DNA from: Streptomyces sp. TS71-3
Lineage (GTDB): Bacteria; Actinomycetota; Actinomycetes; Streptomycetales; Streptomycetaceae
DNA length: 64,000 nt
Direction: 5' to 3'
Assembly: GCF_018327685.1 (NCBI RefSeq)
Contig: NZ_BNEL01000003.1
Coordinates: 1,550,001 to 1,614,000 of the forward strand
The position numbers and the translations under genes were made by a program. The stretch's first letter is position 1; every line of letters starts with the position of its first letter. A model generated the notes under the pieces. It had not been told where the DNA came from, did not search any database, and saw only the letters and a program-made list of their open reading frames with translations. This document shows positions 1 through 64,000 of the stretch, piece after piece.

Positions 1-979
1 CGCCCAGCACGGCCGCCGCGATCACGGTTAGCTCGCCGCCGGTGAGCACGGTGGGGTCGACGGAGTTGAACCGGCCCGCGTAGAGCACACCGACCAGCGC
101 GGCCATGGCTCCGTTGAGGATGAACGCGGCCATCTTGTAGCGGTCGACGTTGATTCCCGACAACCGGGCCGCCTCTGAACCGCCGCCCACGGCGTACAGG
201 TTCCTGCCGACCACCGTGTAGCGCAGCACGGCGCCCGTGAGCAGAGCAAGACCCAGCATGATCCACACCGGGACGGTCTGGCCGAGCAGCGCGGGACGGG
301 CCGAGGCGATCAGCAGGAGGATCACGCCCACGACCGCCGATTCCACCGATGCGCGCGTGGGACGGCGGGAGGCCCGCACGAAGAGGAGCACGGCCGCTAC
401 GACCAGCAGGACTCCGGCAGCGAAGGCCGCTGCCGGGTGCACGATGAGACGTGCGGTCGCGAAGGTGTGGAAACCGGTGTTCTCGGCGCTGATGCTCTGC
501 CCGTTGAGGATGGCCTGCACGATGCCGCGCACGGCCGTCAGCGTGCCCAGCGTGACGATGAAGGCGTTGACGCCGACCTTCTGCACCAGCACTGCGTTGA
601 CCAGGCCGACCAGGAGGCCGATGAGGAGTGCGACGACCAGCGCGACCACGACGCCGTGCGCATCGACGAGCTTGAGCGCGACCGTGCCGCCGAGTGCGGC
701 CGTGGAGGCCACCGACAGATCGAAGTTACCGGTGATCAGCGTGACCGTCATGAAGACGGAGAGGATGCCGATGAGCGCGGACTGATCGAGGATGTTGCCG
801 ACGTTGACGTCGTTCAGGTAGGCGGGGCGGCCCTCGACCGACGAGGTGATGGCCAGTACGGCGGTGAGCACCACCAGGGCGTAGACCACTCCCGCGGAGC
901 GTGGCGACAGCGCCTGGGGCCAGCCCGCTGAAGGCTTCTGCGGCCGGCGGACAGGGCCGATATCAGTACCGGAGGTCAC
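1..979 (-). CDS. Sugar ABC transporter permease, RbsC family (3' end outside window)
   Basis: Inner-membrane permease that would pair with the ATPase and binding protein encoded just upstream in the same leftward operon. I read it from a GTG at 979-977 (MTSGTDIGPVRR); no stop occurs before the window edge, so the C-terminus is missing. After a short cytoplasmic tail come several hydrophobic segments and the family signature region LITGNFDLSVASTAALGG, then VNAFIVTLGTL and, near the break, YAVGGGSEAARLSGI, all typical of BPD_transp_2 ribose/xylose permeases. It starts 29 bp after the ATPase stop. The substrate cannot be told from sequence; a pentose, hexose or autoinducer-type sugar is possible. 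Confidence 0.9.
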   Translation of the reverse strand, partial: MTSGTDIGPVRRPQKPSAGWPQALSPRSAGVVYALVVLTAVLAITSSVEGRPAYLNDVNVGNILDQSALIGILSVFMTVTLITGNFDLSVASTAALGGTVALKLVDAHGVVVALVVALLIGLLVGLVNAVLVQKVGVNAFIVTLGTLTAVRGIVQAILNGQSISAENTGFHTFATARLIVHPAAAFAAGVLLVVAAVLLFVRASRRPTRASVESAVVGVILLLIASARPALLGQTVPVWIMLGLALLTGAVLRYTVVGRNLYAVGGGSEAARLSGINVDRYKMAAFILNGAMAALVGVLYAGRFNSVDPTVLTGGELTVIAAAVLG

Positions 980-1008
980 GATCGTGGTGCCTTTCTGCGA
1001 CGCAGGGC

Positions 1009-2523
1009 CTACAGGCCGCTGGCGAGAGCGGTGAGTTCATGGAGGTCTGTGGCGGACGCGGCCCGCTCGGCGATCAGCCGGCCGCGCCGCATCACCAGGA
1101 CGCGGTCGCAGGCGGCCAGCAGCTCCTCGAATTCCGAGGCGACGAGGACGACGGCGTGCCCGGAGTCGGCGAGGCCGCGCATCAGCTGGATGATGTCGGC
1201 CTTGCCTGCGACGTCCACACCGGCCGACGGCTCGTCCAGCAGGAAGACGCGGGCACGTCCGTACAGCCACTTGGCGAACACCACCTTCTGGGCGTTGCCG
1301 CCGCTCAGCTCGCTGACCGGCGCGTCGGCGGAGGGGGCCGCGATGTTCAGCTCCTGCAGTGCCCGTCCGGCCAGGGCCCGTTCACGCGCGTTGTCGACGA
1401 CGACGCCCCGGCGGGACAGGCTCGGCAGGTAAGGAAGCGAGATGTTGCGCCATATCTCCCACGCGGGGAGCAGTCCCTGGCGGCTGCGGTCCTCGGGCAC
1501 GAGGGCGAGACCGCGCCTGACGGCGGCGCGCGGTGAGCGCGGGCGTATCCGGTGACCGTCCACCGCGACGGTGCCCGTGACTGCAGGGTCGGCACCGAAG
1601 ATCGCCTGGAGGAGTTCGGTACGGCCGCTGCCCAGGAGCCCGGCCACGCCCACTATCTCGCCCGGCCGCACGGCCAGGCTCACCGGCCCGAACCGCCCCG
1701 GCGAGGCCAGGTCGCGGACCGCGAGCAGGGGCTCGCCGCCGGACGCGGGGGCGGGCGTGGCTCGCGGCTGTTCCTCCAGCCGGCCGAGCCGCTCGCCGAC
1801 GATCGCACTGACCAGCTGCTCCTTGCCGGTCTCGGGCGTGGCGGTGTTCACCACGACCCGGCCGTCCCGCAGCACGGTGAGGTGGTCGGTGAGATCAAGG
1901 ATCTCGTCGAGGAAGTGCGAGACGTAGACGAAGGTGGTGCCCTGGTCCCGTAGTCGCCGGATCGAGCGGAACAGCACCTCGCGTTCGGTGGGCGACAGCG
2001 CGGCGGTGGGCTCGTCCAGCAGCACCACGGACGGGTGCCGGGCCAGTGCCTGCACGATGGAGACCATCTGGCGGGCCCCGACCGACAGCCGGCCGACCGG
2101 CGTGGCGGGGTCCAGCCCGTAGCCGATCCGCTCGCACAGCGCCGCCAGCTCCTCCGCTCGGCGGCGGGCGTCCCAGCGGGCTGATTCCCGGCGGCCCAGG
2201 AAGACGTTGTCCAGCACGGTCAGTGCCTCCACCAGCGGAGTGTGCTGGTGGACCGCGGCCATCCCCGCGGCGAGTGCCTGCGCCGGACTGGTCCAGGTGA
2301 CGGGCTCACCGTGCCAGGCGACGGTCCCGGAGGACGCGGTCTGGGCGCCGGAGAGGATCTTGATGAGCGTCGACTTCCCGGCGCCGTTGGCCCCGATCAG
2401 GCCGTGGACGGTGCCGGGCAGGACGTCGAGGGACACTCCGCGCAGCGCGTGCGTGCCGCTCGGGTACACCTTGTGCACGCCGGCGACGGAGAGAACCGGC
2501 GAGGTGCCGGCTTGCCCGCTCAT
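1009..2523 (-). CDS. Sugar ABC transporter ATP-binding protein, RbsA/MglA type (two NBDs)
   Basis: Cytoplasmic ATPase of a carbohydrate importer, 504 aa, the usual length for fused double-domain RbsA proteins. The first nucleotide-binding domain (about residues 10-240) has Walker A GANGAGKS, signature LSVGARQ and Walker B VVLLDEP. The second (about 265-500) has a degenerate Walker A, GLLGSGRT, signature LSGGNAQK and Walker B VFLLDEP. A weakened P-loop in domain two is normal for this family. ATG at 2523, 28 bp downstream of the binding-protein stop, so it is translated from the same message. Regulation presumably follows the LacI-type operator at 3629-3642. Confidence 0.95.
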   Translation of the reverse strand: MSGQAGTSPVLSVAGVHKVYPSGTHALRGVSLDVLPGTVHGLIGANGAGKSTLIKILSGAQTASSGTVAWHGEPVTWTSPAQALAAGMAAVHQHTPLVEALTVLDNVFLGRRESARWDARRRAEELAALCERIGYGLDPATPVGRLSVGARQMVSIVQALARHPSVVLLDEPTAALSPTEREVLFRSIRRLRDQGTTFVYVSHFLDEILDLTDHLTVLRDGRVVVNTATPETGKEQLVSAIVGERLGRLEEQPRATPAPASGGEPLLAVRDLASPGRFGPVSLAVRPGEIVGVAGLLGSGRTELLQAIFGADPAVTGTVAVDGHRIRPRSPRAAVRRGLALVPEDRSRQGLLPAWEIWRNISLPYLPSLSRRGVVVDNARERALAGRALQELNIAAPSADAPVSELSGGNAQKVVFAKWLYGRARVFLLDEPSAGVDVAGKADIIQLMRGLADSGHAVVLVASEFEELLAACDRVLVMRRGRLIAERAASATDLHELTALASGL

Positions 2524-2551
2524 GCCGGCCTCACAGGGGTACGGGGCGCGG

Positions 2552-3577
2552 TCACCACTGCGGTGCGCATGCGGAGACGTTCGCGGCTGTGATGCCGGGG
2601 GTGTAGTAGAACGAGGTCTTCGGTGGCCCGGTCAGCTTGCCGGTGAGCACGTCGTGCATCATCTGCACGGCCATCTCGCCCTCGTCGTACGGCTTGTCGC
2701 AGACCGTTCCGTAAAGGTCACCCGACCTGATTCCCGCGATCCCGCTCCGGGAGCCGCCGATACCGATGATCTTGGCGTCCGAGCGGGCCGACTTCACCGC
2801 GGCGGCGCAGCCGACGGCCATGTCGTCGGAAATGGCGTAGAACAGTCCGACGCCGGGGTTGGACACCAGGATGTTCTGGCACGCGGACTGGCCGTCCTGC
2901 TTGGTCCAGTTGCCCGGCTGGGCGGCGACGATCCGGTACCTGCCCGACGGGCCGGCGTCGCGCAGTGCCGCCCTGAACTTCGTCACCCGAGTGGTGTTCT
3001 CCACGAAGCCGGGAGCACCGGTGATGACGGCGACCTCGCCGCCGCCCGGCAGCGCCTTCAACGCCATCCGACCCGCGATGGCGCCCGCGGCCGTCTCGTT
3101 CTCGTCGAGGACGAACCTCACCTTCTCGTAGGGGTCGTCCGCGTCCCGGTTCGCCCCGACATAGCCGTGCACGGTACCGATCGGGACGCCCGCGGCATCC
3201 GCCTGGTCCACCAGGGCCTGGGCCGGTCCGGGGGACAACGGTGACAGCAGGATGGCGTCGACCTTCTGGGCGATCAGGTCCTGCACCTGGCTCGACTGCT
3301 TGGCGGTGTCCCCCTGGGAGTCGAGATCGATCAGTTTCACTCCGAGTCTGGCGGCCCGAGCCCGGGCGCCCTTCGCGATGGCCGCGGGGAACGTCACGGA
3401 TTCCTGCTGGTTCGCCAGGCCGATGGTGTACCTGCCCTTGGCTGCGCCGGACGACCCGGAGGACGGTGTGGAGGAGCCGGTCGTCGTCTGCACGGTGCAG
3501 GCCGTCGTGGCCGCCAGCAGCAGGGCGGCCCCGACGGCCAGCGCTCGGACTCTGCGCTCGCTTCTGAATGCTTTCAC
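2552..3577 (-). CDS. Sugar-binding lipoprotein, RbsB-type periplasmic-binding fold
   Basis: First gene of the leftward sugar-import operon. The 341-aa product starts at a GTG and has a basic N-terminus (MKAFRSERRVR), a hydrophobic stretch and a lipobox ending TTAC at about residue 27, so it should be an exported lipoprotein. A low-complexity T/S/G linker follows. The body has Peripla_BP_4 features: an early YTIGLANQQESVTFP strand, AILLSPLSPGPAQALVDQADAAGVPI and a late YGTVCDKPYDEGEMAVQMM helix. It captures a sugar outside the membrane for the permease/ATPase pair. An unrelated frame starting at 3587 overlaps the 5' end and is a shadow. Confidence 0.93.
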   Translation of the reverse strand: MKAFRSERRVRALAVGAALLLAATTACTVQTTTGSSTPSSGSSGAAKGRYTIGLANQQESVTFPAAIAKGARARAARLGVKLIDLDSQGDTAKQSSQVQDLIAQKVDAILLSPLSPGPAQALVDQADAAGVPIGTVHGYVGANRDADDPYEKVRFVLDENETAAGAIAGRMALKALPGGGEVAVITGAPGFVENTTRVTKFRAALRDAGPSGRYRIVAAQPGNWTKQDGQSACQNILVSNPGVGLFYAISDDMAVGCAAAVKSARSDAKIIGIGGSRSGIAGIRSGDLYGTVCDKPYDEGEMAVQMMHDVLTGKLTGPPKTSFYYTPGITAANVSACAPQW

Positions 3578-3628
3578 TTGTGCTCATCCCGTCTGGGTTC
3601 GTAGGGGGCAGGCCACGTGGCTTATCTA

Positions 3629-3642
3629 GTCAATCGATTGAC
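3629..3642. promoter_or_regulatory. LacI-family operator, perfect palindrome GTCAATCGATTGAC
   Basis: A perfect 14-bp palindrome with the central CG typical of LacI/GalR operators, 51 bp upstream of the binding-protein start. An identical copy occurs at 6731-6744. No LacI gene lies within the window, so the regulator is probably encoded beyond the left edge with the rest of the sugar locus. Confidence 0.75.
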
Positions 3643-3730
3643 CTCAATGTTGCGCTCGACGATAGGAGCCCTCCTGGGCAGGTGCAAGGGGATGGGAAGG
3701 GGAAGGTGGGCTGCTTGCTTGAGACACTCA

Positions 3731-3744
3731 GTCAAACGGTTGCC
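3731..3744. promoter_or_regulatory. Degenerate LacI-type half-matching site (GTCAAACGGTTGCC)
   Basis: Resembles the 3629-3642 operator with a central CG and one good arm (GTCAA) but an imperfect right arm. It lies between the phosphatase stop at 3859 and the sugar operon, where it could act as an auxiliary operator. It may also be chance similarity. Confidence 0.3.
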
Positions 3745-3858
3745 TGATCGCCTCGGGACCCGGTGAGCCACGCCGGTGCCTTTGGCGCGCGGGGTGCCAC
3801 CGCCGCGGTGGGGCGCCCGGCTGCGAACAGACCAAGCCTGGGCGCGGGCGCTTCCGCG

Positions 3859-6282
3859 TCACTCCGGCAACGAGACGAGGTGCGCGTTCTCTGATTCCTT
3901 GAGGGATTGTTCGGTCCACATGGTCTTGCCCTGACTGGCATAGCGGCAGCCGCATCGAGAGGTGCACTGGGCGACGATAAACAGGCCGCGGCCACCCTCG
4001 TCCGTGTCGCCCGCGCGCATGAGCCGCGGCTGGGTGTTGCTGGGGTCGCTGACCTCGCAGATGAGCACCTCGTCGCGGATGAGGCGTACGCCGATCGGGC
4101 CCCAGGCGTGCCGGACGGCGTTGGTGACGAGTTCGCTGACGATGAGTTCCGTGGTGAAGGCGAGTTCCGGCAGACCCCAGGCGTCGAGCTGCCGAGCGGC
4201 GGCCGACCTGCCCGCGGCCACCGAGGCTGCCTCTGCCGGGAACTCCCAGGTGGCGACGGAGTCGGGGTCGACGGCGTTGGTCCTGGCCAGCAGCACGGCG
4301 ATGTCGTCTCGAAGCTCTGTGCGGGTGGTGGGCTCCAGGAGGTGGTCACCCATCTGTTCAAGCGAGCGGCCCTCGCGGTACAGCTCAGCCAGCCGCTGTT
4401 CCACCCGGTTCGCGCCGTCCGCGGCGGTGTAGGGCTCCAGTTCCAGCAGGCCGTCGGTGAAGAGTGCCAGGATGCCGCCCGGCTCCAGGGTGATCGTGGT
4501 GGACTGGTACGGCATGCCGCCCACGCCGAGCGGAGGCCCCGGGGGCACATCGAGTTGCTCGGAGTGCCCGTCGGGCCGCACCAGCAGGGGGGCGGGCTGT
4601 CCGGCGTTGGCGAAGGTGCATTGGCGGGTGGTGGGGTCGTAGACGGCGTAGAGGCAGGTGGCGCCGCTGGTGTCGCTGCGGATGGTGGGTGTCTCGGCGG
4701 CCAGTCGCTGGACCAGGTCCTCGATGCGGGTGAGGACCTCGGCGGGTTCCAGTTCGAGGAGGGCGAAGTTCTGCACGGCGGTGCGCAGCCGGCCCATCCC
4801 GGCAGCGGCGGGCAGCCCGCGGCCTACCACGTCGCCGACGACGAAGGCGACCCGCAGCGAGGGCAGCTCGATGACGTCGAACCAGTCCCCGCCGACCTCG
4901 TTCCTGCCGCCGGCCGGGGCGTATGCGCCCACCGTGTGCGCGGGGGTCAGATCGCTCACCGCGCGGGGCAGCAGCCCTTCCTGGAGCCCCAGCGCGGTCC
5001 GGTGCTCGTAGGCGTAGCGACGGGCGTTGTCGACGCCCAGGGCCGCCCGCGAGCCGATATCACCGAGGAGCCGCACCTCGTCGTCGTCGAAGGCAGGCGA
5101 GTTCCCCGTCCGCCAGGCGCAGATGGCGCCCAGCATCATGCCGCGCGCGAAAACCGGCGACACCACCAGCGAGTGCGCATCGTCCGGGACGAACAACCTG
5201 GTGAGGTTGTCGTTCCCGTCCATCGCATGGATCACCTCGTCCCTGGTGAGGCGGACCGGGTGGCCCTCCCGTACCTCCTCGACCTCCGTGGTGTCCGGCA
5301 TGCGGGGCTGCGACTCCCCGACGCCAAGCATGCCCTCGGGCCAGTGATCGACGCCGGCGAAGGCGGCACGGACCAGTGTGGTGTCTCCCCGGAAGGCCGG
5401 CGCCATCACGTCTCCGGAGAACATGGTCGCGTTGAGGTCCACGGTCACCAGGTCGGAATTCCCGAGAACGACGTCCGCGAGTGCCTGGGCGATCTCGTTG
5501 ACGTCGAGCGAGAAGCCGATGCGGCTTGAGGCGCTGTGCAGCAGTTCCCGCTGCCTCCGGATGCGGTCCTGCTCGGTGACGTCCCTTACGATCTCGGTCA
5601 CGCCGGACGGCTCGCTCCGCGCGTCTGCCATGCGGAAGGCGGATACCGAGACCGTGCGGTCCTGCGACGGAGTCTGCCCCGACCGCCACTGATGCTCGCG
5701 CGAGACCACCGGAACGCCCGTGTCCAGTACCTCGCCGAGGATCGCCTCGGCCTCGGCCGTGTCCTCGGCCCACACCACGTCCTCGTCCGGCGTCTCTCCC
5801 GGCTCCGGGGCTGCGGCACCGAACATTCCGGAGGTGATATTGGTGCGCTCCAACCGCAGGTGCGTGTCGCGCAGGGAGATCCCGACCTCCTGCTGGTCGA
5901 GCAACGTCCGGAGCAACGCGACTCCCTGCCCCCACTCGACGGCCGCCTCGGCCGCCACGAAGTGGATCAGCAGGAGACCGGCCTCACCCCCCATCGCCTC
6001 CACCCAGAAGACGATTTCCACATCCCCGCCGTCCGCGTGCCGGAGCCGGGTCCGCCCCGGGCCCGGCCTGGGCAACCCCGTCATCTCCCGCGGGGCCCAC
6101 TGTGCGCCGGCCGCGAGTAGCCCGTCGACCGGCAGGTCCGAGACGGCGCTGGAGGGCAGGTTCAGGAGCCGCTCGGCCTGGCTGGACCAACCCACGATCG
6201 ACCCTGAGCGGTCGACGACGGCCAATGCGAGCGCAGGCAGGCAGAACCCCTGATCGTCCGGCAGTCCGATGGGTGTTTCCAC
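3859..6282 (-). CDS. PAS-GAF-SpoIIE (PP2C-type) phosphatase with C-terminal HATPase domain
   Basis: 807-aa signalling protein. In order: a PAS-like domain (about 15-130, LALAVVDRSGSIVGWSSQAE), a second PAS-like stretch (about 150-250), GAF (about 255-430), a SpoIIE/PP2C phosphatase domain (about 445-660, with metal-binding aspartates in GGDWFDV, VGDVVGRG and ALFTDGLLE), and an RsbW-like HATPase_c_2 domain (about 690-800) with N-box ELIVSELVTNAVRHA and G-box GGRGLF. Such proteins control anti-anti-sigma phosphorylation in Streptomyces partner-switching networks, with phosphatase and kinase activity in one chain. No sigma, anti-sigma or STAS gene is adjacent, so its partner is unknown. It is single and leftward, with 600 bp of non-coding DNA upstream. 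Confidence 0.93.
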   Translation of the reverse strand: METPIGLPDDQGFCLPALALAVVDRSGSIVGWSSQAERLLNLPSSAVSDLPVDGLLAAGAQWAPREMTGLPRPGPGRTRLRHADGGDVEIVFWVEAMGGEAGLLLIHFVAAEAAVEWGQGVALLRTLLDQQEVGISLRDTHLRLERTNITSGMFGAAAPEPGETPDEDVVWAEDTAEAEAILGEVLDTGVPVVSREHQWRSGQTPSQDRTVSVSAFRMADARSEPSGVTEIVRDVTEQDRIRRQRELLHSASSRIGFSLDVNEIAQALADVVLGNSDLVTVDLNATMFSGDVMAPAFRGDTTLVRAAFAGVDHWPEGMLGVGESQPRMPDTTEVEEVREGHPVRLTRDEVIHAMDGNDNLTRLFVPDDAHSLVVSPVFARGMMLGAICAWRTGNSPAFDDDEVRLLGDIGSRAALGVDNARRYAYEHRTALGLQEGLLPRAVSDLTPAHTVGAYAPAGGRNEVGGDWFDVIELPSLRVAFVVGDVVGRGLPAAAGMGRLRTAVQNFALLELEPAEVLTRIEDLVQRLAAETPTIRSDTSGATCLYAVYDPTTRQCTFANAGQPAPLLVRPDGHSEQLDVPPGPPLGVGGMPYQSTTITLEPGGILALFTDGLLELEPYTAADGANRVEQRLAELYREGRSLEQMGDHLLEPTTRTELRDDIAVLLARTNAVDPDSVATWEFPAEAASVAAGRSAAARQLDAWGLPELAFTTELIVSELVTNAVRHAWGPIGVRLIRDEVLICEVSDPSNTQPRLMRAGDTDEGGRGLFIVAQCTSRCGCRYASQGKTMWTEQSLKESENAHLVSLPE

Positions 6283-6920
6283 GTCTGCTCCTGACGAGGG
6301 CGCATAACGACAGGCCCCGCATACAGCTTAACTCGGGCGTATCAGGCGGAAAGGTGACGGGTTCCCGGTCTGGTAAGGCCGCCGCTCACGGTGTGGGGAT
6401 GGGCCACCGGACCGACCGGGTGGGCCGATGCAACCCGTGTGCCTGTTCCCTCTTGACGGTCCGGGTCCGGCTCCGGTCGGTCGGTGGCGCGGTGGATCTC
6501 CGGGGTGTGTGACCGGCCGTTGAAATCCTCTCGCAGGGAGTCATCGATAGGCGTCGATGGAGTGCCGGTCAGGTGCTCGGCGGCGGTCCGAGTCCATGGC
6601 GGCCCGCTGGCGGTCGGCCGGCCTGATCGTCCCAGGGGTGTGCAGCGCTCGGAGGTGTGTGGCCGCCCCTCACCGTTGCGGACGCTTGAGTGGATCACTT
6701 GCCCACCGGTCCGTAGTCGCATACCGTGAAGTCAATCGATTGACCTGATGAGTGAGTGGGGGGTTGGCCGCTTCGGGGGAGTGTTCGGTGTCCACTGCGT
6801 CGGGCCGTCGGGGTGGTGCCGTGCCGGGTCCAGCTGGGGTGTGCGGGTCTTGGTTGCGTGCGGGACGTGGGCGGGGCCCGCGTATTGCGCGGGGAAGTTT
6901 GCTTGTCGCGAAGGATTTCC
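6283..6920. other. 638-bp stretch without a convincing gene
   Basis: Holds the promoter region of the SpoIIE gene, the second LacI-type operator (6731-6744) and, at its right end, the AAGGA ribosome site for the LuxR gene. Short frames here have no recognisable motif. The operator has no sugar gene next to it, which suggests that its original downstream gene was lost when the cluster arrived. Confidence 0.5.
6731..6744. promoter_or_regulatory. Second LacI-type operator, identical GTCAATCGATTGAC
   Basis: Exact copy of the palindrome at 3629-3642. It sits about 177 bp upstream of the LuxR gene copy A start and 450 bp upstream of the SpoIIE start. If functional here, it would put LuxR copy A under the sugar repressor; otherwise it is a relic. 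Confidence 0.65.
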
Positions 6921-7667
6921 ATGATGGTGCACGATCCTGCCTCTGGTGATGTCTCGGAGCGTGAGGGTGCGGACCGCCGGAAGGTACCGGAGGGCCTTTT
7001 CCTGTTCAGGCCGCCTGTGCCTCTGATCAGGGTGGCTGTCTGTGAGGGTGATCCGCTGGCGCGTGCCGGTGTGACGGGGTATCTGGCCCGGCGGTATGAC
7101 ATGACGGTGGTGCAGTGGTCCGGGCGTGGGTCGGTGGGTGTGGCGGCGGGTGCGGACGTGGACGTGGACGTGGCGGTGGTGTTGGTGGACGCCTTCGACT
7201 CGGCTGCGTGCGTGCGGCTTCGGAAGCTGGTGGTGAACTCCCGGGCCCGGGTCGTTCTCGTGGTGGACGGGCTCGATGAGCGGCAGTTGGAGCTGGTCCT
7301 GGAGGCGGGGGTGCGCGGTATCGTGTGGCGGCGGCAGGCGACGGAGGTCCAGCTTGCCCAGGCCATCCGGGCGGCCTGGCGGGACGAGAGTGACATCCCG
7401 GATGACCTGCTGCGGCGGTTGATGGCGCAGCGGGCGGGCAGGGCCCGGGGTGTCGAGGTGGGCACCGTGGTGGCAGGCCGGCCCACCCCGCGTGAGCTGA
7501 GAGTGCTGGAGCTGGTCGCGCACGGGCTCAGCACCAAGGAGATCGCGGACCGGCTCAGCTATTCGGAACGCACCGTCAAGGGCAACCTGCACGACGTCAT
7601 GACGCGGCTGAACCTGCGCAACCGTGCCCACGCCGTGGCCTACGCCATACGCGAGGGCTACATCTGA
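6921..7667 (+). CDS. LuxR/NarL-family response regulator, copy A
   Basis: Transcription factor of 248 aa. A receiver-like domain (about 30-150; IRVAVCEGDPLARAGVTGYLARR, likely acceptor Asp in VVLVDAFD) is followed by a NarL-type HTH (about 180-245; TPRELRVLELVAHGLSTKEIADRLSYSERTVK, given here only as a region at 7485-7580). ATG ATG at 6921 follows AAGGA by 5 nt. It is nearly identical to copy B at 29795-30607 (differences F/S, QW/RR, T/A), but homology begins only at the His of HDPASGD. Copy A therefore looks like a 5'-truncated duplicate that acquired a new start and promoter. No sensor kinase is nearby. It is probably a pathway regulator of the adjacent cluster. Confidence 0.88.
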   Translation: MMVHDPASGDVSEREGADRRKVPEGLFLFRPPVPLIRVAVCEGDPLARAGVTGYLARRYDMTVVQWSGRGSVGVAAGADVDVDVAVVLVDAFDSAACVRLRKLVVNSRARVVLVVDGLDERQLELVLEAGVRGIVWRRQATEVQLAQAIRAAWRDESDIPDDLLRRLMAQRAGRARGVEVGTVVAGRPTPRELRVLELVAHGLSTKEIADRLSYSERTVKGNLHDVMTRLNLRNRAHAVAYAIREGYI

Positions 7668-7679
7668 CCGGTCGGGCCG
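6928..7679 (+). repeat. Inverted repeat copy A (752 bp, LuxR gene body)
   Basis: Pairs in inverted orientation with 29783-30534. I count about five base differences over 752 bp (one near 7000, three near 7105-7115, one near 7602) and no indel. Homology starts inside the coding sequence at the HDPASGD codons and ends 12 bp after the stop codon, so neither promoter is shared. The two copies bracket 22.1 kb that include the whole biosynthetic cluster. Confidence 0.95.
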
Positions 7680-7693
7680 GCCGGCCCCTCTCG

Positions 7694-7745
7694 CCCGGAT
7701 GGAGCACCTCAACAGACGTCTGTTCCCAAGGCCGGTCCATCCGGG
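7694..7745. promoter_or_regulatory. Nested inverted repeat downstream of LuxR copy A
   Basis: Outer arms CCCGGATGGA (7694-7703) and TCCATCCGGG (7736-7745) enclose a perfect 14-bp palindrome, AACAGACGTCTGTT (7711-7724). The outer stem could end transcription of the LuxR gene. The inner palindrome looks more like a dimeric regulator site. No T-run follows. Confidence 0.45.
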
Positions 7746-8297
7746 CGCTGTTCCCACCGCGTTGGCAGGACACGCTCGAAAACGGCGCAGCAGCGAGCGG
7801 CCCGTCCAAGGGCGAGTTGACGGGGCAGGGCAACGTCTTCGCGGACGTGGCAACGGGGGAACGCTGGGGCCCCGGGCGGAGACCGACGAGATCAGCGCCG
7901 CCCGGCGACGGCGGCTTCATCGACGACCACGCTGCGCCCGAGAACGAGCGGCGCCGCGAGACGTGCGACCCGTATGCCGCACTCCTGCGTCCGGGCTCCG
8001 CGGAGCGGCCGGCGCGAACCTGCCCGGGACCGGTGTCCCGTGCCGGGTTGGAGGGCATACCGACGCCCGGCGCACGGCGCAGTCCGTCGGAGGCTCCGAG
8101 CCTTGCCCCAGAGGTCCGTACGGACGGACATTGTTGACGCTGGTCGGTCCGGGCAAGGATTGCCAACGCGCGATCACAGCGCATAGCCGGTAACGCCTCA
8201 ACGCGGTTTTTCCGTCGGCGGTCGGATGCCATAAGCCCCACATGCCGAACGGATTCCGCGTAATGGCCCTGCCGGATCGATCAACCCGAGGTAAGTG
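7746..8297. other. Non-coding leader of the biosynthetic operon
   Basis: About 550 bp with only short or shadow frames and no family motifs. It should hold the promoter for the rightward block that begins with the methyltransferase; GAGG at 8288-8291 is the ribosome site. I see no clear -35/-10 pair. Confidence 0.4.
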
Positions 8298-9056
8298 ATG
8301 ATGAACCCGGATTTCTACACGCGGGTTGCCGACGAGTTCGGCGAATACACCAGCAGCGGCCTGCGTACCGACGTCTTCCCGGACGGTGATCCGGAGGCTG
8401 CGTTCGACGAGCTGTCGGCGGGCCTGGGTGGTCCGAACGGCCGGCTGGTCGATGTCGGCTGCGCCGACGGGCGCAGCCTGCTGAGGATCGCCCCGGCGTT
8501 CGGCAGCGTGCTCGGTATCGACATGTCGGAGTCGATGCTGGAGTCCGCCGAGCGGCAGCGTGCGGAGGCGGGGCTGGGCAACGTCAGGTTCGAGCGGCGT
8601 GACGCTTCCCGCACCGGCCTTCCTGACGGGGAGGCTGACGTGCTCACATCGCGGCGAGGGCCGTTGTTCCCGGAAGAGTTCCGCAGGGTGCTCAAGCCCG
8701 GCGGTCATCTGATCTACATGGGCATCGGTGAGACGGACGTCCGCGCGTTGAAGGAGGCCTTCGGCCGGGGCCAGCTCTACGGGCGCTGGGACGGCAGGCC
8801 GGTGATGGACGAGGTGGTGGAGGAGCTCACCAGGGCCGGTTTCACGGTGGTGCTGGAGAAGGCCTTCCGTACCGAGGAGCTTTACCACTCGCCGGTCGAA
8901 CTCGACACGTTCCTGCGCCAGGTCCCGATCTTCGAGGACTACGACACGGTGGCGGACCGGGTTCCGTTCGAACGCTATGTGGCCTCCGCAGGCAGTGGCC
9001 GCGGCGTCCGGCTCGATCGGCACTGGTTCGTGGTCCAGGCGCGGAGGGCGGCATGA
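8298..9056 (+). CDS. Class I SAM-dependent methyltransferase
   Basis: About 252 aa. Rossmann motif I is LVDVGCADGRSLL (about 50-63), with the acidic motif II at GIDMSESML and post-motif FRRVLKPGGHLIYMG; together these are a Methyltransf_11 fold. It would methylate a small molecule in the cluster; whether on N, O or C cannot be told. Starts are possible at GTG 8295, ATG 8298 or ATG 8301; GAGG at 8288 favours one of the ATGs. Its stop overlaps the aminotransferase start (ATGA at 9053-9056), so the two are translationally coupled. It is the first gene of the rightward operon. Confidence 0.88.
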   Translation: MMNPDFYTRVADEFGEYTSSGLRTDVFPDGDPEAAFDELSAGLGGPNGRLVDVGCADGRSLLRIAPAFGSVLGIDMSESMLESAERQRAEAGLGNVRFERRDASRTGLPDGEADVLTSRRGPLFPEEFRRVLKPGGHLIYMGIGETDVRALKEAFGRGQLYGRWDGRPVMDEVVEELTRAGFTVVLEKAFRTEELYHSPVELDTFLRQVPIFEDYDTVADRVPFERYVASAGSGRGVRLDRHWFVVQARRAA

Positions 9057-10312
9057 CGGTCTTCACCGATCTTGAGTCGGAGGTCCGCAGTTACAGCCGG
9101 CTTTGGCCCGTCGTGTTCGACCGGGCGGAGGGCAGCCGGCTGTTCTCCGAGGACGGTCGGCCTTACCTGGATTTCTTCACCGGTGCGGGTGCGCTCAACT
9201 ACGGTCACAACAACGGTTTCCTCAAGCAGGCCCTGTTGGACTACATCGTCCGGGACGGGGTCTCGCATGCCCTGGACATGTTCACCGTGGCGAAGCGGGA
9301 CTTTCTCGAGACCTTCCAGGACGTTCTCCTGACGCCGCGAGGGCTGCGTTACAAGGTGCAGTTCCCCGGTCCGGGTGGAGCCAACGCGGTTGAGGCCGCT
9401 CTGAAGCTCGCCCGGCGTGTCACCGGACGGCAGTCGGTGGTGAGCTTCACCAACTCCTTCCACGGGATGACCTTGGGGGCCCTCGCGGTCAGCGGCAGTG
9501 CGGCGAAACGTGCGGCCGCCGGCGTGGCCCTGACCTCGGCGACCGCGTTGCCGTACGACGGATACCCGGGCATCGGGGACACCGGCCCGCGCTATCTCGA
9601 CCGGTTGTTGTCGGACGGGGGCAGCGGGCTGGACCGCCCCGCAGCTGTGATCGTGGAGACGGTCCAGGGCGAGGGCGGGTTGAGGGCCGCCGACGCGGAG
9701 TGGCTGCGCGACCTCGCTGGTGTGTGCGAACGGCACGAGGTGCTGCTCATCGTGGACGACGTCCAGATGGGCTGCGGCCGAACGGGACCGTTCTTCAGCT
9801 TCGAGGATGCCGGGATCACTCCCGACATGGTGTGCCTGTCCAAGTCCATCGGAGGGTTCGGCCTTCCTCTGGCCCTCACTCTCATCCGGCCGGAGCTGGA
9901 CGTCTGGAAACCGGGCGATCACAGCGGGACCTTCCGCGGTGTCAGCGGGTCCTTCGTGACCGGAGCGCAGGCGCTGCGCTCCTACTGGAGCGACGGGACG
10001 CTGGAGAAGTCCACCCGCGAGCGAGGGCAGCGGATCGCGACGGCCCTGGCCGCCATCGCCGCCGAGCACCCCGCGGCGGGCCTGGAGGTTCGGGGCCGCG
10101 GGCTCGCGGCGGGGCTGCGGCTCACCGCCCCCGGCGCGGCCCGCGGGGTGTGCGTCGCGGCCTTCGAGAACGGCCTGCTCATGGAGACGTCCGGTGCGGC
10201 CGCCGACGTGGTGAAGCTGCTCCCCCCGCTGACCATCAGCGACGACGACCTGGACGAAGGTCTCGACATCATCCGTGCGTGCGTGGGCGCGGTACTCGCG
10301 CGGAGCAAGTGA
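9053..10312 (+). CDS. Class III aminotransferase, EctB (diaminobutyrate--2-oxoglutarate transaminase) like
   Basis: 419-aa PLP enzyme. Family features: FFTGAGALNYGHNN near residue 43, HGMTLGALAVSG, the cofactor aspartate in LLIVDDVQMGCGRTG, and the Schiff-base lysine in CLSKSIGGFGLPLAL. The overall pattern is that of EctB, which transfers an amino group to aspartate semialdehyde to give 2,4-diaminobutyrate. No ectA, ectC or aspartokinase gene is present, so ectoine is not the product. I infer that it aminates an aldehyde building block, perhaps derived from methylaspartate or diaminobutyrate. It overlaps the methyltransferase by 4 bp. Confidence 0.9.
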   Translation: MTVFTDLESEVRSYSRLWPVVFDRAEGSRLFSEDGRPYLDFFTGAGALNYGHNNGFLKQALLDYIVRDGVSHALDMFTVAKRDFLETFQDVLLTPRGLRYKVQFPGPGGANAVEAALKLARRVTGRQSVVSFTNSFHGMTLGALAVSGSAAKRAAAGVALTSATALPYDGYPGIGDTGPRYLDRLLSDGGSGLDRPAAVIVETVQGEGGLRAADAEWLRDLAGVCERHEVLLIVDDVQMGCGRTGPFFSFEDAGITPDMVCLSKSIGGFGLPLALTLIRPELDVWKPGDHSGTFRGVSGSFVTGAQALRSYWSDGTLEKSTRERGQRIATALAAIAAEHPAAGLEVRGRGLAAGLRLTAPGAARGVCVAAFENGLLMETSGAAADVVKLLPPLTISDDDLDEGLDIIRACVGAVLARSK

Positions 10313-10324
10313 GAGGTGACGGCT

Positions 10325-11320
10325 GTGCCAGGCAGTATTCCCGAGGTCGACCTGGAGGCGTGGCGTAGGGCATCCGACGCCGATCGCACTCCGATCGCAG
10401 CCACGCTGGACGCCGCACTGCGCGGCACCGGAATGTTTCTCTTGTCCGGGCACGGTGTCCCGCAAGACGTCATCGACGACTTCAGGGCCACCGCCAAGCG
10501 GTTCTTCGCCTTCCCCAGGGAGGTCAAGGCCCAGTACGCCATCGAGGCCGCGTACGAAAGCGGGTGGCTTGAGATGCATCCCCCCGGTGGTGTCGGCGTG
10601 CCCGTGAGCGAGGGCGATCAGGCTCCGAGCGCCCCGGATCTCCACGAGTCCTTCTACGTCGGGCCTGGTCACCACACCGGCGACGAGCGGCGGGACCGGT
10701 TCAACTATCCGGCGAACCGCTGGCCGGTCGAGCTACCGGAGTTGCGGGCGGCCGCGGATGCGTACACGACGCACATGGTGCGGGTGGTACAGGCCGTCAA
10801 TGAGGTGCTTGCCGTCACGCTGGGGCTGCCGGACGACTTCTTCACCTCGCGGGCGCGGATGGCGACGTGGACGCAGAACGCCAGCTGGTACCCGTCGTAC
10901 GCGAGTATCGGAGAGGTCGCTCGCGGCCAGTTCCGCAACGGGCCGCATACCGACCTGGGCACCGTCACGCTGCTGAGCCGTCAGCGGGGCGTGGGTGGGT
11001 TGCAGGCATGGAACGAGGAGGACGGCTGGTTCTCGCCGCCGTATCGTCCGGACTCGCTCATCGTCAATCTCGGTGACCTGATGGAGCTGTGGACCGATGG
11101 GCGGTGGCGGGCGCTGAAGCACCGTGTGCTTCCGCCCAGCCCGGCGGCTCCGGATGAGGAACTGCTGTCGCTGGTCTTCTTCTTCGAGACCGACCCCGAA
11201 ACGCTGATCGAGCCGCTGACCGCCACGACAGGCGGCGGCCGGGGGCTGCCGGCGGCGCCTGCGCGGCGGACGGTGCTCGAAAAGCTCGGTGTGTCGCCCG
11301 ACTCCGTCCCGGTGGGCTGA
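10325..11320 (+). CDS. Isopenicillin N synthase-like non-haem iron oxygenase
   Basis: 331 aa from GTG 10325, chosen because GAGAGG at 10311-10316 is 8 nt upstream; GTG 10316 would be too close to it. The N-terminal DIOX_N domain (FLLSGHGVPQDVIDDF) is followed by the jelly-roll 2OG-FeII_Oxy domain. The iron ligands appear as HTD in GPHTDLGTVTLL and a distal His in RALKHRV. The Arg of the usual RxS motif is replaced: the segment reads EELLSLVFFF, where the family normally has RxS. Binding of 2-oxoglutarate may therefore differ, as in enzymes that use another co-substrate. Substrate unknown. It sits 12 nt after the aminotransferase stop. Confidence 0.88.
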   Translation: MPGSIPEVDLEAWRRASDADRTPIAATLDAALRGTGMFLLSGHGVPQDVIDDFRATAKRFFAFPREVKAQYAIEAAYESGWLEMHPPGGVGVPVSEGDQAPSAPDLHESFYVGPGHHTGDERRDRFNYPANRWPVELPELRAAADAYTTHMVRVVQAVNEVLAVTLGLPDDFFTSRARMATWTQNASWYPSYASIGEVARGQFRNGPHTDLGTVTLLSRQRGVGGLQAWNEEDGWFSPPYRPDSLIVNLGDLMELWTDGRWRALKHRVLPPSPAAPDEELLSLVFFFETDPETLIEPLTATTGGGRGLPAAPARRTVLEKLGVSPDSVPVG

Positions 11321-11323
11321 GGC

Positions 11324-12004
11324 ATGAGCAAGATCGTTGCCGTTGTGTCCGGCGGGATCGACTCGGTGACCATGGCGCATCACCTCGCCGCCGAGGGCCA
11401 CACACTCCAGGTGATGGCCGTTGACTACGGTCAGCGCCACCGCAAGGAGCTGGAGTTCGCCGCCGCTGCCGCGGACCGGCTCGGTGCGCTGTACGAAGAG
11501 GTCGATCTGCGCTCGCTGCGGAGTGTCATGCGTGGCTCGTCGCTGACGGATCCGTCCGTGGCCGTGCCCCGCCCGGACAGGCCTGTCGGCGGGAACCCGA
11601 ACATCGTTCCGAACCGCAACGCCGTGCTGCTGTCGGTGGCCTTCGCGCTGGCGGTCACAGTGCAGGCGGATGCCGTTGCCTTCGGGGTCATGGCCGAGGA
11701 CGTCGGCCCGTCCGACACCTCTCCGGAATTCCTACGGCTGTTCCTGGAGGTGGAGCGGGTGGCGACCAGGGGTTCTCTTGCGCCCGAGGTCGAACTGCTC
11801 GCTCCGCTGATCGCACTGCCGAAGACCGGAGTCGTCGCTCTCGGCGAGAAGCTCGGCGTGCCCTGGGACCAGACGTGGACGTGCTTCCGCGGTGAGGACA
11901 TCCACTGCGGTGCGTGTGCGGCGTGTGCCGAGCGGCGCGGGGCGTTCGCGGATCTGGGCATCACGGACCCGACGGTCTATCGCGAAGCGTGGACACCGCG
12001 GTGA
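11324..12004 (+). CDS. queC: 7-cyano-7-deazaguanine (preQ0) synthase QueC
   Basis: 226 aa. Converts 7-carboxy-7-deazaguanine to preQ0 with ATP and ammonia, the last step of the pathway. The N-terminal PP-loop is VVSGGIDSVTMAHHL (Ser-Gly-Gly nucleotide motif), followed by DYGQRHRKEL. The C-terminal zinc site has four cysteines within CFRGEDIHCGACAACAERR, as in known QueC proteins. NPNIVPNRNAVLLSVA matches the central family motif. It starts 3 nt after the oxygenase stop and is followed by queE, queD and folE, so all enzymes from GTP to preQ0 are encoded together. Confidence 0.96.
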   Translation: MSKIVAVVSGGIDSVTMAHHLAAEGHTLQVMAVDYGQRHRKELEFAAAAADRLGALYEEVDLRSLRSVMRGSSLTDPSVAVPRPDRPVGGNPNIVPNRNAVLLSVAFALAVTVQADAVAFGVMAEDVGPSDTSPEFLRLFLEVERVATRGSLAPEVELLAPLIALPKTGVVALGEKLGVPWDQTWTCFRGEDIHCGACAACAERRGAFADLGITDPTVYREAWTPR

Positions 12005-12056
12005 TGGGGGCCGGACGCCTCATCTGTGGCTTCGGTACGGAAGGAGGCGATGTCGC

Positions 12057-12770
12057 GTGGAACCGGAACTCGTAGTCAACGAGATCTTCGGCCCGACCGT
12101 GCAGGGCGAGGGCAGGTCCATGGGCCGCAGGTGCGCGTTCCTGCGGCTCGGTGGTTGCAACCTGTCGTGCACCTGGTGCGACACGCCCTACACGTGGGAC
12201 TGGACCGGGGCGGGCGACTCCGGAGTCAAGTACGACCCCCGCAAGGAGTTGCACCGCCGTCCCGTCACCGAGGTGGCCGGAGAACTCCTCGCGTTCGGCG
12301 TCGAGCTGATCGTCATCTCCGGCGGCGAGCCGCTCGGCCAGCAGAACCGGCTGGTCCCGCTGGTCGAGCTGCTCACGGCGCGAGGCCTGGAGATCGAGAT
12401 CGAGACCAACGGCACGCATGCCGCAGACCCCGCTCTGATCGCCGCCGGGGTCCGCTTCAACGTCTCGCCGAAGCTGGCCCACTCGGGCGATCCGGTCCAT
12501 CGGCGGATCGTGCCGGACGCGCTGAAAAGCCTCGCGGTGACGGAGGGCACCACGTTCAAGTTCGTCTGCCGCAACGCCGGCGACCTGGACGAGGTGGCGG
12601 AACTGGTCGAGGAGTTCGGGCTCGACTCGGTCTGGATCATGCCGAAGGGGCAGACGGGCGCCGAGGTGAGCCGGCACATGGCCGAGCTGGCCGACGCGGT
12701 GATCGCACGGGGCTGGAATCTCACCACACGCCTGCACACCTTGTTGTGGGGCGACACGCGAGGTGTCTGA
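12057..12770 (+). CDS. queE: 7-carboxy-7-deazaguanine synthase QueE (radical SAM)
   Basis: 237 aa from GTG 12057, which has AAGGAGG at 12041-12047. It catalyses the radical ring contraction of 6-carboxytetrahydropterin to 7-carboxy-7-deazaguanine. The sequence opens with NEIFGPTVQGEGRSMGRR, and the [4Fe-4S] cluster cysteines lie in CNLSCTWCDTPYTWDW, the CxxxCxxC spacing known for many QueE proteins. ISGGEPLGQ and IEIETNGT are the expected SAM- and substrate-binding motifs. In-frame sequence upstream of 12057 is read-through from the queC tail, not part of the gene. It lies between queC and queD. Confidence 0.96.
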   Translation: MEPELVVNEIFGPTVQGEGRSMGRRCAFLRLGGCNLSCTWCDTPYTWDWTGAGDSGVKYDPRKELHRRPVTEVAGELLAFGVELIVISGGEPLGQQNRLVPLVELLTARGLEIEIETNGTHAADPALIAAGVRFNVSPKLAHSGDPVHRRIVPDALKSLAVTEGTTFKFVCRNAGDLDEVAELVEEFGLDSVWIMPKGQTGAEVSRHMAELADAVIARGWNLTTRLHTLLWGDTRGV

Positions 12771-12809
12771 ACGCGTGGCCGAATCAAGCGAGAAAGACGA
12801 ATCGGAGAC

Positions 12810-13172
12810 ATGACGCTGCGCATCACGAAGAAGTTCGAGTTCTCTGCCAGCCACCGGCTCTCCGGCCTGGCCGAGGGGCACCAGTGTGCTCGGCTGCACG
12901 GCCACAACTACGTCGTCGAGCTGGAGCTGAGTGCCGATCCGACGGAACTGACGCCGACGGGGTTCGTGCGTGACTACGGCGAGTTGGCCCCCTTCAAGTC
13001 GTGGCTCGACCGGACGCTCGACCACCGTCACCTCAACGACCTGGTGGACAGGAATCCCACGGCCGAGAACCTGGCGGTGTGGCTCTACGAGCGCTGGTCG
13101 AAGGAGTTCCCGGAGCTGACGTCCGTGCGAATCTCCGAAACCCCCAAGACCTGGGCCGAGTACCGGCCCTGA
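12810..13172 (+). CDS. queD: 6-carboxy-5,6,7,8-tetrahydropterin synthase QueD
   Basis: 120 aa, the usual size of the PTPS/QueD family. Converts dihydroneopterin triphosphate to 6-carboxytetrahydropterin. Zinc histidines are visible in ASHRL and LHGHNY; the catalytic cysteine is in QCARLHGHNY, spaced as in QueD. LDHRHLND and the Glu of PTAENLAVW complete the active-site pattern. ATG at 12810 has GGAGA just upstream. It follows queE by 39 bp and precedes folE, which supplies its substrate. Confidence 0.96.
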   Translation: MTLRITKKFEFSASHRLSGLAEGHQCARLHGHNYVVELELSADPTELTPTGFVRDYGELAPFKSWLDRTLDHRHLNDLVDRNPTAENLAVWLYERWSKEFPELTSVRISETPKTWAEYRP

Positions 13173-13256
13173 AACGCCGGCCGGCTGTCGAGAGCCGGCC
13201 GCCCGTTCATCGGAATCGAGCAACGGCCGTGCCGGTCGGACTGGAGAGGTGCCTGT

Positions 13257-13850
13257 ATGTCTGTGACGACGTGGGTGCAAGAGGGCGGCGTCGACTCGGA
13301 GAAGCCGCGAGAGGAAGACCCGCTGGTCGGAATCGCCCGGCAGCTCCTGAAAGAGATCGGGGAGGACCCCGACCGCGACGGGTTGCGCGATACACCGGCG
13401 CGGTTCGCCCGCTGGTGGCGCGAGTTCATCAATTACGAGCCGGGCTCGGTCGGCACGCTGTTCGAGTCGGTCGGCAGCGAGCAGTTGGTGGTCGTCTCGG
13501 ACATTCAGGTCTGGTCCCTCTGCGAGCACCACCTGCTGCCCTTCAACTGCGCGGTGACGATCGCCTACCGGCCGACCGACCGGTTGCTGGGCCTGTCGAA
13601 GTTCGCCCGGATCGCCCATCGGCACGCGCACAAGCTCCAGGTTCAGGAGCGGCTGGTGTCCGAGATCGCCGAGGACATCGCCACGCTCAGCGGGGCGAGG
13701 GACGTGGCCGTCATCGCCAAGGGCGAGCACCTGTGCATGACGATGCGCGGAATCAAGGCGGCCGCCCAGATGGCCTCGACGGCCTACCGCGGGGCCTTCG
13801 GCGAGGACGCCGGGCTCCGTGCCGAGATGTTCAACCTGCTGCACCCCTGA
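13257..13850 (+). CDS. folE: GTP cyclohydrolase I (cluster copy)
   Basis: 197 aa. Opens the GTP ring to give dihydroneopterin triphosphate and formate, the first committed step to preQ0. Zinc ligands: Cys and His in SLCEHHLLPF, second Cys in GEHLCMTMRGI. RIAHRHAHKLQVQERL and FSKFAR-like motifs are the family core (here LSKFARI). The first 20 residues are variable. ATG 13257 has GGAGAGG 9 nt upstream. As a biosynthetic-cluster copy it presumably adds to the housekeeping folE used for folate, raising GTP flow into the pathway. Confidence 0.96.
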   Translation: MSVTTWVQEGGVDSEKPREEDPLVGIARQLLKEIGEDPDRDGLRDTPARFARWWREFINYEPGSVGTLFESVGSEQLVVVSDIQVWSLCEHHLLPFNCAVTIAYRPTDRLLGLSKFARIAHRHAHKLQVQERLVSEIAEDIATLSGARDVAVIAKGEHLCMTMRGIKAAAQMASTAYRGAFGEDAGLRAEMFNLLHP

Positions 13851-13941
13851 AACCGGTCCGCATCCCTGAGACCCATCCGGGGCCGCCGCCACGGCCCCTG
13901 TACACCGATCCGCGCTGCCGCGGCCCCGAGGAGCATGTGCC

Positions 13942-15396
13942 ATGGAAACACCATCGGTGTCAGGAATCGGTCGGATCTCCACTCGGCCTTCGGGGCGGGA
14001 GACGCCGATGAGCCTGCGCCGCGAACCGGCCGTCGCGGCCGGTGAGCCGGTCAAGCAGACTGTTCCGACCGGATTCCGTGAGGGCTGGGACGATGGCGGG
14101 ACGGGGACGGGAGCTACGCTCTTCGGCCGACGGCTCCGCGACCTCCGACTCCAGGCCGGCCTTTCCCAGAAGCAGCTGGCGCGCTCCAGCACCCTCAGCG
14201 TTCGAGCGATCCGCGATCTGGAGAACGGGAGGGTACGGCAACCCAGGGCAGATTCTCTGCGCCTTCTCGCCGCCGCCCTCGGCCTCAGTGCCCTCCAGAT
14301 GAACCAGCTGGCGAACGGCCATTCGCCCGGCTTCCTGGCGGGGGTGGCCGAGCCGGCCGTGAGCGGCCCCTTCATCGGCCGCGAGCAGGAGCTGGCGGCG
14401 CTGACGACGATGCTCGGCGCCGAGCACCACCGCCTGGTCACGATCACCGGGATCGAAGGCGTCGGCAAGACACGGCTCGCACGGGAAGTGGGGCATGCAC
14501 TTGAGGCGGCCGAGCATTCGACCCTCCTCTGGCTGTCCCTCGACGACGGTCGGCACAGGAGCGGAAGTGCACCGGTTGGGGCTCCAGAGCAGCCCGAATG
14601 GCTGCGCGAGGTCGTGCACTCCGGGCCCTACAGCCGTCGGCGCTTCGTCGAGACCATCGGGGAGTCGAACAGCCTCCTCGTTCTCGACGGTGCCCGGCCG
14701 GAGGACGGGCTGGCGGAGATCACGGCTCATCTCATGGCGGCATGCCCTCGGCTGCGGATTCTCGTCACGACGAGAAACCCCGCTGGTATGCCTTTCGAGA
14801 CCCTTTTCCCGCTCGCACCGCTTCCGGTGCCCCCGTCGGACACCGAGTCGCCGGACTTCGACACAGCTGCATCGGTCGCGTTGCTGCTCGCCCAGACGAA
14901 GCGCATTCAGCCGTCCTTCCGCCTCGACGCTCATGTTCTCGCGGACGTCGCCCGGATCTGCCGCGCGCTCGACGGCCTTCCCGCGGCTCTCGAATCCGCG
15001 GCCCATTGGAGCTTGATCTACTCCATGCGGCAGCTCGCCCACCAACTCACCACCGAGCCGCTCGCCGTCGCGCGACGGCCCCAGGGCGGCCACCAGCAGC
15101 CGGACGCCTATGCGTCGGTCCACCACACCATTGCCGCGCTGAGCAACCGCCAACGTGACCTGCTCTCGACCATGTCCCGCAAAACGTCCCGTGACATGGA
15201 CGGTTACTGGTCGGTGCCAGAGGTGGCGGACGAGATGGGGCTGACGGCGGCGGAATGCGCCGACGACATGTACCACCTCCTTATCCTCGGCATCCTTCGC
15301 CGCGTCGACCATCACGACGTGGCGATGTTCAGGGTGCTCAACATCGTCAGCACGGTCGGCCAGAGCGCAATCGCCGGACAGAACGCAGCCGCGTGA
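13942..15396 (+). CDS. XRE-type HTH / NB-ARC regulator
   Basis: 484 aa. A disordered N-terminus (1-55) is followed by an HTH of the Cro/CI type (about 60-115, LRLQAGLSQKQLARSSTLSVRAIRDLENGR) and an STAND/NB-ARC ATPase domain with P-loop ITGIEGVGKTRLAREV (about 170-185), a likely Walker B at SLLVLDGAR and a sensor-like ILVTTRNP. There are no TPR repeats and no SARP domain. Similar proteins are ATP-dependent switches that control secondary-metabolism genes. ATG 13942 is preceded by GAGGAG. It is in the same direction as the preQ0 genes, 91 bp after folE. A candidate activator for this cluster. Confidence 0.85.
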   Translation: METPSVSGIGRISTRPSGRETPMSLRREPAVAAGEPVKQTVPTGFREGWDDGGTGTGATLFGRRLRDLRLQAGLSQKQLARSSTLSVRAIRDLENGRVRQPRADSLRLLAAALGLSALQMNQLANGHSPGFLAGVAEPAVSGPFIGREQELAALTTMLGAEHHRLVTITGIEGVGKTRLAREVGHALEAAEHSTLLWLSLDDGRHRSGSAPVGAPEQPEWLREVVHSGPYSRRRFVETIGESNSLLVLDGARPEDGLAEITAHLMAACPRLRILVTTRNPAGMPFETLFPLAPLPVPPSDTESPDFDTAASVALLLAQTKRIQPSFRLDAHVLADVARICRALDGLPAALESAAHWSLIYSMRQLAHQLTTEPLAVARRPQGGHQQPDAYASVHHTIAALSNRQRDLLSTMSRKTSRDMDGYWSVPEVADEMGLTAAECADDMYHLLILGILRRVDHHDVAMFRVLNIVSTVGQSAIAGQNAAA

Positions 15397-15424
15397 TCTG
15401 TGCACCATCAGGAAGGAAGAAACA

Positions 15425-16291
15425 GTGCGACTCTGCACTCTTCGCACCGAGACCGGTGAGGACGTCGGCGTGTCGATGCCCGGCGGGATCACCACGCTGA
15501 GCGTTATCAACGCGACCGCGGGAACCCTGTACGGACCCACCATGATGGACATCATCCTGAAGGGCGAGACAGTGGCGCTCGCGGCCACGGTCGCCTCCCT
15601 GCCCGGCGCCGGCGTGCCGGCCGCGCAGGGGGAGCCGGTGTTCGGGCCCCTCTACCGGCACCCGCCGAAGCTGTGGGGTGTGGGCCTGAACTACATGCGC
15701 CACGCCGACGACCTGGGGGTACGGCAGCCGACCGACGCCCCCGGCTCCTACCTGCGACCGGCCTCCACGGTGATCGGATACGACGACGACATCCTGCTGC
15801 CCAGCCAGTCGGGGCGCGTCACCGCCGAAGCCGAGCTCGGCGTGGTCATCGGCACCACCTGCCGCGACGTGACACCTGATAACGCCCCGTCCGTCATCTT
15901 CGGCTACACCAGCCTCCTGGACATGACCGCCGAGGACGCCATCCGGGTCAACCCCCGCCACATCCCCTGGGCGAAGGCCTTCGACACCTTCTGTAGCCTC
16001 GGCCCCTGGATCGTCACCCCCGACGAGATCCCCGACCTCTCCTCCGTGCGGATCTCCACCGTCGTCAACGGGCAGACGATCGCGTCCAACCGGGTATCCG
16101 CGATGATGTACGACCCCCATTGGCTGGTCGGCTACTTCTCCGGCGGTATGGCTCTGGAGGCGGGCAGCGTTATCGCCACGGGTACGCCGGGGGCGGGGGT
16201 CGTTCAGGACGGTGACGTCGTCGAGGCGCTCGTCGAGGGGGTCGGCGCGCTGCGCAACCGGGTCCGGCAGGCGGCAGCACGCACCGAGTAG
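15425..16291 (+). CDS. Fumarylacetoacetate hydrolase (FAH)-fold enzyme
   Basis: 288 aa from GTG 15425, behind GAAGGAAG. The FAH core spans about residues 65-280: KLWGVGLNYMRHADDLG, then the metal-binding acidic residues in TAEAELGVVIG (ExE) and the Asp in FGYTSLLDMTAED, and a C-terminal ATGTPGAGVV turn. FAH-fold enzymes cleave or hydrate 2-oxo/1,3-dicarbonyl acids. In catabolic loci a MhpD-type FAH works with an MhpE aldolase, and an MhpE-like aldolase is present here at 25363. I infer that the pair shapes an oxo-acid building block, possibly in the synthetic direction. Last gene of the rightward block. Confidence 0.88.
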   Translation: MRLCTLRTETGEDVGVSMPGGITTLSVINATAGTLYGPTMMDIILKGETVALAATVASLPGAGVPAAQGEPVFGPLYRHPPKLWGVGLNYMRHADDLGVRQPTDAPGSYLRPASTVIGYDDDILLPSQSGRVTAEAELGVVIGTTCRDVTPDNAPSVIFGYTSLLDMTAEDAIRVNPRHIPWAKAFDTFCSLGPWIVTPDEIPDLSSVRISTVVNGQTIASNRVSAMMYDPHWLVGYFSGGMALEAGSVIATGTPGAGVVQDGDVVEALVEGVGALRNRVRQAAARTE

Positions 16292-16305
16292 GGCGGCTTC
16301 CGCCC
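16291..16305. terminator. Short hairpin between convergent FAH and ATP-grasp genes
   Basis: GGGCGG-CTT-CCGCCC directly at the FAH stop codon, with 104 bp left before the end of the opposing ATP-grasp gene. It is a small stem without a T-run; a weak bidirectional terminator is plausible. Confidence 0.4.
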
Positions 16306-16409
16306 GTCGTCCACGGACGGCCGCCCCCTCGCCGCAATGGCCCCGCCTCGCCCTCGTCGCCTCTCGACAGTTCGGCCGTGTGGGTGCCGTCCGATCGCCG
16401 AACAGCAAA

Positions 16410-17627
16410 TCATTCCGGGGTGATCGACGCGGTGATCTCGCTCTTGACCTCGGCGAGCCGGTCGACGACTTCACGGGAATCCTTGCCGCGGACGGCAGCG
16501 AACGCGAGCGCGTCCGATGACTGCGTGGGCTGCACGACGCGGTCGCCCGGACGGTAGGGCGTCGTGAGCTGGAGCAGCCAGTCGGCCCCCGGAAGGGTGC
16601 CGTACCCGCGGAAGCGACCCAGCGCCGGCGGGTAGATCATGGACCAGCCGGTCGCCGGCTGGTCCATGCCCGCCTGAGCACCGCTGTCCGGCACGTTGCG
16701 CCCGATCTGCGGCATGATGCTGGCAAAAAGCAGCGAAATCCCGTGCCGATAGCGGAAGGTGGCGTCTATTCCGGCACCACCGGGGCGGCCTCCCAGCTCG
16801 CAGAACACCGGCTCGCCGCGGTCATCGAGGAACGCTTCGAGATGCGCAGCGCCACTGAACCAGTCGATGCACCCGAGTACCGCGCGGTTGAACGCCAGCA
16901 GGAGTTCGAGGTCCGGTCCATCGTCGAGGGTGTGCGACCGGATCTGCCCGTTCAACGGAAAGGTTTCGTGTGAGTCCAGATACTGCGAGACAGAGGCGGC
17001 AACGGGTACGCCGTCGCGGACGACGCTGTCGACGTGAAACTGGCGACCCGTGATGAATTCCTCGGCCTCGTACCGGTCCGGACCGGCGAAACCTCGCCGC
17101 TGCAGGCCGATAAGCTCGTTCTGGTCACGGACGATGTGCACGCCCAAGGAATTGCAGCCGTGGACGGGTTTGACGACGATCTGGCCGAACTTGTCGAGCA
17201 GCTCTGTCGCCTGGATGGGTTCGGAGATTTCCGAGAACTCCGGTACCCGGATTCCGTGCGTCGAAAAGTGGTGCTTCATCGCCACCTTGTCGCGGAGCAG
17301 CAGCGTGTGCTCCGTTCCCATACCGCCGACGCCGATGGCCTCGCGCATTCGTGCCGCCGGCAGCAGCATCCGTTCCTGGGTCGCCACCACCCAGTCGAAT
17401 TCGAAGCCACCGAGCAGGTCCGGCAGCGACACCGCAAGCTCGGCATGGGTGTCGATGTCCACGGGGATACAGCGGCTCACCTGCCCGGGAGCCAACCGGG
17501 CGATGTCGCGGGGCCGCGCGAGCAGTGTGATGTCGAATTCGTCCGGATGGAAGAAAGGGCTGCCATCATCGTGACGGTAAGCATCGTAACCAACATGGCT
17601 TATAAGGGCCACCCGTTGACGAGTCAC
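16410..17627 (-). CDS. ATP-grasp ligase 1
   Basis: 405 aa from GTG 17627 (VTRQRVALISHVGY), with GGAGGA just upstream; the longer frame upstream overlaps the MFS gene and is not real. ATP-grasp landmarks: HTLLLRDKVAMKHHF, the Lys in GQIVVKPVHGCNSLGVHIV, the hinge YEAEEFITGRQFHVD, and metal ligands around FCELGGRPGG. This type activates a carboxylate as acyl phosphate and joins it to an amine. It differs clearly from the other two cluster ligases. Last gene of the leftward operon. Which bond it makes is unknown. Confidence 0.9.
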   Translation of the reverse strand: MTRQRVALISHVGYDAYRHDDGSPFFHPDEFDITLLARPRDIARLAPGQVSRCIPVDIDTHAELAVSLPDLLGGFEFDWVVATQERMLLPAARMREAIGVGGMGTEHTLLLRDKVAMKHHFSTHGIRVPEFSEISEPIQATELLDKFGQIVVKPVHGCNSLGVHIVRDQNELIGLQRRGFAGPDRYEAEEFITGRQFHVDSVVRDGVPVAASVSQYLDSHETFPLNGQIRSHTLDDGPDLELLLAFNRAVLGCIDWFSGAAHLEAFLDDRGEPVFCELGGRPGGAGIDATFRYRHGISLLFASIMPQIGRNVPDSGAQAGMDQPATGWSMIYPPALGRFRGYGTLPGADWLLQLTTPYRPGDRVVQPTQSSDALAFAAVRGKDSREVVDRLAEVKSEITASITPE

Positions 17628-17640
17628 GGCTCCTCCGTAT

Positions 17641-18864
17641 TCATACCGAAATTGGTATTGACTCCGACACCTGATCCGATGCGACCGCTCTGGCTCTGAT
17701 GGCCCGGTGCGCCAGCACGGACGCGATGGCGAGGAACGCCGCCGCGAGAACGAGCACCGCCCCCGGCCCGAGTGCCTCCGCGACCACACTGCCGATCGCC
17801 GCCCCGACCGCTCCGCCCAAGGCCATGAAGGAACTGATCCACGACAGGGTCTCCGCAGCCATGTTCGCCGGAGTCAGCTCGCCGGCTGTCGACCACAGGG
17901 CGACGAAACTGGGCCCCAGCGCGAGGCCCATGAGCGCCCCGGCCACGACCAGGAAGACCGTCCAGGCGAAGCTGGCCGCCGCCACCAGCAGGCTCCCCGC
18001 GCACAGCACGGCCAGCGTGACAGGCAACGTGGCCTTGGCCGACCACCGCGCCGGCAATGCTCCCAGCGTGAGGCCCCCCGCCACACTGCCCACCGACATG
18101 CAGCTGAGGAGCACTCCACTCATCAGCGGTGCGCCGTGCTGCTGCGCCCAGGCGGGAAAGGCCAACTCGATCGCGCGGACCGCGAGGAAGAAGGACATCG
18201 CCGCCGCCATGATCCTGCGCAGCACACCGTTGCGCAGCGGGCCCAGCCAGTGGCCCTCGGCGGACTGCGGCGGCCGGTGCGGGTGCGGCACCCTGCGGGT
18301 GAGCAGCAGGAGGGTCGCGATGGTGCCCAGCAGCGCGGAGGCGGCCAGGCCGGCCCAGGGCGCCACAACCACGACCAGGAAGGCCGCGACGGTCGGACCC
18401 ACGATGAACCCGAGGTCGGCCAGCATCGTGTCCAGCGACAGGATGGTTGTCCGGAGCGAGCCGGTGGTCATCTCCTGCCACATCAGCCGGGTCACGATCT
18501 GAATGGGCGGGGCCGACACCCCCGCGACGAACGCGACAACCAATGTGGCGGCGAACGGCCCGTGCGCGCTCTCGTTCAGCACCAGGACGGTCAGCGCGAA
18601 CAGATACGCCACGAGCGCCGGCCCCATCCCCCGGGTATAGCCGTGGCGGTCCATGAGCCTGCCCCTCAGCGGGAGGGTGGCTCCGGCCAGCGCGGACACC
18701 GAGACGACAATGGCCGCCTGGCCGAGGCCCCGGTAATGTGCGACCCCGAGCAGCAGAGCGAGCGAGAAGATTCCAGGCTTGAGCTTGCCGGCGACGGCCG
18801 CGAGCAGTGAGGCCCCGAATTTCGGCAGGGAGAAGAGCTCCCGATACGAGGACAAGAACTTCAT
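17641..18864 (-). CDS. MFS transporter (likely product exporter)
   Basis: 407 aa from ATG 18864 (MKFLSSYRELFSLPKFG). About 12 hydrophobic segments; the loop between TM2 and TM3 contains RGRLMDRHGYTRG, the MFS_1 motif A region. An Asp-containing helix (SLDTMLADLGFIVGPTVAAFLV) resembles motif C of drug:proton antiporters. It begins 5 bp after the ATP-grasp 2 stop and ends 13 bp before ATP-grasp 1, so it is part of the operon. Likely role: efflux of the metabolite and self-protection. Confidence 0.92.
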   Translation of the reverse strand: MKFLSSYRELFSLPKFGASLLAAVAGKLKPGIFSLALLLGVAHYRGLGQAAIVVSVSALAGATLPLRGRLMDRHGYTRGMGPALVAYLFALTVLVLNESAHGPFAATLVVAFVAGVSAPPIQIVTRLMWQEMTTGSLRTTILSLDTMLADLGFIVGPTVAAFLVVVVAPWAGLAASALLGTIATLLLLTRRVPHPHRPPQSAEGHWLGPLRNGVLRRIMAAAMSFFLAVRAIELAFPAWAQQHGAPLMSGVLLSCMSVGSVAGGLTLGALPARWSAKATLPVTLAVLCAGSLLVAAASFAWTVFLVVAGALMGLALGPSFVALWSTAGELTPANMAAETLSWISSFMALGGAVGAAIGSVVAEALGPGAVLVLAAAFLAIASVLAHRAIRARAVASDQVSESIPISV

Positions 18865-18869
18865 CGGGA

Positions 18870-20123
18870 TCAGCGGACCGGTTCCATCACTAGTTCCACG
18901 GTGTCGCGGACCGCGGCCAGTCGCTGGAGCAGCTCCTGGTAGTCCGGCGCGGAGACACTCACCTTGACCGGAATGGTCCGTATGCTGTCGGTCGTCGGCA
19001 CGATGTCGCCCGCCTTGTACTCCACCACCACCTTGTCCACGCCGGGCAGCAGCTCCACCTTGTCCAGCCCGTGGATCTCCACCAGACGACCGGCCGGCCC
19101 GTCGTTGCGAATGGCGTTGGCGCCGCAGAAGCCGTCGAGTTTCACCGGCGCGGTCGCGATCTTCGGCACCTCGCCCAGCCGGCAGGCCAGTGCCTGGCGA
19201 TGCGGGTCGAGATCGCTGTGCGCGATCCACGCGTCGATCATGGGGTAGGCGGGCAGGCGAGCGCCCAGTTCGATGAGGCAGGCCTCGCCGGCCGAGATCT
19301 TGATCTCGGTGTGACTGGGACCGATACGCACGCCGAACGTGTCGAGCACCAGCCGCACGTAGTCCACGGCGGTCTGCCAGTCCGGGTCGTCCGGGGGGAT
19401 CTGCGCCCAGTCCCAGTAAGGGAACGAGTAATCCCGGTCGTCGGGCTGCCGGTATTCCCAGATGTCCACGACGTGGTGCGCGCCGTCGTGCGAGAAGAAG
19501 TTCACGCCCAGCTCACGGCCGCGCACGTACTGCTCGACCAACCAGGCCTGGACGGGCCGTCCGAAGTGGTCGGTCCGGTGCAGGGCCGAGAGGTCCTCGG
19601 CGTCCTGGGGCCGGCTCAGCAGCCGAGTGCCGTGCGACGCGGCACCGGTCGTCTGCTTGACGAAGGCGGGAAAGCCCACGACGTCCGCGGCACGGGCGAT
19701 GCCGGTCGCGTCCTCGACGAGTACGTATCGGGGAATACGGACCCCCGCCTGTGCAGCGATCTCCCGCATCAGGAACTTGTCCCGGCGGGCGAGGGCGAGC
19801 CGCGCGCCGTTGCCGGGCAGACCGAACTCTTCAGCGAGCGTGTCCGCCTTGTCGACGGCGACGTCGAAGCCGGGCACCACCGCGCGGATGTCGGCGCCCA
19901 ACTCGGCGAGTCCCGCCCGGATCTCGCCGAGTTCCGCGGCGTAGATGCTGACCGTGTCACCCACCGTGTGGTCCGGCCACCGGGTTTGGACGTGCTCGCG
20001 GGGCATCGTGTACACGGAGACCACGGCCATTCCGCGCTCGGCCACCTGGAATTTGAAACCGATGCTCGCGCCGACGGGGTCCATGAGCACGACGGCAGGT
20101 GTTCCGATGAGTGAGCTGGTCAT
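18870..20123 (-). CDS. ATP-grasp ligase 2
   Basis: 417 aa from ATG 20123, preceded by AAGGAA. N-terminal part about 1-110, then ATP-grasp fold: LARRDKFLMREIAAQAGVRIPRY, KQTTGAASHGTRLL (ATP-binding Lys and Gly-rich loop), WLVEQYVRGRELGVNFFSHDG, and metal-binding IEIK-like HTEIKISAGEACLIELGARLP. It shares IWEYR-P-RDY and PTTxxxxxIPV blocks with ligase 3 (26490-27776), so these two are paralogues. They resemble L-amino-acid ligases of the BacD type. It should form an amide or peptide bond in the product. Confidence 0.92.
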   Translation of the reverse strand: MTSSLIGTPAVVLMDPVGASIGFKFQVAERGMAVVSVYTMPREHVQTRWPDHTVGDTVSIYAAELGEIRAGLAELGADIRAVVPGFDVAVDKADTLAEEFGLPGNGARLALARRDKFLMREIAAQAGVRIPRYVLVEDATGIARAADVVGFPAFVKQTTGAASHGTRLLSRPQDAEDLSALHRTDHFGRPVQAWLVEQYVRGRELGVNFFSHDGAHHVVDIWEYRQPDDRDYSFPYWDWAQIPPDDPDWQTAVDYVRLVLDTFGVRIGPSHTEIKISAGEACLIELGARLPAYPMIDAWIAHSDLDPHRQALACRLGEVPKIATAPVKLDGFCGANAIRNDGPAGRLVEIHGLDKVELLPGVDKVVVEYKAGDIVPTTDSIRTIPVKVSVSAPDYQELLQRLAAVRDTVELVMEPVR

Positions 20124-20197
20124 GAATGTTCCTTGGGGTTTCTGGTCCGGACCGGGCCGTGTGCGTGGCTCCGCCACTGGCCGTCGGCGTTGTCGGC

Positions 20198-21112
20198 TCA
20201 CATCGAGGAGCCCGTCGTGTCCTCCGTGCCGGCCTCGTGTGAGAAATATCCGGTGGACGACTTCGTTCCGTCGCTCACGTGGGAGCCTTCCTGCACCTGG
20301 TACAGGGAGTTGAACTCCGCCGCCGCAATCGGGAGTCGCCACAGGCCGGCCTCGCTGCGAACGGTCCTTGCCAGACTGCCGCGCACGAGCTTTGCCGTCG
20401 GCTCGTTGTGCGCGGCGTGTGGACCGTAGTAGACGGGAAGGGCGTCGGCCGCGCGGTAGGACGGGATGAAGACACGGCGGTACATGTCCGAGAGGTTCTT
20501 CTCCGACGAGTGCAGGAGAAGGGGGTGGATGAACACGACCGATCCCGCGACCCCCTCGCAGTCGATGATCGCCGAGTCGTCCAGGCCCACGTCCGCGGGC
20601 GACGAGACCTTCCCCACGAAATGGCCCTCCGACTCGTGGTCGACAAGGCCGTGCCGGTGTGAACCGGCCACTACCCGCAGACAGGCGTTTTCCCGAGTCG
20701 CGTCGTCGAGGTAGATCAGCGAGGCGACCAGATCGGTGTTCGTGTGGGGGTAGTACGCGAAGTCCTGGTGCCACTCGACGACGCTGCCCACGCGCGGCGG
20801 CTTCACATTGAGCTTCGAGTACTGAAGCACGATGTCGGGACCGATCAGCTGTTCCACCGCGTCGAGGAGCCGAGTGTCCTCCGCGATGCCGGCGAAGAGC
20901 TCGTCCCGCGAGGTCGGAGCCCAGATACGGCGAGCCTTTGAGCCGTCTTCCGGCTCTGCCTCGGCCACGCTGGCGAGGTTGGCGGAGGAGAGCAGGCCGT
21001 CGACGACGGATCGCGCCTTCTCGACCAGCTCGTCTTCAAATATCCCGTCAACGACGCAGAACCCGTTCTCACGGTAGAAATCAACCTGACTCTGGCTCAG
21101 GATGCTGTCCAT
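20198..21112 (-). CDS. Phytanoyl-CoA dioxygenase (PhyH)-family oxygenase
   Basis: 304 aa from ATG 21112 (MDSILSQSQVDFYRENGFCVVDG), which has GGAAGGG 7 nt upstream; a longer start at 21130 lacks a ribosome site. The iron facial triad is visible: HxD in VEWHQDFAYY and the distal His in VFIHPLLLHSSEKN, with an Arg in YRRVFIPSYR that could bind 2-oxoglutarate. Family members hydroxylate or halogenate small molecules and free or tethered amino acids. First gene of the leftward four-gene operon, divergent from the glutamate mutase unit. Confidence 0.9.
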   Translation of the reverse strand: MDSILSQSQVDFYRENGFCVVDGIFEDELVEKARSVVDGLLSSANLASVAEAEPEDGSKARRIWAPTSRDELFAGIAEDTRLLDAVEQLIGPDIVLQYSKLNVKPPRVGSVVEWHQDFAYYPHTNTDLVASLIYLDDATRENACLRVVAGSHRHGLVDHESEGHFVGKVSSPADVGLDDSAIIDCEGVAGSVVFIHPLLLHSSEKNLSDMYRRVFIPSYRAADALPVYYGPHAAHNEPTAKLVRGSLARTVRSEAGLWRLPIAAAEFNSLYQVQEGSHVSDGTKSSTGYFSHEAGTEDTTGSSM

Positions 21113-21246
21113 CGAATAACCCTTCCGCATAGTAACGTGGTAGCTACCGCAGATTCTTACGGTCTAATTCGTACACGTTGCCCGGCACGTGCCGCAAGAC
21201 ATACCTCGCCATCCGGAGAGGCAGTTGAGCCACTTAATGTGCGCTT

Positions 21247-21376
21247 TTCTGCCGCGCTTCTGCCGGGCTTCTGCCGCTGACGGATGTGCACTTCTTGGCT
21301 AGTGTCGACGCAACACTTGCCCCGTACTTCTCCGCTTGAGGTATCCAATGTCAGTGACATCGCCGATGGTCGCGTT
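21247..21376 (+). promoter_or_regulatory. Duplicated promoter/leader, copy 1, with three 11-bp-spaced TTCTGCCG repeats
   Basis: TTCTGCCG occurs at 21247, 21258 and 21269, exactly 11 bp apart, followed 23 bp later by a candidate -10 (TAGTGT, 21300-21305). From 21258 to 21376 the sequence aligns without gaps to 25273-25391 (about 80% identity by eye), including the ribosome site and first codons of the aldolase gene. Same-face direct repeats of this kind are typical of activator sites upstream of Streptomyces pathway promoters. Confidence 0.65.
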
Positions 21377-21440
21377 TCTGTTGCGTCGCCAAGACGGCCT
21401 CGCGGGTCTCCACTCAGCGCCTCATGGAACTGACGGATGA
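21348..21440 (+). CDS. Short leader ORF resembling the aldolase N-terminus
   Basis: 30 codons, ATG to TGA, behind TTGAGGT. It begins MSVTSPMVA, almost the same as the aldolase start MSETSPMVA at 25363, then diverges. I read it as a vestige carried along when the aldolase promoter and start were duplicated to serve the glutamate mutase gene, whose own ATG lies 169 bp after this stop. It could also act as a translated leader. It does not look like a functional enzyme fragment. Confidence 0.4.
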   Translation: MSVTSPMVAFLLRRQDGLAGLHSAPHGTDG

Positions 21441-21609
21441 GTTCCGACCCGACAACAGGGACGACCGCACACCCGCAGGTGGTTGGTTCAAAGGGGCCTG
21501 GATTCCTCACTGCTACCTGTCGCCGAGCACGCGTGACGCACTGGTATGGCCCGGGTGCGGCAATCGGAACTGCCGCACCCGGGCAGCCGAAAGGTAACGG
21601 AGAAAAGCA
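21441..21609. other. Untranslated region before the glutamate mutase gene
   Basis: No gene. The last part has GGAGAA as the ribosome site and a GC-rich inverted segment: GGTGCGGCA-like and TGCCGCACC stretches at about 21550-21580 could pair and form a stem in the leader. Confidence 0.35.
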
Positions 21610-23529
21610 ATGAGATTGCCGATGCCAAGGTCGATCGTACTCGGCGGGATTGGCGCCGACGCTCATTCGGTGGGTCTCACGCTGCTGAAACACGCCATCA
21701 GCGAGGCAGGCCATGCGGTCCACTTCATGGGCACGCAGAACAACCTCGACGACTTTTTCAGGCACGCGGTCGACGCGGATGTCGTGATGATCTCCTGCAT
21801 GGACGGTCACCTGCGCCACTATCTGAAGGAATTTCCGGACCTGCTACTCAGGTATCCCGACATCGATGCGATCTGGTATGCCGGCGGAAATCTCGACGTG
21901 GGCAGTGCCGAACGGATACGCGGTGAAGCGCGCCGCCTGGGCTTTCGACGGGTCTTTCCGACGTACGTCGATATTCCGACGGTTCTCTCGGTCCTGGCCG
22001 AGGATCTCCTGACCAGGCGTCCTGGGGTACGCGGCAAACCCGCTGCTCCCCCCTGGCCCACCCAGCCGGGCACGGCACCGCCCGACCAGCGGCTGACCGT
22101 GGTCGACCTGCAACGGCAGCGACCCGCGGTTCTGGAATCCTGGCCGACCGGGGCGCGTGCGAGGGACCTGGCGGACAACGCGACGTTTCTCCTCCGGCAG
22201 CCGTCGTTCGCCGGGGCGCATGTGCCGCGGCTCCGGGCGGGACGACCGTTCCTGGTGCAGCCGCGTTCAGGCGTGGCGCTCGCCGCCGAGCAGCGCGCGG
22301 CATTCGGGGCCCTGCGTCGGGCCGGCGCGGACGTGATGTCCTACCAGATCGATTCGCTTACCAGAAACAACGACTACCAGAAGGCCGGTGAAGGGATCGC
22401 GGAGAGCCGGGAACGTGGTGCCTCCACGCTCAACGGATTTCCCATGGTAAATCACGGGGTCGACATTCTCCGGCAGTTGATCGCTGAGGTGCGGACGCCG
22501 CTACAGACCCGCCACAGCACACGCGACCCACGACTCCTCTGCGAGATTTCGTCTGCCGGTGGCGTCACCGGTTTCGAGGGTGGCGCGATCACGTACAACA
22601 TCCCATACTTCAAGGACTACTCGCTCGCCCAGTCGCTCAGAAGGTGGCAGTACGTCGATCGTCTGGTCGGCTTCTATCACGAGAAGTTCGGCGTGGTCAT
22701 CGACCGTGAGTTCTTCGGAACCCTCACCGCGGTCCTGGTCCCACCAAGTCTGGCGATCGTCGTCAATCTGATCGAGGCGATGCTGGCGGCCGGCCAGGGC
22801 GTGAGTTCCGTTTCACTCGGATACGCCGAACAGGGCAATCGATCCCAGGACATCGCGGCAATCAGGGTCCTGCGCGAACTGGGCCAGAAGTATCTGGCCA
22901 ACCTGGGATACCCGGGAATCCAGGTCAACATCGTCTTCCACCAGCACATGGCGGCATTTCCACAGGACCGGGCGCGGGCGACGCAGTTGATCGTGGCCTC
23001 GGCCGCCACCGGCCGGCTGTCGGGGGCTTCACGGCTGATCGTCAAGACACCGGTCGAGGCGACCACCATTCCGTCGGTGTCCGACAACCAGGAGGGCCTG
23101 CGCCTCAGCCGGCTGGGCGCGAGTGAGGCGAACGGCATGGAGGTGGACGAGCGAACGGTACGCGAGGAGGCCACCATCCTGCGGGCGGAGGTGGATCAGA
23201 TCCTTGAGAGTGTCCTGGTGGCCGGCGGCGGCAGCCTCACGGACGGCGTGGTGAAGGCTTTCGCGCGTGGTTATCTGGACGTTCCGTTCTCGCCCAGCGT
23301 CTACAACCGTGGCGAGGTGCTGACGGCTCGGGACGTTCAGGGCGCGGTGCGGTACCTGAACACTGGTCAGCTCAGGTTGAGCGCCGATGTCATCGACTTC
23401 CATCGGAGCCGGATGAGCGAACGTCGCAGGACCGAGGAACCACCTGTGCGAAGCGACTGGCAGCTTGTCGAACGCGATGTACTGCGAATACCAAGGGGTC
23501 ACTATCGAAGGTGGCCGCTTGACGCGTGA
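21610..23529 (+). CDS. Fused B12-dependent glutamate (methylaspartate) mutase
   Basis: 639 aa joining what are usually two proteins. Residues 1-135 form a GlmS-like B12-binding domain with the cobalamin motif DxHxxG in GIGADAHSVG. Residues about 175-620 are GlmE-like: NGFPMVNHGV, TRHSTRDPRLL, FEGGAITYNIPYFKDYSL, WQYVDRLVGFYHEKFG and SLGYAEQGNRSQDIAAIR. The reaction converts L-glutamate to (2S,3S)-3-methylaspartate, an amino acid used in nikkomycin-type and lipopeptide products. The two domains are joined by a Pro-rich linker (about 138-165). The promoter is the copy-1 repeat region. It likely supplies a methylaspartate unit for ligation. Confidence 0.93.
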   Translation: MRLPMPRSIVLGGIGADAHSVGLTLLKHAISEAGHAVHFMGTQNNLDDFFRHAVDADVVMISCMDGHLRHYLKEFPDLLLRYPDIDAIWYAGGNLDVGSAERIRGEARRLGFRRVFPTYVDIPTVLSVLAEDLLTRRPGVRGKPAAPPWPTQPGTAPPDQRLTVVDLQRQRPAVLESWPTGARARDLADNATFLLRQPSFAGAHVPRLRAGRPFLVQPRSGVALAAEQRAAFGALRRAGADVMSYQIDSLTRNNDYQKAGEGIAESRERGASTLNGFPMVNHGVDILRQLIAEVRTPLQTRHSTRDPRLLCEISSAGGVTGFEGGAITYNIPYFKDYSLAQSLRRWQYVDRLVGFYHEKFGVVIDREFFGTLTAVLVPPSLAIVVNLIEAMLAAGQGVSSVSLGYAEQGNRSQDIAAIRVLRELGQKYLANLGYPGIQVNIVFHQHMAAFPQDRARATQLIVASAATGRLSGASRLIVKTPVEATTIPSVSDNQEGLRLSRLGASEANGMEVDERTVREEATILRAEVDQILESVLVAGGGSLTDGVVKAFARGYLDVPFSPSVYNRGEVLTARDVQGAVRYLNTGQLRLSADVIDFHRSRMSERRRTEEPPVRSDWQLVERDVLRIPRGHYRRWPLDA

Positions 23530-23634
23530 GCGTTATTCAGTCGTGCCATGGCGAACAGGGACTGTGGGCGGTCCGAGCCCGCAGGACCCCGGAACCAACC
23601 GGGCCTCGACCCGTCACAGAAATGGATAGTCAAG

Positions 23635-24522
23635 ATGGCAAAGAAATTCACGATCCCCGAATTCACGATCCCGAGCTCCATGGCCTCGGGGCTGTTGGGG
23701 CGGGACATAGCCGCGGATACACCTCTGGACAAATGGCCGGAAGATCCGTTCCGGACGACCAGCGTTGAGATCAAGGCACTGGGTGGCGAGATGCTGGCAG
23801 CGATCCGCGGGGACGCGGGGGGCGCCATCGTGCGGGTCGACCCGGAGGGGCTCAGCGACCACGAAGTCTGCACGCTGTACTGGAACCTCTTCACGACGCT
23901 TTTCCGTCCGGTCCCGCAGTACAGCTCCGGCGAACTCATCTATCCCGTTGAGGTCAAGGCCGGAGCCGCGGAGACCAGTCACTACTCGAGTTCGAACAAG
24001 GCGGGCAACTATCACACCGATGGCACCTTGCTGCCGGAGCTGCCCGACGTTGCATTCCTGTTCGGCTTGTCCGCGGCGAGGGGTGGGGAGACGCTGCTGA
24101 TGGACGTCAACAACCTGGTCCAGCAGCTTACCCGGATCAACCCGGCACACGTCGCCGAACTGAGCCGACCCGTGCCCTTCGACGTGAAGGACCAGATCGC
24201 GGGAATCCGAATCAAACGGCAGCCCGTGCTCAAGCGCACAGCGGACGGCTACGAGCTGCGTTATGTCCGCATGTACATTGAGCAGGCGTTTGCGGCTGAG
24301 GACATGCCGGTGCCGGCAGAGCTTCTCGCGGCCATGGACGATTTCGACGAGGTCTCTTCTGCTGCGGCGGGAGACGCGGAGGCCGTGCTGCTCGAGCGTG
24401 GCGTCGGCCTGCTGTGGGACAACCGGCGGATGCTCCACGGCCGCCGACCTTTCCAGGAAACCACCTCCAATCGTAGGCTGCGCCGAATTTATGGGGTCCA
24501 GGACGACGGGCGAGCCAATTAA
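23635..24522 (+). CDS. TauD/clavaminate synthase-like Fe(II)/2-oxoglutarate oxygenase
   Basis: 295 aa from ATG 23635 (MAKKFTIPEFTIPSS). A longer frame from 23548 is possible, but neither start has a strong ribosome site. Iron ligands: HTD in NYHTDGTLL and the distal His in RRMLHGRRPF; the 2OG-binding Arg lies in NRRLRRIYG. The family hydroxylates amino acids and peptides at beta positions. It is immediately downstream of the glutamate mutase, so hydroxylation of 3-methylaspartate or a conjugate is a reasonable guess. It is followed by the cyclase-family gene 54 bp later. Confidence 0.9.
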   Translation: MAKKFTIPEFTIPSSMASGLLGRDIAADTPLDKWPEDPFRTTSVEIKALGGEMLAAIRGDAGGAIVRVDPEGLSDHEVCTLYWNLFTTLFRPVPQYSSGELIYPVEVKAGAAETSHYSSSNKAGNYHTDGTLLPELPDVAFLFGLSAARGGETLLMDVNNLVQQLTRINPAHVAELSRPVPFDVKDQIAGIRIKRQPVLKRTADGYELRYVRMYIEQAFAAEDMPVPAELLAAMDDFDEVSSAAAGDAEAVLLERGVGLLWDNRRMLHGRRPFQETTSNRRLRRIYGVQDDGRAN

Positions 24523-24576
24523 TCGGGGCAAGCCCACGCACGACATGATCCGAGAACGTGAAGGATGGAGCACCGC

Positions 24577-25227
24577 ATGCTGCCCACAGTCGATCTCTCC
24601 CACCCGCTGGAACCGGGCATGCCGCACGCGCGTACGGTCCCGGCCCCCGAATTCAAATCCACCAGCACATGGGCGGAACACCGGATGCGGGTCATGCGAC
24701 TGGACATGCCGACCCACATCGGCACCCACCTGGACGCGCCCTCGCACTTCGTCGAGGACGGTGCCACGGTCGACCAGTTGCCGCTGTCGACGCTGGTCGG
24801 TCCGGCCTACTGCCTCCAGGTACTGCGAGACGGCCCCGACCCGATCACGGCAGCGGACCTGAAGTCCGCCGTTGACCTCGAACCCGGTGACGCACTGCTG
24901 ATCCGCACCGGCTGGGACGACCGCTACGCCGAACCGGCTTACGTGGACGGGCACCCGTACCTCGCGGTCGACGCCGCCGAATGGGCTGTGGCCACAGGGC
25001 TTCGGCTCATCGGCATGGACACGATGAGCCCTGATCTGCCGATGAGCATGCGTCCGCCGAACTTCCCCTACGACGTACACCGCACGTTGCTGGGCGCCGG
25101 CACGCCGATCCTGGAGAACCTCGTGCTGCGGGAGATCCCGGACCGGTGGTGCACGCTGTTCATCGGCGTGCTCAATGTCCTCGGCGGTGACGGCGCACCC
25201 GCGCGGGCACTGGCCATGTTGGACTGA
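24577..25227 (+). CDS. Cyclase-family metal hydrolase (kynurenine formamidase fold)
   Basis: 216 aa from ATG 24577, preceded by GGAG with a 6-nt gap; ATG 24565 is the alternative. The PF04199 metal-binding signature HIGTHLDAPSHF appears at about residues 50-62, with IRTGWDDRY and LIGMDTMSPDLP further on. Members hydrolyse amides or formamides (for example N-formylkynurenine) or close and open rings. In this cluster it could remove a formyl group or cyclise an intermediate. Same transcription unit as the glutamate mutase and TauD genes. Confidence 0.88.
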   Translation: MLPTVDLSHPLEPGMPHARTVPAPEFKSTSTWAEHRMRVMRLDMPTHIGTHLDAPSHFVEDGATVDQLPLSTLVGPAYCLQVLRDGPDPITAADLKSAVDLEPGDALLIRTGWDDRYAEPAYVDGHPYLAVDAAEWAVATGLRLIGMDTMSPDLPMSMRPPNFPYDVHRTLLGAGTPILENLVLREIPDRWCTLFIGVLNVLGGDGAPARALAMLD

Positions 25228-25272
25228 AAGACAGGGCTGCCCAGAGGCAGTCGGGCCTGCCCATGCGCGCCT

Positions 25273-25391
25273 TTCTGCCGGGCTTCTGCCGCCGGTGGGT
25301 GTGCGTTTCTCGGCTAATGTCAATACCGCGCATTCCCCATTCTTCTCTGCTTGAGGTGTTCAATGTCAGAGACATCGCCGATGGTCGCCGT
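25273..25391 (+). promoter_or_regulatory. Duplicated promoter/leader, copy 2, with two 11-bp-spaced TTCTGCCG repeats
   Basis: TTCTGCCG at 25273 and 25284, then 23 bp to TAATGT (25315-25320), the same geometry as copy 1. It ends in GAGGTG and the ATG of the aldolase gene at 25363. The shared spacing to the -10 in both copies argues for a conserved activator site rather than chance similarity. Confidence 0.65.
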
Positions 25392-26397
25392 GGACGGGCG
25401 ATCATCCAGTGTCGAAATCCTGGACTGCACGCTCCGTGATGGTAGTTACGCCGTGGACTTCAAGTTCACCGAAAGCACGATCAGGAGAGTGCTGACCGGT
25501 CTTGAAGGATCAGGTGTTCGGTTCGTCGAGCTGGGCCACGGAATGGGCCTCAACGCCGCCGACCGCACGTCTCATCCAAGCCGTGTTTCCGACGTACGGT
25601 GCTTCAGCATCGCTTCCGAGACGCTGACGAGCGCGAGTTGGGGGATGTTCTGCATCCCGGGAATCGCCGAGCTGGATCATCTCCGACAGGCCGTGGCCGC
25701 CGGCATGCAGTTCGTCCGAGTCGGAGTGGATATCACTGCCGTCGCACCGGCCGAGGCCTTCATCGCCCTCGCCAAGGACCTCGGCATCACGGCGTTCGCC
25801 AACCTCATGAAGACGAACGTGCTCGGCTCCGACGGTGTCACGGATGCGGTCCGGCAGTGCGCGGAGTACGGCGCCGATACGGTCTACCTCGTCGATTCGG
25901 TGGGCGGTTACCTGCCGTCGGATGTCACCGAGTTGTTCGAGAAGGTCGGTCAGTCGGTGACGATTCCGCTCGGCTACCACGGACACGACAACCTGACCCT
26001 GGCCAACGCCAACTCGCTCGCGGCAGTGATGAGCGGAGCACGGTTCGTCGACACGACGCTCGACGGCATCGGCCGCGGAGCCGGCAACACCGTCACCGAG
26101 ACGTTCGCAGCGACCCTTCACGCCTGGGGCCATCGCAACACGTACGACTTCCGGGCCCTCGCGGAGCTGAGCGAGTCCGCCATCCGCCCGTTGGAGCGAC
26201 TGCACGACGACCGCACGTACCAGCTCGTCGGCGGCCTCACTCGAACTCACTCCAGCTTCTTCCCGCTGATCAGCAGGTGCGCGAAGACCGCGAACGTCGA
26301 TGTCTTCGAGTTGATGGCCGCAGTCGCCGAAATCGACCGGGTCCACCCCGGAGAGGACATGGTGCTGGCGGCCGCCAACGCCATGGCCGCGCGCTAG
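25363..26397 (+). CDS. 4-hydroxy-2-oxovalerate aldolase-like protein (DmpG/MhpE, HMGL-like)
   Basis: 344 aa from ATG 25363. TIM-barrel HMGL-like domain over almost the whole length: LDCTLRDGSYAVDFKF (metal-binding Asp), FVRVGVDITAV, VYLVDSVGGYLP, GYHGHDNLTLANANSLAA (metal-binding His pair) and DTTLDGIGRGAGNT. The C-terminal communication domain resembles MhpE, but no acylating aldehyde dehydrogenase (MhpF) gene is present. It could join pyruvate to an aldehyde. Together with the FAH-fold protein and the class III aminotransferase it could make a 4-hydroxy amino or oxo acid. Expressed from the copy-2 leader. Confidence 0.9.
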   Translation: MSETSPMVAVDGRSSSVEILDCTLRDGSYAVDFKFTESTIRRVLTGLEGSGVRFVELGHGMGLNAADRTSHPSRVSDVRCFSIASETLTSASWGMFCIPGIAELDHLRQAVAAGMQFVRVGVDITAVAPAEAFIALAKDLGITAFANLMKTNVLGSDGVTDAVRQCAEYGADTVYLVDSVGGYLPSDVTELFEKVGQSVTIPLGYHGHDNLTLANANSLAAVMSGARFVDTTLDGIGRGAGNTVTETFAATLHAWGHRNTYDFRALAELSESAIRPLERLHDDRTYQLVGGLTRTHSSFFPLISRCAKTANVDVFELMAAVAEIDRVHPGEDMVLAAANAMAAR

Positions 26398-26489
26398 CGG
26401 CGTCGCTACGGGTGTGGGTGACGCCGTGCTCGGAGCCGCTCGCCGTCGCCCGCCCCCGATGATTCGCATCCCCGGCCTGAGGAGATTCT

Positions 26490-27776
26490 GTGGAAACGAA
26501 TGACCCGGTGATCCTGCTGATCGACCCCGCCAGCAGAAACGGACCGGACTACAGGGCGGCCATACACGATCTTGGTTTCGCCGTGCTCTCGCTGTCCACA
26601 GGGGTGTCCACGGCCGCGAACCAGCAGGCCGGCCCCGACGGCGAGATGTCGCTCCAAGTCAGCGACGTGGACGACGCCGTCCGGCAGGTTCGTGCGGCTG
26701 GGGTCGACGTGCGCGCTGTCGTCCCCGCCCATGGGGCGAGCCTCCACGTGGCAGACGAGATCGCGGCGCGGCTCGGCCTGCCCGGGAACGACCCCGCTCT
26801 GGGCTGGGCGCGACTCAACAAGGCGGCGATGCGGGCCAGGGCAGCGGAAACGAGCGTCCGTATTCCGGAGCACCGGCTGGCCCACTCCCTCGGTGAGGTG
26901 GCGGAGGCCGCACGGGACATCGGCTTTCCCGTCATCGTGAAGCAGACGATGGGAACGGGGTCCTATGGCGTTTCTGTGATCAGTGACGCGGCGGCTCTGG
27001 ACGAGGCAGGCAAGGTGTGGACGGTGGACCTGCTCGGCCTGCCGGTCACCGAATGGTTGGTGGAGCGCTACGTACGCGGGCGCGAGTACGCCGTGAACTT
27101 CTGTAGCGCCGACGGTGAGCACCGGCTGATCGACATCTGGGAGTACCGACGGCCCGACCACCGGGACTACGACTTTCCCCTGTGGGACATCATCCAGATC
27201 GACAGCGCCCATCCCGACCACGTCCGAGTGGAGCGGTTCTGTAGGCAGGTGCTCGATGCGTTCGGCATCCGCCAGGGGCCGGGCCACATCGAGGTCAAAT
27301 GCAGTGGCGACGGAGACGACGTCTACCTGATCGAGCTCGCGGCCCGGTTCACGGGCGGACCTGCGGTGCCGATGTGGACGAGGCACTCTGACCTGCGGCC
27401 GTTCCACGACGCCGTGGAGTGCTACCTCGGCCGTCGTCCGAACATGATCGACGGGGATCACGGGTTCAGGGCTGTGCTCGGCTCCGTTGTCATCCGCAAC
27501 GACGACGCCCCCGGCACGCTGGTGGCCGTGCACGGGCTGGATGAGCTGGGCGCCCTGCCCGGCATCGCTGATGTGCTCGTGGAGTTCAGGCCCGGCGACC
27601 ATGTGCCGACCACCACCCACAACATGTGCATTCCGGTCAGTGCCTCGGTGCACGGGCCGGACCGAGCGACCGTGCTCCGCACCATGGCCATCGCTAGGGA
27701 GACGGTCAGGCTGGAGATCGCCCCCGACCCTGCCGAGCCGACCGTAGCGGCACCGGACGCTGTCGCCGCAGGCTGA
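26490..27776 (+). CDS. ATP-grasp ligase 3 (paralogue of ligase 2)
   Basis: 428 aa from GTG 26490, behind GAGGAG. Landmarks: LNKAAMRARAAETSVRIPEH, the ATP-binding Lys in FPVIVKQTMGTGSYGVSVI, WLVERYVRGREYAVNF, IEVKCSGDGDDVYLIELAARF and VPTTTHNMCIPVS. Side by side with ligase 2 it keeps the same blocks (DIWEYRRPDHRDY, VRGRE, PTT....IPV), which points to gene duplication inside the cluster followed by change of substrate. It probably makes a second amide bond. Last gene of the cluster, 92 bp after the aldolase and convergent with the TetR gene. Confidence 0.92.
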   Translation: METNDPVILLIDPASRNGPDYRAAIHDLGFAVLSLSTGVSTAANQQAGPDGEMSLQVSDVDDAVRQVRAAGVDVRAVVPAHGASLHVADEIAARLGLPGNDPALGWARLNKAAMRARAAETSVRIPEHRLAHSLGEVAEAARDIGFPVIVKQTMGTGSYGVSVISDAAALDEAGKVWTVDLLGLPVTEWLVERYVRGREYAVNFCSADGEHRLIDIWEYRRPDHRDYDFPLWDIIQIDSAHPDHVRVERFCRQVLDAFGIRQGPGHIEVKCSGDGDDVYLIELAARFTGGPAVPMWTRHSDLRPFHDAVECYLGRRPNMIDGDHGFRAVLGSVVIRNDDAPGTLVAVHGLDELGALPGIADVLVEFRPGDHVPTTTHNMCIPVSASVHGPDRATVLRTMAIARETVRLEIAPDPAEPTVAAPDAVAAG

Positions 27777-27864
27777 GTGCGTCACCGACGCGATCGAGAG
27801 CCGTGCTCCTGACCGTGGCGGGCTGTGGGGGATCGAACAGCACGTCTGCCGGCCGTGGCTGCCT

Positions 27865-28530
27865 TCAGCTCGCGTCCGCAGATGCCCCCACCTGAGAGAT
27901 TCCCAGGGCGAAAGCCTGTAGTGCGGCGGTCAGTCGCGGGGCGAAGTCGAGGGCGATATGGCCCCAGCGCGGCTCCTGCTCATAGAGTTCCGCGAGGGTG
28001 GCGGTGGGGTGGGACACCTGCCAGAAGCCCGCAGCCAGGGTGACGGACACGGCCACTAGCGTCTCGATCTGCTGGAGGGCCAGACTGCTGGCGTGCTCGA
28101 GCGCGGCGGCGATCTCGTCGCGGGCGGCGAAGGCGTTGGTCTTGAAGCGGCGGGCCCGTTCGATGTCGACGTCGCCTTCAAGCCTGAGGGCCACGTGGGT
28201 GAGCAGGTCGCAGAAGATCGGCAACCTGATCAGCGTCCTGCTGACCACTGCCGCGGTCTGTGCCGGAGTGAGCCCGGTCTGGAGCGCGATCTCAGCCTTG
28301 AGCGCGTCGCGCCACTGGCCCCAGCCCCGCTCGGCCAGCTCCAGAAACAGCTCCTCCTTGCTGGCGTAGTAGCGCCGCACACCGGTGCGGTGCAGGCCCG
28401 CGCGTTCCGTGACCTGCGCCAGCGTGACGTAGCGCACGCCCCCGAGTTCAAGCACCATCGCTTCGGCCGCGTCGAGCAGATCCTCTGCTCGACGGGCCTT
28501 GTCTTCGGTGGATCGGGCTCTCTGACGCAC
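27865..28530 (-). CDS. TetR-family repressor
   Basis: 221 aa from GTG 28530 (VRQRARSTEDKARRAEDLLDAAEAM). The N-terminal HTH reads VTLAQVTERAGLHRTGVRRYYASKEELFLEL (about residues 35-65), typical TetR_N. The C-terminal all-helical ligand domain is of an unassigned type. An operator-like repeat (28542-28561) lies just upstream of the start, and two more precede the neighbouring oxidoreductase gene, so it probably represses both genes. No strong ribosome site is visible. The longer upstream frame crosses the operator and is unlikely to be translated. Confidence 0.88.
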   Translation of the reverse strand: MRQRARSTEDKARRAEDLLDAAEAMVLELGGVRYVTLAQVTERAGLHRTGVRRYYASKEELFLELAERGWGQWRDALKAEIALQTGLTPAQTAAVVSRTLIRLPIFCDLLTHVALRLEGDVDIERARRFKTNAFAARDEIAAALEHASSLALQQIETLVAVSVTLAAGFWQVSHPTATLAELYEQEPRWGHIALDFAPRLTAALQAFALGISQVGASADAS

Positions 28531-28541
28531 CCCAGGAGAAT

Positions 28542-28561
28542 AACGCACCCGAAGATGCGTT
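28542..28561. promoter_or_regulatory. TetR operator 1: AACGCA-N8-TGCGTT
   Basis: Perfect 6-bp arms with an 8-bp spacer, 11 bp upstream of the TetR start. Extra half sites (TGCGTT, AACGCA) follow at about 28576-28600, still in the 112-bp gap to the oxidoreductase gene. Confidence 0.75.
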
Positions 28562-28642
28562 TGCCCTGAAGGGTGCGTTGCGGTCCCGTTCAAACGCATT
28601 TGGACGCCAGGGGAACCAGCGGCGCTGACACTGCGGCCATTT

Positions 28643-29632
28643 TTACCGCTCGGGCAGGACGAGGATGATGCGGCCGTTGGCCGCGCGATCCTCAAGCCGG
28701 CGGTGGGCAGCCGCGGCCTGCGCGAGGGGGAGCAGTTCGATCGCGGTGTCCAGTAGACCGTCTACGGCTGCCTTCAGCGCGGCTTCGGCCGCAGGTTTGA
28801 CGGCGTCGGGATGGGCCGGAATGTATTCGCCGGCGTTGAAGCCGGTGACGGTGTGGTTGCCGTACCAGACCTGGTTGCCATCGACCCCGTGGTTCCAGTC
28901 GCCGCTGGCGTTGCCGACCAGCAGGAGCCGGCCGAGGGGAGCGAGCAGGGCGAGGCTGTTCGTTCGGACGGCCCCGCCTACGGGGTCGATGATGACGTCG
29001 AACTTCTCGTCGCCCAGGGCCTCGGGCAATTGGGCGGAGTCCACGATCGCGTCGTACGGCAGCCTGGTTCCGGCGGCCGTGCTGAGCTTCTCGGCGCGGA
29101 CGGTGCCGACCACCCGGCTGGCGCCCAACTGCCGGGCGATGCCGGGAAAGGCCGCCGCGAAGGCCCCCAGCGCGCCATGGACGAGGATGCTCTGGCCCGC
29201 GGTCATGCGGATGGCGCGGGTGAGGCCGATGTGCGCCATGATCGCCTTGGGGACGATGGCGACGGCGAGGGCCGGATCGATGTCGAAGCCTTCCATCGAC
29301 ACGACCTGCGATTCCCGGCCGACCCAGATGGGCGCGTACCCGCCCGACCCCATGGAGGGGAGTGCGACCACCCGCTCGCCAACGGTGAGGCCGGTGACCC
29401 GTGCCCCGACCGTACGGACAGTGCCGGCGACCTCAAGACCGGGGACGTAGGGCGGCGTCGGCAGCCCCTCGCGGTCCTTGTACAGCCCCTGCCGGATATG
29501 GACGTCGACGAGACCGACGGCCGCATGGGTGACGTCGATGGCGACCTGGTCGGGGCCCGGCGCCGGATCGGGGACGTCAGCGAGTGCGAGCACGTTCGGG
29601 TCGCCGAATCGGCTGACCTGCACAGCTTCCAT
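28643..29632 (-). CDS. Zinc-type alcohol dehydrogenase / NADPH:quinone oxidoreductase
   Basis: 329 aa from ATG 29632 (MEAVQVSRFGDPNVLALADVP), preceded by GAGGAAGAG; a GTG at 29659 overlaps an operator. MDR fold: N-terminal GroES-like domain with VPGLEVAGTVRTVG, then a Rossmann domain with LVHGALGAFAAAFPGIARQLGA. Catalytic zinc cysteines are absent, as in the QOR subgroup, so it should reduce quinones or enones with NADPH. Upstream of the TetR gene in the same direction and flanked by the same operators; an inducible detoxification pair is likely. A biosynthetic role is not excluded. Confidence 0.88.
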   Translation of the reverse strand: MEAVQVSRFGDPNVLALADVPDPAPGPDQVAIDVTHAAVGLVDVHIRQGLYKDREGLPTPPYVPGLEVAGTVRTVGARVTGLTVGERVVALPSMGSGGYAPIWVGRESQVVSMEGFDIDPALAVAIVPKAIMAHIGLTRAIRMTAGQSILVHGALGAFAAAFPGIARQLGASRVVGTVRAEKLSTAAGTRLPYDAIVDSAQLPEALGDEKFDVIIDPVGGAVRTNSLALLAPLGRLLLVGNASGDWNHGVDGNQVWYGNHTVTGFNAGEYIPAHPDAVKPAAEAALKAAVDGLLDTAIELLPLAQAAAAHRRLEDRAANGRIILVLPER

Positions 29633-29652
29633 GGTGGTTCTCTTCCTCGGAT

Positions 29653-29672
29653 AGCGCACGTCGTGATGCGTT
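29653..29672. promoter_or_regulatory. TetR operator 2: AGCGCA-N8-TGCGTT
   Basis: One mismatch to the consensus arm. It lies 21-40 bp upstream of the oxidoreductase ATG, where a bound repressor would block transcription start. Confidence 0.6.
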
Positions 29673-29701
29673 AAGTTGACCGTATCACCGTGCTGAGGCA
29701 G

Positions 29702-29721
29702 AACGCATCTTGAGGTGCGTT
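29702..29721. promoter_or_regulatory. TetR operator 3: AACGCA-N8-TGCGTT
   Basis: Perfect arms and the same 8-bp spacer as operator 1, 30 bp upstream of operator 2. The repeated architecture at both genes supports a common TetR regulator. Confidence 0.75.
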
Positions 29722-29782
29722 ACGTGGCGATGCTGAATCCCGGTAGGCGCACAGGTGTGTTGGGCCCCGTCGGATACATCGA

Positions 29783-30534
29783 CGGCCCGACCGGTCAGAT
29801 GTAGCCCTCGCGTATGGCGTAGGCCACGGCGTGGGCGCGGTTGCGCAGGTTCAGCCGCGCCATGACGTCGTGCAGGTTGCCCTTGACGGTGCGTTCCGAA
29901 TAGCTGAGCCGGTCCGCGATCTCCTTGGTGCTGAGCCCGTGCGCGACCAGCTCCAGCACTCTCAGCTCACGCGGGGTGGGCCGGCCTGCCACCACGGTGC
30001 CCACCTCGACACCCCGGGCCCTGCCCGCCCGCTGCGCCATCAACCGCCGCAGCAGGTCATCCGGGATGTCACTCTCGTCCCGCCAGGCCGCCCGGATGGC
30101 CTGGGCAAGCTGGACCTCCGTCGCCTGCCGCCGCCACACGATACCGCGCACCCCCGCCTCCAGGACCAGCTCCAACTGCCGCTCATCGAGCCCGTCCACC
30201 ACGAGAACGACCCGGGCCCGGGAGTTCACCACCAGCTTCCGAAGCCGCACGCACGCAGCCGAGTCGAAGGCGTCCACCAACACCACCGCCACGTCCACGT
30301 CCACGTCCGCACCCGCCGCCACACCCACCGACCCACGCCCGGACCGCCGCACCACTGTCATGTCATACCGCCGGGCCAGATACCCCGTCACACCGGCACG
30401 CGCCAGCGGATCACCCTCACAGACAGCCACCCTGATCAGAGGCACAGGCGGCCTGAACAGGGAAAGGCCCTCCGGTACCTTCCGGCGGTCCGCACCCTCA
30501 CGCTCCGAGACATCACCAGAGGCAGGATCGTGCA
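29783..30534 (-). repeat. Inverted repeat copy B (752 bp, LuxR gene body)
   Basis: Reverse-complement partner of 6928-7679, about 99% identical by my reading. It starts 12 bp beyond the stop of LuxR copy B and ends within its codon 25/26. Confidence 0.95.
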
Positions 30535-30607
30535 ACACCACGTCGGCTTCTCCGGGGGGAGTCCTTCCGGCACCGGAGCTCGTCGGTGTAGTCATTGCTG
30601 TACTCAC
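29795..30607 (-). CDS. LuxR/NarL-family response regulator, copy B (full-length)
   Basis: 270 aa, reading leftward out of the region right of the cluster. It has the same receiver-like and LuxR HTH domains as copy A but an extra 25-residue N-terminus (MSTAMTTPTSSGAGRTPPG...), which supports copy B as the parent. GTG 30607 or the in-frame ATG 30595 could be the start; I see no good ribosome site for either. Because promoters differ between copies, the two nearly identical factors may be made under different conditions. It points towards the oxidoreductase gene, 163 bp away. Confidence 0.88.
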   Translation of the reverse strand: MSTAMTTPTSSGAGRTPPGEADVVLHDPASGDVSEREGADRRKVPEGLSLFRPPVPLIRVAVCEGDPLARAGVTGYLARRYDMTVVRRSGRGSVGVAAGADVDVDVAVVLVDAFDSAACVRLRKLVVNSRARVVLVVDGLDERQLELVLEAGVRGIVWRRQATEVQLAQAIRAAWRDESDIPDDLLRRLMAQRAGRARGVEVGTVVAGRPTPRELRVLELVAHGLSTKEIADRLSYSERTVKGNLHDVMARLNLRNRAHAVAYAIREGYI

Positions 30608-31145
30608 GGCGTCAAGTTAGGCAAGCACGCGATGCGCGGCCTCTACGGTGACCGGTCAGTGGTCATCAACGGCGGACTGTTCAACTTCGGCCGTCCAGCC
30701 GCCGTCCTGTATCTCTCGTCCGGTTCGACGGCCGACGTCCACGCGTTGTCCCGGACGTCGAGGAGGGCGTCGTGGGCGGCGTCGGCGATGGTCATGCCGA
30801 CCGAGGATGCAAGCCGTGACCGCGCTGGGCGGCGGCGGGCGCGCGGCCGGTGGCTGCCGGCGGCCCCGGCCCTCAGTGCGGTCACGGGTGCTTCCACTTC
30901 GGCGCGGCAACGAGACGATCTTCCCGCTCGCCGTTCTCGCCGTTACGGCGCAGGCCGGGACAGGTACCTCGCCGACGTGCGCGAGAGCCACGCTTACTTT
31001 TTTGTGCGTACTGCCTGCGTCGCCCGACACCGCCTACGCTGTCGACAAGCCGGAATTCATGGAGTTGTCCATGGGAACGCAATTGAGGAGACCGTGCCGC
31101 TTGTCGCACTGTAGGTGTCCTCACCGGCAGGTGAAAGGAAGACCT
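30608..31145. other. 538-bp intergenic stretch
   Basis: Short frames on both strands without recognisable domains. It should hold the promoters of LuxR copy B (leftward) and of the MBL gene (rightward, ribosome site GAAAGGAAG at its right end). Gene remnants cannot be excluded. Confidence 0.4.
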
Positions 31146-32039
31146 GTGGCCGCACAAGCCGCTTCGCTTGCGTCGATCGATGTCGGATCAATCCGCCTGA
31201 CCTACATACCGGACGGCGTTACGCACCTCCGGCCTACCTCTCAATTTCCGAACACAACGCCGGAGTTGTGGGCCGAGCGGAAGGATTCCCTCGACGAGGA
31301 CGGCTGGCTCGTCATGACACTCGGGTCCTTCCTCGTCGAATCGGGTGGCAGGACGGCTCTGATCGATCTGGCCTGGGGTCCGGAATCCATCGAGATGCCG
31401 CCGACCGAGGGTGGAGCACCAGGAGGGGACGTTGTCGGCGGAGCCCTGCTGGACAATCTCGCCCTCCTGGGCGTTCAGCCCTCGGACATCGACATCGTCA
31501 TGTACACCCACCTGCATCCGGATCACACGGGATGGGTCGTCGACCCTGAGTCCGGTCAGTTCACCTTTCCCAACGCGGTGAACGTCGTGGCCTCGACGGA
31601 ATGGAAGTTCTGGCACGAGGCCTCCGAACCCGGAGCGACCGGTCTCGGCCCGCGTCCGGAACAGTCAGCGGTGATGCGCGAGCACCTCAGGCTGGTAGAG
31701 GACGGCGACAGCCCCATCGACGGGGTCCAGCTCATGCTGACCCCCGGGCACACGCCCGGACACACTGCGTTCGTCGTCGCCTCGGAGGGCCAGCGCGCCA
31801 TCATTCCCGGTGACGCGATCCACTGCCCGGCGGAACTGCTGCTGCCGGAATTGCAGTTCGTCCATGATCACGACCCGGCGCTCACTCGGGCGGCGAAGTC
31901 GCATCTTCAGCGGGAGTTCCTCAAGCCGAACACCATCGTGGCGGGAGGTCATTTCCCAGACCCGGTCTACGGTGTTTTCCGTGATGATTCTGACCAGCGG
32001 CGGCTGATTCCGGTGCGCCGCCTCAATCGCAGGTCATGA
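31146..32039 (+). CDS. MBL-fold metallohydrolase
   Basis: 297 aa from GTG 31146, behind GAAAGGAAG; the longer frame upstream is not supported. Metallo-beta-lactamase fold with the zinc motif HLHPDHTGW (HxHxDH), a second His in TPGHTPGHTAF, the Asp of IIPGDAIH and a late His in AGGHFPDP. These match lactonase-like or hydrolase members; N-acyl-homoserine lactonase activity is only one option. A single gene, convergent with the IclR gene, so it may be its target only indirectly. Confidence 0.9.
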   Translation: MAAQAASLASIDVGSIRLTYIPDGVTHLRPTSQFPNTTPELWAERKDSLDEDGWLVMTLGSFLVESGGRTALIDLAWGPESIEMPPTEGGAPGGDVVGGALLDNLALLGVQPSDIDIVMYTHLHPDHTGWVVDPESGQFTFPNAVNVVASTEWKFWHEASEPGATGLGPRPEQSAVMREHLRLVEDGDSPIDGVQLMLTPGHTPGHTAFVVASEGQRAIIPGDAIHCPAELLLPELQFVHDHDPALTRAAKSHLQREFLKPNTIVAGGHFPDPVYGVFRDDSDQRRLIPVRRLNRRS

Positions 32040-32081
32040 CGCCCGACGAACGGACTCCGGCACATCGGGTTTCCCAGGTGG

Positions 32082-32783
32082 TCATCGCTCGGCGCCTGTG
32101 CGAGCCAGCTGCTTGACGATACGGGCGACCATACGGTGGGTCGCCGCGATATTCGCCCCTGAAACGGCCACCCCACCGGGGAGCATCAGCCAGACCGCAC
32201 CGACATCGTCAGATGAAAGGCGCAGGGGGGCCGCAATACAGTTGATTCGCGGGTTGGCCCCGCCTGCGTCGACCACCAACTGCATGTCGCCGCGGTGTGC
32301 CTGCTCATGAGCGCGGATACAGGCCACTCTGCCTGCCACGAGGCCATATCTGGTCAAGGTCCGGCTGTCGACGATCATCCCTGGGATCGGTTCGTGAACA
32401 AGATGACGTGCTCCGGGGAAAACTTCGACGACCATGCTCTGGCCTGCCATCTCAACGCTGAGTGCGACCAGGCCTCCGGTGGCGACGGCAAGATCCATCA
32501 TGGGCCTGCGGGCCACCTCGCGTAGACGTGGCTCCGCTGGAACTGAAGCTCCCAGTTCCACGAGTGCGGGACCGGGCCGCCAGCGGCCGGCTGTCCTCTC
32601 GGCGGCGCCGACCTCCTCAAGCTGTGCGAGAAGCCGGTGCACCGTTGTCCGTGGCAAACCGCAATCTCGCTGGAGTTCACTGACGCGGGCATGTCCAAGG
32701 CGATGGAGTGACGTAAGCAACTGGAAGGCCCCGCGGATGACCGCACGTGATGCTGGGGTCACTTCGGGGTCGTTCGCAATCAC
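32082..32783 (-). CDS. IclR-family transcriptional regulator
   Basis: 233 aa from GTG 32783. The N-terminal winged HTH (about 12-70, LLTSLHRLGHARVSELQRDCGLPRTTVHRLLAQLEEVGAAER) is typical of IclR; the C-terminal effector domain follows (about 85-225, e.g. VDSRTLTRYGLVAGRVACIRAHE). Such proteins sense small metabolites and repress or activate adjacent catabolic genes. It ends 42 bp from the MBL gene. The effector domain is shorter than the family average. Confidence 0.85.
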   Translation of the reverse strand: MIANDPEVTPASRAVIRGAFQLLTSLHRLGHARVSELQRDCGLPRTTVHRLLAQLEEVGAAERTAGRWRPGPALVELGASVPAEPRLREVARRPMMDLAVATGGLVALSVEMAGQSMVVEVFPGARHLVHEPIPGMIVDSRTLTRYGLVAGRVACIRAHEQAHRGDMQLVVDAGGANPRINCIAAPLRLSSDDVGAVWLMLPGGVAVSGANIAATHRMVARIVKQLARTGAER

Positions 32784-33003
32784 AACTGCAACCTACTACA
32801 TCGCATCAATGTATGGCCTTGGCATCTATGCGTGGGGCACACAGGACACGCAATTGAACATAGAGCCGTCCGTCGATGTTGACTACTGATCGGTTATCGA
32901 GTGAGGCCGTGGTCCGGGTGTCTGCCCGAATCGATGGTCAGGAACACAGAGGCGATATTCGGGGTAAGCGCTGCACGCCCAGGCCGCCCAGGGGTGCCTT
33001 CAC

Positions 33004-33267
33004 GTGCGCGTCCGGCTCCACCCGGTGTCGCGGGTGCTCGGAGGCATGATCCTGGAGGAGGGGCGCAAGTACGTCGACGAGCTCCAGCAGCTCGGGACGC
33101 CGGTGCTGGCGGACGTGGTGCCCCGGCGCTACGACGAGCTGTTCGCGTTCACGGACCGCTGGGCGACCAGGGGCCGCAGCTACGACCTGCGGACGATGTG
33201 CGGGGTTGGTCCTTCTGGTCGGGTGCGGCTGGGTCGTGGTTGCTCGCGCAGTTCCCCGCGCCCCTGA
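33004..33267 (+). pseudogene. Unrecognised gene fragment
   Basis: 87 codons. The first 60 residues (GMILEEGRKYVDELQQLGTPVLADVVPRRYDELFAF as a region, 33046-33155) look like genuine protein-coding sequence. The frame then runs into an intergenic repeat at 33245, so the C-terminus is lost. I do not recognise the family. Upstream DNA (32784-33003) has no start-proximal partner. Probably the remains of a gene broken during rearrangement. Confidence 0.35.
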
Positions 33268-33333
33268 TCGGCGGGGCTGAGCATGCTGCCCACCTGCGGG
33301 AAGGCGCCCGAAGGGGGCGCGGGGAACTGCGCG
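33245..33333. repeat. Streptomyces intergenic inverted repeat (20-bp arms)
   Basis: Arms 33245-33264 and 33314-33333 are perfect complements (core CAGTTCCCCGCGCCCC) with a 49-bp loop. The same core recurs at 59282-59408. Such GC-rich arms are common between Streptomyces genes and may end transcription of the oppositely oriented OYE gene. Confidence 0.75.
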
Positions 33334-33431
33334 CTCAGCCCCCATCCGGCAGTCAGCCGGGACGCAGACGGCAAGGGGCTGGTCGGACCGTGCTCAGGGG
33401 CGCGAAAAGCGGCCTCCGGAGGTCTCCGCGG

Positions 33432-34502
33432 TCAGGTGGTGAGGGTGGGGTAGTCGGTGTAGCCGCGGTGGTCGCCGCCGTAGAAGGTGGACGGGGCGGG
33501 GGTGTTGAACGGCCCGCCGGCGGCGAGACGGCGCGGCAGGTCGGGGTTGGCCAGGAACAGCGCACCGAAGGCGACCGCGTCCGCACTGCCGTCCTCGATC
33601 AGCTTCAGCGCGTCGGGCCCGGTGACGTCGGGTTGGGTGAACGGGTTGAGGACGAACGTGCCGGCCCACGCCTTACGCAGGTGTGCGGTCAGCGTCCGGT
33701 CCGAGCTCTCCACGAGGTGCAGATACGCCAGGTCCAGGCCGGCCAGCCGGTCCAGCAGCGCGGTGTAGGCCTTGGCCGGGTCGCCCTCGGACATGTCGTT
33801 GTACGGGTTTCCGGGCGAGATCCGCAGGCCGACCCGGTTGCCGCCGATCGCCTCGGCCACGGCCGCGGCGACCTCGACGGCGAACCGGATCCGGCCCTCG
33901 ACTCCCGCGCCCCAGGCGTCGGTGCGCAGGTTGGTCCGGGGGCCGAGGAACTGGTGAATCAGGTAGCCGTTCGCACCGTGGATCTCGACGCCGTCGAACC
34001 CGGCCTCGATGGCGTTGCGGGCCGCAGCGGCGAAGTCCGCGACGACCTGCCGTATCTCCGGCTCGCTCAGCTCCTTCGGTGCCACGAAGTCCTTCGGCCC
34101 CTCGTACGTGTGGACCTGGCCCTTGGCGGCCACGGCCGACGGACCCACGGGGACGAGCCCGTCGGGCAGCAGGCTCGGGTGGCTGATCCGGCCGGCGTGC
34201 ATCAACTGGGCGAAGATCACCCCGCCTTCGCGGTGCACGGCGTCGGTCACCGTCCGCCAGGCCCGCACCTGCCCCGGCGTGTGCAGGCCGGGGGTGTTCG
34301 GGTAGCCCTGGCCGGCCGCCGTGGGCTGGATGCCCTCGGTGACGATCAGGCCGGCGCCCGCGCGCTGCGCGTAGTACGTCGCCATCAGCTCCGTCGGCTC
34401 CGCGCCGGACCCGAAGGCGCGGTTGCGGGTCATCGGCGCCATCACGACGCGGTTTGCCAGGGGCTTGCCACCCAGGACGATCGGATCGAAAGCAGTGCTC
34501 AT
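33432..34502 (-). CDS. Old Yellow Enzyme-family alkene reductase
   Basis: 356 aa, FMN-dependent NAD(P)H ene-reductase (NemA/XenA-like). TIM barrel with VMAPMTRNRAFGSG near the N-terminus, GLIVTEG, QLMHAGRISHPS, GFDGVEIHGANGYLIHQFL (active-site His-Gly-Ala-Asn), RTDAWGAGVEGRIRF (family: R-D-x-YGG) and VAFGALFLANPDLPRRL near the C-terminus. Divergent from the MarR gene across a 280-bp region with a large inverted repeat, so it is probably induced by electrophiles through that MarR. Likely role: reduction of quinones, nitro compounds or enones. Confidence 0.94.
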   Translation of the reverse strand: MSTAFDPIVLGGKPLANRVVMAPMTRNRAFGSGAEPTELMATYYAQRAGAGLIVTEGIQPTAAGQGYPNTPGLHTPGQVRAWRTVTDAVHREGGVIFAQLMHAGRISHPSLLPDGLVPVGPSAVAAKGQVHTYEGPKDFVAPKELSEPEIRQVVADFAAAARNAIEAGFDGVEIHGANGYLIHQFLGPRTNLRTDAWGAGVEGRIRFAVEVAAAVAEAIGGNRVGLRISPGNPYNDMSEGDPAKAYTALLDRLAGLDLAYLHLVESSDRTLTAHLRKAWAGTFVLNPFTQPDVTGPDALKLIEDGSADAVAFGALFLANPDLPRRLAAGGPFNTPAPSTFYGGDHRGYTDYPTLTT

Positions 34503-34585
34503 GGCCTCTTCCTCGCGTTGCTCGCCTTGATCGCGTTCCTTGCGGTGAGTGGTGCTCCGCGGCTTGGCGGTTCACCACCTCCACC

Positions 34586-34638
34586 ACATTTGCCTGTTCG
34601 GACAGGTAATCGCGATACCTGTCCGAACAGGCAAATGT
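34586..34638. promoter_or_regulatory. MarR-type double operator, 23-bp inverted arms
   Basis: Arms 34586-34608 and 34616-34638 are perfect complements around a 7-bp spacer (ATCGCGA). Each arm also holds its own small palindrome (CCTGTTCGGACAGG and CCTGTCCGAACAGG). It lies between the divergent OYE and MarR genes, 84 bp from the OYE start, and would suit two MarR dimers. Confidence 0.8.
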
Positions 34639-34781
34639 CGGTGACCCATTCCTGACAGGGGAAATGACCTGCGTCACAGGCCGCCGTTCGGCTCTTGTCC
34701 CCGGGCGTCCACGCTGGCCAGCGGATGTCTCGAGGCCGGGAGGTAGAGTTGACTGATCGGACAGGGGAGCGAGGAACCGCG

Positions 34782-35399
34782 ATGGTGCAGTCCACACCGG
34801 AGCCCCGGAAGGAGCGCTCGCAAGAGTTCTCAGGAGAGGCTCGGGAAGCCACCGTGCCCCTGCCGGCCGCGGCGAGCGGGGGGCCTGTCAGCCATGCGAT
34901 CTTCCGCCTGGCCCGGCTGCACCGCATGTTCGCGGGGCAGCTGCTGCGTCGCATCGGCCTGCATCCCGGCCAGGAGCTGGTCATGATGCACCTGTGGGAA
35001 CTCGGCCCTCAGAGGCAGGCCGACCTGGTACGGCTCATGGACTCCGACGCCGCCACCATGACCCGCAGCGTCCGGCGTCTGGAACAGGCCGGCTGTGTCT
35101 GCCGCCGCCCCTCACCCACCGACAAGCGCGCATCGCTCATCGAACCCACCGCTGCCAGCCATGCCCTGCGCCGCGAGGTCGAGCAGGTCTGGAGCCGGCT
35201 CGAAGACCTCGTGACGGCCGGCCTGTCCGCCGAGGAGCGCGAGACGGCCCTACTCACCCTGGGACGCCTGGAGCGGAATCTCCTACGGGCCACCGCCGAG
35301 CCCGCAGGCACTGGCGCAGACGTGGACACAGGCGCAGACGCAGAAGTGGACGCGGGCGCAGACACGGATGATGGAGGTCCGAGCGCGCTGCCCCGATGA
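34782..35399 (+). CDS. MarR-family transcriptional regulator
   Basis: 205 aa from ATG 34782, with GAGGAAC upstream. Winged-helix core at about residues 40-130: LLRRIGLHPGQELVMMHLWELG, ADLVRLMDSDAATMTRSVRRLEQAGCVCRRPSPTDKR (region 35020-35130). Cys residues at about 107-110 (GCVCRR) could be redox sensors. The C-terminus carries an acidic repeat tail (TGADVDTGADAEVDAGAD) not usual for MarR. It should repress itself and the divergent OYE gene. Confidence 0.9.
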   Translation: MVQSTPEPRKERSQEFSGEAREATVPLPAAASGGPVSHAIFRLARLHRMFAGQLLRRIGLHPGQELVMMHLWELGPQRQADLVRLMDSDAATMTRSVRRLEQAGCVCRRPSPTDKRASLIEPTAASHALRREVEQVWSRLEDLVTAGLSAEERETALLTLGRLERNLLRATAEPAGTGADVDTGADAEVDAGADTDDGGPSALPR

Positions 35400-36465
35400 G
35401 TTCCGGCCGGGTCCCGAGGTGCCGGTGACCGTCGTACACGCTGAACACGTAAGACGGCCCTACGCGTACGACGCCGCCCGGCACGAGACCCCAAGGTCGC
35501 CATCACCACCACGCCGAGTGACCACCGCTAGTTCAAGAAGAACGCTCCGGACTAGTACTGCAACGACACTCCGTGACGTGGTGCGCGTGGCGTCGTTGAC
35601 TTCTTCGTGGTGGAAGAGGTAGCTGACGGGTGGTCAGGGGCGTTCGATGACTTCGTGGCGCGGTTCGCAGGGCGCTTCGGGCGGGTGGAGCCGCGGCGGC
35701 GGATGGTGTCTTATCTGCGGGGACTGCTGAGTGAGGCGGAGCGCAAGAACGGCTGGACGCTGGCTGAGGCCGCCGGGGACACAGGTCCCCAGGGGATGCA
35801 GCGGCTGTTGAACCACTACTTGTGGGATGTGGATGCGCTGCGTGACGACGTCCGTGACGCGGTGGTGGAGCATATCGGGGATCCCGCGCGGGGGGTGCTG
35901 ATTCTTGACGAGACGGGATTTCTGAAGAAGGGGGTCCGGTCGGCGGGGGTGGGCCGGCAGTACTCGGGGACTGCCGGCCGGATCGAGAATTCCCAGATCG
36001 GGGTGTTCCTGGCCTATGGGTCCGACCGGGGGCGGGCGTTGATCGATAGGGATCTGTATCTGCCGAAGGACTGGGCATCGGATCGTGAGCGGTGCCGGGC
36101 GGCGGGTATCGGTGACGAGGTCGAGTTCGCCACCAAGCCGGACATGGGATTACGTATGCTGCAGCGTGCCGTGGATTCCGGCATCCCCTTCGGGTGGGTG
36201 ACCGCGGACGAGGTGTATGGCCAGACGAGCCGCCTGCGGCTGTGGCTGGAGGAACACGACATCCCTCATGTTCTCGCGGTCCCGAAATCGCAGATGGTCA
36301 TGACCATGGAATTCTTCGGCCAGGCCCGCGCGCACAAGCTGGTCAGTGAGCTTTCCGACGCCGCGTGGACGCTCCTGAGCTGCGGTGACGGTGCTCATGG
36401 CCCGCGTGAGTATGACTGGGCGGCGGCCCCGATCAGGCCCTGGCGGCGAGAAGGCTGGGACCACT

Positions 36466-37448
36466 GAGGTTTTCTCAGAGAAATGATCTTCGCGAAGCGT
36501 TGTGAACCGCTCGCCTCGGGGTGGATCGGACGAACTCATCCTGGTCGTGAGCAGACGTAAAGCCCCTGGTAGGACAGGTCTCACCACAAGAACTCGTCCG
36601 ACCCACCAGAGGCTTCACGTTGGTCACCTATGTTGCCACGCTCGATGTTTCGCGCCATGTCGTGGATCACCTTTCACGACTGCTGGCCGCCCACCGGCGA
36701 CGGTTGGGCACTCCGCGGGGGTCGCGGGCGCTGGGTCCGTTCCGTCAGGCCGTGCTGGTGCTGCGCTGGTTCCGCGAGCAGGCGTGCGTGCACTGTCTGG
36801 CCCGCGACGCCGGGGTCTCCCAGGCCACCGGCTACCGCTACCTCCACGAAGGCATCGACGCGCTGGCCGCCCAAGCCCCCGACTTGCACGACGTCCTGAA
36901 CCGCTGCCGGCGGGAAGGAATGACGCACGTGATTTTGGACGGCACACTCATCGAGTCCGACCGTCTCGCCGGCGTCCGCGACAACGGCAACGACCTGTGG
37001 TTCAGCCAGAAGCACAAGGCGTTCGGCGGCAACGTGCAGTTCCTGTCCTCCCCGAACGGCACCCCGCTGTGGGTCTCCGATGTCGAGCCCGGCTCCACCC
37101 CCGACATCACAGCGGCCCGTATCCACGTCCTGCCCGTTCTGTACAAGGCCGCCGCCGACGGTTTGCCGACTCTTGCCGACAAGGGTTACATCGGCGCCGG
37201 AATCGGCATCCACATCCCGGTGCGCCGCCCCCAGGGTAGATCTGAGCAAGCCCTCCACACCGATACCCGAACTACGAACACCCTGATCAGAGATCTGCGC
37301 GCCCTCGGCGAACGCGCAGCCGCCGAACTCAAGGAACGCTGGCGCGCGCTCAAGAAGGTCTCGCTCAGTCCCAGCCGGATCGGCGACATCGCCCGTGCCG
37401 CACTCGTCCTCAACGGAATCTTGAAATGATCTTCGTTGAGAAAACCTC
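36466..37448 (+). mobile_element. IS5-family (ISL2-like) element, 983 bp
   Basis: Ends carry imperfect inverted repeats beginning GAGGTTTTCTCA. The target ACT is duplicated at 36463-36465 and 37449-37451, matching the 3-bp ANT duplications known for the ISL2 group. It contains one transposase gene in the same direction as its host IS. Confidence 0.88.
36620..37429 (+). CDS. IS5-family transposase (DDE)
   Basis: 269 aa from a TTG at 36620. The N-terminal helix-turn-helix (CVHCLARDAGVSQATGYRYLHEGID) is followed by a DDE_Tnp_4 catalytic core: HVILDGTLIESDRL (first Asp), LPTLADKGYIGAGIGIHIPV (second Asp) and AAAELKERWRALKKV (Glu). The length is normal and the frame is unbroken, so the element may be active. 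Starts with TTG or a nearby GTG are both possible. Confidence 0.88.
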   Translation: MVTYVATLDVSRHVVDHLSRLLAAHRRRLGTPRGSRALGPFRQAVLVLRWFREQACVHCLARDAGVSQATGYRYLHEGIDALAAQAPDLHDVLNRCRREGMTHVILDGTLIESDRLAGVRDNGNDLWFSQKHKAFGGNVQFLSSPNGTPLWVSDVEPGSTPDITAARIHVLPVLYKAAADGLPTLADKGYIGAGIGIHIPVRRPQGRSEQALHTDTRTTNTLIRDLRALGERAAAELKERWRALKKVSLSPSRIGDIARAALVLNGILK

Positions 37449-37917
37449 ACTGGCTGCTGGCACGGCGCAGCCTCACGGATCCCACGGACATTGCCTACTA
37501 CATCTGCTTCTGTCTCGCTGGGACTTCGCTGGACGAGCTTGCCCGAGTCGCAGGATCGAGGTGGATGGTCGAGGAGTGCTTCCAGACCGCGAAGAACGAA
37601 ACGGGGCTCGATCACTACCAGGTCCGCGGTTACATCGCGTGGTACCGACACATAACCCTCTCCATGGCCGCCCTTGCCTTTCTCGCCATCCTGCGGGCAG
37701 AGGCAAAAAAGGGGATCCACATACCGGCAGCGACCAATCCCTCATACCCGTGACCATGAACGAGGCCCGGCGGATCTTCAATCGCATCTCTTCTCCTATC
37801 CGTCACAGCATCCAGCACCTGCTCGCCTGGTCTCTATGGCGGAGAAGAAGTCAAACCCGGTCCCGCATCAGCCACTACAAACGCAGAGGACATCACGGAG
37901 TGTCGTTGCAGTACTAG

Positions 37918-38426
37918 AGGTCCACTACCTCCGAACGGGTCGCGAGATCCGGCTCCAGGTGACCGTCCCCGCCGCAACGGCTCGGGAACTCGGCCGTCTG
38001 ACCCGGGAAGTGCTCGCGCCGCCCACGACGGCTGGTCAGGGATCTGACCAGCCATGTTCTGGGCGCCCCCGGCAGGACTCGAACCTGCGGCCAAGCGCTT
38101 AGAAGGCTCCTGCTCTGTTCCGACGCTTTCGCTCGTTCGGGTCTAGTGCTTGGTGGGTGGGCGTCAGCGATTTGAGGGTCGGCATGGTGATTCGCTCACG
38201 GCAGACATATTGAGCCCGGAAGGGACTGGAATGGCGCGGCGAAGCGAGTGAACCTAGAGCAGCTCACCGAAGATCGTCTGCGTGATCGGCGGAATATAGC
38301 ACGGGATCGCCGGTTACCCAAACCGGTGATTCTCCGGACTATTGGAGAGGTTCGGTCGCTGTGCGATTCACATGCGGTGCCAGGACTGCCGTACCTACCC
38401 CATGCCTCACCTCAAGGAGCTTGACC
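37918..38426. other. Intergenic DNA with tRNA fragment
   Basis: Apart from the tRNA 3' fragment (38064-38105) this stretch shows no gene. An AAGGAG at 38414 is the ribosome site of the next gene. Confidence 0.4.
38064..38105 (-). tRNA. 3' fragment of tRNA-Arg(UCU), probable att site
   Basis: On the minus strand the fragment reads from an anticodon loop CTTCTAA (anticodon TCT) through GCAGG-TTCGAGT-CCTGC (T-arm) to the acceptor strand CGGGGGC and discriminator G. No matching 5' half is present; the sequence that would form the anticodon 5' stem does not pair. This is what remains when an integrative element recombines inside a tRNA gene. Confidence 0.75.
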
Positions 38427-39131
38427 ATGGTTGCAGTTGTTGACGCCAAAACGACCCTTCTGGCCGATCGGCAGTGTTTTTCGATCCTGGACTGGGCCGC
38501 CGAACAGCCTCAGAGTGGCCTCGTACTGCGGGCTTTCCTGGCGTCCATCGCTCTCGCGGCGCTGCAGCCGAAGGAAGCCTTGGTGCTGCGCGTCCGAGAC
38601 GTGGAACTCACGGACGACGGCAGCGGTTGGCTGCTGATCCGCCCTCAGGGTCAAGAGCGCCGCGAGACGGATTCGGGGCGCGCGGGCGCCGAACGGCGTG
38701 TTCCCGCCTGCCGGGAACTGGTGGCGCTCCTGAAGGCGGAGATCACCCGGCGCGATCTCCGCCCCGATGACGCGATATTCGTTCTCGACGATGGGCGACC
38801 GCTGACCGCCCCGGTCTACCGGAAGATCTGGCGGCAAGCGCGGGCGGCGGTTCTGGAAGCGCACGAGGTCGACTCGTCGCTCGGCAGGAATATCTCGGCT
38901 CTGCGTGACGCGTGCATCGCGGCGTGGCTGAAGAACGGTGACCAGACCGCGGCGCACATCCTCACGGTTGCCGAGTGCCCTGGAATGAGCGCTCCTCGCC
39001 TTGCCGAACGCTTCGCGCACTGCCTTCGCAAGCCGACACGGGATGAAATCCCTTGGGACCGGCTCGAAGCTGCCCTCGCCCTTCCTGACCTGTCGAGTGA
39101 GCCGGCCCCGACCGCCGTGCGCCGTCCGTAG
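38427..39131 (+). CDS. Tyrosine recombinase-like protein with degenerate active site
   Basis: 234 aa from ATG 38427, behind AAGGAG. The fold of the integrase catalytic domain is recognisable (LRAFLASIALAALQPKEALVLRVRDVEL, YRKIWRQARAAVLEA), but the usual R-H-x-x-R and final Tyr motif is altered: the position of LRHxxA reads LRDACIAAWL and no GHSS...Y follows. It is therefore unlikely to cut DNA. It may be a regulator derived from an integrase or a decaying gene. Confidence 0.6.
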   Translation: MVAVVDAKTTLLADRQCFSILDWAAEQPQSGLVLRAFLASIALAALQPKEALVLRVRDVELTDDGSGWLLIRPQGQERRETDSGRAGAERRVPACRELVALLKAEITRRDLRPDDAIFVLDDGRPLTAPVYRKIWRQARAAVLEAHEVDSSLGRNISALRDACIAAWLKNGDQTAAHILTVAECPGMSAPRLAERFAHCLRKPTRDEIPWDRLEAALALPDLSSEPAPTAVRRP

Positions 39132-39254
39132 CGCTGTTCCGCGTTGCGGATCCTCCGCGATTCCCTTCCTGTCGCATGAAAAGGCAACGGGTGGGCGGAA
39201 CTGGATTTCCGCCCGCCCGGGCTCACCCCTCTCCTACCTCACAGAGAACCATCG

Positions 39255-39557
39255 ATGCCTGGACGATCTTTGCTTGCCGCTACCGCTTCCTCGGGCGCTG
39301 TATCCGCTGCCTTCCTGACCGTGAAGGACGCAGCCGACTATCTCGGCCTCTCACCCCACACGCTCTACGTCTGGCGCCACCGTCGCCAGGGACCCCCGAG
39401 CTTCCGTATGGGACCCCGCGGTCGCGTCATGTACCGGCTCGAAGCGCTCGACGCCTGGGTCCGCGAACAGGAGCAGGCCGACTCCTGCTCCAACCCGGCC
39501 CTCAACCCGCTCAACACCCCTCTGCAGGAGCGGTCCAGCCGCTTCCTCGGCGCGTGA
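39255..39557 (+). CDS. Excisionase-like HTH protein
   Basis: 100 aa. FLTVKDAADYLGLSPHTLYVWRHRRQGPPSFRMG (39315-39417) is a MerR-like winged helix of the HTH_17 type found in Xis proteins next to Streptomyces integrases. YRLEALDAWVREQE closes the domain. The first 15 residues are not conserved-looking, so the start may lie downstream. It precedes the integrase by about 50 bp, as in integrative elements. Confidence 0.75.
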   Translation: MPGRSLLAATASSGAVSAAFLTVKDAADYLGLSPHTLYVWRHRRQGPPSFRMGPRGRVMYRLEALDAWVREQEQADSCSNPALNPLNTPLQERSSRFLGA

Positions 39558-39610
39558 AGCCCCAAGCTCTGTAGAGCGTTGTCTCCATCCCCATCACCAA
39601 GGAGCTCCAC

Positions 39611-40311
39611 CTGGCCGGCTACATAGAAGACCGATGGTTGAAGAAGCGCCCCAACCCGAAGACCGGCAAACGTGACCGCACCGCCATGTACGGCAAGTGC
39701 ACCCGTTACCGCGTCAAGGGCATCCCCGGAGTCAAGGACCGTTCCTTCGACGCCCTCCAGGACGCCAAGACCTGGCTCGCCCAGGCTCAGACCGACGCTC
39801 GCCGAGGAGAGTTCGTCGATCCGCGCGATGGGGCCATCTCTCTCAAGGACTACATTGCCAACCACTGATGGCCCACCCAGAGGAGTTCGCGCCGGTACCG
39901 GTCACCCTGCCCTGGGACGACCCGACGCCCTCGGAGACGCCGGTGGAAGCCAAACACCGGCGGCCGAGGACCTACAGTCTCCTGGTGACGGGACGCGAAC
40001 GGAAGGCCGTCAACCGGAACTACTTCAACTCCTACGTGTGGAAGCCCGCTCTGGCTGCGGCGAGCGTGATCGCTCCGCTCGATGCGGGTAATACCGACGG
40101 TGCTCGCGTGTGGGAGCCGTCCCGTGAGCACGGCTTCCACGCTCTGCGCCACTTCTTCGCCTCCGAGGAACTGGAGGCCGGCGAATCGATCGTCTCGCTG
40201 GCCCGCTGGCTGGGGCACTCCGACCCCGGGTTCACGCTGCGGAAGTACTCCCACTTCCTGCCCCGGGCCGGTGCACGCGGCAGCGCCGCTATCGATGCGA
40301 TCTTCGCGTAG
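39611..40311 (+). pseudogene. Integrase, internally deleted
   Basis: The N-terminal part begins at CTG 39611 behind AAGGAG and reads GYIEDRWLKKRPNPKTGKRDRT..., the typical AICE-integrase start, to a stop at 39868 (SLKDYIANH). In a shifted frame the C-terminal part follows at once (39868-40311), with FHALRHFFASEELEAGESIVSLARWLGHSDPGFTLRKYSHFLP (region 40137-40263) carrying the His-x-x-Arg-like box and the catalytic Tyr. The SAM-like DNA-binding middle and the first catalytic Arg are missing. Deletion and frameshift make it non-functional. Confidence 0.8.
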
Positions 40312-40390
40312 CCGCAGCTGGCCGGCAGAGGCCGTGGAGCGTGGCCAGTAGCCCACTGCGGACCCAAAGTCCCAGAGAAGTCCCAGAGGC

Positions 40391-40445
40391 GCCGCCGCAC
40401 CCCTCCCTGACCCGCTAAGTGGCAGGTCAGCCGGGGTGCGGCGGC
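40391..40445. terminator. Strong hairpin terminator of the murA-like gene
   Basis: GCCGCCGCACCCC (40391-40403) pairs with GGGGTGCGGCGGC (40433-40445); TGACC/GGTCA pair inside. It lies between the integrase remnant and the convergent murA gene and can serve both. Confidence 0.8.
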
Positions 40446-40454
40446 ATTCGCACA

Positions 40455-41984
40455 TCAGATGTCCCGGAAGGTCTCGATCTGCGCGCCCACGGAGTTCAGC
40501 CGCTCCGCGAGGTCCTCGTAGCCGCGGTTGATGACGTACACGTTCCGCAGGACGGAGGTGCCCTCCGCGGCCATCATCGCCAGCAGGACGACCACGGCGG
40601 GGCGCAGTGCCGGCGGGCACATCATCTCGGCCGCGCGCCAGCGCGTCGGGCCCTCGACCAGCACCCGGTGCGGGTCGAGGAGCTGGAGGCGCCCGCCGAT
40701 GCGGTTGAGGTCGGTGAGGTAGATGGCCCGGTTGTCGTACACCCAGTCGTGGATCAGCGTCTTGCCCTGCGCCGACGCGGCGATGGCCGCGAAGAAGGGG
40801 ACGTTGTCGATGTTCAGGCCGGGGAACGGCATCGGGTGGATCTTGTCGATGGGGGCCTGGAGCTTGGACGGGCGGACGGTGAGGTCCACGAGGCGGGTCC
40901 GGCCGTTGTCCGCCACGTACTCCGCGGACATGTCGTGGTCGAGGCCCATCTCCTCCAGCACCGCGAGCTCGATCTCCAGGAACTCGATCGGCACCCGGCA
41001 GACGGTCAGCTCGGACTCGGTGACCACGGCGGCGGCCACCAGGCTCATCGCCTCCACCGGGTCCTCGGAGGGCGAGTAGTCCACGTCCACGTCGATGGTG
41101 GGCATGCCGTGCACGGTCAGCGTGGTGGTGCCGATGCCGTCGACCTGTACGCCGAGTGCCTCCAGGAAGAAGCAGAGGTCCTGGACCATGTAGTTGGAGG
41201 AGGCGTTGCGGATGACGGTCACGCCGTCGTGCCGGGCGGCGGCGAGCAGGGTGTTCTCGGTGACGGTGTCCCCGCGTTCGGTCAGCACGATGGGGCGTTC
41301 CGGGGTGACGTCCCGCTGCACGTCGGCGTGGTAGAGGCCTTCGGTCGCCGTGATCTCCAGGCCGAAGCGGCGCAGCGCGATCATGTGCGGCTCGATGGTG
41401 CGGGTGCCGAGGTCGCAGCCGCCCGCGTACGGCAGCCGGAAGCTGTCCATACGGTGCAGCAGCGGGCCGAGGAACATGATGATCGAGCGCGTGCGGCGTG
41501 CGGCCTCCGCGTCGATCGCGTCCATGTCCAGGTCGGCCGGCGGCACGATCTCCAGGTCCACGCCGTCGTTGATCCAGCGGGTGCGGACACCGACGGAGTT
41601 CAGCACCTCGAGCAGGCGGTAGACCTCTTCGATGCGGGCGACCCTGCGCAGCAGCGTCCTGCCCTTGTTGAGCAGGCTGGCGCAGAGCAGCGCCACGCAG
41701 GCGTTCTTGCTCGTCTTGACGTCGATGGAGCCGGAGAGACGGCGTCCGCCGACCACACGCAGGTGCATGGGACCTGCATAGCCGAGGGAGACGATCTCGC
41801 TGTCCAGGGCTTCTCCGATCCGGGCGATCATCTCAAGGCTGATGTTCTGGTTCCCGCGCTCAATACGATTGACTGCGCTCTGGCTGGTGCCGAGCGCTTC
41901 GGCCAGCTGCGTTTGTGTCCAGCCGCGATGCTGACGGGCGTCACGGATGAGCTTGCCGATACGTACGAGGTAGTCATCTGACAT
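40455..41984 (-). CDS. murA: UDP-GlcNAc 1-carboxyvinyltransferase (MurA-type) with N-terminal HTH
   Basis: 509 aa from ATG 41984. Residues about 8-65 are an XRE HTH (LIRDARQHRGWTQTQLAEALGTSQSAVNRIERG), fused to an EPSP-synthase/MurA fold. MurA residues: Lys-Asn in VKTSKNACVALL and the catalytic Cys in YAGGCDLGTRTIEPHM. The reaction adds enolpyruvate from PEP to UDP-GlcNAc, the first step to peptidoglycan. In Streptomyces this is the second MurA, as far as I recall SCO5998; the HTH suggests self-regulation or a DNA-bound form. A palindrome at 41996-42011 sits at the start. Whether it is catalytically active in vivo is open. Confidence 0.88.
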   Translation of the reverse strand: MSDDYLVRIGKLIRDARQHRGWTQTQLAEALGTSQSAVNRIERGNQNISLEMIARIGEALDSEIVSLGYAGPMHLRVVGGRRLSGSIDVKTSKNACVALLCASLLNKGRTLLRRVARIEEVYRLLEVLNSVGVRTRWINDGVDLEIVPPADLDMDAIDAEAARRTRSIIMFLGPLLHRMDSFRLPYAGGCDLGTRTIEPHMIALRRFGLEITATEGLYHADVQRDVTPERPIVLTERGDTVTENTLLAAARHDGVTVIRNASSNYMVQDLCFFLEALGVQVDGIGTTTLTVHGMPTIDVDVDYSPSEDPVEAMSLVAAAVVTESELTVCRVPIEFLEIELAVLEEMGLDHDMSAEYVADNGRTRLVDLTVRPSKLQAPIDKIHPMPFPGLNIDNVPFFAAIAASAQGKTLIHDWVYDNRAIYLTDLNRIGGRLQLLDPHRVLVEGPTRWRAAEMMCPPALRPAVVVLLAMMAAEGTSVLRNVYVINRGYEDLAERLNSVGAQIETFRDI

Positions 41985-41995
41985 GCGTGCAGGAT

Positions 41996-42011
41996 ATCTC
42001 AGATATGAGAT
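41996..42011. promoter_or_regulatory. Palindrome ATCTCA-GATA-TGAGAT at the murA-like start
   Basis: Perfect 6-bp arms with a 4-bp centre, 12 bp upstream of the ATG. The gene product carries its own XRE HTH, so autoregulation is a natural reading. Confidence 0.55.
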
Positions 42012-45353
<3,342 letters not shown>

Positions 45354-45388
45354 CGCGCGCCGTCACCGCATAAGGCACCCGCACGGCC

Positions 45389-45425
45389 GGACGGGCCGCA
45401 CCTCACGGAGAGGTGCGGCCCGTCC
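45389..45425. terminator. acnA terminator hairpin (16-bp arms)
   Basis: Arms 45389-45404 and 45410-45425, perfect complements with a 5-nt loop (ACGGA). Confidence 0.85.
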
Positions 45426-45454
45426 GCCGTCGTGAGGGAGACCGTCCTTCGGTT

Positions 45455-45495
45455 CCCCTGCGGGGGGCGTGGCCCAGCCACGGCCCCCGCAGGGG
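45455..45495. terminator. GH92 gene terminator hairpin (18-bp arms)
   Basis: Arms 45455-45472 and 45478-45495 with one mismatch. It directly follows the stop codon of the leftward mannosidase gene and faces the acnA hairpin. Confidence 0.8.
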
Positions 45496-45496
45496 C

Positions 45497-48400
45497 TCAG
45501 CGGAGCAGCTCCACCTCCGCCAGCGTCGCCGCCCCGTCCACCACCAGCCGGTAGTGGGCGTACGCGCCGGGGTGCGGCACCGTGAAGGCGCGGGTCTGCC
45601 GGTCGTAGCGGAAGGACTCGGCGGTGCGGCGGTCCACGTCCGTCCAGGTCGTGCCGTCCTTCGAGGCCTGGAGCGACCAGGACGTGGGCGCCTTGGCGTG
45701 GTCCGCGGACGTCAGCGTGTACTGGACGGCCTCGGTCGCCGACGGCACGGGCAGGTCCGTGGTCGCCACCGGACCCGAGGTGGCCGAGGTGTCGTCGAAG
45801 AGGGGTCCTTCGCCCTCGACGGCGTCGGAGCGCGGCGCCGGCACCTCGTCGTCCCGGGTCACGGACGGCGGACCCGCGTCCTTCCCGGAGCCCCACGACG
45901 ACGGCCGCGGCCCCATCGCGAAGTCCAGCGTGCCGCCCTTCTCCAGCAGCGCGTGCGGCAGCGACGTGGACGACCACACCTTGCCGTTCACCTTCAGGCC
46001 CTGCACGTACACGTTCTTCGCGCTGTTCCGCGGGGCGTTGACGACGAGGTCGCGGCCGTTCTCCAGGTGCACCGTCGCCTTCGTGAACAGCGGGGAGCCG
46101 ACCGCGTACTCGCCGCTGCCCATCACCAGCGGGTAGAACCCGAGCGCCGAGAAGACGTACCAGCCGGACTGCTCGCCGTTGTCCTCGTCGCCGTGGTAGC
46201 CCTGCCCGATGTCGCTGCCGGTGTACAGCCGGGACAGCACCTCGCGGATCTTCTCCTGTGCCTTGTACGGCTGTCCCGTCGCGTCGTACATGTACGCGAT
46301 GTGGTGGGCGACCTGGTTGGAGTGCCCGTACTGGCCCATGCGGACGTCGCGTGCCTCGCGCATCTCGTGGATCACGCCGCCGTAGGAGCCGGGGAAGGCG
46401 GCCGTCTCGGGGGTGGCGAAGAAGGTGTCGAGCTTCTTGGCCAGGGCGTCCCTGCCGCCGTAGAGGTTCGCCAGGCCCCGGGAGTCCTGCGGCGCCGTGA
46501 AGGCGTAGCCCCAGCCGTCGGTCTCCGTGTAGTCGTAGCCCCAGACCCTCGGGTCGTACGAGGAGGCGGGCACCCGAAAGGCGCCCTTGGCGTCACGGCC
46601 CTGGAAGAAGCCCGCCTTGTCGTCGAAGAGCTTCACGTAGTCCCGCGCGCGGTTCAGGAAGTACTCCGACTCCTCCTTGTAGCGGGACTTGCCGGTCTTG
46701 GCGTAGAGGGCCTTGCCCATCTGCGCGATGCCGTAGTCGTTGACGTAGCCCTCCATCGCCCAGGACATCCCCTCGCCGGTGTCCGTGGTCGTGTAGCCGA
46801 GGAACGGCGAGGTGGCCATGCCCTTGCGGCCGACACCCGACGACGGGGGCACCACCGTCGCGTTCTTCACCGCCGCGTCGTACGCCGCCTCCGCGTCGAA
46901 GTGCACGCCCTTGACGTACGCGTCCGCGAACGCCACGTCCGAGGAGGTGCCGGTCATCAGGTCCGCGTACCCGGGCGACGACCAGCGCGACGTCCAGCCG
47001 CCGTCCTTGTACTGCTGCACGAACCCGTCGACCAGCTCGCCCGCGCGCTTCGGGGTGAGGAAGGAGTAGGCGGGCCAGGTGGTGCGGTAGGTGTCCCAGA
47101 AGCCGTTGTTGACGTAAGGACGGCCCTGCACGATCTTCGCGCCGGTGTGCGTCGGGGTGTTCTCGCCGGCCGGCGCGGAGAACGGGCTCGCGTACTCGTC
47201 CTTGCCGCCGACCCGCTCGAAACCGGAGTTCGGGTAGAGGTAGAGCCGGTAGAGGCTGGAGTACAGCGTCGTGAGCTGGTCCCGGCTCGCCCCCTGCACC
47301 TCTATGCGGCCGAGCAGGTCGTCCCACTGCTGCTGGGCGCGCCTTTCGACCTGGCCGAACGACTCACCGGCCGGGATCTCCCGTGCGAGGTTCGCCCGTG
47401 CCTGGTCGACGCCGATGAGCGAGGTGGCGATGCGCATCGTCACCGCATGGCCGGCGCCCGGCCTGAAGCGGAGGTAGCCGGTGTTGTCGCCGCCCGCGTC
47501 GCCCTTGAGCCCCCCGCCCGCCGTGACCGGCGCGTCGAACTCCCCGTACACGAAGAGCCGCGTGGCCCCCGTCGACAGGCCCGACTTCACGTCGGAGTAG
47601 CCCGAGAACGTGCCCTTGCCGGTGTCGAGCGTCAGGCCGCCCTTGTCCGACACGTTGTCGAAGATCACGCTCGCGTCGTCGCCGGGATACGTGAACCGCA
47701 TCATCGCGGCGTGGTCCGTCGGCGTCATCTCGGCCTTGAGGCCGTTCTCGAACGTCACCCCGTAGTAGTGCGGGCTGGCCGTCTCGTTCTCGTGCCGGAA
47801 GGCGAGTGCGCGCCCCGCCCTGGACGCGTCCGGGGTGCCCTGCGCCACCGACGGCATCACCTGGAACGTCTGCCGGTCGCCCATCCACGGGCTGGGCTCG
47901 TGACTGGCGCTGAACGCCTGGATGGTGGGCAGGTTCGCCGCGTTGTTCGCGCGCGCGTACTCGTAGAGCCAGCTCAGCGACGAGGCGTCGGTCACCGGCG
48001 TCCAGAAGTTGAAGCCGTTCGGAACAGCGGTCGCGGGGAAGTTGTTGCCGCGGGAGAAGTCACCGCTGGAGTTGGTGCCGCGCGTGGTGACCGCGTAGTC
48101 CGACAGGTGCGCCTTCGGCGGCTCGGGAGCCGCGTCCTGGATCGAGACGTCGTCCAGCCAGCCGCTGAAGGACGCGGGCCCCTTGGGCGAGTCGTAGGCG
48201 AGAAGGATCCGGTCCACCGTCTTGCCGGCGGCGACCGAGCCGATCCGGGAGGCCACGCTGTTCCACTGGTTCACGTACAGCGACTTCGCCGCGCCCTGGC
48301 CCTGCGGCGAGAGCGGGAACCCGTGCTCGTCGACGGCGCCGAGGTCGCTCAGGTACGTGCCGTCGGTGAACGCGAGGTCCACCGAGGCGTTCGTGGCGTC

Positions 48401-48859
48401 GTAGTCGGGCGCCGCGTCCTCCATGGCGGGGAAGAGCCGGTAGGAGAGCCGGGTGCGCGCGGTGACGGGGATGTCGACGTCGAAGACCTTGTCGTACACG
48501 TACGCCCGCCCGTTGGCCTGGTGCCTGCCGCCGTAGTGCAGGGCGTGCAGCCCGGTGAAGCCGGCGTCCTTCCTGGCCGTGGGGGAGTCCGGCGGGCCGG
48601 TGTCCACGGCCGCCTCCATCGCGTCCACGCCGGAGGCCTTCGGCGTCCCGTCCGGCAGCGTCTCGACCGTGCTGGTCCAGTCCGGTGCCCGGTCGCCGTC
48701 CTCGAAGGACGAGGTGAAGTGCGTGCCGGCGTGCGGCGCCTGCCCGGGGCGCGCGGCGGCCGGACCCTGCACCGCCGCGACCAGCAGCCCGGCGGCCACG
48801 GTCACGGCGGTCAGCGGGCCGAGTCTCCGCCTCAGGCGGTGATGAGCTGTGCGGGGCAT
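45497..48859 (-). CDS. Secreted GH92 alpha-mannosidase with F5/8-type C-terminal domain
   Basis: 1120 aa from ATG 48859 (MPRTAHHRLRRRLGPLTAVTVAAGLLVAA), a signal peptide cut near AAAR; GGAGGGG lies upstream. N-terminal beta-domain (about 45-190), then GH92 N (YGVTFENGLKAEMTPTDHAAMMRFTYP) and catalytic (alpha/alpha)6 region with WDTYRTTWPAYSFLTP, GYTTTDTGEGMSWAMEGYVNDYGI and DEDNGEQSGWYVFSALGFYP (general acid/base Glu and calcium Asp). The last 130 residues form a discoid-like domain. It removes alpha-1,2-linked mannose from glycans outside the cell in a Ca-dependent reaction. Likely controlled through the LacI operator at 48881-48892. Confidence 0.94.
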   Translation of the reverse strand: MPRTAHHRLRRRLGPLTAVTVAAGLLVAAVQGPAAARPGQAPHAGTHFTSSFEDGDRAPDWTSTVETLPDGTPKASGVDAMEAAVDTGPPDSPTARKDAGFTGLHALHYGGRHQANGRAYVYDKVFDVDIPVTARTRLSYRLFPAMEDAAPDYDATNASVDLAFTDGTYLSDLGAVDEHGFPLSPQGQGAAKSLYVNQWNSVASRIGSVAAGKTVDRILLAYDSPKGPASFSGWLDDVSIQDAAPEPPKAHLSDYAVTTRGTNSSGDFSRGNNFPATAVPNGFNFWTPVTDASSLSWLYEYARANNAANLPTIQAFSASHEPSPWMGDRQTFQVMPSVAQGTPDASRAGRALAFRHENETASPHYYGVTFENGLKAEMTPTDHAAMMRFTYPGDDASVIFDNVSDKGGLTLDTGKGTFSGYSDVKSGLSTGATRLFVYGEFDAPVTAGGGLKGDAGGDNTGYLRFRPGAGHAVTMRIATSLIGVDQARANLAREIPAGESFGQVERRAQQQWDDLLGRIEVQGASRDQLTTLYSSLYRLYLYPNSGFERVGGKDEYASPFSAPAGENTPTHTGAKIVQGRPYVNNGFWDTYRTTWPAYSFLTPKRAGELVDGFVQQYKDGGWTSRWSSPGYADLMTGTSSDVAFADAYVKGVHFDAEAAYDAAVKNATVVPPSSGVGRKGMATSPFLGYTTTDTGEGMSWAMEGYVNDYGIAQMGKALYAKTGKSRYKEESEYFLNRARDYVKLFDDKAGFFQGRDAKGAFRVPASSYDPRVWGYDYTETDGWGYAFTAPQDSRGLANLYGGRDALAKKLDTFFATPETAAFPGSYGGVIHEMREARDVRMGQYGHSNQVAHHIAYMYDATGQPYKAQEKIREVLSRLYTGSDIGQGYHGDEDNGEQSGWYVFSALGFYPLVMGSGEYAVGSPLFTKATVHLENGRDLVVNAPRNSAKNVYVQGLKVNGKVWSSTSLPHALLEKGGTLDFAMGPRPSSWGSGKDAGPPSVTRDDEVPAPRSDAVEGEGPLFDDTSATSGPVATTDLPVPSATEAVQYTLTSADHAKAPTSWSLQASKDGTTWTDVDRRTAESFRYDRQTRAFTVPHPGAYAHYRLVVDGAATLAEVELLR

Positions 48860-48880
48860 GGTCAGGTCCCCTCCCTGTCG

Positions 48881-48892
48881 GACAACGTTGTC
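48881..48892. promoter_or_regulatory. LacI-type operator GACAACGTTGTC
   Basis: Perfect 12-bp palindrome with central CG, 22 bp upstream of the mannosidase ATG, overlapping the expected promoter or leader. No LacI gene is adjacent. Confidence 0.75.
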
Positions 48893-49411
48893 AGTTGGGT
48901 GCGCAGTGCTCCAGTAGTGCGGGATGTGGAGGGTGATGTCAAGGGTGTGGGAGGGGTGTTGGGGTGTGGCGGGGCGCGGGTACGCGGCGGGGGTGCGGGC
49001 CGTGCCCGGTGCCGGCGCGAACTGGGGTGTCGCCGTGCCCCGGAGGCGGCCGTCCCGGACCCCGCGAACCCGGATGATTCCGGCATCCCCCGGCGGCCCC
49101 TGCCCTGTAGGCTCGGGATGCACGGGTGTCCGTGCACGGACAAGGGCGTTCTTCTCGTGCGGGGCTCCGGGCGGCGGCTCGGACGGCGGGGGACAAGGGG
49201 TCGCCATGCGCGGCGGATGCGGTCGGGGACCCCGGGGTCCTGAGCGCGGGCCAGCTCTGCCCGCCCGCGGGCCCGTTCGCCCGCACGGGGATCGGGGCCC
49301 CGGTGCGTGCCGCGCCGCCAGTCGGCCCGCGGCCCCGGACGCCCGGTGTCCCGGGATCCCCGGCGGCACCCCGGTGGACGCCTTCTCACCTTCTCAACGG
49401 ACGGGCAGTCA
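48893..49411. other. Intergenic region, no gene supported
   Basis: About 520 bp of GC-rich DNA between divergent genes. Long frames here are shadows without family motifs; the phosphoesterase might start further upstream in this stretch (GTG/ATG codons in frame from 49307). Confidence 0.4.
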
Positions 49412-50254
49412 ATGGACCAGGCACACCTCTTGGCCATCAGCGATCTTCACGTCGTGCACCCCGAGAACCGCAAGATCGTCGAGGAACTGCGTCCCGTCTC
49501 CGACCGCGACTGGCTCATCGTCGCCGGAGACGTGGGGGAGCGCTCCGCGGACATCATCTGGGCCCTGGAGACGCTGAGCCGGAACTTCGCCAAGGTCGTC
49601 TGGGTGCCGGGCAACCACGAGCTGTGGACGACCAGCGAGGACCCGGTCCAGCTGCGCGGCACGGCCCGCTACGAGCACCTGGTCGAGGCCTGCCGGTCGT
49701 TCGGCGTCGTCACCCCAGAGGACCCCTACCCCCTCTGGGAGGGGCCGGGCGGGCCCGTGGTCGTCGTGCCGCTCTTCCTCCTCTACGACTACACCTTCAG
49801 GACCGACCCCTCCCACACCCGCCAGCAGGCCCTGGAGCAGGCCTACGACAAGGGCGTCGTCTGCACGGACGAGTTCCTGCTGCACCCCGACCCGTACCCG
49901 AGCCGGCACGCCTGGTGCGCCGCGCGCCTGGAGCAGACCGAGGCCCGGCTCGCCGAACTCGGCTCCGACCTGCCGCTGGTGCTCGTCAACCACTTCCCGC
50001 TCACCCGCGAGCCGACCGACATCCTGCGCTTTCCGGACTTCGCGCTCTGGTGCGGAACCGAGCGCACGGCCGACTGGCTGACCCGCTTCCCCGTCGAGGC
50101 CGTGGTCTACGGGCATCTGCACATCCCCCGCACCACCTGGCACCAGGGCGTCCGCTGCGAGGAGGTCTCCGTGGGCTACCCCCGCGAGTGGCGCCGCCCG
50201 TGGCATCAGCGCACGGTGCCGCCGCGCCGCATCCTGCCGTACGAGAAGGCCTGA
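49412..50254 (+). CDS. Calcineurin-like metallophosphoesterase
   Basis: 280 aa from ATG 49412 (MDQAHLLAISDLHVVHPENRK). Metal-binding motifs in order: SDLHV (DxH), GDVGER (GDxx), GNHELW (GNHD/E), NHFPLTRE and YGHLHIP (GHxH). It hydrolyses phosphate mono- or diesters; the substrate is unknown. In many Streptomyces such a gene lies next to a phosphopantetheinyl transferase gene, which is absent here. The ribosome site is weak, so an upstream start is possible. Monocistronic. Confidence 0.9.
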   Translation: MDQAHLLAISDLHVVHPENRKIVEELRPVSDRDWLIVAGDVGERSADIIWALETLSRNFAKVVWVPGNHELWTTSEDPVQLRGTARYEHLVEACRSFGVVTPEDPYPLWEGPGGPVVVVPLFLLYDYTFRTDPSHTRQQALEQAYDKGVVCTDEFLLHPDPYPSRHAWCAARLEQTEARLAELGSDLPLVLVNHFPLTREPTDILRFPDFALWCGTERTADWLTRFPVEAVVYGHLHIPRTTWHQGVRCEEVSVGYPREWRRPWHQRTVPPRRILPYEKA

Positions 50255-50632
50255 GGGCGCGGGCGCTCCATGGTCACCGAGTGCCCGTCAAACCCCAGGC
50301 GGCGGGCCCTGGAAAGGTGGCCGCGGCATGTATCCGCGAGGTCTCAACTAGGAAAAACTGCCGACCAAACCTGCATTCGATCTTGCCCCCGTCTCGGTAA
50401 CTGGACTATACCTGTCGGCGTCCGCGGGGTGGCCCGGCTTATCGCGCGGCCCGGGGGAGTGGGGAGGCGGCACGAGGTGTCACTGTCAGGGCGCCAACTG
50501 CCCGGTATTCCAAGCGATCCCGGACTTCAAGCACGAACCCAGTTTTCGAGCACGACCCCAGCTTCACATCACCGCGGTGCCGGGGAGGATCCGGTTCACC
50601 GCCTGAGTCCTGGAGAGAGCGAGGACTTGAGC
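50255..50632. other. Promoter region of the ngcEFG-type operon
   Basis: 378 bp without a gene. At 50400-50415 ACTGGACTATACCTGT matches 12 of 16 positions of the DasR element (ACTGGTCTAGACCACT), well placed to control sugar uptake. A relatively AT-rich patch lies just upstream (50345-50390). Confidence 0.5.
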
Positions 50633-52069
50633 ATGGGATCCACTTCCGCGCAGGACGGCTTCGGCCGGCGTGATCTGATCAAGCGGTCCGCGGCACTCGG
50701 CCTGATCGCCGTCCCCACCATGAGCTTCCTTTCCGCGTGCGCCAGCAGCGACAGCGGGAACAAGGAGGTCGAGAAGGGCAAGAAGAGCGCGGCCAATCCG
50801 CTGGCCGTCAAGGAGGACGCCCCCCTTGACGTCGTCATTTTCGACGGCGGATTCGGCGACAAGTACGCCGTGGACGCCGAGGCGCTCTACCAGAAGCGCT
50901 TTCCGAAGGCGAAGATCAACCACCACAAGACGCAGAAGATCCAGACGGAGCTCCAGCCCCGCTTCAACGGCGGCACGCCCCCCGACCTGATCGACGACTC
51001 CGGTGCCGAGCAGATGGACACCGGCGTGCTGGTCGGCAAGAACCAGCTCTCCGACCTCACCCCGCTGCTCGACGCCCCGTCGATCGACGACCCGAGCAAG
51101 AAGGTCCGCGACACGCTGCGGCCCGGTGTCGTGGAGATGGGCCAGTTCGACGGCGACCCGGTCTGGATCATGTACTACGCGTACACGGTGTACGGCGTCT
51201 GGTACTCCAAGTCCAACCTCGCCAAGCTCGACGCCGAGTACCCGGAGACCTGGGACGAGATGCTGGCGCTGTGCGCCAAGGCGAAGAAGAAGGGCGTCGC
51301 CGGCTGGACGTACGCGGGCAAGTACCCGTACTACATCCCGTTCTCGCTCTTCCCGTTCATCGGCAAGATCGGTGGCGCGAGCGTCCTCGACGCCATCGAC
51401 AACCTGGCGCCCAAGGCCTGGTACGACCCCGCGGTGAAGGCCGCGTTCGAGGCGTACTACGAGCTCTTCAAGAAGGGCTACATCCTCCAGGGCACCCCCG
51501 GCCTCACCCACATCGAGTCGCAGACGGCGTGGAACCAGGGCAAGGCGCTCTTCATCCCGAACGGCTCCTGGGTGGAGAACGAGTCCGCCAAGACCACGCC
51601 CAAGGACTTCCAGATGTCCGTCGCCGGGCCCTCCAGCCTGGACAAGAGCGACAAGATGCCGTTCGGCACCCTCTGGGCGGCCGGCAGCGAGCCGTTCATC
51701 GTGCCGAAGAAGGCGAAGAACCCGCTGGGCGGCATGGAGCAGCTGCGCATCATGCTCGGCAAGGACTCCTCGGCCAACTTCACCAAGCAGGTCTCCTCGC
51801 TCACCTCGCTGCAGGGCGGCACCACAGGTCTGGACCTCCCGCCGGGCCTGTCCTCCGCGGTCGCCGCGCTGGACAAGGCGGGCACCAACATCGTCAACCC
51901 CCGTCTCCAGGACTGGTACACGGACCTCAACAAGCAGCGCATCGGCGTCGCCGTGCTCGGCGAGATGATGGCCGGCCGCATGACGCCCGCCGAGGCCGTC
52001 AAGAAGTGCCAGGCTGCCGCCGACGCCACGGCCAAGGACGACTCGATCAAGAAGTACAAGCACAGGTGA
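50633..52069 (+). CDS. ngcE: Sugar-binding lipoprotein, NgcE type (GlcNAc/chitobiose)
   Basis: 478 aa from ATG 50633. Tat-type signal: GRRDLIKRSAALGLIAVP then lipobox LSAC. SBP_bac_1/COG1653 fold with FNGGTPPDLIDDSGAEQMD and FIPNGSWVENE. Its position before two permease genes, and as I recall the S. coelicolor SCO6005-SCO6007 order, identify it with NgcE, which binds N-acetylglucosamine or diacetylchitobiose. No ATPase gene is present, so the shared MsiK ATPase must power it. A hairpin at 52092-52124 follows. Confidence 0.88.
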   Translation: MGSTSAQDGFGRRDLIKRSAALGLIAVPTMSFLSACASSDSGNKEVEKGKKSAANPLAVKEDAPLDVVIFDGGFGDKYAVDAEALYQKRFPKAKINHHKTQKIQTELQPRFNGGTPPDLIDDSGAEQMDTGVLVGKNQLSDLTPLLDAPSIDDPSKKVRDTLRPGVVEMGQFDGDPVWIMYYAYTVYGVWYSKSNLAKLDAEYPETWDEMLALCAKAKKKGVAGWTYAGKYPYYIPFSLFPFIGKIGGASVLDAIDNLAPKAWYDPAVKAAFEAYYELFKKGYILQGTPGLTHIESQTAWNQGKALFIPNGSWVENESAKTTPKDFQMSVAGPSSLDKSDKMPFGTLWAAGSEPFIVPKKAKNPLGGMEQLRIMLGKDSSANFTKQVSSLTSLQGGTTGLDLPPGLSSAVAALDKAGTNIVNPRLQDWYTDLNKQRIGVAVLGEMMAGRMTPAEAVKKCQAAADATAKDDSIKKYKHR

Positions 52070-52091
52070 GCAGGCGTCACGAGCTGGGTTC

Positions 52092-52124
52092 CTCCCCCGG
52101 ACCCCGGAAAGGGGTCCGGGGGAG
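52092..52124 (+). promoter_or_regulatory. Intra-operon stem-loop after ngcE (14-bp arms)
   Basis: Arms 52092-52105 and 52111-52124, perfect, with a 5-nt loop GGAAA. It probably raises binding-protein mRNA over permease mRNA by partial termination or by blocking 3' decay. Confidence 0.8.
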
Positions 52125-52155
52125 CGGCCCGAGAGCGGATCGGGATCGGTAGACC

Positions 52156-53076
52156 ATGCAACACGGAAAGTACCGCTTTGTCGTGGGATTCCTGGTGATC
52201 CCCCTCGCGCTGTACGCGATCTTCGTGATCTGGCCGTTCATCCAGGCGATCTACTACTCGTTCACGGACTGGACCGGCCTGAGCCCCGAGTTCGCGATGG
52301 TGGGCTTCAAGAACTACACGAAGCTGTTCGGCGACCCGCTGTTCTGGAAGTCCTTCCAGCACAGCCTGCTGTTCGTGATCCTGCTGCCGCTCGTGACGCT
52401 CTCCCTGGCACTCTTCTTCTCGTTCATGCTGAATGTCGGCGGGAGCCGGCGCAAAGGCGCGGCTGTCTCCGGTGTCCGGGGTGCGGAGTTCTACAAGATC
52501 GCCTATTTCTTCCCCCAGGTCCTGTCGATCGCGATCGTCGCGCTGCTCTTCCAGTTCGCGTACAACCCCCGGCAGGGCGCGATCAACGGCTTCCTCCAGG
52601 CCGTCGGCGTGAGCGATCCGCCGGAGTGGCTGGGCGATCCGAGGTGGGCCCTGTGGTGCGTGATGGCGGTGCTGGTCTGGAGCACGGTCGGATTCTTCGT
52701 GGTGCTGTTCTCGGCGGGCATGACGTCCATTCCCAAGGACTTCTACGAGGCCGCGCTGCTGGACGGCGCCAGCCGCGTCACGACCTTCTTCCGGATCACC
52801 CTGCCGCTGCTCTGGGACACCGTGCAGTCCGGCTGGGTCTACATGGGGATCATGGCGCTCGGCGCGGAGGCCTTTGCGACCGTGCAGATCATGACAGTCG
52901 GCCCGGGCGGACCCGCCGACTCGACGATCGTCATGCCGCTGTACGTCTACCAGAAGGCCTTCCACGACGGTCAGGCCGCCTACGCAACCACGATCGGCGT
53001 CGCCCTGCTCTTCGTCACGCTGCTCTTCGCGGCCGTCGTGATGAGGCTCGGCAGGCGTGAGCGGCTGGAGTACTGA
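52156..53076 (+). CDS. ngcF: Sugar ABC transporter permease, NgcF type
   Basis: 306 aa, six membrane segments (MalF family). The EAA loop is at EAALLDGASRVTTFFRITLPLL (52750-52815), where the ATPase docks. The N-terminus starts at ATG 52156. Its stop overlaps the first base of the next start codon (TGATG), which couples translation with NgcG. Forms the channel with NgcG for chitin-derived amino sugars. Confidence 0.92.
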   Translation: MQHGKYRFVVGFLVIPLALYAIFVIWPFIQAIYYSFTDWTGLSPEFAMVGFKNYTKLFGDPLFWKSFQHSLLFVILLPLVTLSLALFFSFMLNVGGSRRKGAAVSGVRGAEFYKIAYFFPQVLSIAIVALLFQFAYNPRQGAINGFLQAVGVSDPPEWLGDPRWALWCVMAVLVWSTVGFFVVLFSAGMTSIPKDFYEAALLDGASRVTTFFRITLPLLWDTVQSGWVYMGIMALGAEAFATVQIMTVGPGGPADSTIVMPLYVYQKAFHDGQAAYATTIGVALLFVTLLFAAVVMRLGRRERLEY

Positions 53077-53993
53077 TGAAGACCACTGACACCCCGCCGG
53101 CCGCGGGGACCGCCGAGGCCCCCGGCAAGCCCGCGGGCATCCCTCCGGCGAAGGAGGGGCGCGGCACCACCGGCGGCGTCCTGAACGTCTTCTCGCACGG
53201 CATGCTCGTGATCTGGGCGATCATGGTCGTGCTGCCGCTGCTGTGGGCCGTGATGACGTCGTTCAAGGACGACGCGTCCATCTTCACCCACCCGTGGGGC
53301 CTGCCCGACCGGCTGCACTTCGAGAACTGGTCGCGAGCCTGGTCGCAGGCGCACATGAGCGACTACTTCCTCAACACCATCCTGGTGGTGGGCTGCTCCC
53401 TGATCGGCACGCTGGTGCTCGGCTCGATGGCGGCCTACGTGCTGGCCCGCTTCGACTTCCCGCTCAACAGGTTCATCTACTACCTGTTCGTCGGCGGCAT
53501 GAGCTTCCCGGTGATGCTGGCGCTGGTGCCGCTGTTCTACGTCATGAACAACATGGGGCTGCTGAACACGCTGCCCGGCCTGGTGCTGGTCTACATCGCC
53601 TACTCGCTGCCGTTCACCGTCTTCTTCCTGACGTCGTTCTTCAGGACGCTGCCCACCTCGATCGCGGAGGCCGCCTTCGTCGACGGGGCCTCGCACACCC
53701 GGACGTTCTTCCAGATCATGCTGCCGATGGCCAAGCCGGGCCTGATCAGCGTGGGGATCTTCAACTTCCTGGGGCAGTGGAACCAGTACATGCTGCCGAC
53801 GGTGCTCAACACCGACCCGGACCGGAAGGTGCTCTCGCAGGGACTCGTCGAGCTGGCCGTGAGCCAGGGCTACAAGGGCGACTGGTCCGGCCTCTTCGCC
53901 GGTCTGGTGATGGCCATGCTGCCGGTGCTCGCCGCCTACATCGTCTTCCAGCGGCAGGTCGTCGCGGGGCTCACGGCGGGCGCCCTGAAGTAG
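53076..53993 (+). CDS. ngcG: Sugar ABC transporter permease, NgcG type
   Basis: 305 aa, MalG family with six membrane segments after a Pro/Gly-rich cytoplasmic N-terminus of about 30 residues. EAA motif: EAAFVDGASHTRTFFQIMLPM. ATG 53076 overlaps the ngcF stop. Last gene of the operon; the ROK regulator follows 366 bp later. Confidence 0.92.
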   Translation: MKTTDTPPAAGTAEAPGKPAGIPPAKEGRGTTGGVLNVFSHGMLVIWAIMVVLPLLWAVMTSFKDDASIFTHPWGLPDRLHFENWSRAWSQAHMSDYFLNTILVVGCSLIGTLVLGSMAAYVLARFDFPLNRFIYYLFVGGMSFPVMLALVPLFYVMNNMGLLNTLPGLVLVYIAYSLPFTVFFLTSFFRTLPTSIAEAAFVDGASHTRTFFQIMLPMAKPGLISVGIFNFLGQWNQYMLPTVLNTDPDRKVLSQGLVELAVSQGYKGDWSGLFAGLVMAMLPVLAAYIVFQRQVVAGLTAGALK

Positions 53994-54359
53994 ACCGCCA
54001 CCCGCCCCTCCTCCGCGCCGGCCACCGCGCGCATGCCCTCCGTACCGCTCCCGCGGGCCGGCGCGCACGGTGGCCGGCCTCCGGCTGCCGGCACCCCGCC
54101 TTCGGAGGTTGGCAGCGCAGGCCGCGGCTCCCCGCGTCCCCAGCGGCCCGAACACCCCCGGAACAGGTCCTTCCGGACTGCCGGGTGGCCGTGGGAGCCG
54201 TTCCCCGGCGGTATCGATTTCTGTCAAGGACTTGACTGCGGCAACCCGTTCAGCGGAGCTTGGAGTTCACAACTTGTAAATGGCCCGGGTTCCGCTGCCG
54301 TGACCCGGGGCACGGGCGGCAGCGCCGTCGCCCGGCTGAGGGCAGGAGTGGATGGGTCG
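53994..54359. other. Intergenic region upstream of rok7B7
   Basis: 366 bp. It contains GTCAAG-GA-CTTGAC at 54223-54236, a perfect 6-bp-arm palindrome within a promoter-like stretch (TTGACT can be a -35). A similar arrangement precedes xylF, so this may be the autoregulatory site of the ROK protein. Confidence 0.5.
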
Positions 54360-55559
54360 ATGGAGACTCCGGGGTCGCAGTCGTCGCTGCACCGGGCCAA
54401 TCTGGAGCGGGTCGTACGCGCCGTACGGCTGGCCGGTTCGCTCACGCAAGCGGAGATCGCGCGGACGACGGGCCTGTCCGCGGCCACCGTCTCCAACATC
54501 GTCCGCGAGCTCAAGGACGGCGGGACGGTCGAGGTCACGCCCACGTCCGCGGGTGGCCGGCGGGCCCGCAGCGTCTCGCTGAGCGGGGACGCCGGCATCG
54601 TCATCGGCGTGGACTTCGGCCACACCCACCTGAGGGTCGCGATCGGCAACCTCGCCCACCAGGTGCTCGCCGAGGAGGCCGAGCCGCTGGACGTCGACGC
54701 CTCGGCCGACCAGGGCTTCGACCGCGCCGAGGAGCTGGTCACCCGCCTGATCACAGCCACGGGCGTGGATCGCGCGAAAGTTGCGGGCGTCGGGCTCGGC
54801 GTGCCGGGCCCGATCGACGTGGAGTCCGGCACGCTCGGCTCCACGTCGATACTGCCGGGCTGGAGCGGCACGAGCCCCGCCAGGGAGCTGCGCGAGCGCC
54901 TCGGAGTACCGGTACACGTCGACAACGACGCCAACCTCGGTGCCCTCGGAGAGCTGGTCTGGGGCAGCGGGCGGGGCGTGAAGGACCTCGCCTACATCAA
55001 GGTCGCCAGCGGTGTCGGGGCGGGCCTGGTGATCAGTGGGAAGATCTACCGGGGGCCCGGCGGCACCGCGGGTGAGATAGGGCACATCACGCTCGACGAG
55101 TCGGGGCCGGTCTGCCGCTGCGGGAACCGGGGCTGCCTCGAAACTTTCACGGCGGCGCGGTACGTTCTTCCTCTGCTCCAGCCCAGTCACGGCACCGGTC
55201 TGACCATGGAGGGCGTCGTCAGGCTGGCGCGCGAGGGAGATCCGGGCTGCCGGAGGGTGATCGCCGACGTCGGCCGCCATATCGGCAGCGGGGTCGCCAA
55301 CCTCTGCAACCTGCTCAATCCCAGCCGGGTGGTCCTCGGCGGGGACCTCGCGGAGGCCGGTGAGCTGGTGCTGGCGCCCATCAGGGAGTCGGTGGGGCGC
55401 TACGCGATCCCCAGCGCCGGGCGGCAGCTCTCGGTCCGTCCGGGGGCGCTGGGCGGCCGTGCGGAGGTGCTCGGGGCGCTGGCGCTGGCGCTAAGTGAAA
55501 TGGGTGATTCGACCCTTTTGGATGGGGTTCATCCGACGGCTACTCCTGCCTTCACTTAG
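54360..55559 (+). CDS. rok7B7: ROK-family transcriptional regulator Rok7B7
   Basis: 399 aa from ATG 54360 (METPGSQSSLHRANLERVV); AGGAG lies about 12 nt upstream. Winged HTH at about 15-75 (GSLTQAEIARTTGLSAATVSNIVRELK), then a ROK sugar-kinase-like domain with IGVDFGHTHLRVAIG, VGVPGPID-like VGLGVPGPIDVESG, and the zinc motif CRCGNRGCLE. As I recall, the S. coelicolor orthologue (SCO6008) lies between ngcEFG and xylFGH and controls xylose uptake, carbon catabolite repression and antibiotic production. The position here is the same. Probable sites: 54223-54236 and 55587-55607. Confidence 0.9.
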   Translation: METPGSQSSLHRANLERVVRAVRLAGSLTQAEIARTTGLSAATVSNIVRELKDGGTVEVTPTSAGGRRARSVSLSGDAGIVIGVDFGHTHLRVAIGNLAHQVLAEEAEPLDVDASADQGFDRAEELVTRLITATGVDRAKVAGVGLGVPGPIDVESGTLGSTSILPGWSGTSPARELRERLGVPVHVDNDANLGALGELVWGSGRGVKDLAYIKVASGVGAGLVISGKIYRGPGGTAGEIGHITLDESGPVCRCGNRGCLETFTAARYVLPLLQPSHGTGLTMEGVVRLAREGDPGCRRVIADVGRHIGSGVANLCNLLNPSRVVLGGDLAEAGELVLAPIRESVGRYAIPSAGRQLSVRPGALGGRAEVLGALALALSEMGDSTLLDGVHPTATPAFT

Positions 55560-55586
55560 TTCACGCATGGCACCGTTGTCATCTCG

Positions 55587-55607
55587 TTAAGGATTTACTC
55601 CTTGACG
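55587..55607. promoter_or_regulatory. Imperfect palindrome upstream of xylF
   Basis: Arms GTTAAGGA and TCCTTGAC (one mismatch) around TTTAC, about 75 bp upstream of the xylF start. It shares AAGGA/TCCTT or CTTGAC with the rok7B7 upstream palindrome. Candidate Rok7B7 operator. Confidence 0.5.
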
Positions 55608-55680
55608 TCGGCGTGGCGGCCGAGTTGACTTCCAGCCACCTCGGCCGCAGCGACGCGGCCGCGTCAGGGAGGTTTCTTAA

Positions 55681-56793
55681 GTGAACACGCGTATGCGTCG
55701 TGCCGCCGTGGTCGTTTCCGCCGGCACCATGGCCATTGCGTTGGCCGCCTGTGGCAGCGCCAAGGAGTCCGGCGGCGACAGCAAGAGCGACAGCGCCAAG
55801 AAGGGCGACGCGCTCACCATCGGCCTGCTCCTTCCGGAGAACCAGACCGCGCGGTACGAGAAGTTCGACAAGCCGCTGATCGAGAAGAAGATCAGCGAGC
55901 TGACGCACGGCAAGGCGACCGTGAAGTACGCCAACGCCAAGCAGGACGCCAGCGTCCAGAACCAGCAGGCCGACACCATGATCACCAACAAGGTGGACGT
56001 CCTGATCGTGGACGCGGTGGACTCCAAGGCCATCGCCAGCTCGGTCCAGAAGGCGCACGACGCGGGCATCCCCGTCGTCGCGTACGACCGCCTCGCCGAG
56101 GGCCCCGTGGACGGCTACACCTCCTTCGACAACGAGGAGGTCGGCAAGGTCCAGGGTGAGGCCCTGCTGAAGGCGCTGGGCGGCAACGCCAAGTCCGGCA
56201 AGGTCATCATGGTCAACGGCTCCGCCACCGACCCGAACGCCGCCCAGTTCAAGAAGGGCGCGCACTCCGTCCTCGACGGCAAGGTCAGCATCGGCAAGGA
56301 GTACGACACCCCGGACTGGAACGCCCAGAAGGCCAACGCCGAGACCGAGGGCGCGCTCACCGCGCTCGGCAAGGACAAGGTCGTCGGCGTCTACTCCGCC
56401 AACGACGGCATGGCCGGCGGTGTCATCACCGCCCTCCAGGGCTCGGGCCTGTCCAAGCTGCCGCCGGTCACCGGCCAGGACGCCGAGATCAACGGCGTGC
56501 AGCGGATCGTCACCGGCACCCAGTACATGAGCGTCTACAAGCCCTACCCGCAGGAGGCGGACGTCGCCGCGCAGATGGCGGTGGCGCTGGGCAAGGGCCA
56601 GAAGCTGGACTCGATCGCCAAGACGAAGGTCGACAGCCCGACCACCAAGCAGGTCCCGAGCGTCCTCGTCCCGGTGGTCTCGCTGACCCAGCAGAACATC
56701 AAGGACACCGTGATCAAGGACGGCATCTACACCGTCAACGAGATCTGCACCCCCAAGTTCAAGGCCGCGTGCGACAAGATCGGTCTGAAGTAG
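55681..56793 (+). CDS. xylF: Xylose-type sugar-binding lipoprotein
   Basis: 370 aa from GTG 55681 with GGGAGG upstream. Signal: MNTRMRRAAVVVSAGTMAIALAAC, lipobox LAAC, Ser/Lys-rich linker. Peripla_BP_4 fold: TIGLLLPENQTARYEKFDKP, VDVLIVDAVDSKAIASSV, VVAYDRLAEGPVDGYTSFDNE and GVYSANDGMAGGVI, closely like E. coli XylF. Binds D-xylose outside the membrane. First gene of xylFGH. Confidence 0.9.
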   Translation: MNTRMRRAAVVVSAGTMAIALAACGSAKESGGDSKSDSAKKGDALTIGLLLPENQTARYEKFDKPLIEKKISELTHGKATVKYANAKQDASVQNQQADTMITNKVDVLIVDAVDSKAIASSVQKAHDAGIPVVAYDRLAEGPVDGYTSFDNEEVGKVQGEALLKALGGNAKSGKVIMVNGSATDPNAAQFKKGAHSVLDGKVSIGKEYDTPDWNAQKANAETEGALTALGKDKVVGVYSANDGMAGGVITALQGSGLSKLPPVTGQDAEINGVQRIVTGTQYMSVYKPYPQEADVAAQMAVALGKGQKLDSIAKTKVDSPTTKQVPSVLVPVVSLTQQNIKDTVIKDGIYTVNEICTPKFKAACDKIGLK

Positions 56794-56888
56794 ACCGGGA
56801 CGGTCGTCCACCGGCCGAGCGGATCCAGGGCCTTCCGCCCGGATCGTGCCGGACCGCACGAGCCCAGCACGATCCGAACGAGAGGCCC

Positions 56889-56917
56889 CAGTGGCCCCCG
56901 GTCTCCGGGGGCCACTG
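56889..56917 (+). promoter_or_regulatory. Intra-operon stem-loop after xylF (13-bp arms)
   Basis: Arms 56889-56901 and 56905-56917, loop TCT, in the 410-bp gap between xylF and xylG. Same logic as the ngcE hairpin: differential expression of the binding protein. Confidence 0.8.
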
Positions 56918-57203
56918 ACAGGCCTGTCCGGCGCTCCGCCCACCAATGCCCCGCCGCTGGGGCGGGGCGCCGGACAGAACCCGGCGCCGCCCGCACCGGG
57001 CCCGCCACCCCCCGCTCCACGCCGGACGACTCCCGGCCTGCGGCAGCCACCGGCTCTTGCAGCCCGCCGTGTCCATCGGCACCCCCGATCCAGCACCCCA
57101 CCGGGCCTGCTGGGTCATCAGGGTGTCTGCCCCTGCTCAACCTCCGCGCCTGGCCCCTGGGCGCGGCATCCCCGCCGGTCAGGCGGCGAAGGAGATGGTT
57201 CAA

Positions 57204-57983
57204 GTGTCCGCTACGCCCGTGTTGGCGTTGCGCGGGGTCTCCAAGCGGTTCGGTGCCGTCCAAGCACTCACCGACGTAGAGCTTGAGGTCCATGCCGGTG
57301 AGGTGGTCGCCCTGGTGGGCGACAACGGCGCCGGAAAATCCACGCTGGTCAAGACAGTCGCCGGCGTGCACCCCATTGATAACGGCAGCATCGAATGGCA
57401 AGGCAGCTCCGTCCGCATCACGCGGCCGCACGACGCCCAGCACCTGGGCATCGCGACCGTGTACCAGGACCTCGCGCTCGCCGACAACATCGACGTCGTC
57501 GGCAACCTCTTCCTCGGCCGGGAGATCAAGAGGTACGGGGTCCTCAACGAGGTGGAGATGGAGCGCCGTTCACGCGAGCTCCTGAACACCCTGTCCATCC
57601 GGATCCCCAGCGTGCGCATACCCATCGCGTCGCTCTCCGGTGGTCAGCGCCAGACCGTGGCCATCGCCCGGTCCATGCTCGGCGAGCCCAAGCTGGTGAT
57701 CCTCGACGAGCCCACCGCGGCCCTCGGCGTCGAGCAGACCGCACAGGTCCTCGACCTGGTGGAGCGGCTGCGCGAGCGAGGCCTCGCGGTGATGCTCATC
57801 AGCCACAACATGGCCGACGTCAAGGCCGTCGCCGACAAGGTCGCCGTGCTGCGGCTGGGCCGCAACAACGGCGTCTTCGACGTGAAGTCGACCTCGCAGG
57901 AAGAGATCATCTCCGCCATCACCGGCGCCACGGAAAACGCCGTGACCCGTCGTGCGGCGCGTCATGGGGAGGCTCAGGCATGA
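57204..57983 (+). CDS. xylG: Xylose-type ABC transporter ATP-binding protein (single domain)
   Basis: 259 aa from GTG 57204, which has GAAGGAG 9 nt upstream (ATG 57195 would be too near). One nucleotide-binding domain: Walker A GDNGAGKS, signature LSGGQRQ, Walker B VILDEP, switch His in LISHNM. Most XylG/RbsA proteins have two domains (about 500 aa), so a homodimer is likely here. Its stop overlaps the start of the permease gene. Confidence 0.92.
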   Translation: MSATPVLALRGVSKRFGAVQALTDVELEVHAGEVVALVGDNGAGKSTLVKTVAGVHPIDNGSIEWQGSSVRITRPHDAQHLGIATVYQDLALADNIDVVGNLFLGREIKRYGVLNEVEMERRSRELLNTLSIRIPSVRIPIASLSGGQRQTVAIARSMLGEPKLVILDEPTAALGVEQTAQVLDLVERLRERGLAVMLISHNMADVKAVADKVAVLRLGRNNGVFDVKSTSQEEIISAITGATENAVTRRAARHGEAQA

Positions 57984-59263
57984 GCACGGACAACACCACC
58001 ACGGTTTCCCCCGTCGACAACACCGAAGTCGCCGCCGACGCGGCGCCGGCGGTCGACCCCCGGCTGCTCGTCCGCGAGCAGGGCTTCGCCGGTTACGTCA
58101 GCGACTTCAAGCGCCGGATGCGGGCCGGCGACCTGGGCTCGGTCCCGGTCATCGCGGGCCTGATCATCATCTGGGCGATCTTCGCCAGCATCAACTCCCG
58201 CTTCCTGACCGCCGAGAACCTGAGCAACATCTCGGTCGCGATGGTCGGCACCGGCATGATCGCCGTCGGCATCGTCTTCGTGCTGCTGCTCGGCGAGATC
58301 GACCTGTCCGTCGGCTCCGTCAGCGGTGTCGCGGGCGCCTTCTCCGCGGTGCTCGCGGTCAACCACGGCGCGCCGGAGTGGGTGGCCCTCATCGCCGCCA
58401 TCCTCACCGGCACCGTGATCGGCATCATCCACGGCTTCTTCTTCGCCCGGATCGGAGCGCCGGCGTTCGCGGTCACCCTGGCCGGCCTGCTGTTCTGGCA
58501 GGGCCTGATGCTCCAGATCCTGGGTGACGACGGCACCATCAACCTGGACAGCCAGGGTCTGATCGTCAAGCTGACGTCGTACTACTTCACGGACGTCGCG
58601 GCCGCCTACGGGCTGGCCCTGGTCGCCGTCGTGGTCTTCTTCGTGACGTCCTTCACGGACAGCAGGCGCCGGAAGGCCGCCGGAGTGCCCTCCCGTCCGG
58701 CGAGCGACATCGTGATGCGCACCGTGGTGCTCGCCGTCATCGCGTTCGCGGCGGCCATCATGTTCAACCAGTACAAGGGCCTGCCCCTGGCGCTGGTGAT
58801 CTTCCTCGCCGCGCTGGTGCTGACGGACTTCATCCTGCGGCGCACCAGCTACGGCCGGAAGGTGTTCGCGCTCGGCGGCAGCGTCGAGGCGTCCCGCAGG
58901 GCCGGTATCAACGTCACGGCGGTGCGGATCTCGGTCTACGCCATCGCCGGCTCGTTCGCGGCCCTCGGCGGCCTCTTCCTGGCCTCCAAGATCGCCGCGG
59001 CCAACCAGGGCGCCGGTACCGGCGACCTGCTGATGAACGCCATCGCGGCGGCCGTCATCGGTGGCACCAGCCTCTTCGGCGGCCGGGGCCGCACCTGGAA
59101 CGCGCTGCTCGGTGTGATGGTGATCACCTCGATCCAGTACGGCCTCGCCCTCCAGGGCATCGCCACGCCGATCCAGTACATGATCACCGGTGCGGTGCTG
59201 CTCGCGACGGTCTGCATCGACTCCATCACCCGCAGGACGCAGCGCACGGCGGGCCGCGCCTGA
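57980..59263 (+). CDS. xylH: Xylose-type ABC transporter permease
   Basis: 427 aa from ATG 57980, overlapping the xylG stop (ATGA). BPD_transp_2 family with the signature region LGEIDLSVGSVSGVAGAFSAVLA and VFALGGSVEASRRAGINV. It is longer than RbsC because of an inserted hydrophilic loop around residues 225-250, a feature of XylH. Completes the xylose importer. Confidence 0.92.
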   Translation: MSTDNTTTVSPVDNTEVAADAAPAVDPRLLVREQGFAGYVSDFKRRMRAGDLGSVPVIAGLIIIWAIFASINSRFLTAENLSNISVAMVGTGMIAVGIVFVLLLGEIDLSVGSVSGVAGAFSAVLAVNHGAPEWVALIAAILTGTVIGIIHGFFFARIGAPAFAVTLAGLLFWQGLMLQILGDDGTINLDSQGLIVKLTSYYFTDVAAAYGLALVAVVVFFVTSFTDSRRRKAAGVPSRPASDIVMRTVVLAVIAFAAAIMFNQYKGLPLALVIFLAALVLTDFILRRTSYGRKVFALGGSVEASRRAGINVTAVRISVYAIAGSFAALGGLFLASKIAAANQGAGTGDLLMNAIAAAVIGGTSLFGGRGRTWNALLGVMVITSIQYGLALQGIATPIQYMITGAVLLATVCIDSITRRTQRTAGRA

Positions 59264-59281
59264 CGGCGCGGAGCGCCCGGT

Positions 59282-59408
59282 AGGGGCGCGGGGAACGGCG
59301 CGACGAGCCACGACGAGACCGTCAGGTCGCCACCCTCCGAGGGGGTGTCCCTGTCGAGTCCGGACCACCTGCCGGTGGATGGCCTCTCGCGCAGTTCCCC
59401 GCGCCCCT
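59282..59408. repeat. Intergenic inverted repeat (21-bp arms)
   Basis: Arms 59282-59302 and 59388-59408 with one mismatch, same core as at 33245-33333. It follows the xylH stop and probably ends that transcript. Confidence 0.75.
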
Positions 59409-59614
59409 TTGGCGGGCCGGGGCGCAGCCCCACGTCTGGGGGCGCCCCCAGGCAGTCCCGGCGCAGCCCCGATGGGTGCACGCAGGCGGTCTGGGCGCAG
59501 GTGCGTGGTCGGTACCGGAAGAGTCACGGCCCGGCCCGGGCGCGAAGAACACAATCGCAACATTAGACTCGGGCCAGCCCGGAAAGCTCGAACCGCCTAA
59601 CCAAGGAGGCACCG
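59409..59614. other. dxs leader
   Basis: No gene. AAGGAGG at 59604-59610 is the ribosome site. The remaining sequence is rich in short GC repeats. Confidence 0.4.
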
Positions 59615-61525
59615 GTGCCGCTGCTCGACCGCATCAGGGGACCCCGTGACCTGGACCGGCTCACCACGGAGCAGCTCGACGAGCTGGCCGCGGAGATCCG
59701 GGACTTCCTGGTCGAAGCGGTGGCAAGGACGGGCGGTCACCTCGGCCCGAACCTGGGCGTCGTCGAGCTCACCATCGCGCTGCACCGCGTCTTCCACTCG
59801 CCGCAGGACAGGGTGCTCTTCGACACCGGCCACCAGTCCTACGTGCACAAGCTGCTCACCGGACGTCAGGACTTCGCCAAGCTGCGCGCCAAGGGCGGCC
59901 TGTCGGGCTACCCGTCCCGCGCCGAGTCCGAGCACGACGTCATCGAGAACTCCCACGCCTCCACCGTGCTGGGCTGGGCCGACGGCCTCGCCAAGGCCAA
60001 CGAGGTGCAGGGCCGCGCGGACCACGTGGTGGCCGTCGTCGGGGACGGCGCGCTGACCGGCGGCATGGCCTGGGAGGCCCTCAACAACATCGCCGCCGCC
60101 AAGGACCGCCCGCTGGTCATCGTCGTCAACGACAACGAGCGCTCGTACGCGCCCACCATCGGCGGCCTCGCCAACCACCTCGCCACCCTGCGCACCACCG
60201 ACGGCTACGAGCGCTTCCTGGCCCGCGGCAAGGACATCCTGGAGCGCACCCCCGTCGTCGGCAGGCCCCTCTACGACACCCTGCACGGCGCCAAGAAGGG
60301 CCTGAAGGACTTCATCGCGCCGCAGGGCATGTTCGAGGACCTGGGCCTGAAGTACGTCGGCCCCATCGACGGCCACGACATCGAGGCGCTGGAGTCCGCG
60401 CTGTCCCGCGCCAAGCGGTTCAACGGCCCCGTCATCGTGCACTGCCTCACCGAGAAGGGCCGCGGCTACCAGCCCGCCGAGCAGGACGAGGCCGACCGCT
60501 TCCACGGCATCGGCCCGATCCACCCGGACACCGGCCTGCCGCTGGCCGCCGCGGGCACCGACTGGACGTCCGTCTTCGGCGAGGAGATGGTCAAGCTCGG
60601 CCAGGAGCGCGAGGACATCGTGGCCATCACGGCGGCCATGCTCCAGCCGGTGGGCCTGAAGAGGTTCGCCGAGGAGTTCCCCGGCCGGATCTACGACGTC
60701 GGCATCGCCGAGCAGCACGCCGCGGTCTCCGCCGCGGGCCTCGCCACGGGCGGCCTGCACCCGGTCTTCGCCGTCTACGCCACGTTCCTCAACCGCGCCT
60801 TCGACCAGCTCCTGATGGACGTCGCCCTGCACCGGTGCGGCGTGACCTTCGTGCTGGACCGCGCGGGCGTCACCGGCACGGACGGCGCCTCGCACAACGG
60901 CATGTGGGACCTGTCGATCCTCCAGTGCGTGCCCGGCCTGCGCATCGCGGCCCCGCGCGACGCCGACCAGGTCAGGATGCAGCTGCGGGAGGCCGTCGAC
61001 GTCGACGACGCGCCGACGGTCGTGCGCTACTCCAAGGGCGCCGTGGGGCCCGCCGTGCAGGCCGTGGGCACGGTCGGCGGCATGGACGTGCTCCGCGAGG
61101 CGGGCACGGACACCCCGGACGTCCTGCTGGTGTCGGTGGGCGCGCTCGCCCCGATGTGCCTGGAGATCGCCACACTCCTCAACAAACAGGGCATCTCGAC
61201 CACCGTCGTCGACCCGCGCTGGGTCAAGCCCGTCGACGAGGCCATGGCCCCGCTCGCCGAGCGGCACCGCGTGGTCGTCACCGTCGAGGACAACTCCCGC
61301 GTCGGCGGCGTGGGCAGCGCCGTCGCACAGGCCCTGCGGGACGCAGGCGTCGACCTGCCGCTGCGTGACTTCGGCATCCCGCCCCGCTTCCTCCAGCACG
61401 CCTCCCGCAAGGAGGTCATGGCGGAGATCGGGCTGACCGCGCCCGACATCGCCCGCCAGGTGACCGGCCTGGTCGCCAAGCTCGACGGCGCCACCGCCGA
61501 GGCCGTGCAGCCCGCCAGGGACTAG
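59615..61525 (+). CDS. dxs: 1-deoxy-D-xylulose-5-phosphate synthase
   Basis: 636 aa from GTG 59615. Condenses pyruvate with glyceraldehyde 3-phosphate; first step of the MEP isoprenoid route, also feeding thiamine and pyridoxal. TPP-binding motif [18 protein letters not shown], early [15 protein letters not shown], transketolase-type Pyr domain with [20 protein letters not shown] and the transketolase C domain [14 protein letters not shown]. Probably one of two dxs genes in the genome. Its TAG stop is part of a CTAG target duplication of the following small element. Confidence 0.96.
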
Positions 61526-61686
61526 GGTCTGTCTGACAATTCGCGGCGGATCAGCCCGCGGCGTCTGGTGCCGTGCATCGCAAGGCGGAGGGTCGCCCTC
61601 GTGCTGGGCGTACGTGGGCGTGCCCGACAACGCGGCGAGGTGCGGTGCCAGGCGTTGCGGGCCCGGCGGGAATTGTCAGACAGGAC
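61526..61686. mobile_element. MITE-like element, 161 bp, with CTAG duplication
   Basis: Ends GGTCTGTCTGACAATTC and, as complement, GTCCTGTCTGACAATTC (15 of 17 match). CTAG flanks both ends (61522-61525 and 61687-61690). No coding capacity; a parent transposase must act in trans. The left CTAG contains the dxs stop codon. Confidence 0.8.
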
Positions 61687-61690
61687 CTAG

Positions 61691-61971
61691 GCGCCAGGCG
61701 CCAGGCCCCGCATACCAGCGCCCAGGGGCCGGTCTCCACGCGCCGGCCCGGTCCCCAGGGGCCGACCGCTTTCGGACCCCGCGTGCCTCCGGGCCCGCCG
61801 CCCTTCAGGTGGCGGGCCCGCCCGCCGCGTATGAAAGACCGGGCGCCGTGGGAGACGGAGGTGCATGGGCGCCCCCGGAACGGCTCGCCGGCGCGCGGGT
61901 GCGCCCCCCGACGGAGACGAAGGCGAGGCGACGCCCGCGCCGGGAGTCAGGGGCCTGGGAGGCGCATCCAC
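61691..61971. other. Upstream region of the permease gene
   Basis: 281 bp without a gene; several GC-rich short palindromes. GGGAGG at 61958 is the ribosome site of the permease gene. Confidence 0.4.
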
Positions 61972-63480
61972 GTGAACAGCGGTATCTTCCGGACGAAATC
62001 CGTCGAACAGTGCATCAAGGACACGGAAGAACCGGGGCGCGGGCTGCACAAGACCCTCTCCGCGCTCGATCTGACGGTCTTCGGGATCGGCGTCATCATC
62101 GGCACCGGCATCTTCGTGCTCACCGGCAAGGTCGCAAGGGAGAACGCCGGGCCCTCGACCGCGCTGGCCTTCGTGGTGGCCGGCGTGGTCTGCGCGCTGG
62201 CCGCGCTCTGCTACGCGGAGTTCGCGTCGACGGTGCCGGTGGCGGGCTCCGCGTACACGTTCGCGTACGCCTCCCTGGGCGAGTTCCCGGCCTGGGTGAT
62301 CGGCTGGGACCTGGTGCTGGAGCTGGCGCTCGCGTGCGCCGTGGTCGCCGTCGGCTGGTCCGGCTACCTCCGCTCGCTGATGGACTCCGCGGGCATCCCC
62401 ATGCCGGGGCTGCTCAGCGGGGCGAGCGGCGGCCACTTCGGGTTCGACGTGCTCGCGGCGGCCCTGGTGCTCCTCCTCACCGGCGTCCTGATCGCGGGGG
62501 TGAAGCTCTCCTCGCGGGTGACCGGGGTCATCGTCGCCGTCAAGGTGGCCGTGGTGCTGCTGGTCATCGCGGTGGGCACGTTCTTCGTCAGGAGCGCCAA
62601 CTACCGGCCGTTCGTGCCGCCCGCCCGGGAGACCGGCGGCGGCTCGGGCCTCGGGGCGCCGCTCATCCGGCTCCTGTCGGGCTACGCGCCGGCCGCCTTC
62701 GGCGTCATGGGCGTCTTCACGGCCGCCGCCGTCGTCTTCTTCGCCTTCATCGGGTTCGACATCGTGGCGACCGCGGCCGAGGAGACCCGGAACCCGCAGC
62801 GCGACGTGCCCCGCGGCATCATCGGCTCGCTGGCCGTCTGCACGGTGCTGTACGTGGCGGTGTCGCTGGTCGTCACCGGCATGCAGAAGTACACCCGCCT
62901 CTCCGTCGACGCGCCCCTCGCGGACGCCTTCAAGGCCGTCCACCACCCGTTCTGGGCGGGTGTCATCAGCTTCGGCGCGGCCGTGGGGCTGACCTCGGTC
63001 TGCCTGATCCTGCTGCTCGGGCAGACCCGGGTGTTCTTCGCGATGAGCCGCGACGGGCTGCTGCCGCCCGCCTTCTCCCGCGTCCACCCGCGGTTCGGCA
63101 CCCCCTACCGCACCACCGTGCTGCTCGGCCTGGTCGTGGCGGTGGTGGCCGGCTTCACCACGATCGACGTGCTGGCCGAGCTGGTGAACATCGGCACCCT
63201 CTTCGCCTTCGTGGTGGTCGCCCTCGGCGTGCTGGTGCTGCGCCGCAGGCGGCCCGACCTGCCGCGGGCGTTCCGCACCCCGCTGGTGCCGCTGGTGCCC
63301 GTGCTGTCCGTGCTCGCCTCGCTCTGGCTGATGCTCAATCTGACGGCGGAGACCTGGCTGCGGTTCGCGGTCTGGATGGCGGTGGGACTTCTCGTGTACG
63401 CCGTCTACGGCCGCTCGCACAGCAGGATGCGGCCCCTGCGGGCGGCACGCCAGGCCAAGGAGCCCCGGGGCTCGGCGTAG
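61972..63480 (+). CDS. APC-family amino acid permease (CAT type)
   Basis: 502 aa from GTG 61972 (VNSGIFRTKSVEQCIKDTEEPGRGLHKTLSALDL). About 12-14 membrane segments; VFGIGVIIGTGIFVLTG in TM1 is the APC substrate-binding GxG loop, and FFAFIGFDIVATAAEETRNPQRDVPRGI is the TM6 region. Related to cationic amino acid transporters (arginine, lysine). As I recall, the S. coelicolor counterpart is SCO6014. Single gene downstream of dxs, in the same direction. Confidence 0.93.
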   Translation: MNSGIFRTKSVEQCIKDTEEPGRGLHKTLSALDLTVFGIGVIIGTGIFVLTGKVARENAGPSTALAFVVAGVVCALAALCYAEFASTVPVAGSAYTFAYASLGEFPAWVIGWDLVLELALACAVVAVGWSGYLRSLMDSAGIPMPGLLSGASGGHFGFDVLAAALVLLLTGVLIAGVKLSSRVTGVIVAVKVAVVLLVIAVGTFFVRSANYRPFVPPARETGGGSGLGAPLIRLLSGYAPAAFGVMGVFTAAAVVFFAFIGFDIVATAAEETRNPQRDVPRGIIGSLAVCTVLYVAVSLVVTGMQKYTRLSVDAPLADAFKAVHHPFWAGVISFGAAVGLTSVCLILLLGQTRVFFAMSRDGLLPPAFSRVHPRFGTPYRTTVLLGLVVAVVAGFTTIDVLAELVNIGTLFAFVVVALGVLVLRRRRPDLPRAFRTPLVPLVPVLSVLASLWLMLNLTAETWLRFAVWMAVGLLVYAVYGRSHSRMRPLRAARQAKEPRGSA

Positions 63481-63563
63481 CGCTTCCCAGCGCCCTCGCA
63501 CGGGCTTCGTAGGCACCATGGGGTCAGGAAGGTCGCCCCGGTGTCCGACAGGCCGTCACGCGG

Positions 63564-63953
63564 TCAGGAGGCGCCGCCCCCGTACACCGTCCGGGGACCG
63601 GCCACCCCGGCGCCATGGGCCTGCACCCGGCGGCGCAGCTCGCGGTCGGCGGTGACGACCAGCACGGGGCGGTCGCCGGCAGCACGGACCAGCTCGACGA
63701 TCCGGTCGTCGCCGCTGCCGCCGGCCTCCTCCACCCGCACGTCCGGCACCGACGGCACGCCACGCGCGGCGCCCTCCACGACGAGCACCACCTCCGGCGG
63801 CCCCGGCAGCCCCTGGACGCCCTGCTCGGCCACCGGCACCAGGTGGTCCCGCAGCCGCTCCGCCGCCGCGCGCCGGTCCCGCCACCACCCGTCCGGTACC
63901 GAGCCCACCACGTTGGCGGCGTCGACGACGAGCAGGGGCTTCGGTGCCGTCAT
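63564..63953 (-). CDS. NYN/PIN-like domain protein
   Basis: 129 aa from ATG 63953 (MTAPKPLLVVDAANVVGSVPDGWW). Acidic residues in VVDAANVVG, GSGDDRIVELV and VVTADRELRRRV are the metal-site pattern of NYN-type nucleases; GTVYG-like end (RTVYGGG). It might be a small RNA-processing nuclease; some annotations call relatives NTP pyrophosphohydrolase. Convergent with the permease gene, 83 bp apart. Confidence 0.75.
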   Translation of the reverse strand: MTAPKPLLVVDAANVVGSVPDGWWRDRRAAAERLRDHLVPVAEQGVQGLPGPPEVVLVVEGAARGVPSVPDVRVEEAGGSGDDRIVELVRAAGDRPVLVVTADRELRRRVQAHGAGVAGPRTVYGGGAS

Positions 63954-64000
63954 GGGCCACCTGCCCTTCCGGAAGGCGCCGGGACCCGGGGGCGGGGCCG

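Follow-up and report, generated by a model that had tools for sequence, protein, structure and literature searches.

The 18-gene cluster at positions 8295-27776 of the window (the whole 64,000-nucleotide stretch of DNA analysed here) probably directs the synthesis of a 7-deazaguanine-7-carboxamide joined to amino acids, without preQ0 being made. This reading draws on the gene content of the cluster, the family membership of its products, motif changes in its QueC homologue, here called QueC*, and a tight link between QueC* and ATP-grasp genes, all of which are directly observed. The cluster appears to belong to a wider family for which we found no description in the open-access literature. That literature, judged mostly by title, likewise gave no account combining ATP-grasp ligases with a natural product of the deazaguanine kind, and PMC11888242, in the part of its text available, concerns clusters of other types.

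All 18 genes recur in two other genomes, G058 (74-94% identity) and G721 (68-93%), showing that the cluster is not a chance assembly; in both, the block matching 16410-27776 has the opposite orientation. The enzymes named in the initial annotation are all present, although it counted 17 genes and its list lacked four of the products. These are a class I SAM methyltransferase (8295..9056, + strand; PF13649, 57 bits; 87% in G058), an XRE-HTH/NB-ARC-type regulator (13942..15396, +; PF01381, PF00931), an MFS exporter (17641..18864, −; PF07690), whose start and a 74% match are found in G058, and a PF04199 'cyclase', an arylformamidase-like metal hydrolase (24565..25227, +). A pattern scan for palindromic sites gave no matches.

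The deazaguanine genes lie together. FolE, GTP cyclohydrolase I (13257..13850, +; PF01227), is one of two in the genome, and its CEHHL motif is present in all 24 QueC* loci. QueD, 6-carboxytetrahydropterin synthase (12810..13172, +; PF01242, 112.9 bits), aligns with solved QueD-type enzymes and falls slightly under the TIGR03367 cut-off (85.7 against 89.25); a crude pattern for its motif matches 15 of the 24 loci, the misses displayed having M or V for L. QueE, the radical SAM enzyme 7-carboxy-7-deazaguanine synthase (12057..12770, +; PF04055; best PDB match 5tgs), starts at a GTG codon after GAAGGAGG. It scores 99 bits against a TIGR03365 cut-off of 206, and its CX3CX2CDT motif occurs in 24 of 24 loci. 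Together these three enzymes would produce 7-carboxy-7-deazaguanine (CDG).

QueC* (11324..12004, +; PF06508, 160.7 bits) belongs to an altered clade. The initial annotation credited it with all active-site motifs; SGGxDS, YxQxHxxE, VPxRN and the zinc cysteines are indeed there, but YPDC has become PSDT, and Phe replaces the Tyr that follows the first zinc cysteine (the Y189 position). The protein scores below the NCBI QueC cut-off (TIGR00364, 137.1 against 150.3), as do four of five other QueC* proteins, the fifth (L136) being barely over at 150.8; five YPDC-type QueC proteins out of five score 180-204. YPDC is missing from every one of the 24 QueC* loci, position 131 is aromatic in none, and the Y189 position is Phe in 23 and Met in one. 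Two QueC* proteins, from G825 and G985, have a CY pair at a later cysteine, not the first zinc cysteine. Outside this clade 37 of 38 QueC loci, huimycin-like ones among them, retain both YPDC and CY, and the second Tyr persists in 5 of 105 homologues that lack YPDC. The losses appear to trace back to a single event, which means that counting loci cannot disentangle clade and function. The database name 7-cyano-7-deazaguanine synthase may be wrong for these proteins.

What do these changes imply for the nitrile? In E. coli QueC the Y131A and Y189A mutants are inactive, and Y131F partly retains activity (PMC13329287). The lack of both tyrosines throughout the QueC* clade, set beside these inactive alanine mutants, weakens the label 'preQ0 pathway' in the initial annotation and the nitrile product that it had allowed. 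Nitrile formation could survive these changes, since the Y189 mutant tested carries Ala and not Phe or Met, and since Y131F is partly active. QueC* could thus still be a preQ0 synthase, with the nitrile either retained or later converted to an amidine through attack of an amine, the amidine being cyclic if this amine were a 1,3-diamine such as diaminobutyrate. The intact motifs, the possibility that Phe stands in for Tyr189, and the 1,3-diamine expected from EctB in ten loci are consistent with this alternative, which we nevertheless consider unlikely given the uniformly non-aromatic residue at position 131 and the YPDC and CY kept in 37 of the 38 other loci, among them huimycin-like ones, whose described relative keeps its nitrile. 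The neighbouring genes point the same way. QueF, nitrile hydratase alpha and, among the matches listed, nitrilase were found in none of the QueC* loci of 23 searched genomes, and their absence from the 24th locus, on a plasmid, was judged by annotation only. In three of the 23 genomes a nitrile-family gene adjoins a second, YPDC-type QueC, and the YPDC-type loci G681b and G693b lie beside nitrile hydratase genes.

Alternatively, QueC* might halt at the primary amide, with the amino acids attached elsewhere, or with an ATP-grasp enzyme acting on CDG before QueC*. QueC is known to form this amide, 7-amido-7-deazaguanine (ADG), first, en route to preQ0 (PMC13329287), and losing the residues needed for full activity could stop the reaction there. 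On its own, however, this reading leaves unexplained why QueC* is paired with ATP-grasp enzymes of different lineages in all its loci, and we regard it as doubtful.

That pairing is strict: an ATP-grasp gene lies near QueC* in 24 of 24 loci, compared with 0 of 38 other QueC loci, and a prediction fixed beforehand for 24 fresh loci was right in 11 of 11 and 13 of 13. The window has three such ligases. Ligases a (26490..27776, +; 78% in G058) and b (18870..20123, −), both with PF13535 and PF18603, are of the L-amino-acid-ligase type and group together. Ligase c (16410..17627, −; PF02655, 29 bits) is divergent; its longest open reading frame runs from 17789, and alignment with G058, where the match is 76% from residue 50 of the long frame, suggests a start near 17627. 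Could an ATP-grasp ligase itself join CDG to the amino acid, leaving QueC* another role? L-amino acid ligases of this type form amides, and each QueC* locus has an ATP-grasp gene. Yet the ligases adjoining QueC* fall into at least three separate lineages (long branches being flagged), and relatives of the lineage A ligase also occur in stretches in which no que genes were found (G225, G228, G261); we think this explanation improbable, if a serious one. Taken together, the constant ATP-grasp neighbour and the lack, among the matches listed, of genes from three nitrile-handling families in the loci of 23 genomes support the core of the initial annotation, in which amino acids are attached through an amide to a deazaguanine acid.

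The QueC* branch is sparsely distributed, being present in 12 of the 297 genomes from the window's family and 12 of the 392 from its genus (its own genome counted in each), only in its own genome within a class sample of 394, and on one named plasmid; the plasmid records with a QueC match number 129, mostly from rhizobia, of which H1 and H2 were inspected. The 24 loci comprise six gene-content types; the type of G179, a minimal locus, consists of an oxygenase, a methyltransferase, a ligase, QueC*, QueD, QueE, FolE and an MFS gene. DapD-, LysA- and NikA-like gene names come from reading the sequences, and confirmation extends only to the class I/II aminotransferase of G035.

The remaining genes suggest which amino acids are attached. 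The EctB-type diaminobutyrate--2-oxoglutarate aminotransferase (9053..10312, +; best PDB match 6rl5) exceeds its NCBI equivalog cut-off (TIGR02407, 610 against 552.2 bits), its next closest homologue within the genome being 60% identical and located elsewhere, and it would supply L-2,4-diaminobutyrate. The glutamate (methylaspartate) mutase (21610..23529, +) is a single chain in which the B12-binding and catalytic parts are fused. The catalytic part clears its curated cut-off (TIGR01503, 444.5 against 390.1); the B12 part, with its DxHxxG motif as DAHSVG, is under its own cut-offs (78.3 against 110 and 62.3 against 135.8). Ten positions that we take to form the substrate site were compared with solved glutamate mutase, and nine are the same, K322 being Arg. 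The HMGL-type 4-hydroxy-2-oxo acid aldolase homologue (25351..26397, +; PF00682) exceeds the PRK08195 subfamily cut-off (249.8 against 229) and is under the TIGR03217 equivalog cut-off (216.7 against 286), with DGSYA at the site of DGMHA in the aligned 4-hydroxy-2-oxovalerate aldolase and hence no His there. By Pfam family the three Fe oxygenases are an IPNS-like 2-oxoglutarate/Fe(II) enzyme (10316..11320, +; PF14226, PF03171), for whose kind a crude H[TS]D pattern matches 12 of 22, and Fe(II)/2OG enzymes of the PhyH (20198..21130, −; PF05721) and TauD (23548..24522, +; PF02668) types. There is also an FAH-fold hydrolase/decarboxylase (15425..16291, +; PF01557, 192.7 bits) with PDB relatives. 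Among the 24 QueC* loci (23 tabulated plus the window) the mutase is confined to three and EctB occurs in ten, so that the 3-methylaspartate of the initial annotation applies to a subtype only. A contig scan with the mutase as query found one locus, a single protein finding only close kin.

From the sequence we infer the reactions, their order, the enzyme joining the base and the product. QueC* would still adenylate CDG, no longer completing the nitrile; its most plausible next step, which we hold only tentatively, would be to pass the acyl group to an amine on the amino acid or peptide that the cluster assembles. The ATP-grasp ligases would make the remaining peptide bonds. In the three-locus subtype the mutase would form 3-methylaspartate from glutamate, to be elaborated by the oxygenases, aldolase, FAH-fold and cyclase enzymes, and the MFS pump would export the product. 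We suggest tentatively, as quite possible, that QueC* is a small-molecule deazaguanyl ligase, the natural-product counterpart of Cap9 with its protein deazaguanylation: after adenylating CDG it would attach it to the amine of a free amino acid or of a peptide. On this view deazaguanine-amino acid clusters would form a modular family, with QueC* as its defining enzyme.

How does this compare with known systems? Toyocamycin- and tubercidin-type clusters contain phosphoribosyltransferase and purine-tailoring genes. Toyocamycin/sangivamycin and tubercidin clusters (treated in PMC6112128 and PMC12648386) share the CDG-forming enzymes with the window and differ in attaching ribose and handling the nitrile or carboxyl group, functions for which the 18-gene cluster has no genes. 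Pfam finds no phosphoribosyltransferase, glycosyltransferase or purine-tailoring family among the 18 genes; this type was therefore rejected, as the initial annotation had done. The huimycin cluster of Kutzneria albida, as far as the available text of PMC7439116 goes, also has QueC, QueD, QueE, FolE and a SAM methyltransferase, and differs in having a glycosyltransferase and keeping the nitrile. Huimycin-like loci, so named by gene content only, have a YPDC/CY QueC and no ATP-grasp gene, the opposite of the window, and the window's methyltransferase resembles that of one of them (G293) no more than expected by chance in blastp. The huimycin/dapiramicin type was rejected for want of a glycosyltransferase, and the tRNA queuosine pathway because TGT and QueF gave no match in the window's genome (controls matched in 14 of 14 and 8 of 14). 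Ordinary metabolism of any of these kinds, which would have the four que/folE enzymes in common, is contradicted by the gene content and is most improbable.

Nikkomycin is a pyridyl-bearing uridine peptide whose peptidyl part involves a glutamate mutase, an HMGL-type aldolase and an ATP-grasp enzyme. Locus L004 of Actinocrispum wychmicini has mutase, HMGL-type aldolase and TauD genes, as in the window, and que queries found no match within its 21.9 kb. The echiguanines are 7-deazaguanine amides with a nitrogen-rich side chain, and we know of no gene cluster for them; compounds of this type would be the nearest chemistry known to us to that of the predicted product. Echiguanine A is named in the available part of PMC6112128, the echiguanine source being Streptomyces sp. 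MI698-50F1.

Cap9, of type IV CBASS, joins CDG to the N-terminal Gly of a protein and, in the accessible parts of PMC11996544 and PMC13279940, resembles QueC* in its QueC fold, its use of CDG and ATP, and the lack of Tyr after the first zinc Cys. In model-based comparisons Cap9 appears as the best VIA-align match of QueC*, whereas Foldseek ranks two canonical QueCs above it. Unlike QueC*, with its PSDT, Cap9 retains YxDC, so that Tyr loss is not needed for amide chemistry, and it has a CD-NTase partner, a family that Pfam does not find among the 18 genes. The deazapurine clusters of the cited papers (toyocamycin/sangivamycin, tubercidin and huimycin) lead to nucleosides or glycosides. If our reading is correct, the window represents a separate deazapurine branch, with amino acids attached to the base, and QueC* with CDG and an amine would offer a model for the change from nitrile synthase to amide ligase, as in the anti-phage Cap9, with a QueC lacking both YPDC and CY as a sequence marker for mining such clusters.

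The initial annotation credited the QueC of the window with all of its active-site motifs. Comparison with two solved QueCs, with Cap9 (the QueC-fold CBASS enzyme that joins 7-carboxy-7-deazaguanine, CDG, to protein) and with a signature from PMC13329287 bears this out for SGGxDS, YxQxHxxE, VPxRN and the zinc cysteines. YPDC, however, is replaced by PSDT, and Tyr189 by Phe. In PMC13329287, Y131A and Y189A each abolish queuosine formation and Y131F is partly active; its sections 6-8 report no Y189F mutant alongside these. In Cap9 the residue matching Tyr131 lies stacked against the base, and N1 and N2 are read by an Asp two positions further along (PMC13279940). Compared with Cap9, the QueC of the window has lost the base-stacking tyrosine but retains this aspartate; Cap9 itself has CE where canonical QueC has CY. 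Among the best 120 of 1482 QueC homologues, whose named members come mostly from Streptomyces and its relatives, 105 lack YPDC, 100 of them lacking CY also and five keeping it, and all 15 with YPDC keep CY. P0042, P0044, P0046, P0047 and P0056 carry GPSDT yet retain CY, and are possible intermediates in the loss of the two tyrosines.

Does this altered QueC, without YPDC and without CY (here QueC*), mark a particular genetic context? QueC matches (E 1e-15) were found at 33 places in 29 of 297 genomes of the family; 32 were put in context (G039 was left out), 12 being of the altered and 20 of the other type. With a further altered-type locus on the S. angustmyceticus plasmid NZ_CP104318.1, all 13 of these first loci have an ATP-grasp gene. 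A sample of 394 genomes from the class gave altered QueC in the window's own genome only, and five other-type places. The same ATP-grasp HMM matched at 0 of 26 other-type loci (20 family, five class sample, and plasmid L093), although, having been built from six ligases of QueC* clusters, it could overlook a ligase of very different sequence beside a YPDC-type QueC, and some stretches stop near a contig end. The window and five first-set loci had originally been reached through an ATP-grasp gene, in a search that matched 59 genomes (of the eight best besides the window's own, five had que genes and three did not), and a cleaner test was therefore made. In 392 genomes of the genus, ATP-grasp was predicted beforehand from the QueC motif as present at 11 and absent at 13 of 24 new QueC places, and the 13-20 kb around each was then inspected; the predictions were correct in 11/11 and 13/13 cases. 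G667, among these 13, and L093 are identical, which brings the overall counts to 24 of 24 altered against 0 of 38 other QueC loci. The altered QueCs form a single clade with 100/100 support in a tree of 62 QueCs, in which G517 and G624 (an odd other-type QueC with LPDA but CY) are long branches. Since the motif change seems to have arisen once, the counts express tight linkage, not repeated independent gain.

Eleven que loci (L073, L074, L072, L075, L076, L077, L078, L079, L099, L100 and L139) form a second family, in which after QueC-QueD-QueE come genes for a GT2 glycosyltransferase, a radical SAM protein, a GT4 glycosyltransferase and a member of the 5'-3' exonuclease family (PF02739/PF01367); FolE lies inside the stretch at seven.

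By gene content the 24 QueC* loci fall into six types. Type I (the window, G058, G721) is the 18-gene form including the mutase. Type II (G165, G247, G655) has EctB, an IPNS-like oxygenase, the ligase A lineage and an MFS gene, with a methyltransferase in two of three; type III (G118, G100a, G066, G124a, G179, G177a) has an oxygenase, a methyltransferase, the ligase B lineage and MFS, with EctB in four of six. A methyltransferase, Asp/Asn hydroxylase, oxygenase and further ligase characterise type IV (S. angustmyceticus, G771, G880, G971a, G821, G930). Type V (G035, G825, G985) combines an oxygenase and ligase A with genes that resemble DapD, LysA and an aminotransferase on inspection of their sequences, a Pfam match confirming the aminotransferase (class I/II, in G035); type VI (G161, G693a, G681a) has ligase A kin and MFS, with a further ligase in two of three. 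The ligases do not form one clade (in a tree with flagged long branches that meet). QueC* is constant and the ligases and amino acid genes vary, as would be expected from a division of labour with QueC* acting on the base and the ligases on the amino acids. FolE CEHHL and QueE CX3CX2CDT are conserved at all 24 loci. In the stretches L030-L035 (G225, G228, G261) there are two or three ATP-grasp genes, among them a relative of ligase A, and no que match in the 36-37 kb examined.

The cluster comprises 18 genes (window 8295-27776) in a genome of 9.79 Mb in three contigs. All 18 are also found in G058, of a different genus of the family (74-94% identity), and in G721, of the same genus (68-93%), the block 16410-27776 being reversed in both. 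Queries with the flanking genes (two LuxR, TetR, ADH, MBL) found no match in G058 and so support placing the borders close to 8295 and 27776. In the G058 cluster a second EctB-like aminotransferase gene (81%; L020:18422-19501, running into L021) separates those for the aldolase and the cyclase. Third-position GC is 0.78-0.92 in the cluster (16 of 18 genes measured), compared with 0.90 or above in 10 of the 12 ORFs of at least 300 aa at window 40-64 kb and 0.90-0.97 in most genes of the G058 copy, so that the cluster in the window is a possible acquisition. Downstream, at 35607-37429, lie two DDE transposase genes (PF13546, PF13359).

The window's genome gave no match for TGT (matched in 14/14 control genomes) or, among enzymes that would consume a nitrile, for QueF (8/14). 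Across 23 altered-QueC genomes a single QueF was found, in G165 next to its YPDC-type QueC. Six of the genomes have nitrile hydratase alpha (0/14 controls), never within an altered-QueC locus and in two cases (G681, G693) next to a YPDC-type QueC. Of the nitrilase matches listed, none falls within an altered-QueC locus, and one, on contig 2 of G681, adjoins a YPDC-type QueC. For S. angustmyceticus, outside these searches, the annotation of 30.7 kb names no QueF, nitrile hydratase or nitrilase.

FolE, QueD and QueE convert GTP to CDG, and would do so here, the QueE and QueD of the window scoring under NCBI equivalog cut-offs and thus being divergent family members. QueC* would then activate CDG and join it to an amine, a step suggested by the lost tyrosines, the retained aspartate and the Cap9 precedent. 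EctB would supply diaminobutyrate, the best-supported building block on sequence grounds since the aminotransferase exceeds the EctB equivalog cut-off; its next closest homologue in the genome, at 60% identity, is located elsewhere. In type I the mutase, with B12-binding and catalytic parts fused, would supply 3-methylaspartate. It matches solved glutamate mutase at nine of ten positions that we take to be substrate sites (K322 is R), which makes conversion of glutamate to 3-methylaspartate likely. The three oxygenases would carry out oxidations, the ATP-grasp ligases form peptide bonds and the MFS protein export the product. The aldolase is a member of the 4-hydroxy-2-oxovalerate aldolase subfamily that scores under the equivalog cut-off and has DGSYA in place of DGMHA. 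In Actinocrispum wychmicini (L004:6075-13492) a fused glutamate mutase (62%), an HMGL aldolase, TauD and a gene whose sequence reads like that of an acylating aldehyde dehydrogenase occur together, without que matches in L004; this set looks like a portable amino-acid module.

The cluster probably makes a deazaguanine carboxamide peptide. In searches of the open-access literature we recognised no description of this cluster type. A figure legend of PMC6112128 mentions echiguanine A. The echiguanines would be the nearest known chemistry to the predicted product, and offer a lead rather than a test.
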